Source: Linnemannia elongata
Lineage: Eukaryota > Mortierellomycota > Mortierellomycetes > Mortierellales > Mortierellaceae
Direction: 5' to 3'
DNA length: 64,000 bases
NCBI GenBank assembly: GCA_036320915.1
Contig: JAXBDG010000006.1
Location: forward strand, 930,001-994,000
Shown here: piece after piece, positions 1 through 64,000 of the stretch
Layout of the letters: every line of letters starts with the position of its first letter
How positions within the stretch are numbered: the first letter of the stretch is position 1
Program-made: the position numbers and the translations under genes
The notes under the pieces: model-generated
The model's database searches: none
What the model saw: the letters and a program-made list of their open reading frames with translations, nothing else
Told to the model about the DNA's origin: nothing

Positions 1-123
1 TTAAGCTGCAACAACTGTCTTGGCTGCAGGAACAATTTGCATTATATACTCTCTCCCTAATACACACGCAATAGCAAAAGAAAAGGACAGAGGAACTTAC
101 CCAACAGAAAGGAAAGAGAGTCA

Positions 124-154
<31 letters not shown>

Positions 155-773
155 AGCGAGTGAGAGGGGGTGGACGTCATGGGGCTACGCACTCTAAATT
201 GTATACAACGACAACGACGATAACAACAACAACCACTGGACACATGGATAAGGATCCGATTGATCGACCACCCGCACTCGCTGCGTCAACAACAAAATCT
301 ACATCAGCAACATCAGCAACAAAAGAAGCAGGACGACTCTAAGCATGACATGCTATTGACAACACTGTGCATAGGCAAAAGCAGAGTGAACAGGAAGGCA
401 GCTAGAGATATGAAGATGAGACACTCTTGCATCTCTCACATCTTCACATCAAAAGGATGGCGGGAGATATAGTCGACATACAAAGCATGATCATGAGTCG
501 GAAGACAACGGATGATGGGATGATATCTCTTCATAACCGCTACAACGAATCGAATACCGGGAAAGACCGCTCTTTACAGATCTCTGCGACGAAAGAAGAA
601 CTTCACCTTTGGGACAGTCAGAAGGGGTTTACATTTTGGCAGGAGTGAGGGCCAGTAGATCACCTCATGATGATGCAGTGCGGTGCAGACCGCAGAATTC
701 TCTCATCACTTTTTTTTTTAATGTCCGGCTTGTTATTCACCCATCGATCCTTTTTCCTGCTTGCGCTCAATAG
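1..773. other. No recognisable coding sequence; probable intron or upstream DNA of the ML-domain gene
   Basis: No codons for the missing N-terminal half of the ML/NPC2 protein can be found here in any frame. The stretch holds an AG dinucleotide run near 126-151 and low-complexity ACA/ACG sequence near 200-235. It ends in a T-run (about 711-719) and the acceptor at 771-773. Either this is the 3' part of an intron of at least 770 nt whose upstream exon lies off the left edge, or the gene has lost its 5' end. Confidence 0.4.
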
Positions 774-1118
774 GGTCGGATTGATCAAGTTGCTGACCAA
801 GGAACTCGACTTTTGCGAAGAGTCCGCCAAGATCGACAAGCCATGCCCCCTGAAGAAGGGTCAGCAGTTCCTCCACCATGAGGTCGAGCTCCCCAAGGAG
901 ATCCCTCCAGTAAGTCTACTTGACTTTGGTTTCCTAACTCTTGCTCAGCTATGCTCTTGATCTGGTGCTTAGATGGTGTTTAACTAACAAAGCAATGCAA
1001 TAATACTTCTTTCTCTCGTTATCGTTTCCAGGGCAAGTACTTTGTCAACGTCAAGGTCAGGAACCCTGATGACAAGCAGGTTACCTGCCTCAATGCCAGA
1101 GCCAACTTTGGCATCTAA
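774..1118 (+). CDS. ML-domain (NPC2/PG-PI transfer protein-like), 3' exons only
   Basis: Two exons, 774-909 and 1032-1118, joined in phase 0 by a GTAAGT...CAG intron of 122 nt. They encode the C-terminal half of a small secreted sterol/phospholipid-binding ML domain. The evidence is GLIKLLTKELDFCEESAK, PCPLKKG, a VELPKEIPPGKY segment and a final VTCLNARANFGI. The Cys residues match the paired disulphide cysteines of the NPC2 and fungal PG/PI transfer family. The family normally has a signal peptide and about 80 further residues upstream; these are not in the window. The first base of the 774 exon completes a codon, so an upstream exon is required. A poly(A)-signal-like GAATAAATG follows near 1386. 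Family assignment is firm; exact substrate is unknown. Confidence 0.75.
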
Positions 1119-2259
1119 GCCGACGGAAAATAGGCTCCAACCCTCGCTCGCCTACCCTTGACTCATCTCTTATTATTTCAATTCGACCTCCACACCCTTC
1201 GACCCCCTTCCTCTTGTCGCCATTTGTCACCCTTCTCACGTCTACTCTTACTATTGCTACCGCCGCTCCCTGAACATATCTTTGTATCGCCTTGAGATAC
1301 ACCTTCTCTCTCTCTCTCTCTCACTCTTTCTTTCTTTCTTTTTTTTTTCGCTTGTCCTTTTTGCTATTTTGTATGTCGTCTATGTGAATAAATGTATATT
1401 TTTTTCAGCCTTTCTCTTAATAAGTGTTTGTTTCCAATGGACTGTCCTTCCATACTACGATCTGTGCTTCATAACACCATATCAAAATATTCACTGTGAC
1501 CAAAAAGTCACCACTGTCGTACTGTCGTGGACACAGAGCATTAGAGAACTAGCTTTCGAGTGGAAGTAGGTGATTTGCAATTAGGTTAAAGATTGTACTT
1601 GTACACGAATATGTAAAGGAGATAAAAACTAGTAAAGGAAAGTGTAGAAAGGGAAAGAAAAAAATGGACGCGGGGATTGGAGCAGCCTAGACAAGGACAA
1701 GTTCGAGGGTCCAGGTACGACGAGCCCAGAGACGGACGGGGACCAGCGGGGTGATAGTGGTGTCGCTTGGATCTTGGTGCACCTCGACTTGGATGCCATC
1801 CCACCAGCACTTTCTCTATTTTTGAGTATATGCGCGAGAGCAGAATTGAAAAATGAGAAATACACACAAGATTGGAACATTGCTAGTGTTAGTGAGATTC
1901 TTGCTTTCAGATGGGAGATGAGGGGTACGAAGTACTTAGCCCAAGGAGGGCCATCTGGTTGGTCACTTTCACGAATAAAACGAGGTGGGCTGTTGGTTCG
2001 TCTTCGGACAATTTCCTTTCTCACTCTCTTTTCTTCGTCGTTCTGGCTCACTCTCTCGCTCGCTATTTTCTCACCCATCTAAGGTTTTCTTTTGTTTTCC
2101 TCCATCTTTTTTTTTCCCCCTTTCTTGGTCTCCCTCTCCTAGTTCCCACCCCATCTCCATTTGCACATTTTTTTTGTGTTTTTCGGATACAATTCCTAAA
2201 ATAAGATAAAGACCAAAAAAAAAAAAAAAAAAATGGCCGTTTCGTCTCGTCTCTTCTCT
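1119..2259. other. Convergent 3' intergenic region
   Basis: Holds the 3' UTR of the ML gene, a CT tract near 1303-1330 and an A-run at 2215-2233 just past the stop codon of the convergent Whi2-like gene. Several overlapping open frames exist on both strands (1629-2209), but they are low-complexity Ser/Phe/Leu readings of CT-rich DNA with no family resemblance. Confidence 0.5.
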
Positions 2260-2436
2260 TCATTCCTCAAACCCCAAACTGGAACTTACAGCTGGTTTCC
2301 GCCAAAAGAGCAACAGCTTTTCGGCAATAGCCATTTGAAACTGCTGCTGCTGTTGGTGTTGTTGTTGCTGGATTCGGATCTGTTTTTGCTCTTGCTCTCT
2401 CCGCTCTCGTTCTCGCTCTTGCTCTTCCTTCTGCTC

Positions 2437-2489
<53 letters not shown>

Positions 2490-4305
2490 GCCCCTGGGTC
2501 TCGTCCTGTTGTGAAGGAATTGCCTGGTCATTTCCATCGACCGTCCGAGTCGCACTCGTTTCCTGATCTAATCCTGCTGCTACTGGTGCTGGTTGCTCGT
2601 TGGCGGCAGATGCCGCTGGTGTTGGCACAGTGGGTGCAGTGGGTGCCGATGAAGATGAAGGTGACGCTGCCGCTGTTGTGGAATAAGGCTGGGCGGTAGT
2701 TCGGAGCAAGACCATCGCCACACTCACAACCGTCGTCCGCTTCGGCTCCACTCGTCTGTAACCCCATTCGCCCTCCTTCTGGAACCCCGAGACGCACAGC
2801 ATATCCATGAGTTGTTGCTCTGCCTGATTCTTCTCCTTGTCAATATTGCGCTGTAGTGCGGCAAAGATCTTGCGGTCCTTGAGCAGGATCTGGCCGCATT
2901 GAGTCTTGATCATCTTGGGTTGCTGATTCGAAGACGCTGCTGTAGAAGAGGTAAAGATCCTTGGAGGGACCGATCCGTTCACTTTTGTAGGAGTGCCTCC
3001 TGCCGACTTTGATGCTGTTGTCGACGATGGGGCTATTGCGGGAGTAGTTCCGAGTAGAGGCAATGGTCCATCTGCAGAGTCTCTGCTTGCCTGCGCTCGT
3101 GGTCCAGTTGCTAGCGGTGTCGTCGATGTCGAGCCATTTGGTGGTTTTGAAGACGAAAAGGGTGTGGCAGTGGCGGCAGCAGTGCCATTGGTGGAAGGAG
3201 GAGGGATGACAAAATAATCAAGTTCCTCGCGAAGGACAATGATCGCCTGCTTGTTGAGGAGCGGGTTCTGTGGTACCATCGAGTTCAGGGGCAAAGGCTG
3301 GTGGAATGTTGACGAGGTCGACGATTCCGAAGACGTTGGCAGCGCAGCATCCGTTGCTTCTCCTGTCGATGTGGCTGTTGGTGATGTTGTCGACGCTGCG
3401 GACCCTTGCTGCTGTTGTTGGAGTTGCAGCTGTTGAAGAAGTTGTTGTTGCTGTTGAAGCTGAAGTTGCATTTGGCGTTCATGCTCCTGCTTGCGGATCC
3501 GCCGTTCGAGTTCTCCAGCCCTCTGGGCTTGACGGTAGTTGTCGAGGATGTACTGGAGACAGACTGGATCAAAATCTACAACAATGACCTGTTCTTCCTC
3601 TTCATCGTCATCTGTAAGATCCTCGTCGTCCAAGAGTTCTTCCCGGTCCAGACCATGACCTTCATCATCGTCATCGTCATAATCGTCATAACTGTAGTCG
3701 CTATAGTCGCTGTAGTCGGTGTAGGTACTTTCTGAGGGATGATGTCCATGTCCAGTCGCTATGCCGCTGTTGTTGCTCACCGCACCCGCACTAGCACTAG
3801 TACCAGTACCAGCGCTCGTTCCCAAGGCAGCCGCAGCGGCAGCCTGGGCAAGACCCGCTCCTGCTGACGCTTTCCCCTTGAGTTGACCTGCTGTTACTGC
3901 TGTTCCTCCTACCCCTCGTCCTGCACCCCCTATCCCCGCTCCTCCTACTCCTACTCCTGTTCCTGTAGCAGTAGCAGAGGCAGAAGACGTGTTGGTAGCA
4001 TTCGTAGCACCACCACCCCCTGAAGACTTTGGCCGAAGAATGAGACCGTTAGGGAACATAACGACGAGGATGGATTCTGGTAGGGCGATGAGGGTCTCCC
4101 GGTCGAGGTCGAAGCGGGTGCCTCTGAGGTCGAGGATGAACTTTGATGGATAGAACTGTTGGCCGGGGGTGTAGTATTGGGCGGCGGTTGGTGGGGGGGC
4201 GGGAGGGGCGACTTGGGTGATGGGTGAGTTTGCTGAGTTTGATATCGTGGCCTCATGGGTGGTGTCCTGGGACACTTGGGTTATGGGCGAGTCTGCCATA
4301 GCCAT
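2260..4305 (-). CDS. Whi2-like BTB-fold stress/growth regulator with polyQ tail
   Basis: Single exon, 681 codons. The start is taken at the first ATG after an ACAAC-repeat leader; the frame stays open upstream but only through CT-rich DNA. Residues about 55-90 hold FILDLRGTRFDLDRETLIAL followed by PESILVVMFPNGL, the signature of the BTB/T1-like fold of fungal Whi2-type proteins. The rest of that conserved core is split by low-complexity inserts: a VDFDPVCLQYILD helix near 245, ELDYFVIPP near 363, and CGQILLKDRKIF plus GFQKEGEWGYRRVEPKRT near 468-535. Inserts include Gly/Ala/Ser-rich runs and an acidic stretch near 200-225. The tail has a long Gln run (near 605-622) and a charged Glu/Arg/Gln helix. 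Yeast Whi2 helps activate the general stress response phosphatase and TOR restraint; that role is inferred here from likeness only. Confidence 0.72.
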
Positions 4306-5568
4306 TGTTGTGTTGTGTTGTGTTGTGTTGTGTAAGAATAGGTTCGAGCGTGAGTGAATGTGAGTGTGAGTGTTCTTTGAAGGGGAGTTGTCGGAGTGAT
4401 GTGAATGAGGGAGGCAAAGAGGGTGGGACAAGAAAAGGAATGAAAGAAAAGGGACGTGCAAGAAAGGGAATGAGCTCGAAAGAGGGCCAAGGAGACAAGA
4501 GAAAAGTTTTGAAGAGAAAAGTAAAGGTGCCAGACAACACGAAAAGGGAGAGAAGGAGGGTGACAGAGAAAAGAGAAGGTGGAGGGTGTGAAGAAGCGAG
4601 GAGGTGTGAAAGAAGAAGAAGAGACAAAAGGACAAGAAAAAAAAAAGCCTTTTTGTCTCGCCCCCAACGTGTAGGCTGGTTGCAAGGGAGGACTGCTTTC
4701 GTCTTTTTTGTCTCTCAAAGCCGGACGAATACATGCAAGGACACGCACCTTGCGCCTTGCATTGGCAGATGCAGCCAACAAGAGGCATAGAGGAAGGTAT
4801 CCAGCGCATGAATATGTATGTACATGTACTACGCGCCCAAATCCCAGTCAGCACCAACACACACGCACACGGCCTCTTCTTCATCTGCCTTGCTTTTTCT
4901 TTTGCTTTTGATCCTTGCTTAGACTTTTGTCTCCGCGCTGGCAACCCGGGGTTCACGGAGAAAAAGAAATTGGGGCGAACAAACAAGCGACCAAAAAGGT
5001 ACAAAAAAAATGGCGCGTGGTTTATGTTTATGCATTCAACAACCCAATGGCTATGCATGTAAACACCACTTCCCCTTCTCTCCTCATCGCCACTGGGACT
5101 ACCTCAATCCAGACCTGTGACAAAGTGACAAAGGAGCTGTCTATCTGCTTAGCTTAGATACACAGGAATAAAAGAGACATGTTGTCGATATCAAACTGAT
5201 CAAGGTGCCAAGTTGCTGGAGGTATTGTGCCGAGTCTCTACGTGGTGGTCAACTGCAACTACATGCTCTAAGGAGGGAACCATGTCCAGATATCCTCCAT
5301 AACTAGCATGTGCAATCTGGGATATTCTCTGCTCAGGCGTCTATTATTGGAGGAATGCAGCATGCGACGCATGAAAGAGGGTCGAGCATGCAGGCATTAC
5401 CTATGCGCGCGTCCACACACTTCCGTGACTGTTTCACTGTCCAACCCAAGTTGCCAAAAGGTTTCTCTAAACCTTTTGGGTTCCCTTTTACATCTCCTAC
5501 CACTTTCATCCTTCACCTTACACCATGAGCAATAAAGAGATGTAAGAATAACACCGACCAGCGCAAGG
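4306..5568. promoter_or_regulatory. Divergent promoter region between Whi2-like gene and TDP1
   Basis: About 1.26 kb between two divergent starts. On the Whi2 coding strand the leader has an ACAAC tandem repeat (4306-4333), and 4370-4650 is a long pyrimidine-rich tract, the usual look of upstream regions in this window. On the TDP1 side nothing recognisable precedes 5569. Confidence 0.4.
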
Positions 5569-8399
5569 ATGTCGACTTTAACCATCAGTGATGTACGCAT
5601 TGCACAACTCCGAAGCATTAACCTGACAAGCTCTCATTCTTTTCTTACACAGAATCATAATAGAGGTACAGTCGCCTTGCTACACACGTCTACACATTTT
5701 TTGGTGGCAAAAAGCGACGCCCAAACTGATCGCTGGTATTTGATATTTGGCCAACGACGCGGCCTTTTATACTTCAGAGCAGCGATGAGGAAGAAACGAA
5801 AGCACCAACTCCTTCTTTGGCACCTAGACCAACTCCTTCGACGCCTCCAAAGACCACGCTTGCGACGACTCCTTCTGCTTCGAGCGCACCATCTGTAATA
5901 GCAACATTATTGCCAAGCATGCAGAGCAAAAACAAGAACAAAGGCCTTAAGCGGCTCTTGACGGGCGAAGAATCTCCAAGCTCATCGCCCAAAAAGTACA
6001 TCGCCCACCGCATGCTTCTTGCAGAGCTGAGAGCGGGTCACGCACAACGTGGTCTGTTTTCATGCGACTCACAACAAATCGTCTATCTATTTGCTCGCCA
6101 GGCCTAAGAAGAGTGTCCCGATTAGATACCTGGAGCCACCTGTTTGCCTGACCTCTGTCGAGCGCGTCCCTTCATCTCTTAACGTTGGATGCGTCACATT
6201 GAAATCGCTGATCGGGGATGTAAGTTACCCCTCTGGACCAGATATCGCTAACCTCGGTGACATCCTGTATAACGCTGACTATACTTCTTCCCCGTACTCT
6301 CAACAGCACGATTTAGAACTCATGGTACAGATCAACTTTATGATCGACGTTCCGTTTGTCATGAATCATGTCCACGAAAGTATACGCGAAGGTCTCAAGA
6401 CGATCGTGTACCATGGACTGCGCCTGAGCATGAATGAGGTCATGGTGAGAATATACCCAGATGCTGACTGGCTATATGTATGAATAGCTCGTACCAGTTA
6501 ATCAAATGAAGCACTGACCATGACTACTTTCTTTCGTTGATTGCCCTGCTACACATGCTAGTCTCTCAATGCAACAATTGCAACTGCGTATCCTAGGGTG
6601 ACGATGCACTCTGTCCCAGTGGCTGGAATGGGTATGCATCATTTCACTTTTACATATACGTGTTTTTGTCGTGAATAGATGGCGAGTATATGAGCCTTTG
6701 ATAACTGAACAATGATGACCTCTGCAATTTCATTTTTAGGCACACATCACACCAAAGCCATGATTCTGTTTTACCGAGACGGAACAATGCAACTTGTCAT
6801 TCACACCGCTAACATGATTGAACGAGACTGGAGGTAACCATCCAATGGCCTAGTGCTTCCCAACTGTGTTACTTTGCTCATCGGTAGGCATCAAATCTAA
6901 CCCGGTTACGACTGTGTGGTCATGTTAGAAATAAGACACAAGGTGTGTTCAAGACAGGACGGCTGTCCAAAAAGTCAGGAACCGCTGGCTTAAGCACTTG
7001 CGCATTCGAGCGAGACCTTCTGGAGTATCTTGATCGATACTTTGAACACGAGCATTTCACATCAAGAGTCAGACTGTACGATTTCTCAATGATCAAGGCG
7101 GTTCTCATCGCATCTGCACCTGGCAAGTACAAGGGTCCAGACCGAAACAAATGGGGTCACCTCAAATTGCGCGCAGTTCTACGTCAACAGGTAGAGGTTC
7201 CAAAAGAACTCATCCCTGGATCCAAGATCGTTTGTCAGGTATGGGTAACGAACTAGAAGAATGATCTTCTTCATGCTGCTTAGTCGGCCAATAAAAGGCT
7301 CGCCCTGACGTATCTTCATGACGTATCTTTACTACATAGATGTCGAGTATTGGATCGCTGGGTAAGAACTCGCAAGACTGGTTGAGGGGGGAGTTTGAGG
7401 CCAGTCTCAATTCTTACCGCAACTCCAAGACCTTTGGTCCTGCGGATCTATGCATTGTCTACCCTACCGCCGAGGACGTCCGGACAAGGTTTGTTCAAAG
7501 ATTGCTGATTATTCTGATAATCATAGTTCAGTAACTAACACACCATCTATTTTCTTTTTAACTGGTGAATAGCTTTGAAGGATGGTCAATGGGTGGAAGC
7601 ATACCCTTCAGGTCCACAGCATATGATAAGCAAGCACACTACCTTAATCCAATCCTTCATTCTTGGCGAGGATTGAAAAGTGGTCGTGAGCGAGCCATGC
7701 CTCACATCAAGGTATACAGTATTAATGAGCATGGGAAGACAATCGTGGGCGTATGTACCTTGGCGATTTCGCTCACATTTTACTCTTTTTATGCAACCAT
7801 GGGTAGACATTCACGAGAGTGACTGGTCGGGCTGACGGCGACCACCTTGCTTGGTTTCTTCTGACAAGCGCTAACCTGTCGAAACCTGCCTGGGGTGAGG
7901 TGAAGGATGGTGGGGTATTCGATGTCAAATCCTACGAGCTAGGTGTCCTCATCTTTCCCGGGCTCTTTGAGGTACGTATCTTTGATAGCTGATCCTCTCT
8001 TCATTCATTTTCGCGTTGGAGGACGTGTATTCTTGATTGGTTGACAGGTATTTTTCGTTTGCTTTTATTTTTGTGTACATTTAGGATTGTGGAGAGTCGG
8101 GTGAGATTCTGCACGTCAGCATGATGAACAGCACGGTACTTGATCCGTATCCTGAGCCGTCCACTTTGACCTTGGATGAATTCCATGTTGGCACCACTTG
8201 CAGCAACAGCGACAACGAAGAGAATGACGGCACACCCTGCGATCCTGAGGGCTTGAGGTACACGATTGGTGTGGTCCCAATTCGACTGCCATACGACCTG
8301 CCGCTCAGAAAGTATGACTTTGCCGGGGGTGACCATGTCTGGTTGGTCGATAAGCAGTTTCCTGGAAAAGACGACTTTGGAACCACTCTCGCTCCGTAG
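5569..8399 (+). CDS. TDP1: Tyrosyl-DNA phosphodiesterase 1
   Basis: Eleven exons: 5569-5592, 5778-5995, 6102-6219, 6307-6444, 6562-6631, 6740-6833, 6929-7238, 7340-7488, 7573-7750, 7807-7971, 8085-8399. All junctions are GT...AG and keep frame, giving 592 codons, close to human TDP1 (608). The enzyme removes stalled topoisomerase I and other 3' adducts from DNA in the nucleus. Both HKN catalytic motifs are present: [12 protein letters not shown] (H193, K195), then RAMPHIK (H418, K420) and [11 protein letters not shown] (N456). Other family blocks are [44 protein letters not shown] and the C-terminal VPYDLP. The short first exon gives MSTLTISD, which then reads into an acidic SSDEEE patch as in other TDP1 N-termini. 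The N-terminus is the least certain part. Confidence 0.9.
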
Positions 8400-8508
8400 A
8401 AATCAAATGGATGTCCTCAACAGCCAATGAACCCCATGAGTTTCTTCGTCCGCCCTGACAAACTCGGCACGAAGCACCAAGGTTCCAGATTGACAATTTT
8501 GTCATCGC

Positions 8509-9128
8509 TTTTTTTTCATATACAATTCTATTTCTTTAACAAACAGAACAAAGGAGGCATTTGGAAGTAAAAAGGACTACAGACCAAACTCTTCAGTGCA
8601 CCATCCGCCAGTCACAAGCCGGTCTGGAACCTGGCTCTGCGCAACAATTGTCGTTGCTCTTCACAGCAATAAAGGAGGAAAATAACTAGATACGAATAAA
8701 GGGCATTCTTCCCGTCCTCTCCATTAATGATAACTTTCTCCTTCCTAACAAGCTCTCCAACAGCCGCTCGTCAGCTGCGCGTGGATCCTTGATCGCTTCA
8801 GGGCATGTCCAACCCTCATGTGTGGCTAGCGAAGCACCACACGGGCAGAAACCGTCATGCGCGATGTAACCATATCCTTGAATCCAGTCGCCACGGGGAC
8901 CTGTGTATTTTGATGTCTTGTCCTTGGAGGAGATGCCCTGGGTCTGCTCCCACGCGATTGTCGCGGAGCATCGGGGTTTCCAGATCCGCTCTGAGGCCTG
9001 GGTCTCCAGGTAGCCAACAAATTTGTGGAGGACCGTTTTGACGATGGACTGTGGGGTTCGGAAGACCGCGGACCATTCAGTCAACATGCTCTTGGGGGTG
9101 ATGCCGCGGAGTAGGTCCGATACGTTCC

Positions 9129-9130
<2 letters not shown>
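8509..9130 (-). mobile_element. LINE copy 1, 5'-truncated
   Basis: Reads on the minus strand from 9130 to 8509 and ends in a short A tail (T8 on the plus strand). It begins abruptly at GTGGAACGTATCG and carries the last 145 codons of the LINE ORF plus the 3' UTR. It is clearly homologous to copies 2-5. It lies about 110 bp past the TDP1 stop codon. Its 5' end abuts the 30-nt tail of copy 2, which inserted 13 bp inside the older 5' end of this copy. Confidence 0.85.
8686..9130 (-). pseudogene. LINE ORF C-terminal end with CPCG...H...C knuckle, intact to its stop
   Basis: Open frame from the truncated 5' end of copy 1 to a TAG at 8686-8688. It carries the C-terminus that copy 2 has lost: after TSKYTGPRGD it continues with W and reads GYGYIAHDGFCPCGASL...HEGWTCPEA, a CxC...H...C zinc-knuckle-like motif, ending in RMPFIRI. 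This shows the family's true C-terminus. It cannot be a functional protein alone because there is no start and no catalytic domain. Confidence 0.7.
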
Positions 9131-9160
<30 letters not shown>

Positions 9161-11146
9161 CGTACACAATTTTATTTCTCTGACAAACAGAACAAAGGAG
9201 GCATTTGGAAGTAAAGGGGACTACAGACCAAACTCTTCAGTGAACCATCCGTCAGTCACAGTCCGGTCCGGGACCTGGCTCTGCGCAACAATTGTCGCTG
9301 CTCCTCACAGCAATAACGGAAGAAAATAAAACTATATACGGATGAAGGGGATTCTTCCCATCCTCTCCATCAATGTTAACCTCCTTCTTCCCAACAAGCT
9401 ATCTAACAGCCGTTCATCAGCTGCTCGTGGATTCTTGGTCGCTCCAGGGCATGTCCGATCCTCATGTGTGGCTAGCGAAGCGCCACACGGGCAGAAACCA
9501 TCGTGCGTGATGTAACCATATCCTTGACTTCAGTCACCACGAGGACCTGTGTATTTGGATGTCTTGTCCTTCACAGAGATGCCCTGGGTCTGCTCCCACT
9601 CGATAGTCGCGGAGCATCGGGGTTTCCAGATCCGCTCTGAGACCTGCGTCTCCAGGTAGCCAACAAATTTGTGGAGGACCGTCTTGGCGATGGACTGTGG
9701 GGTTCTGAAGACCGCGCTCCATTCAGTCAACATGCTCTTTGGAGTGATGCCGCGGAGTAGGTCCGATACGTTCCACTTGGGGTCCTCATCGCGATCGGGA
9801 GCAGGACTACCGCTGTGCACGGCTCGAGCTCCACCGATAGAGGAGAATCCCCGCACATGATCTGCATCTCGGGGGGGTCGCCAGTGTATGAGTACTGGTC
9901 GCGGGGCTTGACGACCGTTATCCACCGCGCGTTGGTGTTCTCGCTTCCTGGCTGCATTGTAGTTGTTTGTCGCCTGTACACCCCAATCGTCGATCTTGCC
10001 CATAGCCTCCTTCCAGATCGTAGTGGTGGTCTCAGCTGCCGAGGGACAGTTCCAGACATGCTCTTTATCCTCCTTCTTAAGCTCGCATCGTCGGCAAAGG
10101 CATGTTGGGTACAGGTTGGGCTTGCGGGCCTGCATGGAGTTCAGGGTGGGCAACATTCCATGCAGCTTTTTGACGTGATGTGTCCGTTGATGAGAGTCTT
10201 TGCTATTACTGTAAAAGGTGAAGACTGCTCGCCTGTCGTGAACATGAGCCAAGGTCGAGGTCCACTCCACGTCGTCAATGTCAGGGATCGCCCTCTTCAC
10301 CCGTCTCTGCGACGTCCAGGCCTGGTGGTGTCGGATTGTCGTTTGTTGTTTGAGGAGTTGTCGTAGGTCGATTTCAACAAGCGCACCATAGCAATGTGCA
10401 AAGCTCGTGATATCCGCCTGCTGAGTGAGATCCACCTTCAAGGGTACTGTAGCGCTCTGTGCTGCCGCCTTTGCCGCCTGATCCGCCAGCTCGTTACCTT
10501 GGATGTTGCTGTGTCCTTTGATCCAGACAACCTCAACCCCTCCTGGCCGAGATTCCACAACCTGCCATAGTACCGCCCAAATACCCGCGTATGTGCTCCT
10601 GAATCGTTTCCTCGGTAAGGCATCCCGACGATTCTTCACTAGACGTTGGTACTGGTCCACCACCGACTCGTTGTCTAATTTGACCACAATGTCTTGTTCC
10701 GGAGGTGCTGACAAGACTGCGACTAGTAGACCTATGAGCTCTGACTTGGCCGAGGAAGCATGGCCATCCGTTCGTCCTTGTACTGTCAGGGGGTTCTCCA
10801 GAGCGAGATCCACTACTCCAAAAGCCAGTGACACTTCCGATGTTCCTGAATTCAGAAGAGATCCGTCAGAGTATATAGCTCGAGGGGTGGAGTTGTTGAC
10901 TGGTGTGTCCTGGATCATGCGTATGGACGCCGCCTCTGTTGGGGACAAGCAAAGGGGGCCGATCTGTGTGGTAAGGGGTCTTGCTATCGACGGTGGTTGA
11001 ACTTGATAGCATTTTTTCAAGGGAAAACTGATACTTGTATCGAAGGCAGGTTTGTATCGTGATGTCGTCTCCTTGGGGCGGGACCGTATCTCCTTTGGGC
11101 GGGACCGTATCTCCTTTAAGCGTGAAACGACCGCGATACGTTCCAC
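9131..11146 (-). mobile_element. LINE copy 2, longest copy, 5'-truncated before the reverse transcriptase
   Basis: About 2 kb of a non-LTR retrotransposon on the minus strand with a 30-nt poly(A) tail (T30 at 9131-9160). The 13-bp sequence CGATACGTTCCAC at 9118-9130 and again at 11134-11146 flanks it as a target-site duplication, so the element body is 9131-11133. It codes for an RNase H domain and a C-terminal zinc-binding region but has no reverse transcriptase or endonuclease. RNase H after the RT is typical of Tad- and I-type clades. Confidence 0.88.
9530..11133 (-). pseudogene. LINE polyprotein fragment: RNase H and C-terminal zinc region
   Basis: Open frame without a proper start, since the 5' side is cut by truncation. 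RNase H motifs are complete: IYSDGSLLNSG (Asp), SSAKSELIGL (Glu), VKLDNESV (Asp), and VWIKGHSNIQGNELADQAA (His/Asp). Further on, CLCRRCELKKEDKEHVWNC is a CxCx2C...H...C zinc-binding block usual in LINE ORF2 C-termini. Near the N-terminus the unit KEIRSRP is repeated in tandem. The frame ends in TGA at 9530-9532, where copy 1 has TGG and continues about 67 codons; the stop looks like a nonsense mutation. Non-functional remnant. Confidence 0.85.
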
Positions 11147-11169
11147 TTTTTTTTTTTTTTTTTTTTTTT
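11147..11169. repeat. T23 run at LINE/tRNA-flank junction
   Basis: Homopolymer directly against the 5' end of LINE copy 2. On the LINE sense strand it is an A-run that ends exactly where the 13-bp target duplication starts. A matching A-run sits at the homologous place near the third tRNA gene (33227-33255). Confidence 0.9.
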
Positions 11170-11193
11170 ATCTTTTTTGGGCCATTTCCAAAG

Positions 11194-11215
11194 TTGGTGG
11201 CGCTATGTCATGTGA
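11194..11215 (+). promoter_or_regulatory. Conserved motif upstream of initiator tRNA gene 1
   Basis: TTGGTGGC, six bases, then TCATGTGA, 68-89 bp before the tRNA start. The same two half-motifs occur upstream of the other two initiator tRNA genes here. A Pol III upstream element is a guess. Confidence 0.4.
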
Positions 11216-11282
11216 CAATTTGAATTTGTAGACTTACAGAATAAATAGATTACTGAAATTGTTGTTCTCAACAGCCTCTCAA

Positions 11283-11354
11283 AGCAAAGTCGCCCAGAGG
11301 AAGAGCGCTGGGCTCATAACCCAGAGGTCGGTGGATCGAAACCACCCTTTGCTA
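11283..11354 (+). tRNA. Initiator tRNA-Met (CAT), copy 1
   Basis: 72 nt without intron. The acceptor AGCAAAG pairs fully with CTTTGCT, followed by the A discriminator. The anticodon arm TGGGCTCATAACCCA has CAT in the loop and three stacked G:C pairs. The T arm has GGATCGAAACC. The A1:U72 pair, GGG/CCC anticodon stem and AUCGAAA T-loop are hallmarks of the eukaryotic initiator rather than elongator tRNA-Met. A LINE lies 136 bp upstream on the opposite strand. Confidence 0.95.
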
Positions 11355-11358
11355 CAAA

Positions 11359-11364
11359 TTTTTT
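11359..11364 (+). terminator. Pol III T6 terminator of tRNA copy 1
   Basis: TTTTTT starting five bases past the tRNA 3' end, as expected for RNA polymerase III. Confidence 0.8.
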
Positions 11365-12880
11365 ACCTTTATCTTTTGCTTCGTGCAAACGAGGGAGGAA
11401 GACAGGATGGTCTGTAGGCTTTCATCTGGCTAACAAATGGCTATGGAACGATATCACAGCTTGAAGGGGCGATTCGTTTTTTAGTTTTCTGCCTGTAACG
11501 ATCGCTCCCCTCTCTCACTCTTTCTTTTGTGAAAGTGTTTGTGTTTATCATGGATCGCTCTTTAGACAACCACCACCGCCACAACAACAACAACAACAAC
11601 AACAGCAACAGCAGCACCAGCAACAAAAATAACCAACAACAGGAAAACTTTCATCTTCTTTTTCTATTTTTCCTCCGCGCTGAAAAGAAAAATATGAAAA
11701 GCCTAGGCCGAGCTGTTCTTGCTCACTCGCCGGTGCACTCTTCAAAGAAAGGAGGAAGAACAACATTTTGGAGGTGGACTTTCCAATCAATACTCCCAAC
11801 CTTTTTTTGGTTGTTTTTATCGACTCGTTGTTATTGTTGTTGTTGTTGTTGTTGTTGACGTTTGTTGCAGGCACTAGGCACTGGCCTCTTCCGTACAGAA
11901 AAATCTCCCCAACTCAAAAAATACAGTCAATCGTCAACAATGACGAGATCAGACCCGTATGCTATATTCATAATAGCTAGCCTCTCTTCAATCCAGCTTG
12001 TCCCCCCCCCCCTCTTACCTGTACTTTCATTCCTCAGTCATTGTTGTTACCCGTCAGGAGAGTGGCAGGGTTTTGGGTGCCTATGCTATTAGATTAGATT
12101 TGTCCCATCGCGCATTCCTCGGTTCTAGACCTGTCCAATTACCAACCACTCACCCACCAGGTCCCCTATCCTCCTAATTGCTCATCCGGATAAAACCTCC
12201 GCCCCTTTCATATCTTTTCTCTCTCCATCTTTTTTTTTTTCTTTTCTTTTCTTTCTCGGACCTGAACTCGGAAAGAGCTGGAGAGCTTCTTGGTTCAAGG
12301 CAATTGGTATTGCATCAACATGAGCGAGGGAGAATACTCGAGGAAAATAAAAGATTACACCCATTCAAGAAAGTGGGAGCAATAAGAATTGTCCGTCATC
12401 TCATATATGCCATGGAAAAAAAAAATGAAAGAAGAGCGATGATGAATTGTTTGTAGGACAAGAACACAGAAAAAAAAACTAGATTCAAAAAGACTAGAAG
12501 TCCAGACAAACAACAACACGATCTTGGACCTTTGACCAGAGAACGCGTCTTTTTTTGGTGTGAGCGTAATCCCCATAATCCCTCCAAAAAAAAGGAGACT
12601 GACCAAGAAAACAAGTGACAGACAAGACGTGGTTGTGAGAGAGATAAAAGGGTTTGGTTTCGTTTTTGGTGTTTGTTTTGTATTGATAGGTAAAGCTAGT
12701 AGGTCGATGATGGTGATGATGGGTTATTATGCATCGAGGGCAAAAAGGGAGAAGGTAAAGGTATGCATGTAGGCTGACGGGTGACCCGGGAAAAAGGTGG
12801 CGACACAGGTGAAAAGAGTGAATAAAGAATAAAACGGACTAAAAAATGCGAGAACTATGGTAACAGGATGGGCTTTTTTT
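11365..12880. other. Intergenic, no supported gene
   Basis: Contains CAA/TTG trinucleotide tracts (near 11581-11600 and 11830-11858), a C-run near 12002-12011 and T/CT-rich stretches near 12220-12255. The open frames here are readings of these repeats (polyAsn, polyCys, polyLeu). The right part is the 3' flank of the minus-strand membrane-protein gene. Confidence 0.5.
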
Positions 12881-14029
12881 TTACATGGGGACCTTGACGT
12901 CATCTTCAGTGATAACTTGAGGGTTCCTGGCGGCAGAGCTGCTGTTGGCATAGATGGCACCCTTCTCAAATGAGCCTCGTCCGGGTACGGGGACGGCCGA
13001 CTGTTGGAGAGGAGTTGTTCTAGGAGATGAATGGCCTCCTGTCGTGGTTGAGGGAGGTGGGGGAGGGTATGCCAGGTTGGATACAGCAGTGGTCTGGGTC
13101 ATAGCAGGAGATCCGTTGACAGAACCGCGAACGGGTGCTGAGGGGGTGAACTGGTTCTGCTGCTGCTGGTATGAGTGGCTCTCGGGATAGTACCCTTGTT
13201 GCTGGTCTGCGTAATACTCTTGGGCCTGCTGCTGTTGACGCTGGGCATAATAGGGGTCGTACTGTTGATCGTATTGGTCGTATGGCTGCTGCTGCTGTTG
13301 TGCTGGGTCGGAGTATCCTCCATAGGGCACTTGCTGGTATCCTTGCTGATAATCGTAACCGTCGGCCTGCTGCTGTTGTTGCTGGTGGTGGTGGTGGTGA
13401 GTGGCAGCGGCGCCAGCTCCGCCGCCAATGGCGGCCATTTCTAAGGGACGGCCTCCAGGGCCAGAGGAGCGGCCAATAGGGGTTGCGGGGCGGGGAGGCA
13501 GGGGACTCGAGAGAGAGTCTGGGCGACCTGCAGCTCCGCCAGCACCGCCAGCAGCAGCGCCAGAAGTAATGGGTCCAGCATTATGATCATCCAAAAACTC
13601 GAGACGTCTCTTGCGGGCCTTACTCTTTTTCCTCTGACGCATCACAAAAACGGCCACGAGAAAGGCCAGAACAAGGACACCGGCAATACCTCCAATGACA
13701 GGTGCAATGATCGATTTACCGTTGCCTCCATCTTTTTGACCTGCATCGTTACCGCTGTCGCTGGGGAGGGTGGCAGTGCTGGTGGCATATCCTGTCGTGG
13801 AAGAACCGGCCCTGGTGGTAGACTTGGGTGGTGGTTTAGTCTTTGAAGTACCAGGTTGGACAGGGTCGGGAGGGGCGGAGGTTGGGTCTGTGGTGGTAGT
13901 GGGGGGAACAGGATTATCAGTAGTCGTAGGGACGGTGGGAGGATTGGTTGTGGTTGTGGCGATAGTTGGAGTGGGGGGTGGGGTGGTGAGGACTCCCGAG
14001 GAAGAGGTGCCGGAAGGTGGTACTGCCAT
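12881..14029 (-). CDS. Single-pass membrane protein, Thr/Pro-rich outside, Gln/Tyr-rich tail
   Basis: Single exon, 382 codons, starting at ATG 14029. Residues 1-100 are Thr/Ser/Pro-rich and likely O-glycosylated. One clear membrane helix spans about 105-130 (IIAPVIGGIAGVLVLAF onward), followed by a basic stop-transfer MRQRKKSKARKRR. The cytoplasmic part has Gly/Ala/Pro runs, a His/Gln stretch, then Gln- and Tyr-rich repeats (YDYQQGYQQ, QYDQQYDPYYAQ) to the end. There is no evident signal peptide; either insertion uses the TM segment alone or a 5' exon was missed. The layout resembles fungal wall-stress sensors and Mid2-type proteins, but no WSC domain is seen, so function is unassigned. Confidence 0.7.
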   Translation of the reverse strand: MAVPPSGTSSSGVLTTPPPTPTIATTTTNPPTVPTTTDNPVPPTTTTDPTSAPPDPVQPGTSKTKPPPKSTTRAGSSTTGYATSTATLPSDSGNDAGQKDGGNGKSIIAPVIGGIAGVLVLAFLVAVFVMRQRKKSKARKRRLEFLDDHNAGPITSGAAAGGAGGAAGRPDSLSSPLPPRPATPIGRSSGPGGRPLEMAAIGGGAGAAATHHHHHQQQQQQADGYDYQQGYQQVPYGGYSDPAQQQQQPYDQYDQQYDPYYAQRQQQQAQEYYADQQQGYYPESHSYQQQQNQFTPSAPVRGSVNGSPAMTQTTAVSNLAYPPPPPSTTTGGHSSPRTTPLQQSAVPVPGRGSFEKGAIYANSSSAARNPQVITEDDVKVPM

Positions 14030-16056
14030 GGTAGTGGGCGATTGGTATTAGAAAGGATTGATTAAATAGCTGTTTTTAATATTGGGCACGAAGGATTTAG
14101 GGGGTATCGTGTGGAGGAAGTAAGTGGGAAGAGAAGGAGGAAGAATAGGAGGAGAGTGAATGAGTTGATGTATGTGAGAGGGTGGAGGAAGGAAGGAGGG
14201 AGGCGAGATGGCGATGGAGATCAGTGAAAAAAAGAAAGGAAGAAGCAGAAAGAAAGGAAGGGGAGGAAGAAGGGGAAGAAGGAAGAAACAAAAGAACAGA
14301 AAGAAAAAAGAAAAAAAAAAGATAAACAAAGAGAGGGCCACTCTGTATTGTTTATTAATTGATTGAAGTTGAACCCAAAAACCAACAGCCATGGCAAAAA
14401 AAGAGAGAGAAAGAGGCAACGACCGCACAAAAGACAAGAATAGAACAGAGCAGGCATACTCTCACTCTCCCTTCTCTTTTATCTCTTGCTTGCTCGCTCT
14501 TCTTTTTCTTTTTCCTTGTAACTCAACCTTCTTTCACTCTCATTGTCCTCCACGCAATTGCAAGTTGCAACATATGGAGACAACGACCCATTATCCTGGC
14601 AGGAGTGTGAGATAGTTGTCAGCCACGATGAACGACTAAGGAGTGAAAATGAGAAGGGCATGTGTGGACTTATCCAAAAGCATGCAGCACGCAGGGGGCA
14701 TGGGTGCGATAGAGAGAAAGAATGGTGTGAACAGATGATAATAGGTCAAAGGGAGACATCCGATCCACCCCTCTCACTTTAACACTTTAACATGCCGCAA
14801 GGAGGAGAAGGAGGCAGAGAAAGAACAAGGGCATCATCACCATCCAACTCTCTCTCTCTCACTCACTGTTCTCTCTCCCTTTGCTCTTTTTGTCTTGTTC
14901 TTGAATATGCCATACTATCAAATACCATAACAAGGTCCTCAAACAATAAAAGGCGACCACTCTTGCCATCTCTTTCTCATCCTTCCTCCTTGCCGCTTCA
15001 GCTATGTCACCTTAAGAACCCTGTCGCCTGTCTCAGGTCCCGTACACACCCACGTACATAAGAAAATGAATAAAAGCAAATACCAATCAAAGAGGGGGGA
15101 CAGGGGTCAGTCATTAGGAGGGTTGGGTGGTCCGGGACCGAAATGCAATCTCATTTTGCGAGAGAAATCTCAACCCGCCAACAGGACGACGGATATAAGT
15201 GAGACGGACAAAGTGAGTCCCTTCTTTTTTTTTCAATCCCACTCCCACTAGCCTATATATTCACTCGCTCTTGTTTCCCTGTTCGTTTCCGACAGGAGTT
15301 GAATGGAAGAAACAAAGGAGAAGGGAACAAAAGCATACATATATGAATACTTTTTTTGCGGGATGAGATGAAAACAGAGAATAACGGGTTTTTTGCTGTA
15401 CCTCGCATGCCTATAAAGCAACTTGCGATATGACATGCTGTTGGGTTCGAACAAGGCTCTTGCTCTCTTTTCTTTTCATTCACTCTCCTGCCCTACGTTT
15501 GCTCCTGCCTGTTCGCCTCCTTGCTCCCACTCACCCTTCTTTTGCAGTGTCTCGCCTCAAACCACCTCTCTTTTTTATTTCATCTTTACTCGGGTTTCTC
15601 TGGCTATCTCGATGCCTTTTAGCATTGTGTTGTTATGAGGCCATTTCTGGTTCTCCAAAAGACTACAGCCCTTGGAGTGTATTATTGTCGTCGGGGAGTG
15701 TCAGGCGATTTCTCACCACAGAACCATCTCACTCCCTCCTTCACGCCTACCGCCAAAAATACATTTTGTTACTTCTTCACTTCCATATGAACACAGAAAC
15801 ACAAAAACGCAGCGGCTTCTGTTGCCGTCGCCGTAGCCATCGATCCCAATCTCAATCCGCGAGCAGCCATTTCTTAGTCAACAAAAAAAGGCTGAAGTAA
15901 AAAACGACAACGCCATGTCTTGTTGGTTGATCTCATGCTTCCACCCAGGACAGTAAGTTCAAGGCTGCATTATTGTGTTTATTGGGTTTCTTTGCGCCTT
16001 CCTCCTCGTGTGCTGTGGAATTAAATAGAACACCAAGATTGTGTACCCTCCTATTG

Positions 16057-16090
<34 letters not shown>

Positions 16091-18152
16091 TTTCTCTGAC
16101 AGTTGGGTTAATTACAATGGCACAATAGGGGGCGACGGATGGGGGTGTGGATGGTCATGAATCTAAAAAGAGCATTGCAATTTTTTCATTTTTTCTGTGG
16201 CTCTCTCTCTCTCTCTCTTTCTCTCTCTTTCTCTCGTCCTTTGAACCATTCTCCGACAAATCAATGGAATTTTAACTGAAGACTTTGGCCCTCCAAAGGC
16301 GATGGGTACAATCGTTCAGTTGGGTGATTACCAGTAAAAGTACATACCTTGAAACGCCCATTTTCAAAGAGTGATACGACATGGTAGACCAAGCCCCTGT
16401 TGTCGTGGGTGTAATTTCTATAGCGTCTCATCTCGCATAATTGTCCCAAAGTAAATGTAGGTGTAATGAGATTATGTCCGGGAGAAAGGAATGAATGAAA
16501 AAGAAGGGTAGACACCTTGGTTATTTATCCAAGGTTGGAGGCTGTCGGGATATTCGTACCATTGTCATGGCTCAAATGAGAAGGGAGACAATCAATGGAA
16601 AGAAAATGGAGAGCAACATATGTCTCATTTTACCCGCAAGGTACCCTTAGGCAAAAGGGATACATGACAGTGACGACTTGGGTGTTTACGATGCGTGCAA
16701 TTACAGTGGTGTGACCGAAGGGAAAGGTGGAGGCAGCGGATCATCCTCTTGTCTTTAAATCTTCACTCTCAACGTTCTCCGGAAGCTGAGCAACCGCTGT
16801 TTGAATTAGTGGATGATAATACCCACGTTGGTCGCAAAATATATTTACATATAAATAAGTCACGAAAAGTGATGGGTACATGATCATTCGCACGTTTTCA
16901 ACGTGCTCAGTCAGTCATGAATTGTTAGACCCTGAAGAAATCGTCCGAGTTCTTGGACCATCAATCGTTGCCAAGGTCGCCATCACCAGGTCCGTGATGA
17001 TCATCTCATATTTATTTATTCAATCGGCAGACAACTTTATCAGTGTTACCCCTGAATTGATGGCGGCGTAGCAGCCAGGAATATCGCATCCTTCTTGATC
17101 GTCAAATTATCCTGTCGATGCTAACACATGCGGGCTTTACTATGAGTGGAAGACAGTTGATCGTCCTGGCAACTCGAGCCCATGGGCTCATTGAACTTTT
17201 TTTCCCCCCTGCGTAACATGATGAGTATGCCGACATGAATGGTTCGTCACTAAAATGGGCATGTCCATCATAGAGAGATACATTCACTCTCTCTCAATGG
17301 ATAAAGCGGTAAACAGATATAAACAAAAGAATCTCTGTCATCTCTTTTGTTATCGTGGCGAAGAATGGATGACAGAAATGTAAGTCCTATCTTGTTGCTC
17401 TCAGTTGTAGGATCAGGATGAACGCGAGAGATATTGGTGGCGGGAGTATATCGATCGCGGCGTTTTGTTCATTGGCTGACAAGTTGCAGCTAATAGGCAA
17501 ACCGCGTGGTGTGCCTGAAGAGGTGAGAAAGAGAAAAGGAACAAAAGGGGGAAGCAGGGGGTTTATGAAAGCAGGAAAGGAAAAAACACTAGCTACTCGA
17601 AAAAAAAAAAAAAAAAATATGGTTTGATTGGCAAAGCAACGTAAACATAAACAACACGTTCTCATTTCTAATGTGCAGTGGACAAATTCTCACAGTTTGA
17701 TTTTGACAAGCGAAATGAAGGCACATAGGGCATACGGGAACAAAGGTGGAGGTTCAAGTTTAGTCTTTCTCTCATTTTTTGCTCTTTTGCTTTGTTTTCG
17801 TTTTTTTTTGTGCGACCGAGGTGGTTATGTGCCTTTCTTATTCTTCTTCGGTGGCCTCTACTTTCCTCACGACGTCAGAACAGATAGAGAGAGAGAGAGT
17901 GAGAGAGTGAGAGAGAGAGAGATAGACGCAGACACATCCCAATGAACGGCATAACTTCTCCAAACTTTAACAGCCACAGTCCCTTTCATGTATCGATTAA
18001 TCTTGCCCCTCTTTCTGTCCATTGAAGGATCTATAAAACCAGTGTCTCATATCCCACGTTTTTGTTTCTTTCTTTCCTTCTCCTCTTATTCTTCTCTTCA
18101 CACCACGCCCTTCTCATTCTTCTCCCTCCACACAGCCTTCACTTCTTTTATC
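14030..18152. other. Long divergent intergenic region
   Basis: About 4.1 kb without a supported gene. The left end (14090-14330) is purine-rich on the plus strand, the CT-rich leader of the minus-strand membrane protein. It also holds a T-run of about 31 at 16059-16089, CT repeats near 16201-16236 and GA repeats near 17886-17926. A 70-codon frame at 17418-17627 begins with MNARDIGGGSISIAAF but runs into polyLys from an A-run and is not supported. The last 150 bp before 18153 is a pyrimidine-rich leader for the ADH gene. Confidence 0.45.
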
Positions 18153-21100
18153 ATGACTCTCATCACTTCCGAGCCCGTCGTAGCGCCCGTCGTCGAGGCT
18201 CCCGCCGTCGAGACCCTTTCTATCGAGAACCCAACCTACACCGCCTTTGCCGCCGGACCTGGAGGTCAATCCTTTGTCCAAAAGCAGTTGGAGCTCCCCA
18301 AGCTCGGTTTATTCGATGGTAAGACACGCTCATTTACCCATCCATTGCATGGTCATTTCACAATGCATTTCGTGTACACAACCTTCATTGATCTCACACC
18401 TTGTACTCCCACTTTGTCCCTGCATCCTTTCCATGTAGTCGCCGTGGCGATCATCTGCTGTGGTGTCTGCTATACCGACACCATGTACGCGGCCATGGCC
18501 GAGGGAATGGTTGTCGGTCACGAGATCGTCGGCCGCGTCGAATTCAAGGGTGAGGCCGTCACCAACGTCGACATCGGCGACACCATCGGTTTCGGTTACA
18601 TTCGCTCCACCTGCCTGGAATGTCAATTCTGCCTCTCCGGTCAAGAAAACATGTGCCCCAAGCGAACCACCTTCACCAACGGTATTGGCGGTCTTGCCAA
18701 TGCCTCCGTCTGGGATTCGCGATTCGTCTACAAGATCCCCAGCAGCATCGAACCTCGACATGCAGGACCTCTGACCTGTGCCGGAGCTTCGGTCTTTGGT
18801 GCCCTTTATGGATACAATATTAGCCCCACTGCCACTATCGGTGTCGTCGGTCTCGGTGGACTTGGTCATTTGGCCATCAAGTTTGCAAAGGCTTGGGGAT
18901 GCAAAGGTAATGAACATGTTTTTTTCTTACTATTCCATTTTAATTTATTTTTTTGGGAGAATGATAAAAAACAGATGGCGGTATATTGTCCGGAAGAGAT
19001 GTGCGAATGCCAATCTCTTTCTCTTTTTTCATTAGTGAGAGAAGGAGGATTCAGAGATTCGCGTGAACATCTTGCTCCTCATTCAGTCTCGATTTTTTTC
19101 TTGGGTATCTTTGCTGCTCTGAACATGGACGAATTCTTGGAAAAACGACGATGTGAAGAATGACATTGAGAAAGGAATGGATCTATGGGATTGGTGTGAA
19201 CATTTTTTTTGTTGTGAGTGTCTCTTTCCATCTTTGTTGTCTGTGTTGAAGACTGTCAGGCCTGTCTGTGCTCGGATGACTTCCATCTTACCTTTTTATT
19301 TTCACACTCTGTCCCGCTCGGCACGGACCTACATCCTCGTCGTTCAATTGCTGAAAAACTCTTGACCTGGATGAATGAGGAACGATTGTCAATATCAGTA
19401 CTGGACAAGAAAAGAGGGGTGTTATTTCTTCGGCCACTTCTTTGTTGATGTTGAGGCGGCTTTAGTTCGACGCCCATCATCTCGCTCGGTGCGGGTTGTG
19501 TTCATGTGGTCTGCGTTGCTTGCTGTTCTTTTCTGTCTCTTTTCTTCGGTTTGTTCGCCGACCTTGTTAGTTTCTTTTTTTTTCTTCTGCTGCTGTGTGA
19601 GTTTTCTTGTTGCAACTCTTGTTCACGTTCCTTTTAATCGCGTGTTGTCGCCAGTTTGACGTACTCGTTCCTTTTTCTTTGTTGATTTTCGGGCGCCATT
19701 CCTTCCTTCCTTCCCAATTACCACATATTTCTAGTATCCCCTGCCCTGCTTTTCAATTCCTCCGCACTTGCATAGAACCCAATGCATGGTCGAGCCCTAT
19801 TTTTTTTTGGTCATGTTGAACCACCCACTGAGTCAACAAACAACCCAGCCCAACACACACAACAAAAAACTTCTCATTGCTGGTTTCATCCTTGCAAGAA
19901 AAAAAAAGAGGGAAAAAGTAATAGAAGGAAAGAAAAACAAACAAAGAGCAAGGCATAACAACGCAGGCGATGGTCTGTTTTGGTAAATCTGTGCATCATC
20001 TCCCTCTTTTCTACGTCTTTCCTCCCTCCCTCCGTCCGTCCGTCCTTCCTTTGCTTCGATCATTCCTTTCCCTCTCTTCTTTTGTCTCCCCAACCCCATC
20101 TTTCTTTATACTGTCCCTCATTTGTTCGCCGCTTCCATGACAAGCTCGTGCCTTCTCTCTTCTGCTTCCTCGTACTAACTACCCCCCCCTCCCATCTCTT
20201 CTCGCTTCCTCTTTCATTTTTCTCTTTGTATGCTGCAACCTTCCTGATCCATCCAACCCCTCCTTCTCCACCTCTTATTCATCTAATCCGCTCCTGCACA
20301 ACCATCATTCTCGTACCCCTAAAACAAAACACACACCCTGTTCCCCCTTCATTCCTAACCTGTCGAACAATCGCCCCTTACCCACTGCCCCTGCGTCTAT
20401 CTGCCTTGTGTCCTATCCCCGCTTCATCCTTCAACTTTATCGTCTTCCACCGTCTTCAACCACCTATTAAACATTACATGCACGCATCTACCCTGCCTCT
20501 CCTTCCACCGCTACCACCCTCGTGCTTCCCAATCGCTCTTCATCATACCCCTGAACTTTCTCCCTTTCTTTCCTCTCCTTCTCACCACTCAACAAACAGT
20601 CGTCGCCATCTCGTCGAGCCATGAAAAGAAAAGGGACGCGTTGGCCTTTGGCGCACACGAGTTTATCTGCACAAAAGACCCCATCACAACCACAACAAAG
20701 ATGGACTATATCCTCAACACCCACGTAGGCGACCTACCCTGGGAGACCTTCGTCAGCCTTCTAATCACCAACGGAACCCTCATCAATCTTGGCATTGCTG
20801 CCAAACCCTCCATGGAGATACCTTATATGCCCCTTCTCTTCAACCAACGTAAGTTTACAATTGCTACAGTCACCCTCTTTCCTCGATTCAACACACAATC
20901 CTGTGCGCGCCTAACGTTTCTCTCCCCCCTACTCCCTCCCCTTTTTTCCCTCCCCTGAGCAGTCAAGGTCGTCGGTTCATTGGTTGCATCGCGCCATGTC
21001 GTCAACAAGATGTTTGAGTTCGCCGCCCGCCACAACATCAAACCCGAGATCGAGGAGTACGACATGACCGCCAAGGTAATACAGCACCTTCCATTTCATC

Positions 21101-21357
21101 TGCTGCATCCTTTCATTTGTTCATCTGCACCTCCTCCTTCCCCCCCCCCCCCCTTCAAACACAAACAATCGATGCATGATATCTTTTTATCCTCCCCCTT
21201 TGTACCTCGTATCTCGTACTCGCTCTCTTCAATCTGCATATCTTAATTACTTGACTCAATTGTTATTCAGGGATGCCGTGAGGGTTTCAAGCGCGTCACC
21301 GAGCAGAAGGCCCGCTACCGCGTCGTGCTCAACGTCCCCAGGAACCTGGCCTTGTAA
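18153..21357 (+). CDS. Zinc-dependent alcohol dehydrogenase, CAD/MDR family
   Basis: Five exons: 18153-18318, 18439-18906, 20600-20848, 20963-21075, 21271-21357; 360 codons, normal for the family. It would reduce aldehydes or oxidise alcohols with NADP(H). Catalytic zinc ligands are C63 (in CGVC), H83 (GHE) and C169 (GPLTCAG). The structural zinc loop is C114, C117, C120, C128. The dinucleotide site is GLGGLGH at 193-199. Exon 2 ends at KAWGCK and exon 3 resumes with VVAISSSHEKKRDALAFGAHEFI, so protein continuity crosses a 1693-nt intron. Oddities: the segment from CGVC to GHE is about five residues shorter than usual, and the common SDxH is TDTM, so the usual proton-relay His is absent. AATAAA follows at about 21551. 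Confidence 0.85.
18907..20599 (+). other. 1693-nt intron of the ADH gene
   Basis: Starts GTAATG and ends AACAAACAG. The flanking exons join without a gap in the family alignment, so no coding exon is missing inside. About 19990-20590 is strongly pyrimidine-rich, like upstream regions elsewhere in the window. No transposon ends or structured RNA recognised. Confidence 0.7.
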
Positions 21358-21639
21358 AAAAACAAACAAACAAGCAAACAAACAAACAGCAGGAGACGGG
21401 CATCTCCAAGCGCGCCTAGCCAGTGCGCCAAACTAGTGTGGCCCAACACTCCACAACACTCGATACCAGGAAATGTCACTCCAAGCTCTTTCTTTCCACA
21501 GGTTCAATCAATGACCTGAAACTTTACTGTTTTTTTTTTTTTTTCTTTCTCAATAAAAACTTCGAGGACAAAGAGGGGGTATCACTCTCTCACTCCCTCA
21601 CTATCTCTCTTATTCTCAAGAAAGCAGCTGCGTGTCTTT

Positions 21640-24587
21640 TTAGATTTGTTCCCGCATCGGAGAAGAAGCCGCAGTGAAAGGGGTTGCAGACAAAGTCGGC
21701 GACGAAGGTGCGCTCTCCTCTCCATCATCCTCCGCTCCTGCGTCGCCATCACCATCCCCATCGCCATCGCCTTCCTCCTCACCATCGCCATCCACTCGAG
21801 ACCGCGCCGCGTAAGCCGACGCAGCAGCAGCAGCAGCAGCAGCTTCCATCTCTTCCTTCCACTGCCGATGCATCATGCTCTGGTGCCGCCTCATCGTACT
21901 AATCGAGTCGTACGCCTTGGTGCATCCGTCGACTCCACACGTAATCACCTGGGTCACATGGCGCTTCTCGTGTCGCTTCAAATGGAACTTGTCCATAAAC
22001 GACTTGGTACATCCCTCAAACGAACAAGGAAAAGTCCTGGGTCGAGTCGGAATAGGGCGTGGTTTCGATCCTGTACTCGTCGCCGTCGGCGTTCCAGCCG
22101 ATGGACCAGGGGTAGACCGCGCACTAGAGTTCTCCGCATCCTCATCCACCACAATCCTGGCAGTTCCTTTTCGCTTCAACGAAGACTTGCCAGAGTAGGC
22201 CTTAGGAGTTGATGACGGCGTTGAGTGATCATCCACGTGCATGGCCTCCATACCTGCCGTCACTCCCGCGGATCTGCCACCACCGTTGCTGTTGCCATCG
22301 CCACCCTGTGATTTCCGAATTCCGCGCTGTGCCACCTTCATCTTCTTCTTTTTGGAAGGCAAGACTGGCTGAGGTGCTGGCGAGCTGTCGCCGCTCTCGG
22401 GGGTGCTGCCTCGCTCGGGTGTGTCGTAGTTGTAAAAGCCATTGTCCATCTGGTTCAAAACTGCGATCCGCGCCAAATTCGTCGCCGTCGCGGAGTTTCC
22501 TGTCGTGGTAGGGGTCGTGTTGAGCGTGTACGTCCTTTGAACAAAAAACGGTCGCGGCTCATTCAATAACATCTCTTGATCTATTTGAAATATATCGAAA
22601 AAGGTTAACAGACAATCATACATGTCAGTATCTCGTTGTTTCTGACGTTGTTGCAACTGCAAAAACAAGCATGACTCTAGTGTTATTACCTGAAGTCCAG
22701 AAGGGGAGTGACAGTTCGCCTCCTAGCGTCTGAAAAACGCCGCTGGACCGACCCCACTTGCGCGCTTTTTGATTCTTGTCGATCACAAAGGGTGCTGGCG
22801 GTTTAGCTGTAGGAAGATCGGTCATGATCCGCGATGATGCACCGCCTCCACTGGATGTGGTGATGCCCTTGGCTTGCTTCTTGGACCGAGGTGTTCCTGC
22901 TCCCCCTGTTCCAGACGTTGACTGAGAGGCACCTGCGCCGCTGCTTGGATTCCGGGATTCACCGTTCGCCTCTGTAGCGTCCTCCATCTTGACATCCTTA
23001 TTTGCATCCGCGATCGACAACTCTGATACAACCTCATCTAAACCGAGAAAGTTCGCAGAAAGCACAAAAAGGGGAAGCGTGAGTTATATAGTACGGCAAG
23101 ATCGAGATCATCAGTTAGTGACAATAGCAAGGATCACATTGTAGCACAGGAAAAAACATACCCTCGATAGTTTCAACTGTTTCAATGTCAACTGTTTCCT
23201 CCGACGGCTGGGATGACTTTTTAGCGCCAGGAATCGATTTAGGGTGGACAGAGACGCTGGCTGTTGTAATGGAACTACGCAGAGGGCTAGGCTTCATGGT
23301 GGAGGTGTTGCCCTCCGCCAATCCTGACCCAGTCTTGATTTTCTTTTGAGGGGGCTCTATATCCTCCGATCCTCGACTCGCCGTCGTCGTTGCTGATCCT
23401 GCATTAGTCGCCGAGGAGGACGTCGTGGTTGCACCAAGAGGCGAGGGGGTATTTGAAAGCGCAGTCGCTGCTTTTTTGCTCTTGTCGTTGCTCCGTGTAC
23501 TGTGGCCATTCCCGACGGCTTTCGAACTAGCTGCACCAGGGCTGGTCCTAACGTTGTTGCCATGGTTGCCTCCAGCAGATGTACTTCCTGCGCCCTTGCT
23601 CTTGATAGTTGATGACGATGATCCATCCTGAGCGGCCGGTTTCCTACTTGGACCTGGCTCTTTTCTGCTAGCCGAGCTAGGCTGGTCCGATGTGGTTGTA
23701 GCGCCAGCGGCGGTTGGCAAGACAGTGGTTGTAGTCGACGCGGAGGATGATTGAAACGAGGACGATGACGCTTGAGGTGCGATGGTGAGAACTCCAGGAG
23801 TTGGCTCATCGTTATCGTAGACGCATATCGCCTCTGGGCCAGCCTTGTCGCAATTGGAGCAACTCGGCTTCATCCTGTCGCATTTAGTCTTTTTGACACG
23901 ACAGCGGGCACAGGGGCGATACACTCCTGGGCGAGGCCCTTGTGGACCCCGAGCAGACGATGGTGATGACGACCCTGTTGATGGATTTGCCCATGACTTT
24001 GAATTCCCAGAGACCGAAGCTGGGGTGGGTGTGGATGAGGAAGAGGAGGGCGATGGGTGGTCTTCGTCGTCCTTGCTTGCAGATGGCGAGGCAGGAGGGG
24101 ACAAAGAGGCTATCGTTTCAGGCAGTGCTGATCCTAGTTTGGTCAAAGAAGGAGTTGAAGGCTGGTGCTCTGCGGATGAGTCGCTTGTGCGGGCGGTCCT
24201 TGGTCGGGAGTTGCCTTGGAGATCCCTAAATAATTGAGTATTGTCAATGGAGACAGAGGAAAGTGGACGAGAATGAGAAATAGAAAAGAAACAAGGAAGA
24301 GGAAAGGGAAGGGGTGAGTAAAAGCATTCCGAGGTGATTGGATGGATATATTATCGTGATGATAATAATAAAAGGCGAATCTTGCTTCTTTCTTCCTCTT
24401 CTTTCTTTTCTTCTTTCTTGTCGGTTGATCAAAAGACGGACACAGGTAACAACAAGGTTTCAAAGAACGAAAGTAAGGTCAAAAAGAAAAAAGATGACGC
24501 CCGTGTGCACACTACTCGGTACACAGCAGTCTATCATAATAGGAACACTCACTTCTCAATAGATCCCTTGGCTTGATCCCCGGGCAT
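21640..24587 (-). CDS. Zn2Cys6 plus C2H2 zinc-finger nuclear regulator
   Basis: Four exons (minus strand order): 24587-24553, 24225-23162, 23037-22690, 22580-21640; 795 codons. Exon 1 is only 35 nt (MPGDQAKGSIEK). Residues about 117-145 form a fungal binuclear cluster: CARCRVKKTKCDRMKPSC and a following CSNC..C. A long Ser/Thr/Ala-rich linker follows. Near 455-485 is a well-formed block RKWGRSSGVFQTLGGELSLP, FWTSDQEMLLNEPRPFFVQR, created only after splicing exons 3 and 4. Two C2H2 fingers follow near 660-725 (CSFEGCTKSFMDKFHLKRH, CGVDGCTKAYDSISTMRRH), then polyAla and an acidic DG repeat. The C-terminus converges on the ADH gene, 282 bp away. Sequence-specific transcription or chromatin factor is inferred; targets unknown. 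Confidence 0.8.
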
Positions 24588-25346
24588 GATGTCTACTTAT
24601 CCTGACGGTGTGTTCCAAAAAAAAACAAAAAAAGTGCAAATTGAGGTGGGGGGGGGGGGGGGTTGATTGTGTGCGTGAGTCTCCCCTGTCGCGGTTGTCG
24701 TAATACGCCGTGCCGTGGTATACGTGTCCTGGTGTGTTGTGCTTGTCGGGGGGAAAGGTGAGTCGATAAGTGAGAAACAAAAGGGAAGCAAGTACAAGAA
24801 GGGAGGGGAAAAAAGGCGATGGAATGCTCCGATGGGAGGTAAGGGGAGGAGGAGGAAGAGGAGGAGAAGGAGGAATGCTAGAAGGGAAGAGCGAATCGAC
24901 TCGGCACAGAGAGTGAGAGAGAGAGAACAGGAGGGTAAGTCGGGTGAGGTATGTGGAGCGAGAGACGGATCAGGAATGGCGTCAAGGTAGGTGGAAGGTT
25001 GGTAAGTGAAAAGGGCAGTTGATCAGTGGTGGCAGGGGAAGGAAGAGATGAGAGGAGGGATGAGGAGGGGATGAGAGTGAAAGATGGATGGTAAAAAAAA
25101 AAAAAAAAAAAGAAAGAGAGAAAAGGGAAGAAGGATAAGGGAAGAAGAAAGGGGAAGAAGGAACAACGACCAAGAAAAATAATAAAGGGACTAATGGTGT
25201 ATGTATGTGGCAATGGTGCTGTTATGTTGTGTTATGTTATGTTATGTTATGGTATGATATGATATGTTTTCGTGTTCAGTCGGGAACAAAGTGAAAGATG
25301 TGTGTATGTTGTATGTATTTGTGTGCGGGAATAGAAAGAGGGAAGG

Positions 25347-25378
<32 letters not shown>

Positions 25379-26238
25379 AAAAAGGATAAAGGGAAGAAAA
25401 AAAGGTAAGGTTGTGTGTGTGCATGGCCGTAATAACAACAACGACAATAACAGCAATAACAACAACAACAACAACAAACAATGCCCATGGGATACATGGG
25501 ATGGGACACAGATTCCCACTCGATTGTCAACGGACACATCAAAAATATCTTTGAAAAACTCAATTCTTTGCCTCTCATCTCTCGATTCTTGTCCTTGTTC
25601 CAGTTGCATGTCATGCCTGTGAGCACACAGAGAACAAAAAAAAAAAAAAAAGGGAAAAGTACAGTTCATCTCTTTTAGTTTGGTTGTGGTAATGAATTGT
25701 CCGGTTATACGTTTGTCTGTATGTATCTATGCTGTCTCAATCTCTCCCTCTCTCTCTCTCTCTTTTTTTTGTTTCCCTTTCCCGCATTCTCTTGACAACG
25801 TGAAAAATCATTATGCACAGACGCGCTTGTTTTTTTGTTCTCCTTCCTTCCAACTCAGGTCGACCAAGGAAGCACAGGAAAAACGAAGGAATAGGGGGCT
25901 GCTCAAGGCAGAAAAAAAGTCACTCTCGTAGCAATGAGGCAAGTAACCAGCACAACCAGAGATCCATCAAAAAAAAAAAATAGCAAAACACAACAATGAC
26001 ACGCTCATGTCTGATTCACCTAAACAACAGTCATCTCCATTGTGTCCCATGGGTACCATGTCGACAGAGGAAAAAGGGTAACATGCTGTGGCTTGGAAAA
26101 TCAAATGTGATGGGCGTGGGTGTTTTGTGTGCCACCAATTTAACTTCCAAGTCGCGTCGCGTTGCATTGGAGGAACAGAAAAATGGTACTGTATTTGATA
26201 GAACATTGACTGTCCTGCCCCTGTCTCCTGCTTCCTGT
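24588..26238. other. Intergenic, simple repeats only
   Basis: Holds a G-run near 24649-24662, A-runs at 25094-25111 and about 25348-25376, a TTATG tandem near 25222-25265, CAA tracts near 25435-25478 and CT repeats near 25741-25762. The many open frames are homopolymer and CT-rich readings. No gene supported. Confidence 0.5.
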
Positions 26239-28079
26239 TTATGGCTCAAAGATATGGCCAGTCGCATGCGCAAAGAACTCCTCGCGATCCTTATATTCCT
26301 GATGGCAACTCCTCTCAGAGCATTTGTAGGGTGGTGGAGCGTCGAGAATCCGGTGAAGCAACATGTGCGCTTCCTCCGATTCTGGATTAGGAAGCACACA
26401 ATCGCATCCCTTAACCGTGCACTTTTTCTAAAAGGATAGTAACATAGGCCAAGGATGAGTTGGAATAAACGTAGAAATGTCATTCTAAAGGACTATCGCG
26501 ATATTGATCCAGTTAACCAAGCGAAGAAAAGAAGGCAGGCCGAAAGACGAACACTGCCCATTCAACGAAAAACCGTGCAACTGTAGCTTGATAAAGATGC
26601 CATAACCTAACCAGTTACCTTGTTCAAACGGCAGTCGTGGACGTAGGCCTCTTTTTGATCGGGAAACATACGCTCACATCCGTGGTAAGGACAGGGAAAA
26701 TGGTGGTCCGCGCTCAGCTCGGGATGTCGCCTTGCCTGATGGTCCAAGAGATTCCAGGTACCAGGGTACTCAATCTTGCCGCAGCGCTTCACCAGACAGA
26801 TCCACTTGACTCCTAATACGTGCTCCTCGTGCCACTCCTTGTGTCGCTTCAGCTTCCATGAGCTCACCAGTGCAACGCCGCAGCCAGGAACATCGCATCG
26901 GTACTTGGAGTCCTTTCGACTGCGACTAGGCGTCGGTGCCTCAGGTGCACTCTTGAGCCAAGCTTTGCTCACCTCCTTGGGTTGCGGAGGCTGGAGGTCC
27001 GGTTTCCCTTCTTTGCATCTAGCCAAATGGGATCTCATGGCAGACCTCGTCTCGAAAGCCCTTTTGCACCCATCCACCCTACATGGCCATAGCGCCTTTC
27101 TCTGCTGCTCTGCGTGCCGCTCCAGATGCTCCTCAAACTCCTTGGGCCGGGTCGTGACCTTCTTACAGCCTGGCCAGTGACAACGGTACTTTTTGGCAAA
27201 GCTTTTGATGGCTGTGAGCTTTTTGTTGCCAGGATTCTTGAAGACCGTGTGTCGTCGTCGGTGTTGAGCTAATCCGTTGGCTGTTGAAAAGATCCTCTCA
27301 CAGTCGTCCCACGGACAGGGAAAGGATGCCGAAGGGTCACCTCCGCATGTCCGAGAATGTGTAGCATGCCCTCGCCGTGACTCTGAGAAGAACCGACAAC
27401 CGGGTGTGGTGCATGGGTAACGAAAACCAGCCTCCTCGGGAGTATGTTCGCGAATATGAGAGGTGAGGGACTGTCGGTTATTGAACTTGCGGGTGCAGCC
27501 TTTGATGGGACAGATGAGGGGGCCCGAGGACGGTGTTGATGTCGAGGACGAGGACGAAAGTGGTCGCCTGGATCGGACACTGCGGTTGTTGGCTGATTGA
27601 GCGCCCTCGGAGTCTCCCTCATTCTCGTCCTCATCGTCGTTTTCATCGTCATCGCCTTCGCTGCTGTTGGTGTCCTCGCTACCGCTTTCGTCGCTGTCCT
27701 CATTGTCATCGCTGTCGTCGTTTTCGTCACTGTCGCCTTCGTCGTCTGTGCCCCTGGACACCTCGCTGGCCTCATCCCTGTTGTCGTTGTTGTCGTCGTT
27801 GTCGTCGTCAGATTGTTGGTCGTCCGAGTTTGAGCCGTCGGAAGCCATGTCGACGTCGGTTGGGGTGAGGGGTCTTGTACGGGGTCGTCCGACTGATCTC
27901 TTGACAGTCATGCCTGAAGGAGGGTTTGGCTTCTTTGCGGTGCTAAGTGTTCGTTGATTTCTTGCTGCTGAGCTGCTAGTGTTGAGGGAGCGTCGACTTT
28001 TAGGGATTATACGTGTTCTTGAAGGCCTGACAGCAGCCAGTGCTCTAGCGACGCGTGACGACTTCCTTGAGGTCTTCAT
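26239..28079 (-). CDS. Ten-finger C2H2 zinc-finger protein
   Basis: Two exons, 28079-26619 and 26427-26239, joined in phase 0 across a 191-nt GTAACT...TAG intron; 549 codons. The N-terminus is basic (MKTSRKSSRVARAL), residues about 76-160 are very acidic (Asp/Glu/Ser/Asn), and from about 190 to the end there are ten Cys2His2 or Cys2HisCys units. Examples are CPIKGCTRKF...HIREH, CPWDDCERIFSTANGLAQH, CHWPGCKK...HLERH and CRVDGCKRAFETRSAMRSH. The last two (CTVKGCDC..., CSERSCHQEY...) lie in exon 2, which ends GHIFEP. The CxxxxC spacing and finger number recall TFIIIA-like proteins, but linkers differ and I do not assign it. Probably nuclear, nucleic-acid binding. Confidence 0.8.
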
Positions 28080-28466
28080 GAGTGAATGGGAGAATGAGGG
28101 AGTGTCAGAAAAGAAGAGAAAAGTCAAGAAGGGGTAATGCGTGTATGTGTGTGTGGGTGTTGACTGGTGGAGAGTGGAAATGGGGAAAAGTAAAGAGTGA
28201 AAAGAAGGTGCATCAGCCTTTCCCAGACCTGCCCCCCTTTTTTCTCGCTGCCAGTGCCAGCCCTAGCGCAGAGCAGAAGCAGTCCTTTTGTACGAAAAAA
28301 TGAGAGTACACGGCTATCGCGGTTTTCTTTCTTTCTGTCTTCCTTTGAATCAGTAAAACTCGCAGTTGACCAACTCTCCTTCTTTTTAACCTCTCCTGTA
28401 TCTTCCTCTCACTCTTCCTCGTCATCACTCCTGTCAACTTCTCTCTTTCTTTTTTTTTTTCCCTTC

Positions 28467-28504
<38 letters not shown>

Positions 28505-28652
28505 GTTTCTTCGCCCAATCACACTAAACACCACGCACAAATACGCGCACCAAGAAAATAACGCCACCAACCCTTTTTCAAGCCAACCATCATACCAACA
28601 ACAACTATCCCAACTGTCTCTTTGGATTCAACTAGTAAACAACACACCATCG
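28080..28652. promoter_or_regulatory. Divergent promoter region with CT microsatellite
   Basis: Lies between the start of the ten-finger gene and the start of the orphan exon at 28653. Pyrimidine-rich from about 28320, with a perfect CT repeat at about 28471-28501, followed by an A/C-rich leader, the usual promoter style of this window. Confidence 0.45.
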
Positions 28653-28871
28653 ATGAGACCTCATGGACAACAACACCAGCCCCATGTTGCCACATCTGTC
28701 AGGGCCAGCAAATCCCTTCAAACTCATAGACCAAGTCACACAAATCCTAACTACAGAGCCTCCTCTCCTGTTCTTCCTATCAAGAACCCTTGTGCTGCTG
28801 ATCCGTCACCAAGACCCAAGCCTAACCGTCACCACAACCAAGCGAATGATGCCTATTCTGACTCTGCCTTG
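28653..28871 (+). pseudogene. Orphan first exon, cut off by LINE copy 3
   Basis: ATG in good context after a CT-rich promoter and A/C-rich leader, then 73 codons of basic, Pro/His/Ser-rich sequence (MRPHGQQHQPHVATSV...) ending at a GTAAAT donor at 28872. No continuing exon is found: 70 bp later the DNA becomes LINE copy 3, then tRNA and repeats for 5 kb. Most likely the 5' remnant of a gene broken by the insertion, though a very long intron cannot be excluded. Protein family not recognised. Confidence 0.4.
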
Positions 28872-28944
28872 GTAAATCGACCTTTGTTAGACTGCGCTCC
28901 TCTGAGATTCCTTAGACACCCCTTTAGAAATAAAAAAGCAAGGC

Positions 28945-29639
28945 CTCTTTTTTCTTTTTTCGTTTTTTTCGTTGACTATTATTTCTCTGGCAATCGGCAC
29001 AGAGGTATTTGGAAGTAAAGGAGAGTACAGACCAAACTCTTGATGTACCATCCGCCAGTCACAGTCCGGTCAGGAACCTGGGTTTGCGCAACAATTGTCG
29101 CTGCTCTTCACAGCAATAACGGAAGAAAATAAAACTAGATACGAATGAAGGGATTCTTCCCATCCTCTCCATTAATGATAACTTTCTCCTTCCTAACAAA
29201 CTCTCCAACAGCCGCTCATCACCTGCGCATGGGCCCTTGGTCGCTTCAGGGCATGTCCGATCCTCATGTGTGGCTAGCGAGGCGCCTCACGGGCAGAAAC
29301 CATCACGCGTAATGTAACACTACCCTTGACTCCAGTCGCCACGGGGGCCTGTGTATTTTGATGTCTTGTCCCTGGATGAGATGCCATGGGTCTTCTCCCA
29401 CGCGATTGTCGCGGAGCATCGGGGTTTCCAGATCCGCTCTGAGGTCTGCGTCTCCAGGTAGCCAACAAATTTGTGGAGGACCGTCTTGACGATGGACTGT
29501 GGGTTCGGAAGACCGCGGACCATTCAGTCAGCATGCACTTGGGGGTGATGCCGCGGAGTAGGTCTGATACGTTCCATTTGGGGTTCTCATCGCGATCGGG
29601 AGCAGGACTACCGTTGTGCACGGCTCGAGCTCCACCGAT
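28945..29639 (-). mobile_element. LINE copy 3, 5'-truncated
   Basis: Minus-strand LINE fragment homologous to copies 1 and 2, with the A-rich tail at about 28945-28975 (interrupted T-runs on the plus strand). The reading frame is broken by a one-base deletion relative to copy 1 near 29503 and a further stop, so it is dead. The 5' end stops at TATCGGTGG and meets a run of A on the plus strand (29640-29666), the opposite polarity from the runs at the other two loci. Confidence 0.85.
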
Positions 29640-29666
29640 AAAAAAAAAAAAAAAAAAAAAAAAAAA
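29640..29666. repeat. A27 run at LINE copy 3 / tRNA flank junction
   Basis: Homopolymer between the LINE 5' end and the tRNA copy 2 flank; a further short A-run follows at 29670-29676. Confidence 0.9.
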
Positions 29667-29677
29667 GACAAAAAAAT

Positions 29678-29697
29678 TTGGTGGCAAAATCACGTGA
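29678..29697 (+). promoter_or_regulatory. Conserved motif upstream of initiator tRNA gene 2
   Basis: TTGGTGGC, four bases, TCACGTGA, 89-108 bp before the tRNA. It is shared with the other two tRNA loci although the rest of this flank is not alike. Confidence 0.4.
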
Positions 29698-29785
29698 ACG
29701 TCCATCGAGCTCATCGGACATTGTTGCGGAGAATGGGATCTGCTTTTTGAACCGCAGCGAAAAAGAAACCAGAATAATCGGCACA

Positions 29786-29857
29786 AGCAAAGTCGCCCAG
29801 AGGAAGAGCGCTGGGCTCATAACCCAGAGGTCGGTGGATCGAAACCACCCTTTGCTA
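29786..29857 (+). tRNA. Initiator tRNA-Met (CAT), copy 2
   Basis: 72 nt, identical to copy 1 by eye, including the A1:U72 pair, GGG/CCC anticodon stem and AUCGAAA T-loop. Unlike copies 1 and 3 there is no T-run just downstream; the first run of five T is nearly 50 bp past the gene. Flanks differ from those of copies 1 and 3 apart from the shared upstream motif. Expression is therefore less certain. Confidence 0.92.
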
Positions 29858-29963
29858 CAAACCCGACCCGGTGCTATACGCCGAAGCTTGTCTTCGACGA
29901 TTCACTTTTTGAACCTGAAATTTTACGAGTTATTCAATTGGAATTAGGTATACGAAATATTCT

Positions 29964-30378
29964 ACTTGGCAGCCCGGGTTGCTCGAATTATTCGACAACC
30001 CCCGAACTAAGTCCATGCAACTCACTTTTTTTGTTTTTTTTACACAGCACCTTGCTGCAATATCACAAGCTCGTTACTAATGTGTTCAATTCGTTGCCCT
30101 GCTTCCTGTGGTTCAATTCAGGGAGTTCGTGTCCCATATCGTCATCACCACGGCTTGTCAGTAGTTAAAAAGTGATAATTTCAGCCAAACCGCTTCAATG
30201 ATCTACTCTGAGGGTGCGCAAATGATGCTCCGAGGGAGCGCGAAGGGAAGCAAGCTGTCTCCATGAGTTTGGCCTCTCATGTCCACGTTTTCGTTTTGAA
30301 AACAAAAAAATTGAGTTACATGGACTTAGTACGAAGTTGTTGAATGATTCGAGCAACCCGGGTTGTCAAATAGGTTAA
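29964..30378. mobile_element. Inverted-repeat element, copy 1
   Basis: About 415 bp bounded by imperfect inverted repeats of about 75 bp. The left arm runs from TTGGCAGCCCGGGTTGCTCG to ACTAAGTCCATGCAACTCAC and a T-rich stretch; the right arm (30295-30378) is its reverse complement at roughly 80% identity. No coding capacity, so a MITE or foldback element. Exact ends and target duplication uncertain. Confidence 0.6.
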
Positions 30379-30389
30379 CCCTTAGTATA

Positions 30390-31585
30390 CTTGGCAGCCC
30401 GGGTTGTTGCTCGAGTTATTCGACAGGATATATCTATTTGTTGCCCATCTTTTTTTGGCTTCTTATATGTTGCCCATAGTGAAGTCTATTCGTTGCCCAC
30501 AATTATGCTCTAAACCGGTGCCCATCCCAAGATCTTAATTGTTGCCCAAGGCTCTGCCGCTATACGTTGCCCTATCTTCCTTCCCCCACCTGCGCCGCGG
30601 CATCATCTACCTGTAGAGAATCAATCTCTTTGTACGTATCCCATGGATGTGCACCAGGAACTCATAGGTCAGGGGGAGGGGGTCGTGTCTTCACTTCACA
30701 GTCATATTGCCACAAATTGTACACTTTGACATAGCTCTATTTCGTACGCGTGTTCACTGTCCCATATGCTGCACCAGCTCTAGGTCTGTACTCTTCTTCC
30801 TTTCATGGTCAATTAACCCATACCAGTATGAGAGAGAGAAAAGAGAAAGAGAGAAAGAGAGTAAGAAGAACTCATAGGTACATGTCGTAATACATAAGGC
30901 AACATATCTACGCGAAACTCAGAGGTGTACGCGAAACTCAAAGGTACATAGTACATAGCTCGATACATAAGACAACCATGTCGGTAATGGTGCAGGTGGG
31001 AGCAGAGAACGAGAAAGGGAGGAAAGAAAGTGCGCGGCTCATAAGGATACAATTCAACACATTGGGTAACTATGTCGAAGGCAACACATAATTTTGCGGG
31101 GTGGGCAACAGATTGGCGTTTTTTTGGCAGCGTATAAGAGTATTCAATCTCCGATGGCAACCGGGGAGGGCAACGAATAGACTTCACTATGGGCAACATA
31201 TAAGAAGCCAAAAAAAGGTGGGCAACAAATAGATATATCGTTATTCGACAACCCCCATACTAAGCCCATGCAACTCACTTTTTTGTTTTTGAGATGAAAT
31301 CATGAAGAAAAAGAGGAGAAACTCTTTGGAGCGACTTGCTTTCCTTCGCTCTCCCTTCAAGCACCAGTGTTGAACATGACACTTATTAGCTATCTAAAAG
31401 CCGTTTTGATGACGACAAGGGACGGAAGCTTCATGATACGGACCGCAGGGGGCTGACAGCCAGTCGTGCGCAAAAACTGTGAGTGTACGTTATAAAAGCA
31501 AGACAATATGGAGATTAGAGGCAAAATGTGCGCTACATAAACTTAGCGCATGGGTTCTAAAATAATTCGGGTTGCCAAACAGATT
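30390..31585. mobile_element. Inverted-repeat element, copy 2, split by a nested insertion
   Basis: The left arm (30390-30425, continuing at 31240-31290) matches copy 1, and a diverged right arm lies at about 31535-31585 (ACTTAG...GGTTGCCAAACAGATTAATCC). Removing the nested 813-bp insert and one 11-bp duplicate leaves about 370 bp, near the size of copy 1. The interior is also related to copy 1 but in inverted orientation. Confidence 0.55.
30427..31239. mobile_element. 813-bp non-autonomous TIR element, Mutator-like size of target duplication
   Basis: Terminal inverted repeats of about 72 bp with about one mismatch, starting GATATATCTATTTGTTGCCC at both ends. An 11-bp direct repeat GTTATTCGACA flanks it at 30415-30425 and 31240-31250 and is part of the interrupted host element. 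TTGCCC-type hexamers recur in the left half and GGGCAA in the right half, an inverted array of possible transposase-binding sites. No transposase frame. Long TIRs with a 9-11 bp duplication fit Mutator-like elements; assignment is inference. Confidence 0.75.
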
Positions 31586-31604
31586 AATCCTTTTTTTTGC
31601 AGAC

Positions 31605-31754
31605 GAAGATATTCTGACCGTACTGTCTGTTTGCTTATTCTGACATGATAGTTGGATTATCCAGATATGCTGACAGCAACAAATATCAGATCATCCACCT
31701 GCAAAAAAAAATAATCCTAACGGTATGCTTCAGGAGGCAGGTCAGAATATCTTC
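31605..31754. repeat. Small foldback structure
   Basis: A perfect 15-bp inverted repeat, GAAGATATTCTGACC at 31605-31619 and its complement at 31740-31754, about 120 bp apart. Further inverted matches around the T8/A9 tracts lie just outside and inside. The TCTGAC/GTCAGA motif recurs nearby. Possibly a small MITE. Confidence 0.45.
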
Positions 31755-31812
31755 ATGTACAGTCAGAATAGCTGTTGAGTTTATTGACAAATTGAGCTTC
31801 CCAGTAAAGTAC

Positions 31813-31815
<3 letters not shown>

Positions 31816-31862
<47 letters not shown>
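31816..31862. repeat. T47 homopolymer
   Basis: Longest T-run in the window; no LINE sequence recognised next to it. Confidence 0.95.
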
Positions 31863-31863
<1 letters not shown>

Positions 31864-32379
31864 GAGCACGCGCACAGCATGTGAAGCAGGTGCATTTCGC
31901 GTGGTAAGAGGAGACTATAAAGCAAAGACAGATAGAAAAATAAAGAGGATACGTTTTTGTCCAGCTCATATCCTTTTCACACCTTTGTACACATACACTC
32001 TATCACTTTCATATGTGCTTTTCCCTTGAGACAAGAAGGACCCCATGAGTATGTAATCTGATATGAATGGTATATCAGAATAACTTTTCTTGGAAATGAG
32101 ACGTCGGATTAGTTATCCTGACATCCAACGTCATACTATCATATTCCCATGATCTACTGCATAGTTTATGTGGATCAGACCAAAGGTTAAGAAGCATTCG
32201 AAACAACTAGTGTATTGCAATGGGAAGGTGAGAAAAAGAAATGCGATCGCATGAGCTAGCAGTTCACGACTGTTACTCGACGTTGAATTCCGAGTCGTGA
32301 ACTTTGAACTTCTTGTTGACCCTCGCTGGCAATCTCTACTTGGGGCTTCAGCCGTTCGATGCGGGGCGGACCTTTTGAC

Positions 32380-32553
32380 TCCATATGCGCTGGCAACGTT
32401 TAATTTCAATGATGGGCAACGATTATCGAAAACAATGGCAAAGGATAAAGAAGGTTAATAATCTGATGGCTTCGTTTAAAGGGCAACAAGAAGAAAATAA
32501 TATAGGGCACCGTTTAAGGCGCCAAAAATGAGTGGGCGACGTTTAGATATATC
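32380..32553. repeat. Diverged end of an element related to the 813-bp TIR element
   Basis: GGGCAACGTTTA-like units recur (GGCAACGTTTA, GGGCAACGATTA, GGGCACCGTTTA) and the stretch ends GGGCGACGTTTAGATATATC. This parallels the GGGCAACAAATAGATATATC terminus of the 813-bp element. No matching left end was found. Confidence 0.4.
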
Positions 32554-33039
32554 AGGGTGGGGGTGAGCAAGGGAAGGAAGGAGTAATCAATGCTCATGGT
32601 GCGACTCGTGTAGAAGTTGAGTTCTCTTTCTTTTGAGTGACTATCCCCATGTCTCTCGTTCGTTTTTCACATGCACGTTTTTTCGTTGGTCGTCTGCACG
32701 CGCTTGATCTCTTCATTGGACCTAACATTCCCTCCGTAAATTCCGATAAGGGCATTTGCTGACTCTTTTCCTTCTTTCAACAGACGAAGGCTTTCCCATC
32801 AATGCAACAAAACATTGGTCATGCCTACTGTGTCCGCTTCCGACGAGTCCAACCCCTCGCATAACGAATCTTACCAATATCGAAAGGGTTACCGATAGAA
32901 GAAAAAAAGATGGCGGGCAGCTGGCAAGGAAGGTGTCAGTAATGAGTAATCGAGCGACTTGTAAACTTTGTCCGAGAGCGTTTCCATTCACCTTCCTCAG
33001 CACGCAAAACAGTGAACCCATTCCAAAAGGAGTGGGGAC
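32554..33039. other. Unassigned DNA within the repeat island
   Basis: No coding sequence or repeat end recognised between the diverged TIR end and the third tRNA gene. Confidence 0.4.
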
Positions 33040-33044
33040 AAAAA
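33040..33044 (-). terminator. Pol III T5 terminator of tRNA copy 3
   Basis: Five T on the minus strand, five bases past the tRNA 3' end. Confidence 0.7.
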
Positions 33045-33049
33045 GATTG

Positions 33050-33121
33050 TAGCAAAGGGTGGTTTCGATCCACCGACCTCTGGGTTATGAGCCCAGCGCT
33101 CTTCCTCTGGGCGACTTTGCT
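33050..33121 (-). tRNA. Initiator tRNA-Met (CAT), copy 3
   Basis: 72 nt on the minus strand, same sequence as copies 1 and 2 by eye, with all initiator hallmarks. Its 5' flank is homologous to that of copy 1 for about 120 bp up to the poly(A/T) run (shared TTCTCAACAGCCTCTCAA and GGCCATTTCCAAAGTTGGTG), so the two loci derive from a duplication. Confidence 0.95.
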
Positions 33122-33188
33122 TTGAGAGGCTGTTGAGAACAAACTTTTCAGTGACCTTTTTAGTCTGTTAGTACCCAAATGCCAATTG

Positions 33189-33210
33189 TCACATGACATG
33201 GTGCCACCAA
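33189..33210 (-). promoter_or_regulatory. Conserved motif upstream of initiator tRNA gene 3
   Basis: On the minus strand TTGGTGGC, six bases, TCATGTGA, 68-89 bp before the tRNA, the same spacing as at copy 1. Confidence 0.4.
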
Positions 33211-33226
33211 CTTTGGAAATGGCCCC

Positions 33227-33255
<29 letters not shown>
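33227..33255. repeat. A29 run at tRNA flank / LINE copy 4 junction
   Basis: Homologous in place to the T-run beside tRNA copy 1. On the LINE sense strand it is an A-run, followed nine bases later by the 14-bp target duplication of copy 4. Confidence 0.9.
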
Positions 33256-33260
<5 letters not shown>

Positions 33261-33264
33261 GGGT

Positions 33265-33745
33265 GGTGGCGGTATCCCGAGTGGGAGCAGACCCAGGGCA
33301 TCTCTGTGAAGGACAAGACATCCAAATACACAGGTCCTCGTGGTGACTGAAGTCAAGGATATGGTTACATCACGCACGATGGTTTCTGCCCGTGTGGCGC
33401 TTCGCTAGCCACACATGAGGATCGGACATGCCCTGGAGCGACCAAGAATCCACGAGCAGCTGATGAACGGCTGTTAGACAGCTTGTTGGGAAGGAGGAGG
33501 TTAACATTGATGGAGAGGATGGGAAGAATCCCTTTCATTCGTATCTAGTTTTATTTTCTTCCGTTATTGCTGTGAGGAGCAGCGACAATTGTTGCGCAGA
33601 GCCAGGTCCCGGACCGGACTGTGACTGACGGATGGTTCACTGAAGAGTTTGGTCTGTAGTCCCCTTTACTTCCAAATGCCTCCTTTGTTCTGTCTGTCAG
33701 AGAAATAAATTGTGTACGAAAAAAAAAAAAAAAAAAAAAAAAAAA
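33265..33745 (+). mobile_element. LINE copy 4, 5'-truncated
   Basis: GGTGGCGGTATCCC at 33265-33278, then LINE sequence from GAGTGGGAGCAGACCC to a 27-nt A tail (33719-33745), then GGTGGCGGTATCCC again at 33746-33759. The 14-bp direct repeat is read as the target-site duplication. It carries only the end of the ORF, with the same premature TGA as copy 2, and the 3' UTR. Confidence 0.85.
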
Positions 33746-34135
33746 GGTGGCGGTATCCCAGGGCGACTGTAGTCAAGGATATGGTTACATCATGCGTGAT
33801 GGTTTCTGCCCGTGTGGCGCTTAGCTATCCACACATAAGGATCGGACATGCCTTGGAGCGACCAAGAGTCCACGCGCAGCCGATGGGCGACTGTTGGAGA
33901 GTTTGTTGGAGAGGAGAAAGTTATCATTAATGTAGAGGATGGGAGGAATCCCTTTTATTCGTATCTAGTTTTTTTCTTCCATTTTTGCTGCGAAGAACAG
34001 TGACAATTGTTGCGTAAACCCAGGTTCCGGACCGCGGATGGTGCACTGAAGAGTTCGGTCTGTAGTCCCTTTTACTTCCAAATGCTGCCTTCGTGTTATT
34101 TGTCAAACAAATAAGATTGTGTAATGCACAAAAAA
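33746..34135 (+). mobile_element. LINE copy 5, 5'-truncated
   Basis: Starts with GGTGGCGGTATCCC directly after the tail of copy 4, continues with the last part of the LINE ORF and 3' UTR, and ends in a short A6 tail. It is the older insertion, into which copy 4 inserted at the same site. Confidence 0.8.
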
Positions 34136-34903
34136 TATGGTGGGTCGTTGCGCCTGCACAAGTTGATCAGATCCTTTTGCAATTCAATCTATGCTGAGCT
34201 GGTACTCCAGCAGATTTGCAAGCGAGGTTTAATCGAAAAGTAGGTAAGCAGGCTGTAAGTGCGTAACCACAGGCAGAGTAAAGATTGTTCGACATTCATT
34301 TTCTTCTGGTCGGCCAATTTTTTGTTTCGATCAATGATCTTACCTTTTTATCTTGCACGGACTGTGTGAGTGTGCGTAGATGACGATAGTGAAGAGGTGT
34401 AAAGTAAAAAAAGACGGCTGCTTCTGTCGTCAGGAGTTGTTGTTTATTTGGTGCCTTTTTCTCCCTTCGTGTTCAATCGGCGCGGAACAAACAACAAAAA
34501 ATGTTTTAGATTTCAAAGGTTGGTGGTGATGATGATGTCGAAAGGACCATCTTTGGAACGAGGAGCTCGATACTCCGGGTGAATCCTCCGGTTTCCTGTG
34601 GTTGACATAGGAAGAAAAGGAAGGAAGGGAGCGAGCGAATATATTTTTACAATGGATCCCCCGATCAAGTCAAGTCAAGGTACCCTCGTAAAGATTGGAG
34701 TTGTGTATGATTGAGAGAGATGATGGTAGAAGAAATGACTTAAAAAGACCGGGCGCACAGCAAATCGATTTTCTTTCCTCTTTCCCTCGATCTCTCATCC
34801 TTACCGTTCATTCGCGTATTCCATTCCCCATCTTTATCTTTCTTTACGTCCACCCGTAACTTCATTCCTCCCTCTCTCACGCTTACGTCTGACCGTCTCA
34901 CAA
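34136..34903. other. Intergenic, upstream of the coiled-coil membrane protein
   Basis: Nothing recognised. The last 150 bp (34755-34903) is pyrimidine-rich with a purine-poor leader, consistent with a promoter and 5' UTR. Confidence 0.4.
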
Positions 34904-36998
34904 ATGAAGACATTCACCCCCTCTCCACTAAGACTGGTCGTCTCTCTCCTCCCATGCATCGCCTTCATCTTTACCGTCCAAACAACACCTGCGGCATCCA
35001 CCGACTTCATCCACTCGCCCATATCCCATTCACTCTACTCCAACAGCGCCTTCGAACCCGAATCACTACCACATCCAGCCACAGTAGCGACAGCATTGTT
35101 TCCACTCATCCACAAGAGCCCATGCCCCACCGACTCTTCTCTATCACGTTTTGTCGATCACCGAGGTATTTGAGTTGACAGTCAGCAACAGCCTGGGCGA
35201 TAAGCCAACTCTGAAAAATGATCAAATCACAAAAATACACACAGCTCATACTCTTCATCGTCTGACTCTCTTTTCATCATTCTCAGTCAAGCATGCTCTT
35301 AAGCGTCGCGCACCAGAAGATAATTCAACTCTCCCAGGAGACAACAATAGTAATGGTACTGGTGCTAGCGCAAGAACAGACGGAACGACGACAATTGCGA
35401 AGGAGGAAGAAGAGGCCGAGGCTGCCCAGAAGGCTGCTGAAGAAGCGAGCGCTGTAGAGGAAGCTGCCCAGAAGAAAGCAGAGGAAGAAGAAGCCGCGAA
35501 GAAGAAGGCAGAGGAGGAAGAAGCCGCGAAGAAGAAGGCAGAGGAGGAGGAAGCCGCGAGGAAGAAGGCAGAGGAGGAAGAAGCCGCGAGGAAGAAGGTA
35601 GAGGAGGAAGAGACGGCCAAAAAAAAAGCAGAGGAAGAGGAGGCAGCTAGGAAAGCAGCTGAGGAGGAAGCAGCCAAAAAAGCAGCGGAGGAAGAAACTA
35701 AAAAGGCAGGGGAAGAAGAGGCAGCAAAAAAGGCCGCTGAGGAAACAGAGGCAGCGAAAAGGGCAAAGGAGGAGGCTGATAGGAAGGCCGCTGTTGAAGA
35801 AGCTGCTCGCAAAGCCAAGGAGGAGGCCGAAAAGAACAAAGACAAAGACAAGGAACACAACAAGGGCACCGCCCACGACAAACGTAAGCAACCATCTCGT
35901 CGCTTTTTGTTTATGTGTTTGCTGTACTTTTCTCCTATGGCTCCTACTGACAGGGGTGTTTTCTGTAAACGGATACCAAATCGGATAGATAACGAAGAGG
36001 AGGTGGGAGTAGACAGAGACAATGGAACACCTGTCTCAATCAAGGACGGCACCACGACCAAAGGCGATTCCACCGAGAGCTCCAGGACGACGATCATGAT
36101 TACTGCGATCGCTGGAGGTGCAGCCTTGGTGGCTATTGTTATCGTAGGATTCATTATTAGACACAGGCGAGATGTCAGTAGACGAGCATCGGCTATGGAG
36201 GCGTATCTAAGCAAGAAGGTCGAGCTCCAACCTATGGATAACGACAACGACGACACCTCGACTTTATTCTCTCGCAACAACAGCAACAATGGCGGTAACA
36301 ACACTCAAGAAGTATACAGCCACAGGAGCAAGAGTCGACATGAGAGGTCGCAGCAGTATCTCGCTCATCCTTCACCTCGTCACCAGCACGTCAACCAGCA
36401 TTATGACAGCCACCATAACGACGATAAGGACATTAGTATGCCCTCTATGCCCACACTGATGACCACGGCAGCTGGTGTTGAAACGTCAGGGCGCTACTAT
36501 CCTCAGTATCACTATGAAGACTACCGTGCTGTCAACCCCGTGTTTGTCCAAAGTAACCTCGCCCCTCAGGATCAATACCAGAAATACTGTCAGCAACAAG
36601 GACATGACTACTACAGCCAACCGCAGGAGTCATACAACGAATACTATGACCAGAACATGTTCTCGACAAAAATCGCCACAGAGACGACAATCGAACGAAT
36701 TTCTCGCCCATCTCCAACCTTTGTCGACTTTCCTCTCCCACCAACAGTAGCACCTCCCTTGGCACCCTTCGCCATCGACACCTTGAGTAAAGAGCCGTCC
36801 TCGACTACTGCCGCGCCTCCGTCTGCTGCAGTTTCAGCGTCATTGATCTCACATCTCCCACCCAGCCCTCATTCGTTGACCTGCGCCAAGGGATCGCACA
36901 AGCGGTCACCTGTTGAGGCCTTGATTGCTTCTGAGACTGGCGAGGGTGCTAACGGCGAGCGAGCTCTTCGCCGCTCTGGCAGTGTACTCTTTGAGTAG
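34904..36998 (+). CDS. Type I membrane protein with Lys/Ala/Glu coiled-coil repeats
   Basis: Three exons: 34904-35165, 35287-35883, 35989-36998; 622 codons. The N-terminus MKTFTPSPLRLVVSLLPCIA is a good signal peptide. A KRR dibasic site follows near residue 94. Residues about 125-275 are near-perfect repeats of EEEAAKKKA/EEEAARKKA heptad-like units, predicting a long charged helix. One membrane helix near 320-344 (TIMITAIAGGAALVAIVIVG) is followed by basic RHRRDVSRR. The cytoplasmic tail has Asn-rich, His-rich and Tyr/Gln-rich stretches. The third exon start at 35989 is chosen because the earlier AG at 35953 leads to a stop; the 105-nt intron also reads through in frame, so its retention would add 35 residues. 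Function not recognised; cell-surface role inferred. Confidence 0.75.
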
Positions 36999-39900
36999 AT
37001 AACTTAGGTACCTTTTCTATGTCGCCAAGAAAAACACATTCACCTCCTGAACGCTATCACACGCGTGTGTTCTTTTCGTTCGATGCTCAGTTTACCACTT
37101 TAATAGTCCCGATTCCAGCTGTGGAGGGGTGGATCGGCAAAGCAATTTTTATTTCTCTCACTGTAGTGTTCATTCAATTATCTTCCACTTTTCATTTCAT
37201 CCTTGCTCCCTTACCCGTTTTTTGCAGTGCTCTCGTGCTCATTCCTCTTTATTTTTATCATCATCATCGTAGGGATGATTCGCCCTTCGATGAAAACACA
37301 CTGTCATTTATGTATGCGAGTATACATGTATAATTCAACATTCCTTACTTTCCGCTTCCATGCTTAATTTTTTGTGACAAAGTGGAGAGGTCGTTTCAAG
37401 TCAAAGAGGGAAAGAAAACCTGCTGTCGACAAATGTCAATCTGTTCGAAGAGAGAGCACATAAAAATGACAAACTTGTTTGTGAATGCTACGTTATACGT
37501 GGACCCTGCAGGTGACCGGTTGAAGAAGAAAATGAGAGGAGCAGGTAGAGAGATAGCCCGATAGCCCGATGATCCGTAATTTGTTTTTTGTTGCTGTTTG
37601 CGTAGTCAATCGGCAAGGTGTTTCTTTTTTCTGCCGAAAGGCGGTGTGTTTGTCAAGAAGGGTAAGGGAGAAGGGGACGATGAGGAGGCAAAGAGAGTTC
37701 GAGTTAAGGGTGGACGAATAAAGGAGCAACTCGGACAAGGAGCCTCCCGCCACTTGCTCGTTGTTGTCCCGGCACTCACAAATCGAGAAACAGAGAATCA
37801 GGGTTCGATGTTCGCTCCTGAACCTGAACTTTAGGCTTTCTTCTCATTCTCCACCCGCAGTTTTTTGCCTATTCTAAACTTTCGGTCTTCAGAAAAGAAC
37901 AGAATAAACGACCACGGATTGAAAGTAAGAGAGCTGAGAATCAAAACGAGAGAAGGGGGATAGGTCAGACAAGGCTAAGCCCCAAAACACTGAAAGGTCC
38001 GACAGATAGACCCGACAGCGGTGACCTCTTCGCCTTTTCTTCACATACAGTATAAAACGACAGTGTCCGCTTTAGCGTTTCTTACTTACCGGCTATTATC
38101 ATACCCCAACTCTACTCGACATACACACCGCAAGAGTGAAATAAAGGAGAGAGAAAGAGTAAAATGGCATATTGCGTAGGTGTTGTGTTGTTGTTAAGTG
38201 TGGTCGTCATTTACCTGTCCATGATTTGATCCGAGGACTCGCGTTACAAGGAGGAGGGATAAAGAAACTCCATGACCATGAACCTCACCTCCCCTAGAAA
38301 CCAGGAACAAAGGGGCATTTATTAATTACTTTGCGTCTTTGTCCTTGGACGTAGTGGGGTCAAAAGGGGGAAAGAAAACACCAAAGTTAAAAGTCTCTAA
38401 GAAAACTTTCTGGTAGCGGACGCGGAACCCCTCAACCCCCTCACTGGACAACTCCATGCTTTTGTATTCTTTACCCTGTCTTTTACACGCCACGTACCGT
38501 CTCATCCTTCAATTTAGTTTTCTTGAATGGAGAGAAAAAGAACTTTCCAATAATGAGGTAAAGAGTGAGGTGATGATGGGCATGTTCGTTCCTTGGATTT
38601 TAGTTTACAAGAGCAAAAAACTTGTTTGTCACACACATGAACAATGGTCGTTCTTATTTTCTTGTTTTCATGTCTTCCAGGCTTGATCTCATTTCAGTGA
38701 CACATGTTGACGATTAGGCGCATCTGTCCCGTCCGTGGCATGGGCCATCTAACACTAAAGAAAGAAAATAACTATCTTGAGCCAACAGCACGTTCCTGGT
38801 TCATTCTTGGGGGTTTTTTTTGTTTTTGATTGTGTTCATTTTCGGGGAGCAATAAGTAACAGCGCCAAGAGCCAGTCAGTCGGCGTTGACAAGGTCAACA
38901 AAAAACAAGAATGACTATCTTTGTCTTTCATTTTTGGCAGCGCTTTTATTTTTATCTGGAAGTGGCATGCGCGTTGAGATGTTGTTATCACTGATGTTGT
39001 TTGGGGAGAAGTAGGGAGATATGTCATGTTGCAGGATGACCATGGGTATGGAATGCTTCGCCAAGCTTGACTGATGTTTCTTAGAAAAGACCACGTATGT
39101 TTGCCTTATTTGTGATTAGCCTTTATTTGGTTTTCTACGCATCGAGGACAGGAAAGTAAAGACTGTCGTATGCAAAATGATCACATTCATAGCGCAGAAT
39201 GAGCCCGTTCAACCAGCCAGCCGCCCACTCCATCAGCCCAACCACGTCTTTTAGCCGTTGACAAGGAAATGGGAGAGGCGGCCAAAATGGGCTTGATCCG
39301 GAGTAGAGACAGGAAGGGGATCGCGGAGGATTTCGTGCGAGTGAGTCGACGTTTGAAGGGCTTGAAATCTTGTCTGGTTGGTTGCTGCTTATTTTGTAGG
39401 GTTGCGCAGGCAAGAAGAAAAAGCGAAACCATTTGAGTATTGCACTTAACCAAGGAATGACTTAAGGCCCGTCCTTGCCCCGGTTATTATGATGTGCCTC
39501 TCATGGTTTCTTTTTTTTCCTTTCCTTTTTCTTCTTTAAGAGGGATAGAAGAAAGAAAGAGAAAAAATGGTACACGTATGTAGGAGCAGAAAAAGAGGCA
39601 AAAGAGTGGAGTGAGTGGTTCATTAGCTTGGCGTGAGTGTGTGTGTCAAACCGGTTTTTGTGGGTAGGCATAGAAGAAATCAGCCCTTCGATCAGAAATC
39701 TGATATTGCTGCTAAAAACCGGTTTTCTGCAGGGCCAAAAAAAAAAAGGATTCTTAATCAGTTCAAACTCATTTCAATAAGCCCAATTGGTACACCCTCC
39801 TCGTTGTCGGACACAGCTTGCGAGGGAGTGTCAGTCTGTCTGAAATAGCCCTTTGGAAGTAATACTCAGAGCCCTCTTTATTCAGCAGCACTTCTCTGGG

Positions 39901-41316
39901 GATTTAAGACGCCTGTTGCCTGACCAAGGAAGAAAACAAAAAGCGTCGATGAACGGTGAATGAGATAGGAAGCAGAAAAGAGAGGGTCAGCAGTTGATGG
40001 GGCAACCAAGAGCCATAATGGAGACCGCAGGTGAGAAGGCGGTGATGATGGTGAATGGAAACATATGTATTCTGACGCCTCATCGACCAGTGGGCGCGTT
40101 CGCCTTATCATTCAATTACTATTATTCTGTTTGACAAGCAGGTTTTTTTTGGGTGCAATTAGGGCGATTGCTTGATATTTTGAGAAAAGTCACCTCTCTC
40201 TATTATAGAGCAAGACCCGTGGCTCACTCATGGCTATCTTTATGTCCATTTGGTGTCCTGGAGAGTCCTTGCTGAAACTGGTTTTCGATCCACATTTTAC
40301 GCATGGTACCCTATTCGACATAAGCATTGGCACTAGGCTGCTGCCAAGTCAGAAGTATGCCAGGGTATGATCGTCCATTGCCCCGTTTGTCCGTTGCTTT
40401 ATTGTTCTTCTTTTGCTTTTTCCAAAGCACAATTCATTCACTCTTCATGATAAACCAATAGCAACGGCAACAATGGGTCCCCCCTGCCTTGCTGCGGGTC
40501 ACTATGTCACTTTCTAGCTTTTCACCGCTTGGCCTTCTTATCCTATTGTTCTTTGTGTAATCCCTTCTTGAGTGTATCATCGTCATACATCCATCGTCTG
40601 TTCACTCCTGTCCCTGTTTTTCTTCAGCCTTTTCTGTGATCTGTTAATGTTGTCCCTAGCCTACCATCCTCCTTTTTTCCCCCATGAGCACAAGTCGACT
40701 GCCAAACCCGTTTATGGACATTGACCAATTTCAACTTGAGTTATGCACTGTATATCTGTCTGTGTGTATGTGGGTGTGTCCAGTGTGTGTCGCAAAGTGA
40801 AAAATGAGCAGAAACGAGACGAAAGAGAGAAAGAGTAACCCCGCTGTCCGACTGTGGCTGCGGTCAAATAACCGGATTGACACGGAAATGTCCCCGAAAT
40901 CGCATGTTCGCTTTGATTTATTTTAGAATTGAATTGAACAGCCAACACGAACGAATGCGCACGCAAAAAAAAAAAAAAAAAAAACTGTAAAATGAAAAAA
41001 ACGAATCAAACTTCAACTTGTTTACGATGGTGCTATTCTCTGCTCTCTTCCTTACCCCGATCAAACTCGTCTTTTCGTTTTCTTATAAAAGAACCCGCCC
41101 CCAAGCTCTTTCATTTTTTTGACTTCATTCCTCACTTCTCTCTTCATCATCATCTTCTTCATCCTCCCCTACTTCACCCTTCAACCTTCTCACTCTCGAC
41201 TGGCCAATTCAAGCTTGCTCGTCTTACTTTCTTCACCCATTACAAACCCTCGTTTCGCTCGCACTTAAAAAGGACACCTTAAATCACTTAACCTATATAA
41301 CCTAACCGCAACCACA
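36999..41316. other. Long intergenic region
   Basis: About 4.3 kb without a supported multi-exon gene. Near 38049 there is a TATAAAA box followed about 110 bp later by a 21-codon hydrophobic ORF (annotated separately). Two AAACCGGTTT palindromes lie at about 39649 and 39716. An A-run is at about 40965-40984, just before the MFS promoter, which becomes pyrimidine-rich from about 41040. Confidence 0.45.
38164..38229 (+). CDS. Possible 21-residue membrane micropeptide
   Basis: ATG in an AAAATGG context, about 110 bp after a TATAAAA box, encoding MAYCVGVVLLLSVVVIYLSM and one more residue before TGA, a single hydrophobic helix. Could be chance or the start of a longer spliced gene; no second exon recognised. 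Confidence 0.15.
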   Translation: MAYCVGVVLLLSVVVIYLSMI

Positions 41317-43688
41317 ATGGCTTCGTCGATAAACTCAGAGACGACCCAAAACGACAACATACAGATGGCCGTTAAAAAGGCCGGGTCTGTCCATGGCGGG
41401 AAGGCCGAGGTCTCCAGCCTCGACATTGAGCGCCAGGAGGCCGACAACGTCCCCGCCATCACTAAGCGTGCTGCCATCCTCCTCTTCATCGGGTACGTCC
41501 TTTTTTTTTATCCTCTTTCACCTGTTAAGGAGCGGGTGAGCTTCTATTCCCTCCTCTGCCCCTTCAAAAATCCATCTCTACTACTTTCTTCCCCTTCCCT
41601 TTACCAACTAAAGGCCATCTGTGCCACCCCCTGCAACCCCCTTTTCATTACTCGTTTCTGCTATGCCACTGTTATCTCCAAGAGCCAAAACAGGACTTTC
41701 TTTGTTCAGACAACCACATCATCGTCTGTGCTGGCCTTGCTTTATTTTCCATCTGAGCTTTGCACGCCTTGTGCTCCTCGTTCATATTTTGAATAGTTAC
41801 TCTCCCGCATCTATACTATTTGTCTGCACACACTCATACTACAATAACAAACAAACAGGAAAAAACAAACAAGAACAATGCAATTGAGAATGATCCACTA
41901 ATGATCAAACGTTTCTTTTACTCTTTAACTCTTACTTATGACTCCAGATTGGCAATGGCTACTTTCTTGGCCAGTTTGGACGGTACCATTATCGCCACAG
42001 CTCTTCCCAAGATCGCCTCTGACTTTGAGGCCCAAAGCCAGATGAGTTGGGTCGCCACTGCCTACTTGCTCACCTACAGTAAGTCCCCCTCACTCCCTCT
42101 ATTGATCCCTGCGCTCTTTGTTGTCTGTTGATAACATTCCAGCCGCCAGAGGTCATTGCGCGACGCTAACAATCGAACCATCATTCTCTCTCTCTCTCTC
42201 GTTTTTTTCCTTTACTGTCACCAGATGCCTTCCAGCCTCTCTATGGTATGTGAGCCATCCTTGTTCGAATGGGCGTAATGATCTATGTCCTCGCCACACA
42301 ATGCTCCTTTACTTGACAGCCATATTCACTCGTTTACGCCACTTCTTTACAAACTAATAGGTAAATTCAGTGACATCTTCGGTCGCAAAATCATGATCCT
42401 CTTCGCCTGTGTGACCTTCATGGTTGGATCAGCCGGTGCTGGAGGTGCCCAGTCGATGACCATGCTCATTGTCTTCCGCGCCATCCAGGGTCTCGGTGGT
42501 TCGGGTCTTCTTTCGATTGTTCTCATTATCATTTCGGATATCTTTGCCTTGGAGGAGCGTGCCAAATACCAGTCGGTCATCTGGAGTGTCTTTGGTATCT
42601 CATCCGTCGTCGGCCCCTTGCTCGGAGGTGTCTTTGTCGAGCAGGCTACCTGGCGCTGGTGCTTCCTCATCAACTTACCCCTCGGTCTTGTTACCATTGC
42701 CTCGGTTCTCTTGTTCTTGAACTTGCCTTTTGAGAGACAGAACCTCAAGGAGCAGCTGGGCCGCATCGATTACTATGGTACCATCCTGGTCATTGCCGCT
42801 GTCATCTGCCTGCTGCTTCCCATCACCTGGGGTGGCGTCGATTACGAATGGAACTCGCCCGTTATTATCGTCCTCTTCTGCGTTGCTGCCGTCTTGATTG
42901 CTATCTTGATGTGGGTCGAGTCCAAGGCGGTCGAGGCCATCATCCCTCCCAGACTGTTCCTCAACCCCACCGTCGCCATCCTCTTTGGCGTCAACTTTTT
43001 GACCGGCATGGCTTTCTTGGGTGTTATCTTTTACTGCCCTATTTACTTCCAGGTCGTCTTGGGCTCGTCTGCCACAGCTTCGGGTCTCAAGTTGTTGCCC
43101 ATGGTCCTCGGTCTTGTTGCCTCATCCATTGCCTCGGGTGCCTTGATGGGTATTGTCGGTGACTACCGAATCTTTATCTGGTTGGGTACCACCATGATGT
43201 CCGTCGGTGTCGGTCTCTGCATGTTGTTCGATGCCAACTCGGGCATGGGCCAGCAGATCGGTTTCTTGTTGATTGTTGGTCTTGGAATTGGTTTGATCTT
43301 GCAGACCTGCATGTTGGCTGCCCAGGCTGCGGTGGAGAAGGAGGACATGGCTGTTGTCACTGCCCTGTGCGGATTCATGAACAGTATCGGAGGCGGTATC
43401 GGAATTGCGATGTGCTCGGCCCTGTTCAACAACCACTTCAAGACGCAAGTGCTGACTCTCCCTCCATCCGTCCTTGCAGACGCCGCTGCGTACAACATTG
43501 AGAAGGCGATTACCAATGTCCAGCTCTTGCCCGCATTGTCCAAGGCTGCAGTCATTGGTGTCTATGTTGATACCTTCCAGTTCATCTTCAAGTGCATTAC
43601 GCCCATTGCCTGCGCTGCCTTCCTCTTTTCGCTCCTCGTCCGCAAGACCCGTATCTTGGATGCATCCGAGATCCACATGGCTGCTTAA
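41317..43688 (+). CDS. MFS drug/H+ antiporter, DHA2 (14-TM) family
   Basis: Four exons: 41317-41492, 41948-42078, 42225-42245 (21-nt micro-exon), 42361-43688; 551 codons. Plasma- or vacuolar-membrane exporter. After a 60-residue soluble N-terminus come LDGTIIATALPKIASDF (motif in TM1), WVATAYLLTYNAFQPLYGKF and SDIFGRK (loop 2-3 motif A, joined only by splicing the micro-exon), RAIQGLGGSG (motif B), GPLLGGVFVEQATWRWCFLINL (motif C and TM5-6), and the many later TM segments of the 14-spanner class. Substrate cannot be read from sequence. The first intron is 455 nt, others 146 and 115. An AATAAA lies near 43733. Confidence 0.9.
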
Positions 43689-46600
43689 AGAAGAAGCTAG
43701 CCTATTCTTTCTCATTTGCATTTCCATCATCTTTAATAAACCATTGTACCATATCCTTTAACAATAACAACGGCTCCTTGAAGAGTGGTGGACATACATG
43801 CTCTCTTACCTTTTATCATTTCGCGTTTGACGCGTGAAGGTGACTGTTCAAAAAATAGAAAGGAGATAGAGAGGATAAGACATCTTCCTCTTACCCTTGA
43901 GCAAGTTAACTTTCTTCCTCATTTCCTCATTCCAACAACACCAACAACAGCATCAATCGTCAGGCAAGGCCGCCCACATTCACCCATTTCAACTCCCACT
44001 CTCCCTATTCACTCATTCACTCTCCCTGCTTTGCATCGACATTCCATCATTTCGACACCCAGACTCTATCGACACTTCCTCCCTCCCAATTGTCATCCGT
44101 TTTATTTCCTCGAGAGCAGTGAGAGAACAATGTCTCTGCTCAACAAATTCTAGGACAAGATCACCCGCACAAAGTCAACACAGCATCACCATACCAGCAA
44201 CAACGATATCGACATGGAAACCAACCGCCACCATCATATTGAAGGTATATTGACATTTCCTTACCCACCCAAAAATCAACTTTGTTGGGTTTCTTTTTTT
44301 TTTCTTAACATTTTGACAGCACTTCGATCGTGCGCACGGTTCACCGCCCTCCAATTTTTGTGAATTAGGAGATCTACATTCACATTCTCATTCGCCTGTT
44401 CCCCCTTTCACCGAATATCTTTCTTGTCCTCTCTTCGCTTCCTTCATCTACTTCTTCTTGTCGCCTTCATCCAATCGACTCTTTCAGATCCTCAAAAAAA
44501 TCTCATGTCATCTGTTCGACAAGAGAAAGACACCCATTCGATGGCAAAGCCCATTATGTAAAAATAAGAATCGATGACGGAAATAGAACAAACAGCGTCA
44601 TTGCTGTTCTATCGGATGGTTCATGAGGTCAGAGACGGTGCGAGATAAATACCCGTATACTTTCGGAAATGGGGGTACAGTAGACACGAAGTAGGGTATA
44701 CTCCCAAAAGGTACAAGAAGGAAAGAACGAAAAGTAAGAAAGATGACACAAAAAGGGAGGAAGGAGATCGAAATTAGCGATCATGTTACAGCAGACGCCT
44801 ATGGTAGGTGAAGGGTATGAGCTCGGTTTCGTCATTGCGCAAGCCAGCATTGGACGTGCCCACTTACACTCGCCCAGCTCACCAACACCATCAATACCAC
44901 CACCTCATGCAAAATGTAATTAACATTTCCAATGCAAAATGCGTTCATATGAAAAAAAACCAGTTTGCACTCACGAATGGTGTGACCTGAGGCAGTTGTT
45001 GATGGGAGATAGGGGGCGGGTGGTTTGAATATTGAGGTGTAAAATGGGAAATGAAAGAGAGAACGTGGTGAATTGCACTGTGGATGAGAGCCAGAATGGT
45101 TTACATTCTCATTCATTTTTATTCTTCTATTCCTCTCCTATCCTTTCTCCCCTATCCATTTCGTTATGTTATGAATAATCATCCTTTTCCCGGGTGCTGC
45201 AGTTAACCACTCGATAACGGGGGGTGGGGGTGGGGGGGGGGGGGGGGGGGGAGGTGTGCAAGGGGACGAGTAAGAGCATGTACTTGTGTGAACGAAATGA
45301 AAACCACATTCGCTTTTAAGCAAAAGCATGCTCCCACCACCGCGCATGCAGTAATATTAATATACACTTCGAAATGGGCTTCTATTTATCCCTTCCTATC
45401 CCATGACCCATCCATCCATCCCTTGTATGAAATACTACACCATTTGCATACGCTCCTTCTGAGCACGCTCTTCTCCTTTGTTTATTTTCTTTTTGCCAGG
45501 CAAGAAATGGTTGTATCTCTTCATTTGTCACACCCTGATGGGTAAGCAGCTAAAGGGCAAGACAGACCAGGAACTGTGTTGCATCGTGAGAAGGCAATGA
45601 AAGAGGCGTGGGGAGGAGTGAATGAGAGTAGACCGGCAAGATCTGTCTGTGTGTGTAATAAGTGCGCTCGGATGGCAAATAAATAGTAAAAAAGCACAGA
45701 GAGAAAAGATCACGCATGGGTGGTGATAATATCGCGGGATGTAATCATGCCATAGAATACCATCATTCACAGCCACGTTGGCCCATTGGTCATCCTTCGA
45801 CCATGGCCCATCACCTCTCGTCCAATCGATACTCATACAGACATGCACATTTCATCCACTCACACCGTTTTCCATCCGCACAAACGCACTCTACTTGGCT
45901 GTGCAAACATGCATCAGTGCAGGTCAAGCAAAGAGTGCAGCCGAGAAAAAAAAACGCAACGCGATCTCCCGCATGGTGAGGAGAGAGAGTCGAATATCAC
46001 CTTCACCCCCCTCTTGTCCTCCTTATCCCCTGTCAATCACCGTGTTTCTTGTGATGTTTAATTAGGATTCATCTACTTTCTCCGGTCATCTCTTCTTGCT
46101 TAGTTCAGTTCTGTATGCTCAAGCAAGGAAGTTATAGATAGGAGCGAGAGGTAGCAAAAGGAGAGTTGATGTTGACGGAGTGTGTGCGTGTGTGTGTGTG
46201 TGCATTGCATACGAGAGGATGGTGTGTTCATTTTACGGTTCATTATTGGGCAAATGTGTGTGCATTGACTTGACCTCTGTCCTGACCCCACACTGCATGT
46301 CACCCAGTTTGTCCAAACCACCCCACCATCCTTGTTCAAACACGCGCCTTGATGACTTTGTGCTCAATTGTTGCTCGCTGCTGTTAGTCGCGCCCTTTAC
46401 CCCTTTCGATTCTCATCTCCATCTCGTCTTCTTTTTTCCAAGGAAGAATGAAGGAGGATAAACCTTCTCTCAAACGAGCACTTTTCTTATTTGGATGACC
46501 TCTTGACCATGGTCTGGTCTTGTCATCTTGATAGTAATAACGACACAAAAAGAGGCAAAGCATTCAATTTAAAAAAGGGCACACTTGACCCCATCTCCTC

Positions 46601-46953
46601 CGCCTTATCTTTTTTTTTTCTTTTTCTTTTCTTGTTTGTCCTTCTTTTCCTTTTGTCTTTGTCGTCTTTTCCTCGTCTCTTGTCGTCCTTGCCTCCTTTA
46701 CTCCTTCTTCACTCACTCATCCTTTCTTCATACAAATCACTCACGCATACATACCCACCCTTCCTCTCTCCAGTTCAATTGCTCGCGTTCTTTCTTTCTC
46801 TTCCTCCCATTCATCCCCTTTCCTCACATTCCGTCCAGTTCACCTTTCTTATTGTCCCCTGTTGGCCATTGGATCCTCATTCCCGCCCTCGTTATCCTTC
46901 CAGTCTCCACACTTGCTTCATTTTGTCCATTCCCAACACCAAAAAACCCCCCA
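43689..46953. other. Long intergenic region
   Basis: Contains the 3' UTR of the MFS gene, a CT-rich stretch near 43900-44130, a G-run near 45219-45254 (annotated), TG repeats near 46184-46202 and a pyrimidine-rich promoter-like stretch (46600-46920) for the next gene. No supported gene. Confidence 0.45.
45219..45254. repeat. Interrupted poly(G) tract
   Basis: G-runs of 6, 5 and about 21 separated by single T residues, strong potential for G-quadruplex on the plus strand. Confidence 0.9.
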
Positions 46954-47775
46954 ATGTTTTCCATGCTGCGTCGTTATTCCAGATCGCGAGATCACCACCG
47001 CTCATCGACCTCGTCCACGTCTTCTTCAGTCTCTTCTGTTTCATCACCCTCATCCTCACGTTCTCCTTCTATCTGGTCTCCTTCCTCTTCCCCTTCGCCC
47101 TCCCACTCTCCTTCGACCAAATCATCCGTTTCGATGGCATTCGTCGGAGCAGCAATCAGCGAGGCCAACGAACTCGGAGAGGAAGGTCAGCCGATCTATG
47201 CAGGTAATGGCGTGGGAAACAGACATCTAGTCATCACCACTACTGCCACCATTGCTACCAAACCTTCCGACTCGGATATCCAGGGGAAAACGCTTCAGCA
47301 AGAAGGTAAGCCCCTCCACAACTCTTCCTTCGTTCATTCATTCATTCATTCATTTATTGAACATGCATTCGCCTCCCTCCCTTCCTCCCTATCTCCCTTT
47401 CTCCCCCCCCCATGCTTTCCTTTTATTCCCCACCTACTTGCATTCCTTCTTCTCTTCCTCCCCCCCCCCCCCCCCCCCCCCCCTTTTTTTTTTCTCGATC
47501 TCTTTGTCTCACTTTGTGTGGTCATTTGGAACGCGTTATGGGTTTTATCGTTGGTGATTAGCAATAACTAAGACCAAAGGCGTTGCATTGCTTTGCATTT
47601 TTTTTTTTTTTTTTTTGGTTGAAAACGGTGATGGCGTTGGGGCATCGTTCACGCTGACCCTCCCTCTCATATTCCGTTTTCTTGTCATTCGCCCCCTTCT
47701 TTGATCACCCCTTTTCCCACCCTTGATATCCGTTAAAAAATAGCAGGCGAATGGTTCATGCCTGTAAGTCCATGA
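46954..47775 (+). CDS. Small Ser-rich protein, 126 codons
   Basis: Exon 1 46954-47305 and exon 2 47747-47775, with a 441-nt GTAAGC...TAGCAG intron that contains a (TTCA)n tract, a C24 run and T-runs. Sequence: basic MFSMLRRYSRSRDHH, a long Ser/Pro-rich stretch, then a better-ordered part (SMAFVGAAISEANELGEEGQ) and after splicing QQEGEWFMPVSP and TGA, immediately followed by AATAAA. The stop plus poly(A) signal directly after a ten-codon last exon supports the model. Family not recognised. Confidence 0.5.
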
Positions 47776-49335
47776 ATAAAAAAAAGGCAGAGAACAATGA
47801 GGGGAAGGGTTTGTGCTTAGATGCAAAGGAGAGAGAGAGAGAGAGATAATGGCAACGAGATGGATGACAAGGCAGCAAGAGAAGATTCTTAGATAGAGAG
47901 ATGGTAAGGAAACGATACGATAGCAAGAAGGAAGAAGGGCGTTAGACCATGCGATGGAAACCGTTGAGAATGTCGTTTGTCGTTCTCCTTTTTTTTCTTT
48001 TTTTTCTTCATCTTTCCGGTGTTGTCATTAATGTTATGAGAATGAAAGAAAAGGCGATCTTTTGTTGATTGTGCTGTTGCAAACAGATAATAAGTCGAGA
48101 AAGAGGAGACTTCAATTCCTACGATGGCCGTATCGATGGTGAATATCGGGTAATGTTGGTAGAAGGAGATGAATAAGAATGAGATGGGACAGAGTACATG
48201 TTCAGGCACGAGGCACAGGCAAAGGATATGAACACAACACACGGACATCACAACAAAAGCGACCATTCGTTCAATTCGGCGCGGAGAGGAAAAAATATGA
48301 AGACGATATCGTGTGTTCGTTGTTGGTTGTTTGTTTTGCTGCTGGCAAAGTATGACACCGCACAGAGGCACACTATATGGCACACAGCACCACCGAAAAA
48401 AAAAATGTCGCGCGTCGTCTTTCCCTCATCTGGATGAAGTTCGCGATGATGAAGATGGTAATGATGGTGATGCAAGACGGATGAGGAAGACGAAGAAGAG
48501 TCATCTCTCTGTCTTTTTTTTTCTCTCATAACACGCTCACTTTCCAGATATGTATGCACCATGCACCACATCCATCCAAGTCGGATGTATTGTACAAACA
48601 TGGCGAGAAGGAAAAGAAGGGAGGAAGATAACTATTTCTTTTTCATTTCCCTTCCTTCCCCTTCCCCCCCCCTATGCCTTTTTTTTTTTTTTCTTTACGC
48701 TTGTTACTGTTCCGAGTGTGTATGTGTGTGTGTGTTTGTGCTCAGTGTGTCAGCCAGTCAGTCAGACAGTCTGTCTACAGTAACAGTGTCAGTCAGCAGA
48801 GGCCACCAGGAGTGAGTGAACGAACACTGCTGAACCCAAAACGACGCGGATGATTTTACTCTCCCTCTCTTTTTCTCACACACTCCTCTTTCCCTTTCAC
48901 TTTCGCAGCAGCGAACTCTCTTCTTGAACCACCCCACCCCACCCCCACCCCTTCACACCCTCGCTTCTGCTCACCTTATCAAACTATTTTTTTTCTTCTC
49001 TTCTTTTTCGTCGTCGTCTTTCTCTTTTCTCTCTTTTTTCTCTCTTTCTCTCTCTTTCTCTCTCGCTCTCTCGCTCTCTCTCTCCTCAACCCTCAATTCA
49101 CGTCACTCACTCTCTACCTTTCTTCTTCTTTTTCTCTCTCTCTCTCTCCACTCTCACTCTCTCCCTCTTTCTCTCTCTTTCTACTCTCCCTCTCCCTCCC
49201 TCTCTTTCTTTCTCTTTCTCTTTCTCTTTCTCTTTCTCTTTTTCTCTTCCCTTCTCCCCGACCCGCGACCGGACCCTCTCTCCCTCTCCTCAAGTTCACG
49301 CTGCCTCGACTCAACTCGCCAACATCCGACATAGC

Positions 49336-49388
<53 letters not shown>

Positions 49389-49500
49389 CGGAAAACAAGA
49401 CGCCACTGTCACTGTCACTGCCACACCCACCAACACTACCAACAACTACAACTTAGCACAACAGCAACAACAACAGGTACCTCATCAAGTCTCAAGTGGA
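47776..49500. other. Intergenic and 5' leader of the PKA gene
   Basis: The right half (48870-49260) is an almost pure pyrimidine tract with CT, TTTCTC and CTTTTT repeats, followed by a CAA repeat and then the start codon. No in-frame ATG precedes 49501 in this leader. No other gene recognised. Confidence 0.5.
49334..49389. repeat. CAA trinucleotide repeat in the PKA 5' leader
   Basis: About 18 uninterrupted CAA units, 110 bp before the start codon. Confidence 0.9.
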
Positions 49501-52500
49501 ATGCAATCCGTCGAAATGGTCTCGGCTGAAACCCATATGTCCGAACGACAGCAGTTAGAGTTGCACCAGCAACAACTCGAACAACAAAAACAGCAGCAGC
49601 TCCTGCTGCAACAACAACAGCAACAACAACAACAGCAACAACAACAACAGCAACAACAACTACAGCTCCAACAGCAACAACAGCAACAACAACAGATACT
49701 TCAACAACAGCAACAACAGTTGCGACAGACACCACAGGTTCAGGACCCACAAGCCCAGGCACTAGCATTGCAGGCCCAGCAGCAGGCCCAGCAGGCGCAA
49801 CGGCTAGCCCAATTGGCTCAACAACAGGCCCAACAAACACAAAGAGTACCACAACAGCAAGCAGCAACAACGCGGCGCAAGTTCAACCTCGATGATTTCC
49901 GTATTCACCGCACGCTTGGCACCGGATCTTTTGGTCGCGTTCACCTGGTCCAGTCCCGGTTCAACTCTCGATTCTACGCAATGAAGGTCCTCAAAAAGAC
50001 CGAGGTCGTCCGTCTCAAGCAGGTCGAGCACACCAACAACGAAAAGATGATCCTGGAACGAGTAGAACACCCGTTCTTGATCAACATGTGGGGTACTTTT
50101 CAGGATGTCCGGAACCTTTACATGGTCATGGATTATGTCGTCGGAGGCGAGTTGTTCTCGGTGCTCCGGAAGAGTCAGGTAACTTGCAGCAGCATAACAT
50201 TTCTTTTTCATTCATTTTACACACATACACTCTTTCTGTTTCTCTTTTTTTTTTTTTTTGGGTTGGGTTTTATTTGTTTGGATGTCCTTTATGGATTTTG
50301 GTTTTTGGGACATGTGCATGACTGGTGTGCAAATTGTGGAGAGTATGTGTGATGACATTTGATACATAAAAAAAGAACCAGGCGACCTTTCAGCACGAAA
50401 GGAAAGGCGAGCGGGCAATTGCGGTTGGCGAGCGAAAGAAGGATAAAACAGAAAAAAAAACGAGGGGTGTCTTAGCAAGTTTGAAGGAGGATGGGGTGGA
50501 ACAAAAGGAGAAGCAGCATATACAAGAGTACAAGCGGGATATGACAAGAGGCCAGCTGAGTATGTGAGCAAAAGTTCGGTGGTAAGAGTGTGCGAGTGTA
50601 TACGGATGAGTTGGGAGAGCTGGATCCAGTTAATACCGCGTGCATATGTTGCTCCTCTTGTGTCGAGTATTTTGTGTCGAGTAATTTTCTTTCTCTCGTC
50701 GGTTCTTGTTTTTTCTCATTCTGGCTGCTCTCGAATACCGACAGCCATAAGCGCATATTCGGACACAAAGAAATGAGAGAGAGAGAGAGACAGAGACATG
50801 ACATCCATGTATTAACATCGTGACCTGAAAAGTACGACAGGTGGGCTAGACTTGTTTGTGCAAGGATGTACGGCGCGGATTGACCAACCATGGTTGAAAA
50901 AAAAAGGGTGTGAATTGAGTGAGCGATCTCGGCCTTTTCCCCCTCAGACAGCAGAAAGAAAAATAGAGACAACACGAAACAACAGGCCGTGCTCTGAAGA
51001 ATGATGGGACAGAGGATGGTTCAAAAGGTCAAATAACATCTGGAGGTGTATTATGTTGCCATAAGGGCGAGTGAGCGAGTGAACGAGCAGGACAGAGAGT
51101 GTGCCCCAATAGCATTGCTGCTGTTGTTGCTGCTGTTCACGGTTGCATGAATTCGACTCTCTCAGGTTCGTCTCCTTTTCCCCGATTGTTATTTTTAAAC
51201 CCCCAGCCTGTTGGTCGAGATGAAATAGGGCGGGGTTGTATTCGAGCACGAGCATTTACTCTCTCTCACTCACTGTCCTTTCTTTAACTATAACGACCTG
51301 CCATGGTCAAGAAGGCAAAAAAAAGGGAAAATATTAACAGCGCGAAACGGGTTGATGACCAACAGTGATAACGAGACTTGAACACCAAAAAAACAAAAAT
51401 ATCCGATCGAGGATTGTGCGCTTGCGTGCGTGTGTGTGTTTCTGATCTTTTTACTCCCCCTATGCCCCCTTTGTCTCCCTTCCTTCACTTACGCCCAAAT
51501 CTACCCCTTCCTTTTGCGCAAGGTGAGAGGGAAGTGTCAAATGGGAACAAAGAGTGAGAGGTTGAGACGAAAAACGAAGAATAGGAAGAGGAAGACAAAG
51601 ATGTAGTGCACTATTTTTATGATGACTGTCCAAGAACGATGAATGAGTGGTGCGATTGCTGTTCGCAGCGGATATATTACACAAGTACTATACATAAGGT
51701 GTTCAGTTCACTCTCTCTTTAGTGTATGGTTGGAAGTCATACATTTCCCCGCCTTTCATGCATTTGGGCGAAAGAGGATCTGATTGGTTTTTTAGGACTG
51801 GAGTGAATTGAGTGTGTTTCCTTCTGTTGGTCTCCGTTGGCTTGTTGTTTGTTTGTTTGGTTGTCTGTCTGTCAGTCCTTCAGTCGAACGTCGCGAACGG
51901 AACGCGAAAAATGAGGAGGAGAAGGGACAAGCAAGAAATGCGGTGTTAGATGAAAATGTATAATTTTTGGGCGCTCAAAGTATTGCAAGGCACTGCTCAA
52001 TTGTTTCCGCCTCTTTTTCCTCCTCGTCCTTCATTGTTACCGTGCATGCCTTGCTTTCTCCCAGTTCCAGTTCCCATCTCCCGTATATTTACCCAGTTCG
52101 TTTCCCCTCCCCTTTCCCCATTCTCCTCCTTTCTCTCGAGGGGACCCAATCTGGACCGCTTCTCTCTCAAACACTCCCCTTTTGGTCTTCATGCCTTTTT
52201 GTGTGTTCCACACATCACTATCACATTTAGCAAAACAAGTTCATACTCACCCGCTCTGTGTTGTTTACTTCCCATTCTTGTTAATAGAGATTCCCAGAGC
52301 ATGTGGCACGGTTTTACACCTGCGAGGTTTTGTTGGCGCTGGAGTACCTTCACTCGCATGCAGTGATCTACCGAGATCTCAAACCAGAGAACTTACTACT
52401 GGACTCGATGGGCCATATCAAGATCACGGATTTTGGATTTGCAAAGCATGTGCCTCAAAACATGACATGGACGTTGTGCGGGACGCCGGATTACCTTGCA

Positions 52501-52950
52501 CCAGAGATCATTCAGTCGAAGGGATATGGAAAGGCAGTGGACTGGTGGTCGATGGGTGTGTTGATGTTTGAGATGTGTGCAGGCTTCCCACCATTCTTTG
52601 ACGAGGACCATATCAAGCTGTACGGGAAGATCATGGCAGGAAAGGTGCGGTACCCACCTCATTTCCAGCCTGCGCTCAAGGATCTACTGAAACGACTGTT
52701 GACAGCGGATCTGACGAAGCGGTACGGAAACTTGAGAGGAGGCGCGACGGATATTAAGAACCATGCGTGGTTTGAGGGTGTGAACTGGGATCAGGTCTAC
52801 TCGAGACAGATTGAGGCACCGTACAGGCCGACGATCATGGGCGAGGGCGACGCCAGTAACTTTGACGACTATCCCGAGGACGCAGAGCAATATGGTGTTT
52901 ATCCTATTGGCGAACAGGACGAGCTCGGATCCTTCTTCCCCGGTTTCTAA
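49501..52950 (+). CDS. cAMP-dependent protein kinase catalytic subunit
   Basis: Exons 49501-50178 and 52288-52950, 446 codons. The nearest ATG after the CAA leader is used. Residues 1-123 are Gln-rich and disordered. The AGC kinase core then starts with [16 protein letters not shown]; glycine loop [11 protein letters not shown] near 139, catalytic Lys in [19 protein letters not shown] near 252, DFGFAK, activation loop [15 protein letters not shown] with the PKA-type Thr, and a C-terminal tail with NFDDYPED and a final FFPGF hydrophobic motif. The exon join [16 protein letters not shown] is continuous in the family, so nothing is missing across the 2109-nt intron. Released from a regulatory subunit by cAMP; controls growth, spore germination and carbon responses in fungi. 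Confidence 0.93.
50179..52287 (+). other. 2109-nt intron of the PKA gene
   Basis: GTAACT...TAATAG. It holds GA repeats near 50777-50793, TG near 51429-51440 and a pyrimidine-rich end (about 52000-52200). No conserved exon, transposon end or RNA gene recognised. The third intron position of family homologues was not checked. Confidence 0.75.
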
Positions 52951-53206
52951 AGCTTTTTTTTGTTTAACTAGTGCAGTTTACGCCTCCTTTTTTTGTAATG
53001 TTACATACAACAGCAAAAGCAACTTTCACTGTATGTGTCTGGAAGAGCTGCGCGGAAGATGAGTGAGGGACATTTTGACCAAGGGTGATTGGTGACAATA
53101 GGGAGAAGATTTTATGTTGGTGGCGTTTCTATGTAATTTGCGCATGGTCATGGGCTAATATCCCGAGCTTGTCGGGATCAATGCGGTTGAACTCGTTCAG
53201 GACCTG

Positions 53207-54232
53207 CTAAACAAGCGTCGCGGCATCGAGGGAGGTGATAGACTCGACGGAGGCATCGACCGCGGGTACTGCCTCAGCCACAGGTTCGACAGGGACGATC
53301 CAAGAGTCATGGTGTTTGAGTTCTTCATCGGTGAGGACGATATCAAAGTATTCCTTGAGGACATCAAGGCGATCCTGCTCCGTCAAGAAATCGATCTGCT
53401 TGACCAGACCTTTTGCGTTCTTGATCAAGAATTTTTTGTCGATCAAGAGATAATACTCGCCTTCAAGGGTGGAGCGGATACACCAAAAGGCCTTGAAGAA
53501 TGTGGAGGTGGGAGAATAATTTGTGTAAAAATTGGCGACTTGACAATCGTTCTCGTAGAACTGTTGCTCGGAGAAGGCATACCAGGGGGTCCATGCGTCG
53601 TCGGCGGGGAGGTATTCTTCGATACTCCACATCACAAATGGTGGATTACCAAGGATCTCGGGCTCGGCCTGGATATGTGTTCGTGTAGTCATACGACGGA
53701 TATGACCTCCGTATTCGATGGTGGCCCCTTCTTTAAGCTGGAGGGGCAGTTGGGCCGAGTTTCCGAATCCAATATCGAAGAGGTATTTTGTGTCGGATCC
53801 TGTGGCCTCATCGAAGAAGCGAACGATACTGACACGATGAGTCTTTGCAGAGAAGCGAATGGGGTCGGTTGGTTTGAGAGGTTTGCAGACACGAGCGATG
53901 GTGAACTGGGTCCTGAATCCGAGGCCGAGCAAGAGTTCGTATGCGAGTCGGTTGAGGGAGAAGCACCATCCGCCACGCTTCTGGACAACTACACGGTCAT
54001 AAATGCCTTCAATGGAGATATCGACGCCGCGGGAGACGGTGGTGCGGAGGGCGAGGGTCTCGAAGGGGATGGTGGTGACGAGGCGAGTTTGGAGTTCTTG
54101 CAGGGTGGCCAGGGTTGGTTCTGGCAAGGTGTTGGGAGGGAGCTGTGAGAGGGGAAAGGCGATCCGGTTGAGGATGCCGAATATCTGTTCTCGGGTGAAG
54201 TGTTCCTGTGGGGGTGTCGATTCAATTGACAT
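53207..54232 (-). CDS. Arylamine N-acetyltransferase
   Basis: Single exon, 341 codons, starting MSIESTPP. Transfers acetyl from acetyl-CoA to arylamines and hydrazines; fungal members detoxify plant or microbial amines. The Cys-His-Asp triad is visible: RGGWCFSLN (C90; family usually RGGxCFExN), THRVSIV (H132) and DIGFGN (D153). Flanking family blocks are IPFETLALR and FALS-like NRLAYELLLGLGF. The C-terminus ends in a Val/Ala/Pro-rich extension (PVEPVAEAVPAVDASVES). It converges on the PKA gene with 256 bp between stops. Confidence 0.88.
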   Translation of the reverse strand: MSIESTPPQEHFTREQIFGILNRIAFPLSQLPPNTLPEPTLATLQELQTRLVTTIPFETLALRTTVSRGVDISIEGIYDRVVVQKRGGWCFSLNRLAYELLLGLGFRTQFTIARVCKPLKPTDPIRFSAKTHRVSIVRFFDEATGSDTKYLFDIGFGNSAQLPLQLKEGATIEYGGHIRRMTTRTHIQAEPEILGNPPFVMWSIEEYLPADDAWTPWYAFSEQQFYENDCQVANFYTNYSPTSTFFKAFWCIRSTLEGEYYLLIDKKFLIKNAKGLVKQIDFLTEQDRLDVLKEYFDIVLTDEELKHHDSWIVPVEPVAEAVPAVDASVESITSLDAATLV

Positions 54233-54934
54233 CTTTTGTCTGGTTATGAAAGAGTGGTGAAGTGTGCTGATTGTGGAGGAGGGAGGTAGGTGTGTGGTTG
54301 GAGAAGAAGAAATAGGGTTGCTTGTGAAAGTAGAAGTTGGATGAAGAAAAGTGGAAAGAGGAAACAAGAAAGGAAAAAAAAAACTAACGAGCAAGAGGTA
54401 TTTATGTGAAAACACAAACAAGAGAAAAGAAAGTTGCTGGAAGACAGAGAGGTAGCCAACATGGCGATAGCCTCCTATCCTTCTGTCCTCATAAGCGCAG
54501 TATTAGCAAAAGTCGATGAGTTTCTGGTTTTCCGCAGTAAACAGTCCCCAGCAAGACTTGAACTCTAACACACATAGGTCATCTTGCCATGACCATTACA
54601 TGGTGGTTGTGCTCTGTCATCAAGCGAGACAAAGATGATGGCTGATGGGAGTAAAAAGTCAGCATGTATGTGGCTGGAGTGAGTCAACGAGTATGTCGTT
54701 TTGCCTTTTCTCGGTAGCTACTCTGTTTTGTTGACTGGTCTGCGCAGTTTTACGCGGCGTGTCATTATTTCTGTAATTCGGTTGGCCTTTTGACCAAACC
54801 CCTCCGCTTTGACTCGCTCGTTTCTGATCACCCTTTTTGAATCTTTTTCTTTCCTTGACCCCTCCTCCCCTTCGTACCGTTGCGAAGTCGACGATGGTAG
54901 AAGATGCGTCTAATGGCTAATGATAGTTTCAAGG

Positions 54935-54980
<46 letters not shown>

Positions 54981-56144
54981 CGAGGCAACGGTAGTTGGCA
55001 GGTAGAAGAGGAGCGAAAGTCGCGACTTGAGGAGGCATCCCCACATCCAAGACAATAGTTCTTTCGTAAGGCTGATGGGATCAAAGTTGTGCAGGCTATG
55101 GATAAGTTAGGCAACGAAGGTACCTCCAAGAGCGAAACGAAAACACCAAAGCTCTGACTGACAGTGACTGCAACACTTGGGATGAGCGAAGAAGCAGTGT
55201 GTTCACTTGCTTTGCATGCACATGTATGCGCCACCAATCTTGGCATTCAAGAAAAAACAATAAGAAAAAGATGAAACCATCAGTTATTATTTTCAGGCAC
55301 AGCGAAAGAGTGCAACAGTGACAATATTAACATCGGTGATAATGTCGGTTGTGTCCTAGTCGGATGGGATGGTTGTCGACATGATAAGCGAAAGCACGTC
55401 TCTCTTTCCCTCTGTATCTCTTGCCGGGGACCTTAGATGGTTAGTGGGGCTGAAGCGATGAACAATTTTTTATTTTTATCGTTCCTGAGAGTCGGCTGTG
55501 CTGAACGAAGGCTGTTTGAGTCTGATCTCGATTCTTTTACTCCTACACTTTCCATCCAGGGTTCTAAGAAAGAGCAGAAAAAACAAGAACCCAGGCATCC
55601 TGAGGGGTGGAGTAGGAGGGAGTGTATAGGGAGAAGGGGAGCCAGGACGAGGGCTGGATGTACAAATGATGTTTTATGTAAGTGCATGTGCGTCTATGAG
55701 AGGAAATGGATATTCATTCGGAGCGAGAACGAAAAGCAAAAAACCGATTGAGAGGTGAAAATGACGAAGGATGGAAGGGAGGAAGGGAGGGAGGGAAGGA
55801 GAGAAGCGTTGAGAAGTCGCTTCCTTAGCGTGGAAAATAAAAAAAAAGGGACGAAAATAGCGCTTCTTTATTCTGTTGTGTCTTTTCTTCTCTTTCCACT
55901 CTTCTCCTCCTCCTCCCCCTCTTCTTCAACTTCACTCGCCCTTTTTATTCTTTTTTTTTTTTTTTTTTTTACATATTTTTATTCCATTTACTCGCCATCA
56001 CCTTTCTTTCTCTCTCTCTCTCTCAAGCAGACAGCAAACAGTAAACAACACACAAGCAACGTTGTTATTCACAGGAACAATTCCAGGACAACAGCATACA
56101 CATCCACATACTCAAACCAACCAAGACTCCAGCTCACCAGCACC
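54233..56144. other. Divergent intergenic region
   Basis: Pyrimidine-rich on the minus strand just upstream of the NAT start (54250-54440). T-run of about 40 at 54938-54977. A hairpin GGTCAT...ATGACC near 54580. The plus side becomes CT/T-rich from 55870 with a T-run near 55950-55970, then a short A/C-rich leader for the C2 gene. Confidence 0.45.
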
Positions 56145-59100
56145 ATGCAGCGCTTTTTGAATGCCGCCGTTCGCAATAACGCACCAACAAACTTGAACAA
56201 ACCCCTGCCAGAACCACTCGTCGACCCAGACGAAGGCAAGATCCCCATTGGTAAGAAAGATGTCCTTTTTTTTCCCCCTTCTAATCATCCTTTCTTCGCC
56301 GAGACGGAGATGGTACTGGTTCATCAACACATCAACACACTCACACGAGTCGGGAGGAATGAGCGACGAGATGAAAGACTGTTCTCACGCCTTTGTTTCC
56401 AAGTTCCTCGTCCTTGCTTATCCTTCACCACCACTCAAAATGATATGCACACCCATCGGATATGACTGACCTCTCCCTTGAACACACCCACCCCTAACAA
56501 CCCGCTTACTTGTTTTCTTCCTTTCTATTTGTTTGTCGGCCGTACCAGGTGAACTCGTGATTATCCCTATTCAAGGTCGAGACCTCCCCAACCGTGAGCG
56601 ATTCGGAAAACAGGATCCTTTTATCCTCTTCAAACTCGGAAACGTCGCCAAGAGGAGCACCACAGATGTCCGTGGAGGACAGCGACCCCGCTGGAAGGAT
56701 GATCAGGTATGGAGAATGAATAGCTTGGTGAGAGTAGGATGGATGTGCGGTGGGTGAGGGAGGGGGGGGATAGACCACAGGACTCACAAAGAAAGCAACA
56801 ACAAATAGTGAAAGACGACTATGAGAGCGATAGTGAGCAGCCACCCACAGGACTAAAAGAAATTGGAAAAAAAAAAAAAACGACAACAGTCGGCAACAAC
56901 GACTATGAGAACGGTAGCGAACGACAATAGACTTCAAGGGACGACAATCGACAGCCATGGACGACAAAGGACGACAAAGAACGAGGCGTGTTGAACAAGG
57001 CTATGAAACAGGTGTGGAAAATGAATGGAAAAGAAAAAAAATCTTGCGGGTTCAATTGATGGGTGCTCTGACCCTCGCCCCTGCCTGTGTGTTCACTTCT
57101 CAAATGTTCGATCAGGAAAGGAAAAAAAAAAGAATGAAAGAAGATACACGAGGCAGGGAAGAAGGGAAAGGAATAGAGCTGGCCAGGAGGGATAAGCGGA
57201 TATAAACATCATCGCCATTTTCTTCGCCGTGATAAACTGCAGTGTGCACTAGATATGGGAGAAAAGGGAGTGGACGATCGATTGCGAGAGCAGTAGAGGA
57301 AATAGTGTCGGTGTGTGTCGTTGTTTTTGGTTGTGTTAGATGTTTTCCGTCATCTTCCATGGCCGTGTTGTTTAGGCTTGGTCATCTGGACGCACTGGAC
57401 GACGAAATCTCCTTAGTTTGTTATGCCTCGTGCACGCGGACGGGCGGTGTTAGTGAAGAAAGGGGCGTTACCAACAACAAATGAGTTGCAAAGCAGCGAG
57501 GGCGTACAGAGCAAGCAAACAGGCTGTGGAGTATCAAGGCTAACTTGTTCCTATCGTTGACCCTTTGAATACCTAGATCAACATCTTTTTGTACGAGAGC
57601 GATGCCAAAGACGCCACATCGCTCTATGTCACATGTCTGGACGAGGATCCCCAGAAGAACGACCTGATCGGAGACTGTGTCATCAACATGGCTAGAGTCA
57701 TGGACTATGGCGAGCAAGATGGTATGCTTGATAGGCCACGTATCTATTATTCACCAGCTACTCAGCATCTGAAGGACATGACAGATTCTCACACTGCTCT
57801 TTTATTATTTACAATCCCAATGCAACATAGATTGGTTCCAGCTTTCGTACAAGGGAAGGGAAGCAGGAGAATTGTTGTTGCAGTTGACATACTATTCCCA
57901 CGTAAGTAGCAAACCCTCACTGCCCATTCTTGTCTCTCTCTCTCCCTCTTCTTTTCTTCATGTCTCTCTCTCGCCTGTCCTGCCACTCCCTCGAGCAGTT
58001 TTTCCCGTCACATGTATCACCATTGAACTCATCGGTACAATTCTACTCTTGCATGCATAATAGGACCCCAAACACCCAACACACAAGTCGAACAGGACTA
58101 ACACAGCACCTACGACTGGCGTCGGTGCACGCCGCCCTATTCACCCTGTCAAGGAGACCAAGAAGCCAGAGGAAAAGCCAGAGGAGCGTGACAGCGACGT
58201 TGACGAGGGTCCAGTCTACAAGCCCCCAGTCGTCCCAGAGCCAGCAACCCCTCAGGTTCCAATGGTGGCCCCTGTAACAGGATATCATTATGGTACCCTT
58301 GCACCTGGCGCCGCACGTCCCGTTTCGCCTGCAGGACAACCACATTATGTTGGCCACCATACGCCTCAAATTCCTCCAGCTGCAACCCCTTATGGACAGC
58401 CTGCCGTTCCTGTCAGCCCCTACGCTGCCGCGAACGCTTATCCCGGTTACCCCACGGCCAGCGTGCCTTATGTCGACCCCAGTATTGCTGCCGATCCCAA
58501 CAAACGCCATTCATTCCCAGGACAGCCCCCTCTTGTTGGCGGATTCCCACCTGCAGGTTATCCTGCTGTTGGAGGCGCTGTAGGTCCCGGTCCCGGACCT
58601 GTTTACCCTCCCCAGGGCGTCGTTCCTGGTGTTGGCGCTGGACCAGGAGGGTTCCCTGTTGCTAACGCTGGATTCCCACCTCAGAACAACGTGTACCCAC
58701 CCGGTCCTGGTGCTTCTCCCTATGCGCCCGCACCGCCTCTGCCCATCACTCAGAACATGGGTGGTGCGGGTCCTGGACTTAATGGTCCCCCTGGCGGATA
58801 CCCCTTTGGTGGACCAGGCGGATACCCACCCAACTCTAACAACAGCAACAGCAGCAGCAACAGTGGTGGATTCAACAGCAACAATGGCGGCAACTTTAAC
58901 AGCAACAATGGCGGCAACTTTAACAACAACACCGGCGGCAACTTTAACAACAACAACAACACTGGATTCAACAATAACCCCGGCGGAAACAACTTCAACA
59001 GCAATCATGGAGGAAACTTCAACAACAATAATGGAGGAAACTTTAACAATGGTGGGTTCAATAACAACAACAACAACTTTAACAGTAACAATGGCGGAAA

Positions 59101-59419
59101 CAACTTCAACAACAACAACGGAGGAAACAACTTTAACAGCGGCAATAATGGAGGTAACTTCAACAACAATAACGGAGGAAACTTCAATAACAACAACAAT
59201 GGAGGAAACTTCAACAGCAACAACGGCAACAACTTCAATAACAACAACCGCGGCCCCAACAACAACTTTAACAATAACAACAACTTTAACAACAACAACA
59301 ACACCAACAACAACAGGAAAAACACGATCCAGCCAACGCCGATTCCAATTGTCAACTCGCCCATTCCAGTGGCACAAAGGGCTCCTGGCGAGAGCATGTA
59401 TGGGCCTGGAGGACTGTAA
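56145..59419 (+). CDS. C2-domain protein with Pro-rich linker and Asn/Gly-rich tail
   Basis: Five exons: 56145-56250, 56549-56706, 57577-57721, 57831-57901, 58064-59419; 611 codons. Residues about 36-160 form one C2 domain: GELVIIPIQGRDLPNRERFG, KQDPFILFKLG, RGGQRPRWKDDQINIFLYES, DLIGDCVINMARV, DWFQLSYKGREAGELLLQL. It is followed by a basic, Pro/Gly/Tyr-rich linker with PPVVPEPATP-like segments, then about 170 residues of GGNFNNNN-type repeats and a short conserved-looking end (TPIPIVNSPIPVAQRAPG). An N-terminal C2 plus Pro-rich tail matches the fungal Inn1/Fic1 cytokinesis proteins, so a septum role is a reasonable inference. Intron 2 is 870 nt. Confidence 0.82.
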
Positions 59420-60773
59420 ATACATCAATGTCCAGCCGCGTAGCATCATGTTTTATCTCATTGCACTCTTAAGAGCCTCCTCTTCTTTTTCGTAATAAAA
59501 ACATCCAAGAAGCATCGAAAAAAATACATATAGTATGGATGAGGACGAATGTGTCAGGAAAGTGATTGAAGTGACAAGAAATGATACGAGAGCAAGTCCC
59601 AGAGAAAACGAAGTAAGGGAGAGCGAGCCAGGGTATAGAAGTGATACGCGTGGAAGGTTGTTAATAGAGGACCGTATGTCAATTGAAACTCGTCGCAGGA
59701 ACAGAAGTAAGAGGCTCAATTGAGCTTTGGATAAAGCACGGATATCATGCGGGTCGTTTGAATTTGTGGATGAGCAGCTGGGTAAGAAGGTGTCGATTGA
59801 CAACTGTAGATGTCTAGGGGATTTAAAGGTAGCGTGCCAAAGAAGGGCTAGGCCCTTAGTCCTTTGTCGCCCTGATCCTGTTCCCCCTGCAGCCTACAGC
59901 GTGTTCGATTGCCGAGTGACAGGTCGATGAATCATCCTCGCTCACCGCCATTTTTTTTTTCAGCTTTCTGTTTCGAACACAACAACAACAACAACAACAA
60001 CAACCAAGAGACCGGAGTTGAACACAGATCCAAGCCACATCTCCTTATCGACGGGCGGAGAAGTACAAGAAAGAAGAAGAAAGAAACGGTTCCCCGCAAA
60101 AGAGGGCTTTCCTTTTCGGGACCTGGGGGTCGGTGCCTCAAATGATATTGGAAAAAAAAAAGCTTTTTTTTTTCTTTGTTTGAAAAAAAAGTACGCCAGT
60201 CGCCTTGTCTGCTGCTCTTCAATTGTTCTCCCAGGAAGAATGGTGTGAAGCCGAAAGTCTTGGATAAGGAAGGTGGTGTTTGAAGACAAAAGTAACCTTT
60301 GGGGTAAGAAGAAGGCAGGAGGGAGAAGGGAAGGCTGCAAGTACAGAAGGATGGAGAGTAGGCGATTTGGAAGGGTAGTGGGGGAGTGGTTACTTTGTTC
60401 GCTTGTGCGGCGTGTGTGGTTGGTTGGGTGTCTTCAGCAAACAGTGATTGTTTTGGTCCATCCATGGGAAAATAAAGAGAACCGAAAACAGTCGCGTCCG
60501 ATGTTGGTGTGAATAAATAGACTGGCCTCGTTTCTCTGTTTTCCTTTTTGCATCTTTTCCTTTCTCATTACCCCTTCACTCTCTACTTCATCCCCCTCCT
60601 CCTCTCCTCTTTGCATTCCTCACCCCCCACTCTTACTCTTTTCTTACTACTCCTACGTCGTTCTCTTGTTCTCTATCTCTACCTCTCTACGTGTGTACCC
60701 ATACCTCTCTTGTACTTTTTACTCCACCTTTTGTTCATAAAATACACATTCATACATATATAAATATCACATC
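59420..60773. other. Intergenic and purine-gene promoter
   Basis: Contains AATAAA of the C2 gene near 59494, an AAC repeat near 59980-60003, a palindrome of A10-GC-T10 at 60152-60173, and from 60540 a pyrimidine-rich promoter ending in TATATAAATATCACATC right before the next ATG. Confidence 0.5.
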
Positions 60774-63700
60774 ATGTTGGTACTCCCAGGATCAGAAGCC
60801 CTCTCGCCCTTCAAGGCACACGCTCTCCTCCAGCAGATCCAGACTGCCGTCCCCTCCGTCCAGTCCGTCTCCACCCGCGCCGTCCACTTTGTACAGCCCC
60901 TCCCCGGTCTTGACCAGACTACCCTCAACGAGTTCTTGACCAACGATGCCACCCCCGAGAGACTCATCCTCAAGACCATGTTCTCCTCCCCATCCTCCGC
61001 TCGCGCCCAGGTAATTGATTATAACTGCGAGAGTAAAGGATTGAAAATGACCTGCTCTTTCTCGTGAATATCACTACGATGCAGAGTGACATCGTGAAAA
61101 GGGTGGGAAAAAAACAATATTGCGCGACAGCCATTGTACGATTCAAAGACAGAAACTAACTGATCTACCCCCCTTTTTTTTCTTGACACCGCACCACCGC
61201 AACAAAAACAATAACAGGATGACCAAGAGTTGGTTCAATTGATCTCACAACCCTACAGTGGCTCAGCCTCGACTGCAGAAGGACTCAACTTTTTCATTGT
61301 CCTGCCCCGCGTTGGCACCATCTCCCCATGGTCATCCAAGGCCACCAATATCGCCCAGATGTGCAATCTGGACCGTCATGTCAAGCGGGTCGAGCGCGGC
61401 CAGGCTTACTTGGTCCGGACAAAGGATGGAAAGCAGTTGAGCGAGCAAGAGTTCAGGACCATTGCAGCCCTTGTCCACGATCGCATGACTCAGGACGTTC
61501 TTAACGTTATCCCCGATGAGAAGGTCATCTTTAAGGTATATTTGCTAGCTAATCTCGTGTTGAGAAGAGGAAGGCATACAACAAGATCAGGATCAGGATA
61601 CAAAGGACAGATGACATGGACCTTGGGCACACGCGCAAGGTTTCTCTATCGTTGAATGTTTTTCTTTTCCCGCACGCCTATTCCCCACTTTCAGAGTGTC
61701 TTAGACGATGAGTCTTCTGGTCTTTTTTCCTCCTTCTTATTTCACCAATCGCTGGATGTTCTTTCCTTTTTTTATTTTTTATTTGATCCTCCGAAGGAAG
61801 ACAGAAAGGCAGCCAGCTAGTCATTTAGCCAGCCTCTGTTTTCTGTGTTGTTCTTCCTTTTGATGTTGACTCGGGGAACGATTTTTTTTTTCCTGAGCGG
61901 ATCAAATCAAAAAAAAAAAATAACAAAGTCACAGACACTAATGCAATCGCCCGTCTTTTGTTCACCACTTCAATGGTCCTGTATGTTCATAATCACCAAT
62001 AGCAAGGAACTCCCGCCCCATTGACCACCGTCCAGCTCATGGAAACCGGTGGCGAGCGCAACCCCCGTGATGCCCGTGAGCGTCTCGTTGCTGCCAACAA
62101 GGAGCTCGGTCTCGCCCTGGCCGATGATGAAATCGACTACCTCGTCGCCGCCTTCATCGGAAGCAGCAAGTTGAGCTCCGACAGCTGTCTCGCAAGAAAC
62201 CCCACCGACGTCGAGCTCTTCATGTTCGCCCAGGTTAACTCGGAGCACTGTCGCCACAAGATCTTTGGCGCCGACTGGACAATCGACGGCGAAAAGAAGC
62301 CCCACTCGCTCTTTGGCATGATCAAGAACACCCACCAGCTCCACCCCCAGCACACCCTCTCCGCCTACTCTGATAACGCCGCTGTCCTTCAGGGTCCCAA
62401 GGGCACCCGCTTTGCCCCACTTGCCGACGACAACTACGCTTACAACTTGTTTGAGGAGGAGGTGCACACCGTCGTCAAGGTCGAGACCCACAACCACCCT
62501 ACTGCCGTTTCACCCTTCCCTGGAGCTGCTACTGGATCAGGAGGAGAGATTCGTGATGAGGGAGCCACCGGTATCGGTTCCAAGCCCAAGGCTGGTTTGA
62601 CTGGTTTCACCGTCTCCAACTTGTTGATCCCTGGACACGTTCAGCCCTGGGAGACCGATTACGGAAAGCCCTCGCACGTTGCCTCAGCTTTGGATATCAT
62701 GATTCAGGGACCTCTCGGAGGTGCTGCCTTTAACAACGAGTTTGGTCGCCCTGCCATCACTGGTTACTTCCGTACCTTCCTTGAGTCCGTTCCCACCGCC
62801 AACGGAAAGGATGAAATCCGCGGTTTCCACAAGCCCATTATGATTGCTGGAGGTTTGGGAACAATTCGCCCCAAGCATGTCCTCAAGAACAAGATCCAGC
62901 CCGGTGCTCATTTGGTCGTCCTCGGTGGCCCCTGCATGTTGATCGGTCTCGGTGGTGGTGCTGCCAGTTCCATGACTTCGGGAGAGTCCTCGGCCGCGTT
63001 GGATTTCGCCTCGGTTCAGCGTGAGAACCCAGAGATGCAACGTCGCTGCCAGCAAGTCATTGATTCCTGCACAGCCTTGGGTGATAAGAACGTCATCCAG
63101 TCGATTCACGATGTCGGTGCTGGAGGACTTTGCAACGCCCTTCCCGAGATTGTTCACGATTGCGACCTTGGTGCCGTGATTGAGCTCCGCAACATCAACA
63201 ACGACGACCCCAGTATGTCCCCCATGGAGATTTGGTGCAATGAGTCCCAAGAGCGTTACGTTCTTGCCATCGGACCCGAGAACATTGAGACCTTCAAGGC
63301 CATCTGCGAGCGTGAGCGATGCCCCTACGCCTTGGCTGGTATCGCCACGGCTGAGGAGAAGCTGGTCTTGACCGACAGCCTTTTGGGAACAACCCCCATT
63401 GACCTGCCCATGTCGACCCTCTTCGGCAAGCCCCCCAAGATGTCCCGTACCACGGCCACCGTCGTTCCCACCCGCCACGCCTTTGACAGCAGCTTGAAGT
63501 CTTACCTTCCCTCGTTGACCCAAGCTGCCGAGTTGGTCACCGATGCTGCTCACCGCGTCCTCCGTCTCCCCGCTGTTGCTTCCAAGTCCTTCTTGATCAC
63601 CATTGGTGACCGTACCATTACCGGATTGGTTGCCCGTGACCAATTTGTTGGACCTTGGCAGGTCCCCGTCGCCGATGTCGCCGTCACTGCTACCTCGCTC

Positions 63701-64000
63701 GGCGTCTCAGTCGGAGAGGCCATGGCCATGGGTGAGCGTCCCCCTATCGCTTTGATCTCGGCTGCTGCCTCCGCCCGCATGGCTGTCGGTGAGTGCATCA
63801 CCAACATGGCTGCTGCCAACATCCCCTCGTTGGGTCAGATCCGCATGTCTGCCAACTGGATGGCTGCCCCTGATCATGAGGGTGAGGGTTCTCGCTTGTA
63901 CGAGGCTGTCCAAGCTATCGGCTTGGATCTCTGCCCTGCTTTGGGTATCAGCATCCCTGTAGGCAAGGATTCGATGTCGATGAAGATGAAGTGGAAGCAG
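60774..64000 (+). CDS. Phosphoribosylformylglycinamidine synthase (FGAM synthase), 5' part
   Basis: Exons 60774-61010, 61218-61535 and 62003 to beyond the right edge; introns 207 and 467 nt. The enzyme makes FGAM from FGAR, ATP and glutamine in step four of de novo purine synthesis (yeast Ade6, bacterial PurL). Family blocks: N-terminal [133 protein letters not shown]. The glutaminase domain lies off the edge (full family length is about 1,300 residues; about 850 are here). A minus-strand frame of 319 codons inside (62684-63643) is a codon-bias shadow. Confidence 0.96.

Follow-up and report, generated by a model that had tools for sequence, protein, structure and literature searches.

LINE fragments adjoin initiator tRNA genes

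The window, meaning the whole stretch of 64,000 nucleotides that was analysed, contains three tRNA-Met genes with a CAT anticodon: locus 1 at 11283-11355 on the forward strand, locus 2 at 29786-29858 on the forward strand and locus 3 at 33049-33121 on the reverse strand. Judged by eye, all three look like initiators from the usual hallmarks, namely A1:U72, A54/A60 and a GGG/CCC anticodon stem. Mapping confirmed what an initial annotation had described here: five 5'-truncated fragments of one LINE family lie upstream of the three genes (two, one and two at loci 1, 2 and 3), and each points away from the adjoining tRNA.

The tRNA-proximal target-site duplication (TSD) of locus 1, CGATACGTTCCAC on the forward strand, occupies 11134-11146, its edge 137 bp upstream of the tRNA; it belongs to a copy of repeat family D1 (11134-11176) and is followed by a T run at 11147-11169 on the forward strand. 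LINE copy A (9161-11133, reverse strand) has its 5' end 150 bp from the gene. It carries an RNase H open reading frame (P0001) without reverse transcriptase (RT), and its poly(A) tail lies at 9131-9160 on the reverse strand, visible as a T run on the forward strand. The distal TSD copy (9118-9130) doubles as the 5' end of LINE copy B (8519-9130, reverse strand), an older fragment about 90% identical to A.

Locus 2 holds one fragment (28948-29640, reverse strand; 88% to A), whose 5' end is separated from the tRNA by 146 bp and adjoins a run at 29641-29667 that reads A on the forward strand and T in LINE sense. The layout at locus 3 begins with a proximal TSD, GGTGGCGGTATCCC, at 33265-33278, 144 bp from the tRNA. 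Next come LINE copy C (33279-33718, forward strand; 98.5% to A), with its 5' end at 158 bp, its poly(A) tail (33719-33745, forward strand), the distal TSD copy (33746-33759) and LINE copy D (33760-34130, forward strand, 3' end approximate), which is older and 82% identical to A. A homopolymer run beside the LINE 5' end had been proposed as common to these loci. Such a run is present at all three, but in LINE sense it reads T at locus 2 and A at the other two, so that it is not one fixed feature.

Could a single tRNA and LINE locus have been spread by segmental duplication? Loci 1 and 3 do have 216 nt of tRNA and 5' flank in common, at 91%, and the tRNA gene itself was likely duplicated. The shared stretch nevertheless reaches only as far as the homopolymer run and does not extend into the LINE; breakpoints and TSDs differ between the two loci, and since each of them holds two stacked copies with their own TSDs, the insertions were separate. 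As had been anticipated, duplication of one locus accounts for only part of the pattern. Across the genome, inserts occur at 23 tRNA kinds whose flanks are mostly dissimilar, and 57 of 63 flanks sampled (see below) are non-redundant. As the source of the association as a whole, a single segmental duplication is refuted, and we give it almost no credence.

We found five initiator tRNA-Met genes in the genome, and a LINE fragment occupies the upstream slot at four of them, the three window loci and L003, where a 74% LINE fragment lies at 165 bp. At the remaining gene, L004, an LTR end lies at 20 bp in place of a LINE.

The inserts are found at most kinds of tRNA gene

We sampled the genome from both sides of the association. 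The tRNA-centred sample comprised 63 tRNA genes selected on Rfam score alone, and the LINE-centred sample comprised 40 loci, 20 taken by search rank and 20 without a tRNA known beforehand; downstream flanks, insert orientation and a bound from 1,419 loose tRNA candidates served as controls. An upstream LINE or SINE-like insert was present at 35 of the 63 genes, the other 28 having no recognised insert. LINE sense ran away from the gene in 35 of 35 cases, with none antisense, and 34 inserts lay at 89-235 bp and one at 414 bp. Rates were high for Thr-AGT (9/9), Lys-CTT (10/16) and Ile-AAT (9/12) and low for Asn-GTT (1/8), Lys-TTT (0/2) and Arg-TCT (0/2).

From the LINE side, 33 of the 40 loci had a divergent tRNA gene, and the nearest insert lay at 97-224 bp in 31 of them. 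The earlier view is supported in that the association goes beyond chance and that the element is a tRNA-directed non-LTR retrotransposon with TRE5-like placement. At seven LINE loci (L010, L027, L090 and L102-L105), neither ARAGORN, run with introns permitted, nor an Rfam tRNA search at E <= 0.5 gave a tRNA. Five of these seven are stretches of only 1.4-1.6 kb.

Overall, inserts were found roughly 90-240 bp from the tRNA, half of them at 129-167 bp. None of 69 nearest first elements was closer than 89 bp, and none of 36 downstream flanks carried an insert. Of the 25 tRNA kinds sampled, 23 had the LINE or its relatives nearby, and we therefore reject the specificity for the initiator tRNA that the initial annotation had suggested.

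One might suppose that the element inserts at random and that selection spares only the copies upstream of tRNA genes. Such safe havens are said to be favoured in gene-dense genomes, in the available part of a 2018 review (PMC5911963). Survival alone, however, does not explain why orientation is uniform, why downstream flanks are empty and why inserts keep to 89-240 bp, and copies that are 97-100% alike already obey the placement rule. We regard this explanation as very improbable.

Position relative to the gene recurs among insertion sites

At 13 nearest inserts we recovered TSDs, which measure 11-16 bp and differ in sequence. Four micro-insertions upstream of tRNAs are likewise enclosed by TSDs, of 13-18 bp, and three of the four are 7-21 nt long and finish with the 3' end of the LINE itself plus poly(A); no micro-insertion was present in 37 downstream flanks or in the 53.5 kb of the window that served as background. 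The inserts thus show a poly(A) tail, TSDs of variable length and 5' truncation, as for an APE-type LINE. Because the TSDs, 11-18 bp over all cases, have no common sequence obvious by eye, the feature that recurs is position relative to the gene.

An endonuclease with a sequence target that by chance lies upstream of tRNAs, such as the poly(A) tracts into which the Candida albicans LINE Zorro3 inserts according to the available text (PMC7175516), would fit the A runs that adjoin several LINE 5' ends. Several junctions lack a homopolymer, though, some A runs are the tails of micro-insertions, and the run at locus 2 is T in LINE sense. TSDs of mixed composition do not support a poly(A) target, and we hold a sequence target of this sort to be most unlikely.

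Guidance by a protein that binds an E-box or GCCACC motif upstream of the gene, in place of the core Pol III complex, has more in its favour. CACGTG occurs 60-120 bp upstream in 28 of the 57 non-redundant flanks, against 0.8 expected from shuffles. Across 43 motif-bearing flanks, however, insert distance varies somewhat less to the tRNA (SD 21.8) than to the last motif (SD 27.4), so the E-box fits slightly worse as an anchor than the tRNA itself, and a number of insert-bearing tRNAs lack both motifs. When LINE-selected flanks are counted in, 19 of 93 contain GCCACC/GGTGGC at 40-130 bp; at 60-120 bp only 4 of 57 Rfam-score flanks have it (0.9 expected), and we did not adopt it as an anchor. Motif-bound guidance seems to us unlikely, if less so than the preceding explanations.

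Of 19 pairs of neighbouring pieces in stacks, 16 have the closer match to copy A on the tRNA side; the three pairs with the opposite order were kept in the count.

A related LINE and a SINE-like element also lie beside tRNA genes

RNase H was the only domain matched in the window LINE family, and no RT-bearing copy of this youngest family was seen among the copies examined. We found a related element that has open reading frames for an APE endonuclease, RT and RNase H, the last thus being present in both families; identity to the related LINE family is about 41%. The copy of the related element at C5 combines an APE-like endonuclease and RT in one open reading frame: PF03372 matched at E 6e-17, the first part of RVT_1 scored 26.1 bits (that half has a cut-off of 29.6, which was not reached), the remainder of RVT_1 and RNase_H matched as well, and the whole RT scored 70.9 bits. 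At C1, the shared sequence starts 89 bp from a tRNA-Lys gene. As the C5 copy starts at the same base, this is probably the true 5' end of the element.

The upstream slot is also occupied by a young SINE-like element of 424 bp, which has poly(A) and TSDs of its own at L019, L023, L091 and L100. By eye, it contains a B-box-like GGTTCAGACC, and its 3' end is unlike that of the LINE. Rfam gave no match to a tRNA-, 5S- or 7SL-related family up to E 10, and a tRNA origin of its head was accordingly not confirmed. Given the shared slot, LINE enzymes presumably mobilise it.

A probable tRNA-targeted LINE in a fungus

Position, orientation, TSDs, poly(A), truncation, stacking and breadth across tRNA kinds are direct observations, and we are confident that the inserts represent a tRNA-gene-targeted non-LTR retrotransposon of a Linnemannia elongata-like fungus that goes upstream of Pol III tRNA genes. 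It would insert by target-primed reverse transcription roughly 90-240 bp upstream of the gene, reading away from it, making an 11-18 bp TSD and usually losing its 5' end. Newer copies would tend to land between the gene and an earlier copy, which would yield stacks with the youngest nearest the tRNA. By analogy with what is reported for TRE5-A, ORF1 or the endonuclease may be tethered to bound Pol III factors (TFIIIB/TFIIIC). The RT-less copies and the SINE-like element may be driven by the related element or by some full-length copy as yet unseen.

The Dictyostelium discoideum element TRE5-A is described, in the available text, as a non-LTR retrotransposon with two ORFs, including APE and RT, that is found upstream of tRNA genes in opposite orientation (PMC5911963) and bears a poly(A) tail (PMC5006619). 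The fungal LINE works like TRE5, differing in distance and domains. Its inserts too lie upstream in opposite orientation to the tRNA, but at distances well beyond the 40-54 bp that the part available gives for TRE5. The TRE5 ORF2 order is given as APE, RT and zinc finger, with RNase H not listed in the sections available (PMC5911963, PMC5006619), whereas both fungal families have RNase H; the SINE-like partner and the fungal host also set them apart. The TRE5 group is further characterised by B box dependence and ORF1 contact with TFIIIB.

Other elements resemble it in part, as far as the accessible text describes them. Two further non-LTR elements also target the upstream side of tRNAs, but NLTR-B of Polysphondylium pallidum does so at 39-64 bp and NLTR-A of Dictyostelium purpureum at 2-6 bp; any kinship with TREs is described as distant or absent (PMC5911963, PMC5006619). 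Ty3, Tj1, Beta/Tca8, Ylt1, Tyl3 and Tyl6 are likewise fungal and use the upstream side of Pol III genes; they differ in being LTR elements that lie 1-30 bp from the gene or transcription start (PMC5911963). Zorro3 is a fungal LINE as well, but it inserts into poly(A) tracts, which the mixed TSD sequences here do not suggest. Ylli of Yarrowia lipolytica is another fungal LINE, with TSDs not identified and no tRNA link described in the part available.

The open-licence papers searched yielded no fungal non-LTR element at tRNA genes; the initial annotation knew of no described case aimed at the initiator tRNA in this kind of fungus. In Table 1 of the 2018 review, within the text available, social amoebae are the only hosts given for non-LTR elements that associate with tRNA genes; the review regards the target choice of fungal retrotransposons, LINEs included, as not yet fully understood and anticipates a prominent place for Pol III targeting (PMC5911963). 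We lean towards the view that fungal LINEs came to target tRNA genes independently, at a new distance of roughly one nucleosome upstream, beyond the E-box-bearing control region, and that tRNA flanks in one genome are shared by a guild that comprises two LINE families together with one SINE-like and one LTR element, with time-ordered stacks recording transposition history per tRNA gene. If true, tRNA targeting would have arisen once more, and in a distant lineage; the SINE-like element in the shared slot would let the travel of target choice with LINE proteins be tested, and the stacks would constitute ordered insertion series at single genes. A LINE protein search returned seven relatives, among them one from Entomortierella parvispora with 38% identity over 24% of the query.

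LINE copies at the initiator tRNA genes arose by separate insertions

The initial annotation had described three initiator tRNA-Met loci with upstream LINE fragments that read away from the tRNA, and we confirm this arrangement, with two, one and two fragments at loci 1, 2 and 3, respectively. The tRNA-Met(CAT) genes at 11283, 29786 and 33121 are identical in sequence (n=3). At locus 1, LINE copy A (9161-11133) lies between the two copies of a 13-bp target-site duplication (TSD), CGATACGTTCCAC on the + strand, at 11134-11146 and 9118-9130; this TSD was read by eye, and the automated TSD script did not return it. The second TSD copy doubles as the 5' start of an older LINE, copy B, so copy A inserted between the tRNA and copy B. 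At locus 3, copy C carries the TSD GGTGGCGGTATCCC at 33265-33278 and 33746-33759, and, like copy A, it separates the tRNA from an older LINE, here copy D. The tRNA and 5' flank of loci 1 and 3 are alike over 216 nt (91%), yet the breakpoints and the TSDs of their insertions differ, so these are separate insertion events at duplicated tRNA genes. Of the five initiator tRNA genes found genome-wide, four have a LINE piece and one the end of an LTR element (stretch L004). The window spans positions 930001-994000 of contig C29. One host protein encoded in it (ORF at 35112-36995) finds its closest named relatives in Linnemannia elongata (76% identity over 93% and 88% over 65% of the query), with additional matches from other Mortierellaceae, which marks the host as a Linnemannia-like fungus.

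Between initiator loci 2 and 3, at 30427-31239 of the window, a pair of inverted repeats of 72 nt each, 99% complementary and separated by 669 nt, looks like a small DNA transposon.

Inserts lie upstream of many tRNA genes in a single orientation

We examined the upstream flanks of 63 of 1,419 tRNA candidates, chosen by Rfam alone and including those in L011, L017 and L028, and counted alignments of at least 25 nt with E up to 1e-6 as inserts. Such inserts were present at 35 of the 63 genes, all 35 in LINE sense and none antisense. They start 89-235 bp from the tRNA in 34 cases and at 414 bp in one; some are old pieces of 68-80% identity, and some alignments span only 25-34 nt. Because L037 matched itself in the library, this gene was counted on a C1 flank comparison instead. 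By tRNA kind, inserts occurred at Thr-AGT (9/9), Lys-CTT (10/16), Ile-AAT (9/12), Asn-GTT (1/8), Ala-TGC (1/3), Met (1/5), Arg-ACG (1/2), Ser-TGA (1/2), Arg-CCG (1/1) and Thr-TGT (1/1), with 0/2 each for Arg-TCT and Lys-TTT.

Across all 103 tRNA calls, which include a few genes twice owing to the overlap of L081 with L082, an insert is present at 69, at a median distance of 144 bp (quartiles 129 and 167, minimum 89 bp, one farther out than 240). Of the 25 tRNA kinds, 23 are represented by one or more genes with an insert no farther than 240 bp away. No downstream insert was seen at the 36 tRNA genes with 600 bp of downstream flank.

LINE loci adjoin tRNA genes far more often than a rough chance bound allows

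Searching the genome (51.1 Mb, 32 contigs) with a 35-mer of the LINE 3' end gave 117 places with at most three mismatches (100 listed), and none for the reversed pattern. Forty loci outside the window were sampled in two sets of 20. The first comprised the matches ranked 2-21 when the genome was searched with the LINE 3' end (scores for 40 of 205 candidates), as 10-kb stretches L009-L028; the second, 20 of 62 leftover marker-match groups on contigs C9 to C29, as 1.4-1.6-kb stretches L089-L108. Thirteen of the 62 groups had been excluded on the ground that their coordinates already pointed to a tRNA or a stack, which would, if anything, have lowered the share with a tRNA.

A tRNA gene was present at 33 of the 40 loci, 18 in the first set (one, Ile-TAT, called only with introns allowed) and 15 in the second. 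The initial annotation had proposed the distance and orientation of LINE ends relative to tRNA genes as a check. In this sample, the nearest LINE or SINE-like piece starts 97-224 bp from the tRNA at 31 of the 40 loci, and all such inserts read away from it. Were all 1,419 loose candidates real genes, about 0.3% of random points, or about 0.1 of 40 loci, would fall within 240 bp of the start of a divergent tRNA, which serves as a rough arithmetical bound. An LTR element separates tRNA from LINE in L025, as does about 0.9 kb of other DNA in L098. No tRNA call was found at seven of the 40 loci.

One of these seven, L103, carries a 93-nt sequence twice in tandem, with ends that pair and a B box (GGTTCAAACC), neither copy being called as tRNA; CACGTG lies upstream of one, and the LINE is about 133 bp off. 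The 93-nt sequence may be an unnamed Pol III gene. At L104, another of the seven, the LINE is about 0.9 kb past the end of an LSU rRNA match.

The upstream slot is reused

A 424-bp SINE-like element (GGGCGGGCGAGCCC... to ...GGAATA plus poly(A)) lies between tRNA and LINE in L019, L023, L091 and L100, flanked in each by a separate TSD of 12-16 bp. Genome-wide, all 22 candidates were scored and 22 places found, comprising 26 matched pieces, with 18 copies nearly full-length (95-100%). By coordinates, 12 of the 22 are on the 5' side of an observed tRNA in the LINE orientation, six adjoining the tRNA (those four, L034 and L084) and six deeper, at about 0.6-3 kb; of the 13 places examined, the remaining one, L090, has no tRNA in its stretch. 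The element was inserted into the LINE 5' end in L091 and L100 and reused the LINE's own target site in L019, while in L026 a LINE was inserted into the 5' end of the SINE-like element (TSD GCGAGCCCACCATAAT). Since each has inserted into the other, both use the same slot, about 90-240 bp upstream of the tRNA gene, in either order.

The TSD script returned 21 rows, 13 of them for the insert nearest a tRNA. These 13 TSDs are 11-16 bp long, start 102-157 bp from the tRNA and are unlike one another in sequence; the other eight rows were A-run rows, a LINE-internal repeat at locus 1, a 9-nt match, one TSD listed again for an adjacent tRNA, and deeper-stack matches. We also found four micro-insertions of 7-21 nt plus poly(A), flanked by 13-18 bp TSDs and ending in the LINE's own GTGTACG (three) or in TCGCAAAC (one); none was antisense, and neither the 37 downstream flanks nor the window background (53.5 kb) contained any. 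Micro-insertions are the source of some of the homopolymer runs next to LINEs. Of 19 pairs of adjacent stack members, 16 have the one more like copy A on the tRNA side (one-sided sign test, p 0.002). At locus 1 the reference is copy A, which belongs to that stack, and L023 is left out, its next piece being of another family; without L027, in whose stretch no tRNA was seen, the count is 14 of 16. Taken together, the TSDs, micro-insertions and stacks indicate that position relative to the gene is kept, that sequence is not, and that the slot is reused repeatedly.

A related family has a reverse transcriptase

ORFs of the window family reach 900 aa and encode RNase H without reverse transcriptase (RT). 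Judged by coordinates, the 83 listed RVT_1 matches (all 89 candidates scored) fall outside the copies listed for this family (80 of 239 candidates scored). An RT-bearing copy of this youngest family (97-100% alike) was not seen genome-wide, and the longest copies examined end in a linker region. A related family, 65% identical over the window-family protein, has an open 2463-aa ORF2 at C1 and C5. In L109 and L027, its ORF1 has a CCHC motif by eye and no Pfam match, and its ORF2 encodes, in order, Exo_endo_phos, RT, a long linker rich in Ser and Pro, and RNase H. When the sequence flanking tRNA-Lys C1:1924408-1924480 is the query, the C5 copy matches from flank base 89 and a third place, C27:488350, from base 92 (95% alike). 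Flank match and RT matches have the same C1-C5 offset, 528,736, so the related LINE at C1 and C5 is one collinear element, and its 5' end at C1 probably falls within the slot. L109 has no tRNA, but the stretch starts inside the related element.

Relation to known tRNA-associated elements

The available portion of PMC5911963 gives non-LTR elements at tRNA genes from social amoebae only (TRE5, TRE3, NLTR-A, NLTR-B), its fungal elements at tRNA genes being LTR elements; in D. discoideum, 61% of tRNA genes have a TRE (PMC5006619, in excerpt). Excerpts of PMC5014426 and PMC7175516 do not connect the yeast LINEs Ylli and Zorro with tRNA genes, and those of PMC13269885 and PMC10234402 report no fungal non-LTR case at tRNA genes. 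Searches among open-licence papers listed no fungal non-LTR element at tRNA genes, which is weak evidence of absence. The window LINE resembles TRE5 in its way of working, but its distance to the tRNA and its RNase H differ, and we therefore do not place it in the TRE5 group. By analogy with TRE5-A, we infer that the Pol III machinery could tether the fungal LINE.

Other features of the tRNA flanks

CACGTG, mostly as TCACGTG or CACGTGA, occurs 60-120 bp upstream of 28 of 57 non-redundant tRNA genes (flanks from L011, L017, L028 and L029-L088), against 0.8 expected from shuffles. By eye it is present in flanks with and without a LINE, and it is likely an upstream control element of tRNA genes in a Linnemannia-like host; a search among open-licence papers gave no report of CACGTG at tRNA genes. 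A second motif, GCCACCAA / TTGGTGGC, lies about 50-120 bp from some of the tRNAs and occurs in both orientations (L013, L014, L018, L019, L023, L028 and L091; window 11197-11202 and 29680-29685); it is similar to the yeast proteasome element GGTGGCAAA.

One LTR element (L004, L025, L047, L046; C4, C12, C31), whose gag-pol ORF is 1776 aa long, is Ty3-gypsy by eye, its RT identified by RVT_1. Its LTRs end 20 bases from initiator tRNA-Met, 19 from tRNA-Gly and 12 from tRNA-Lys, and its other end lies 96 bases from the tRNA-Lys of L046. Four RT matches fall in ORFs of 1773-1776 aa, and at least three of these adjoin observed tRNAs.
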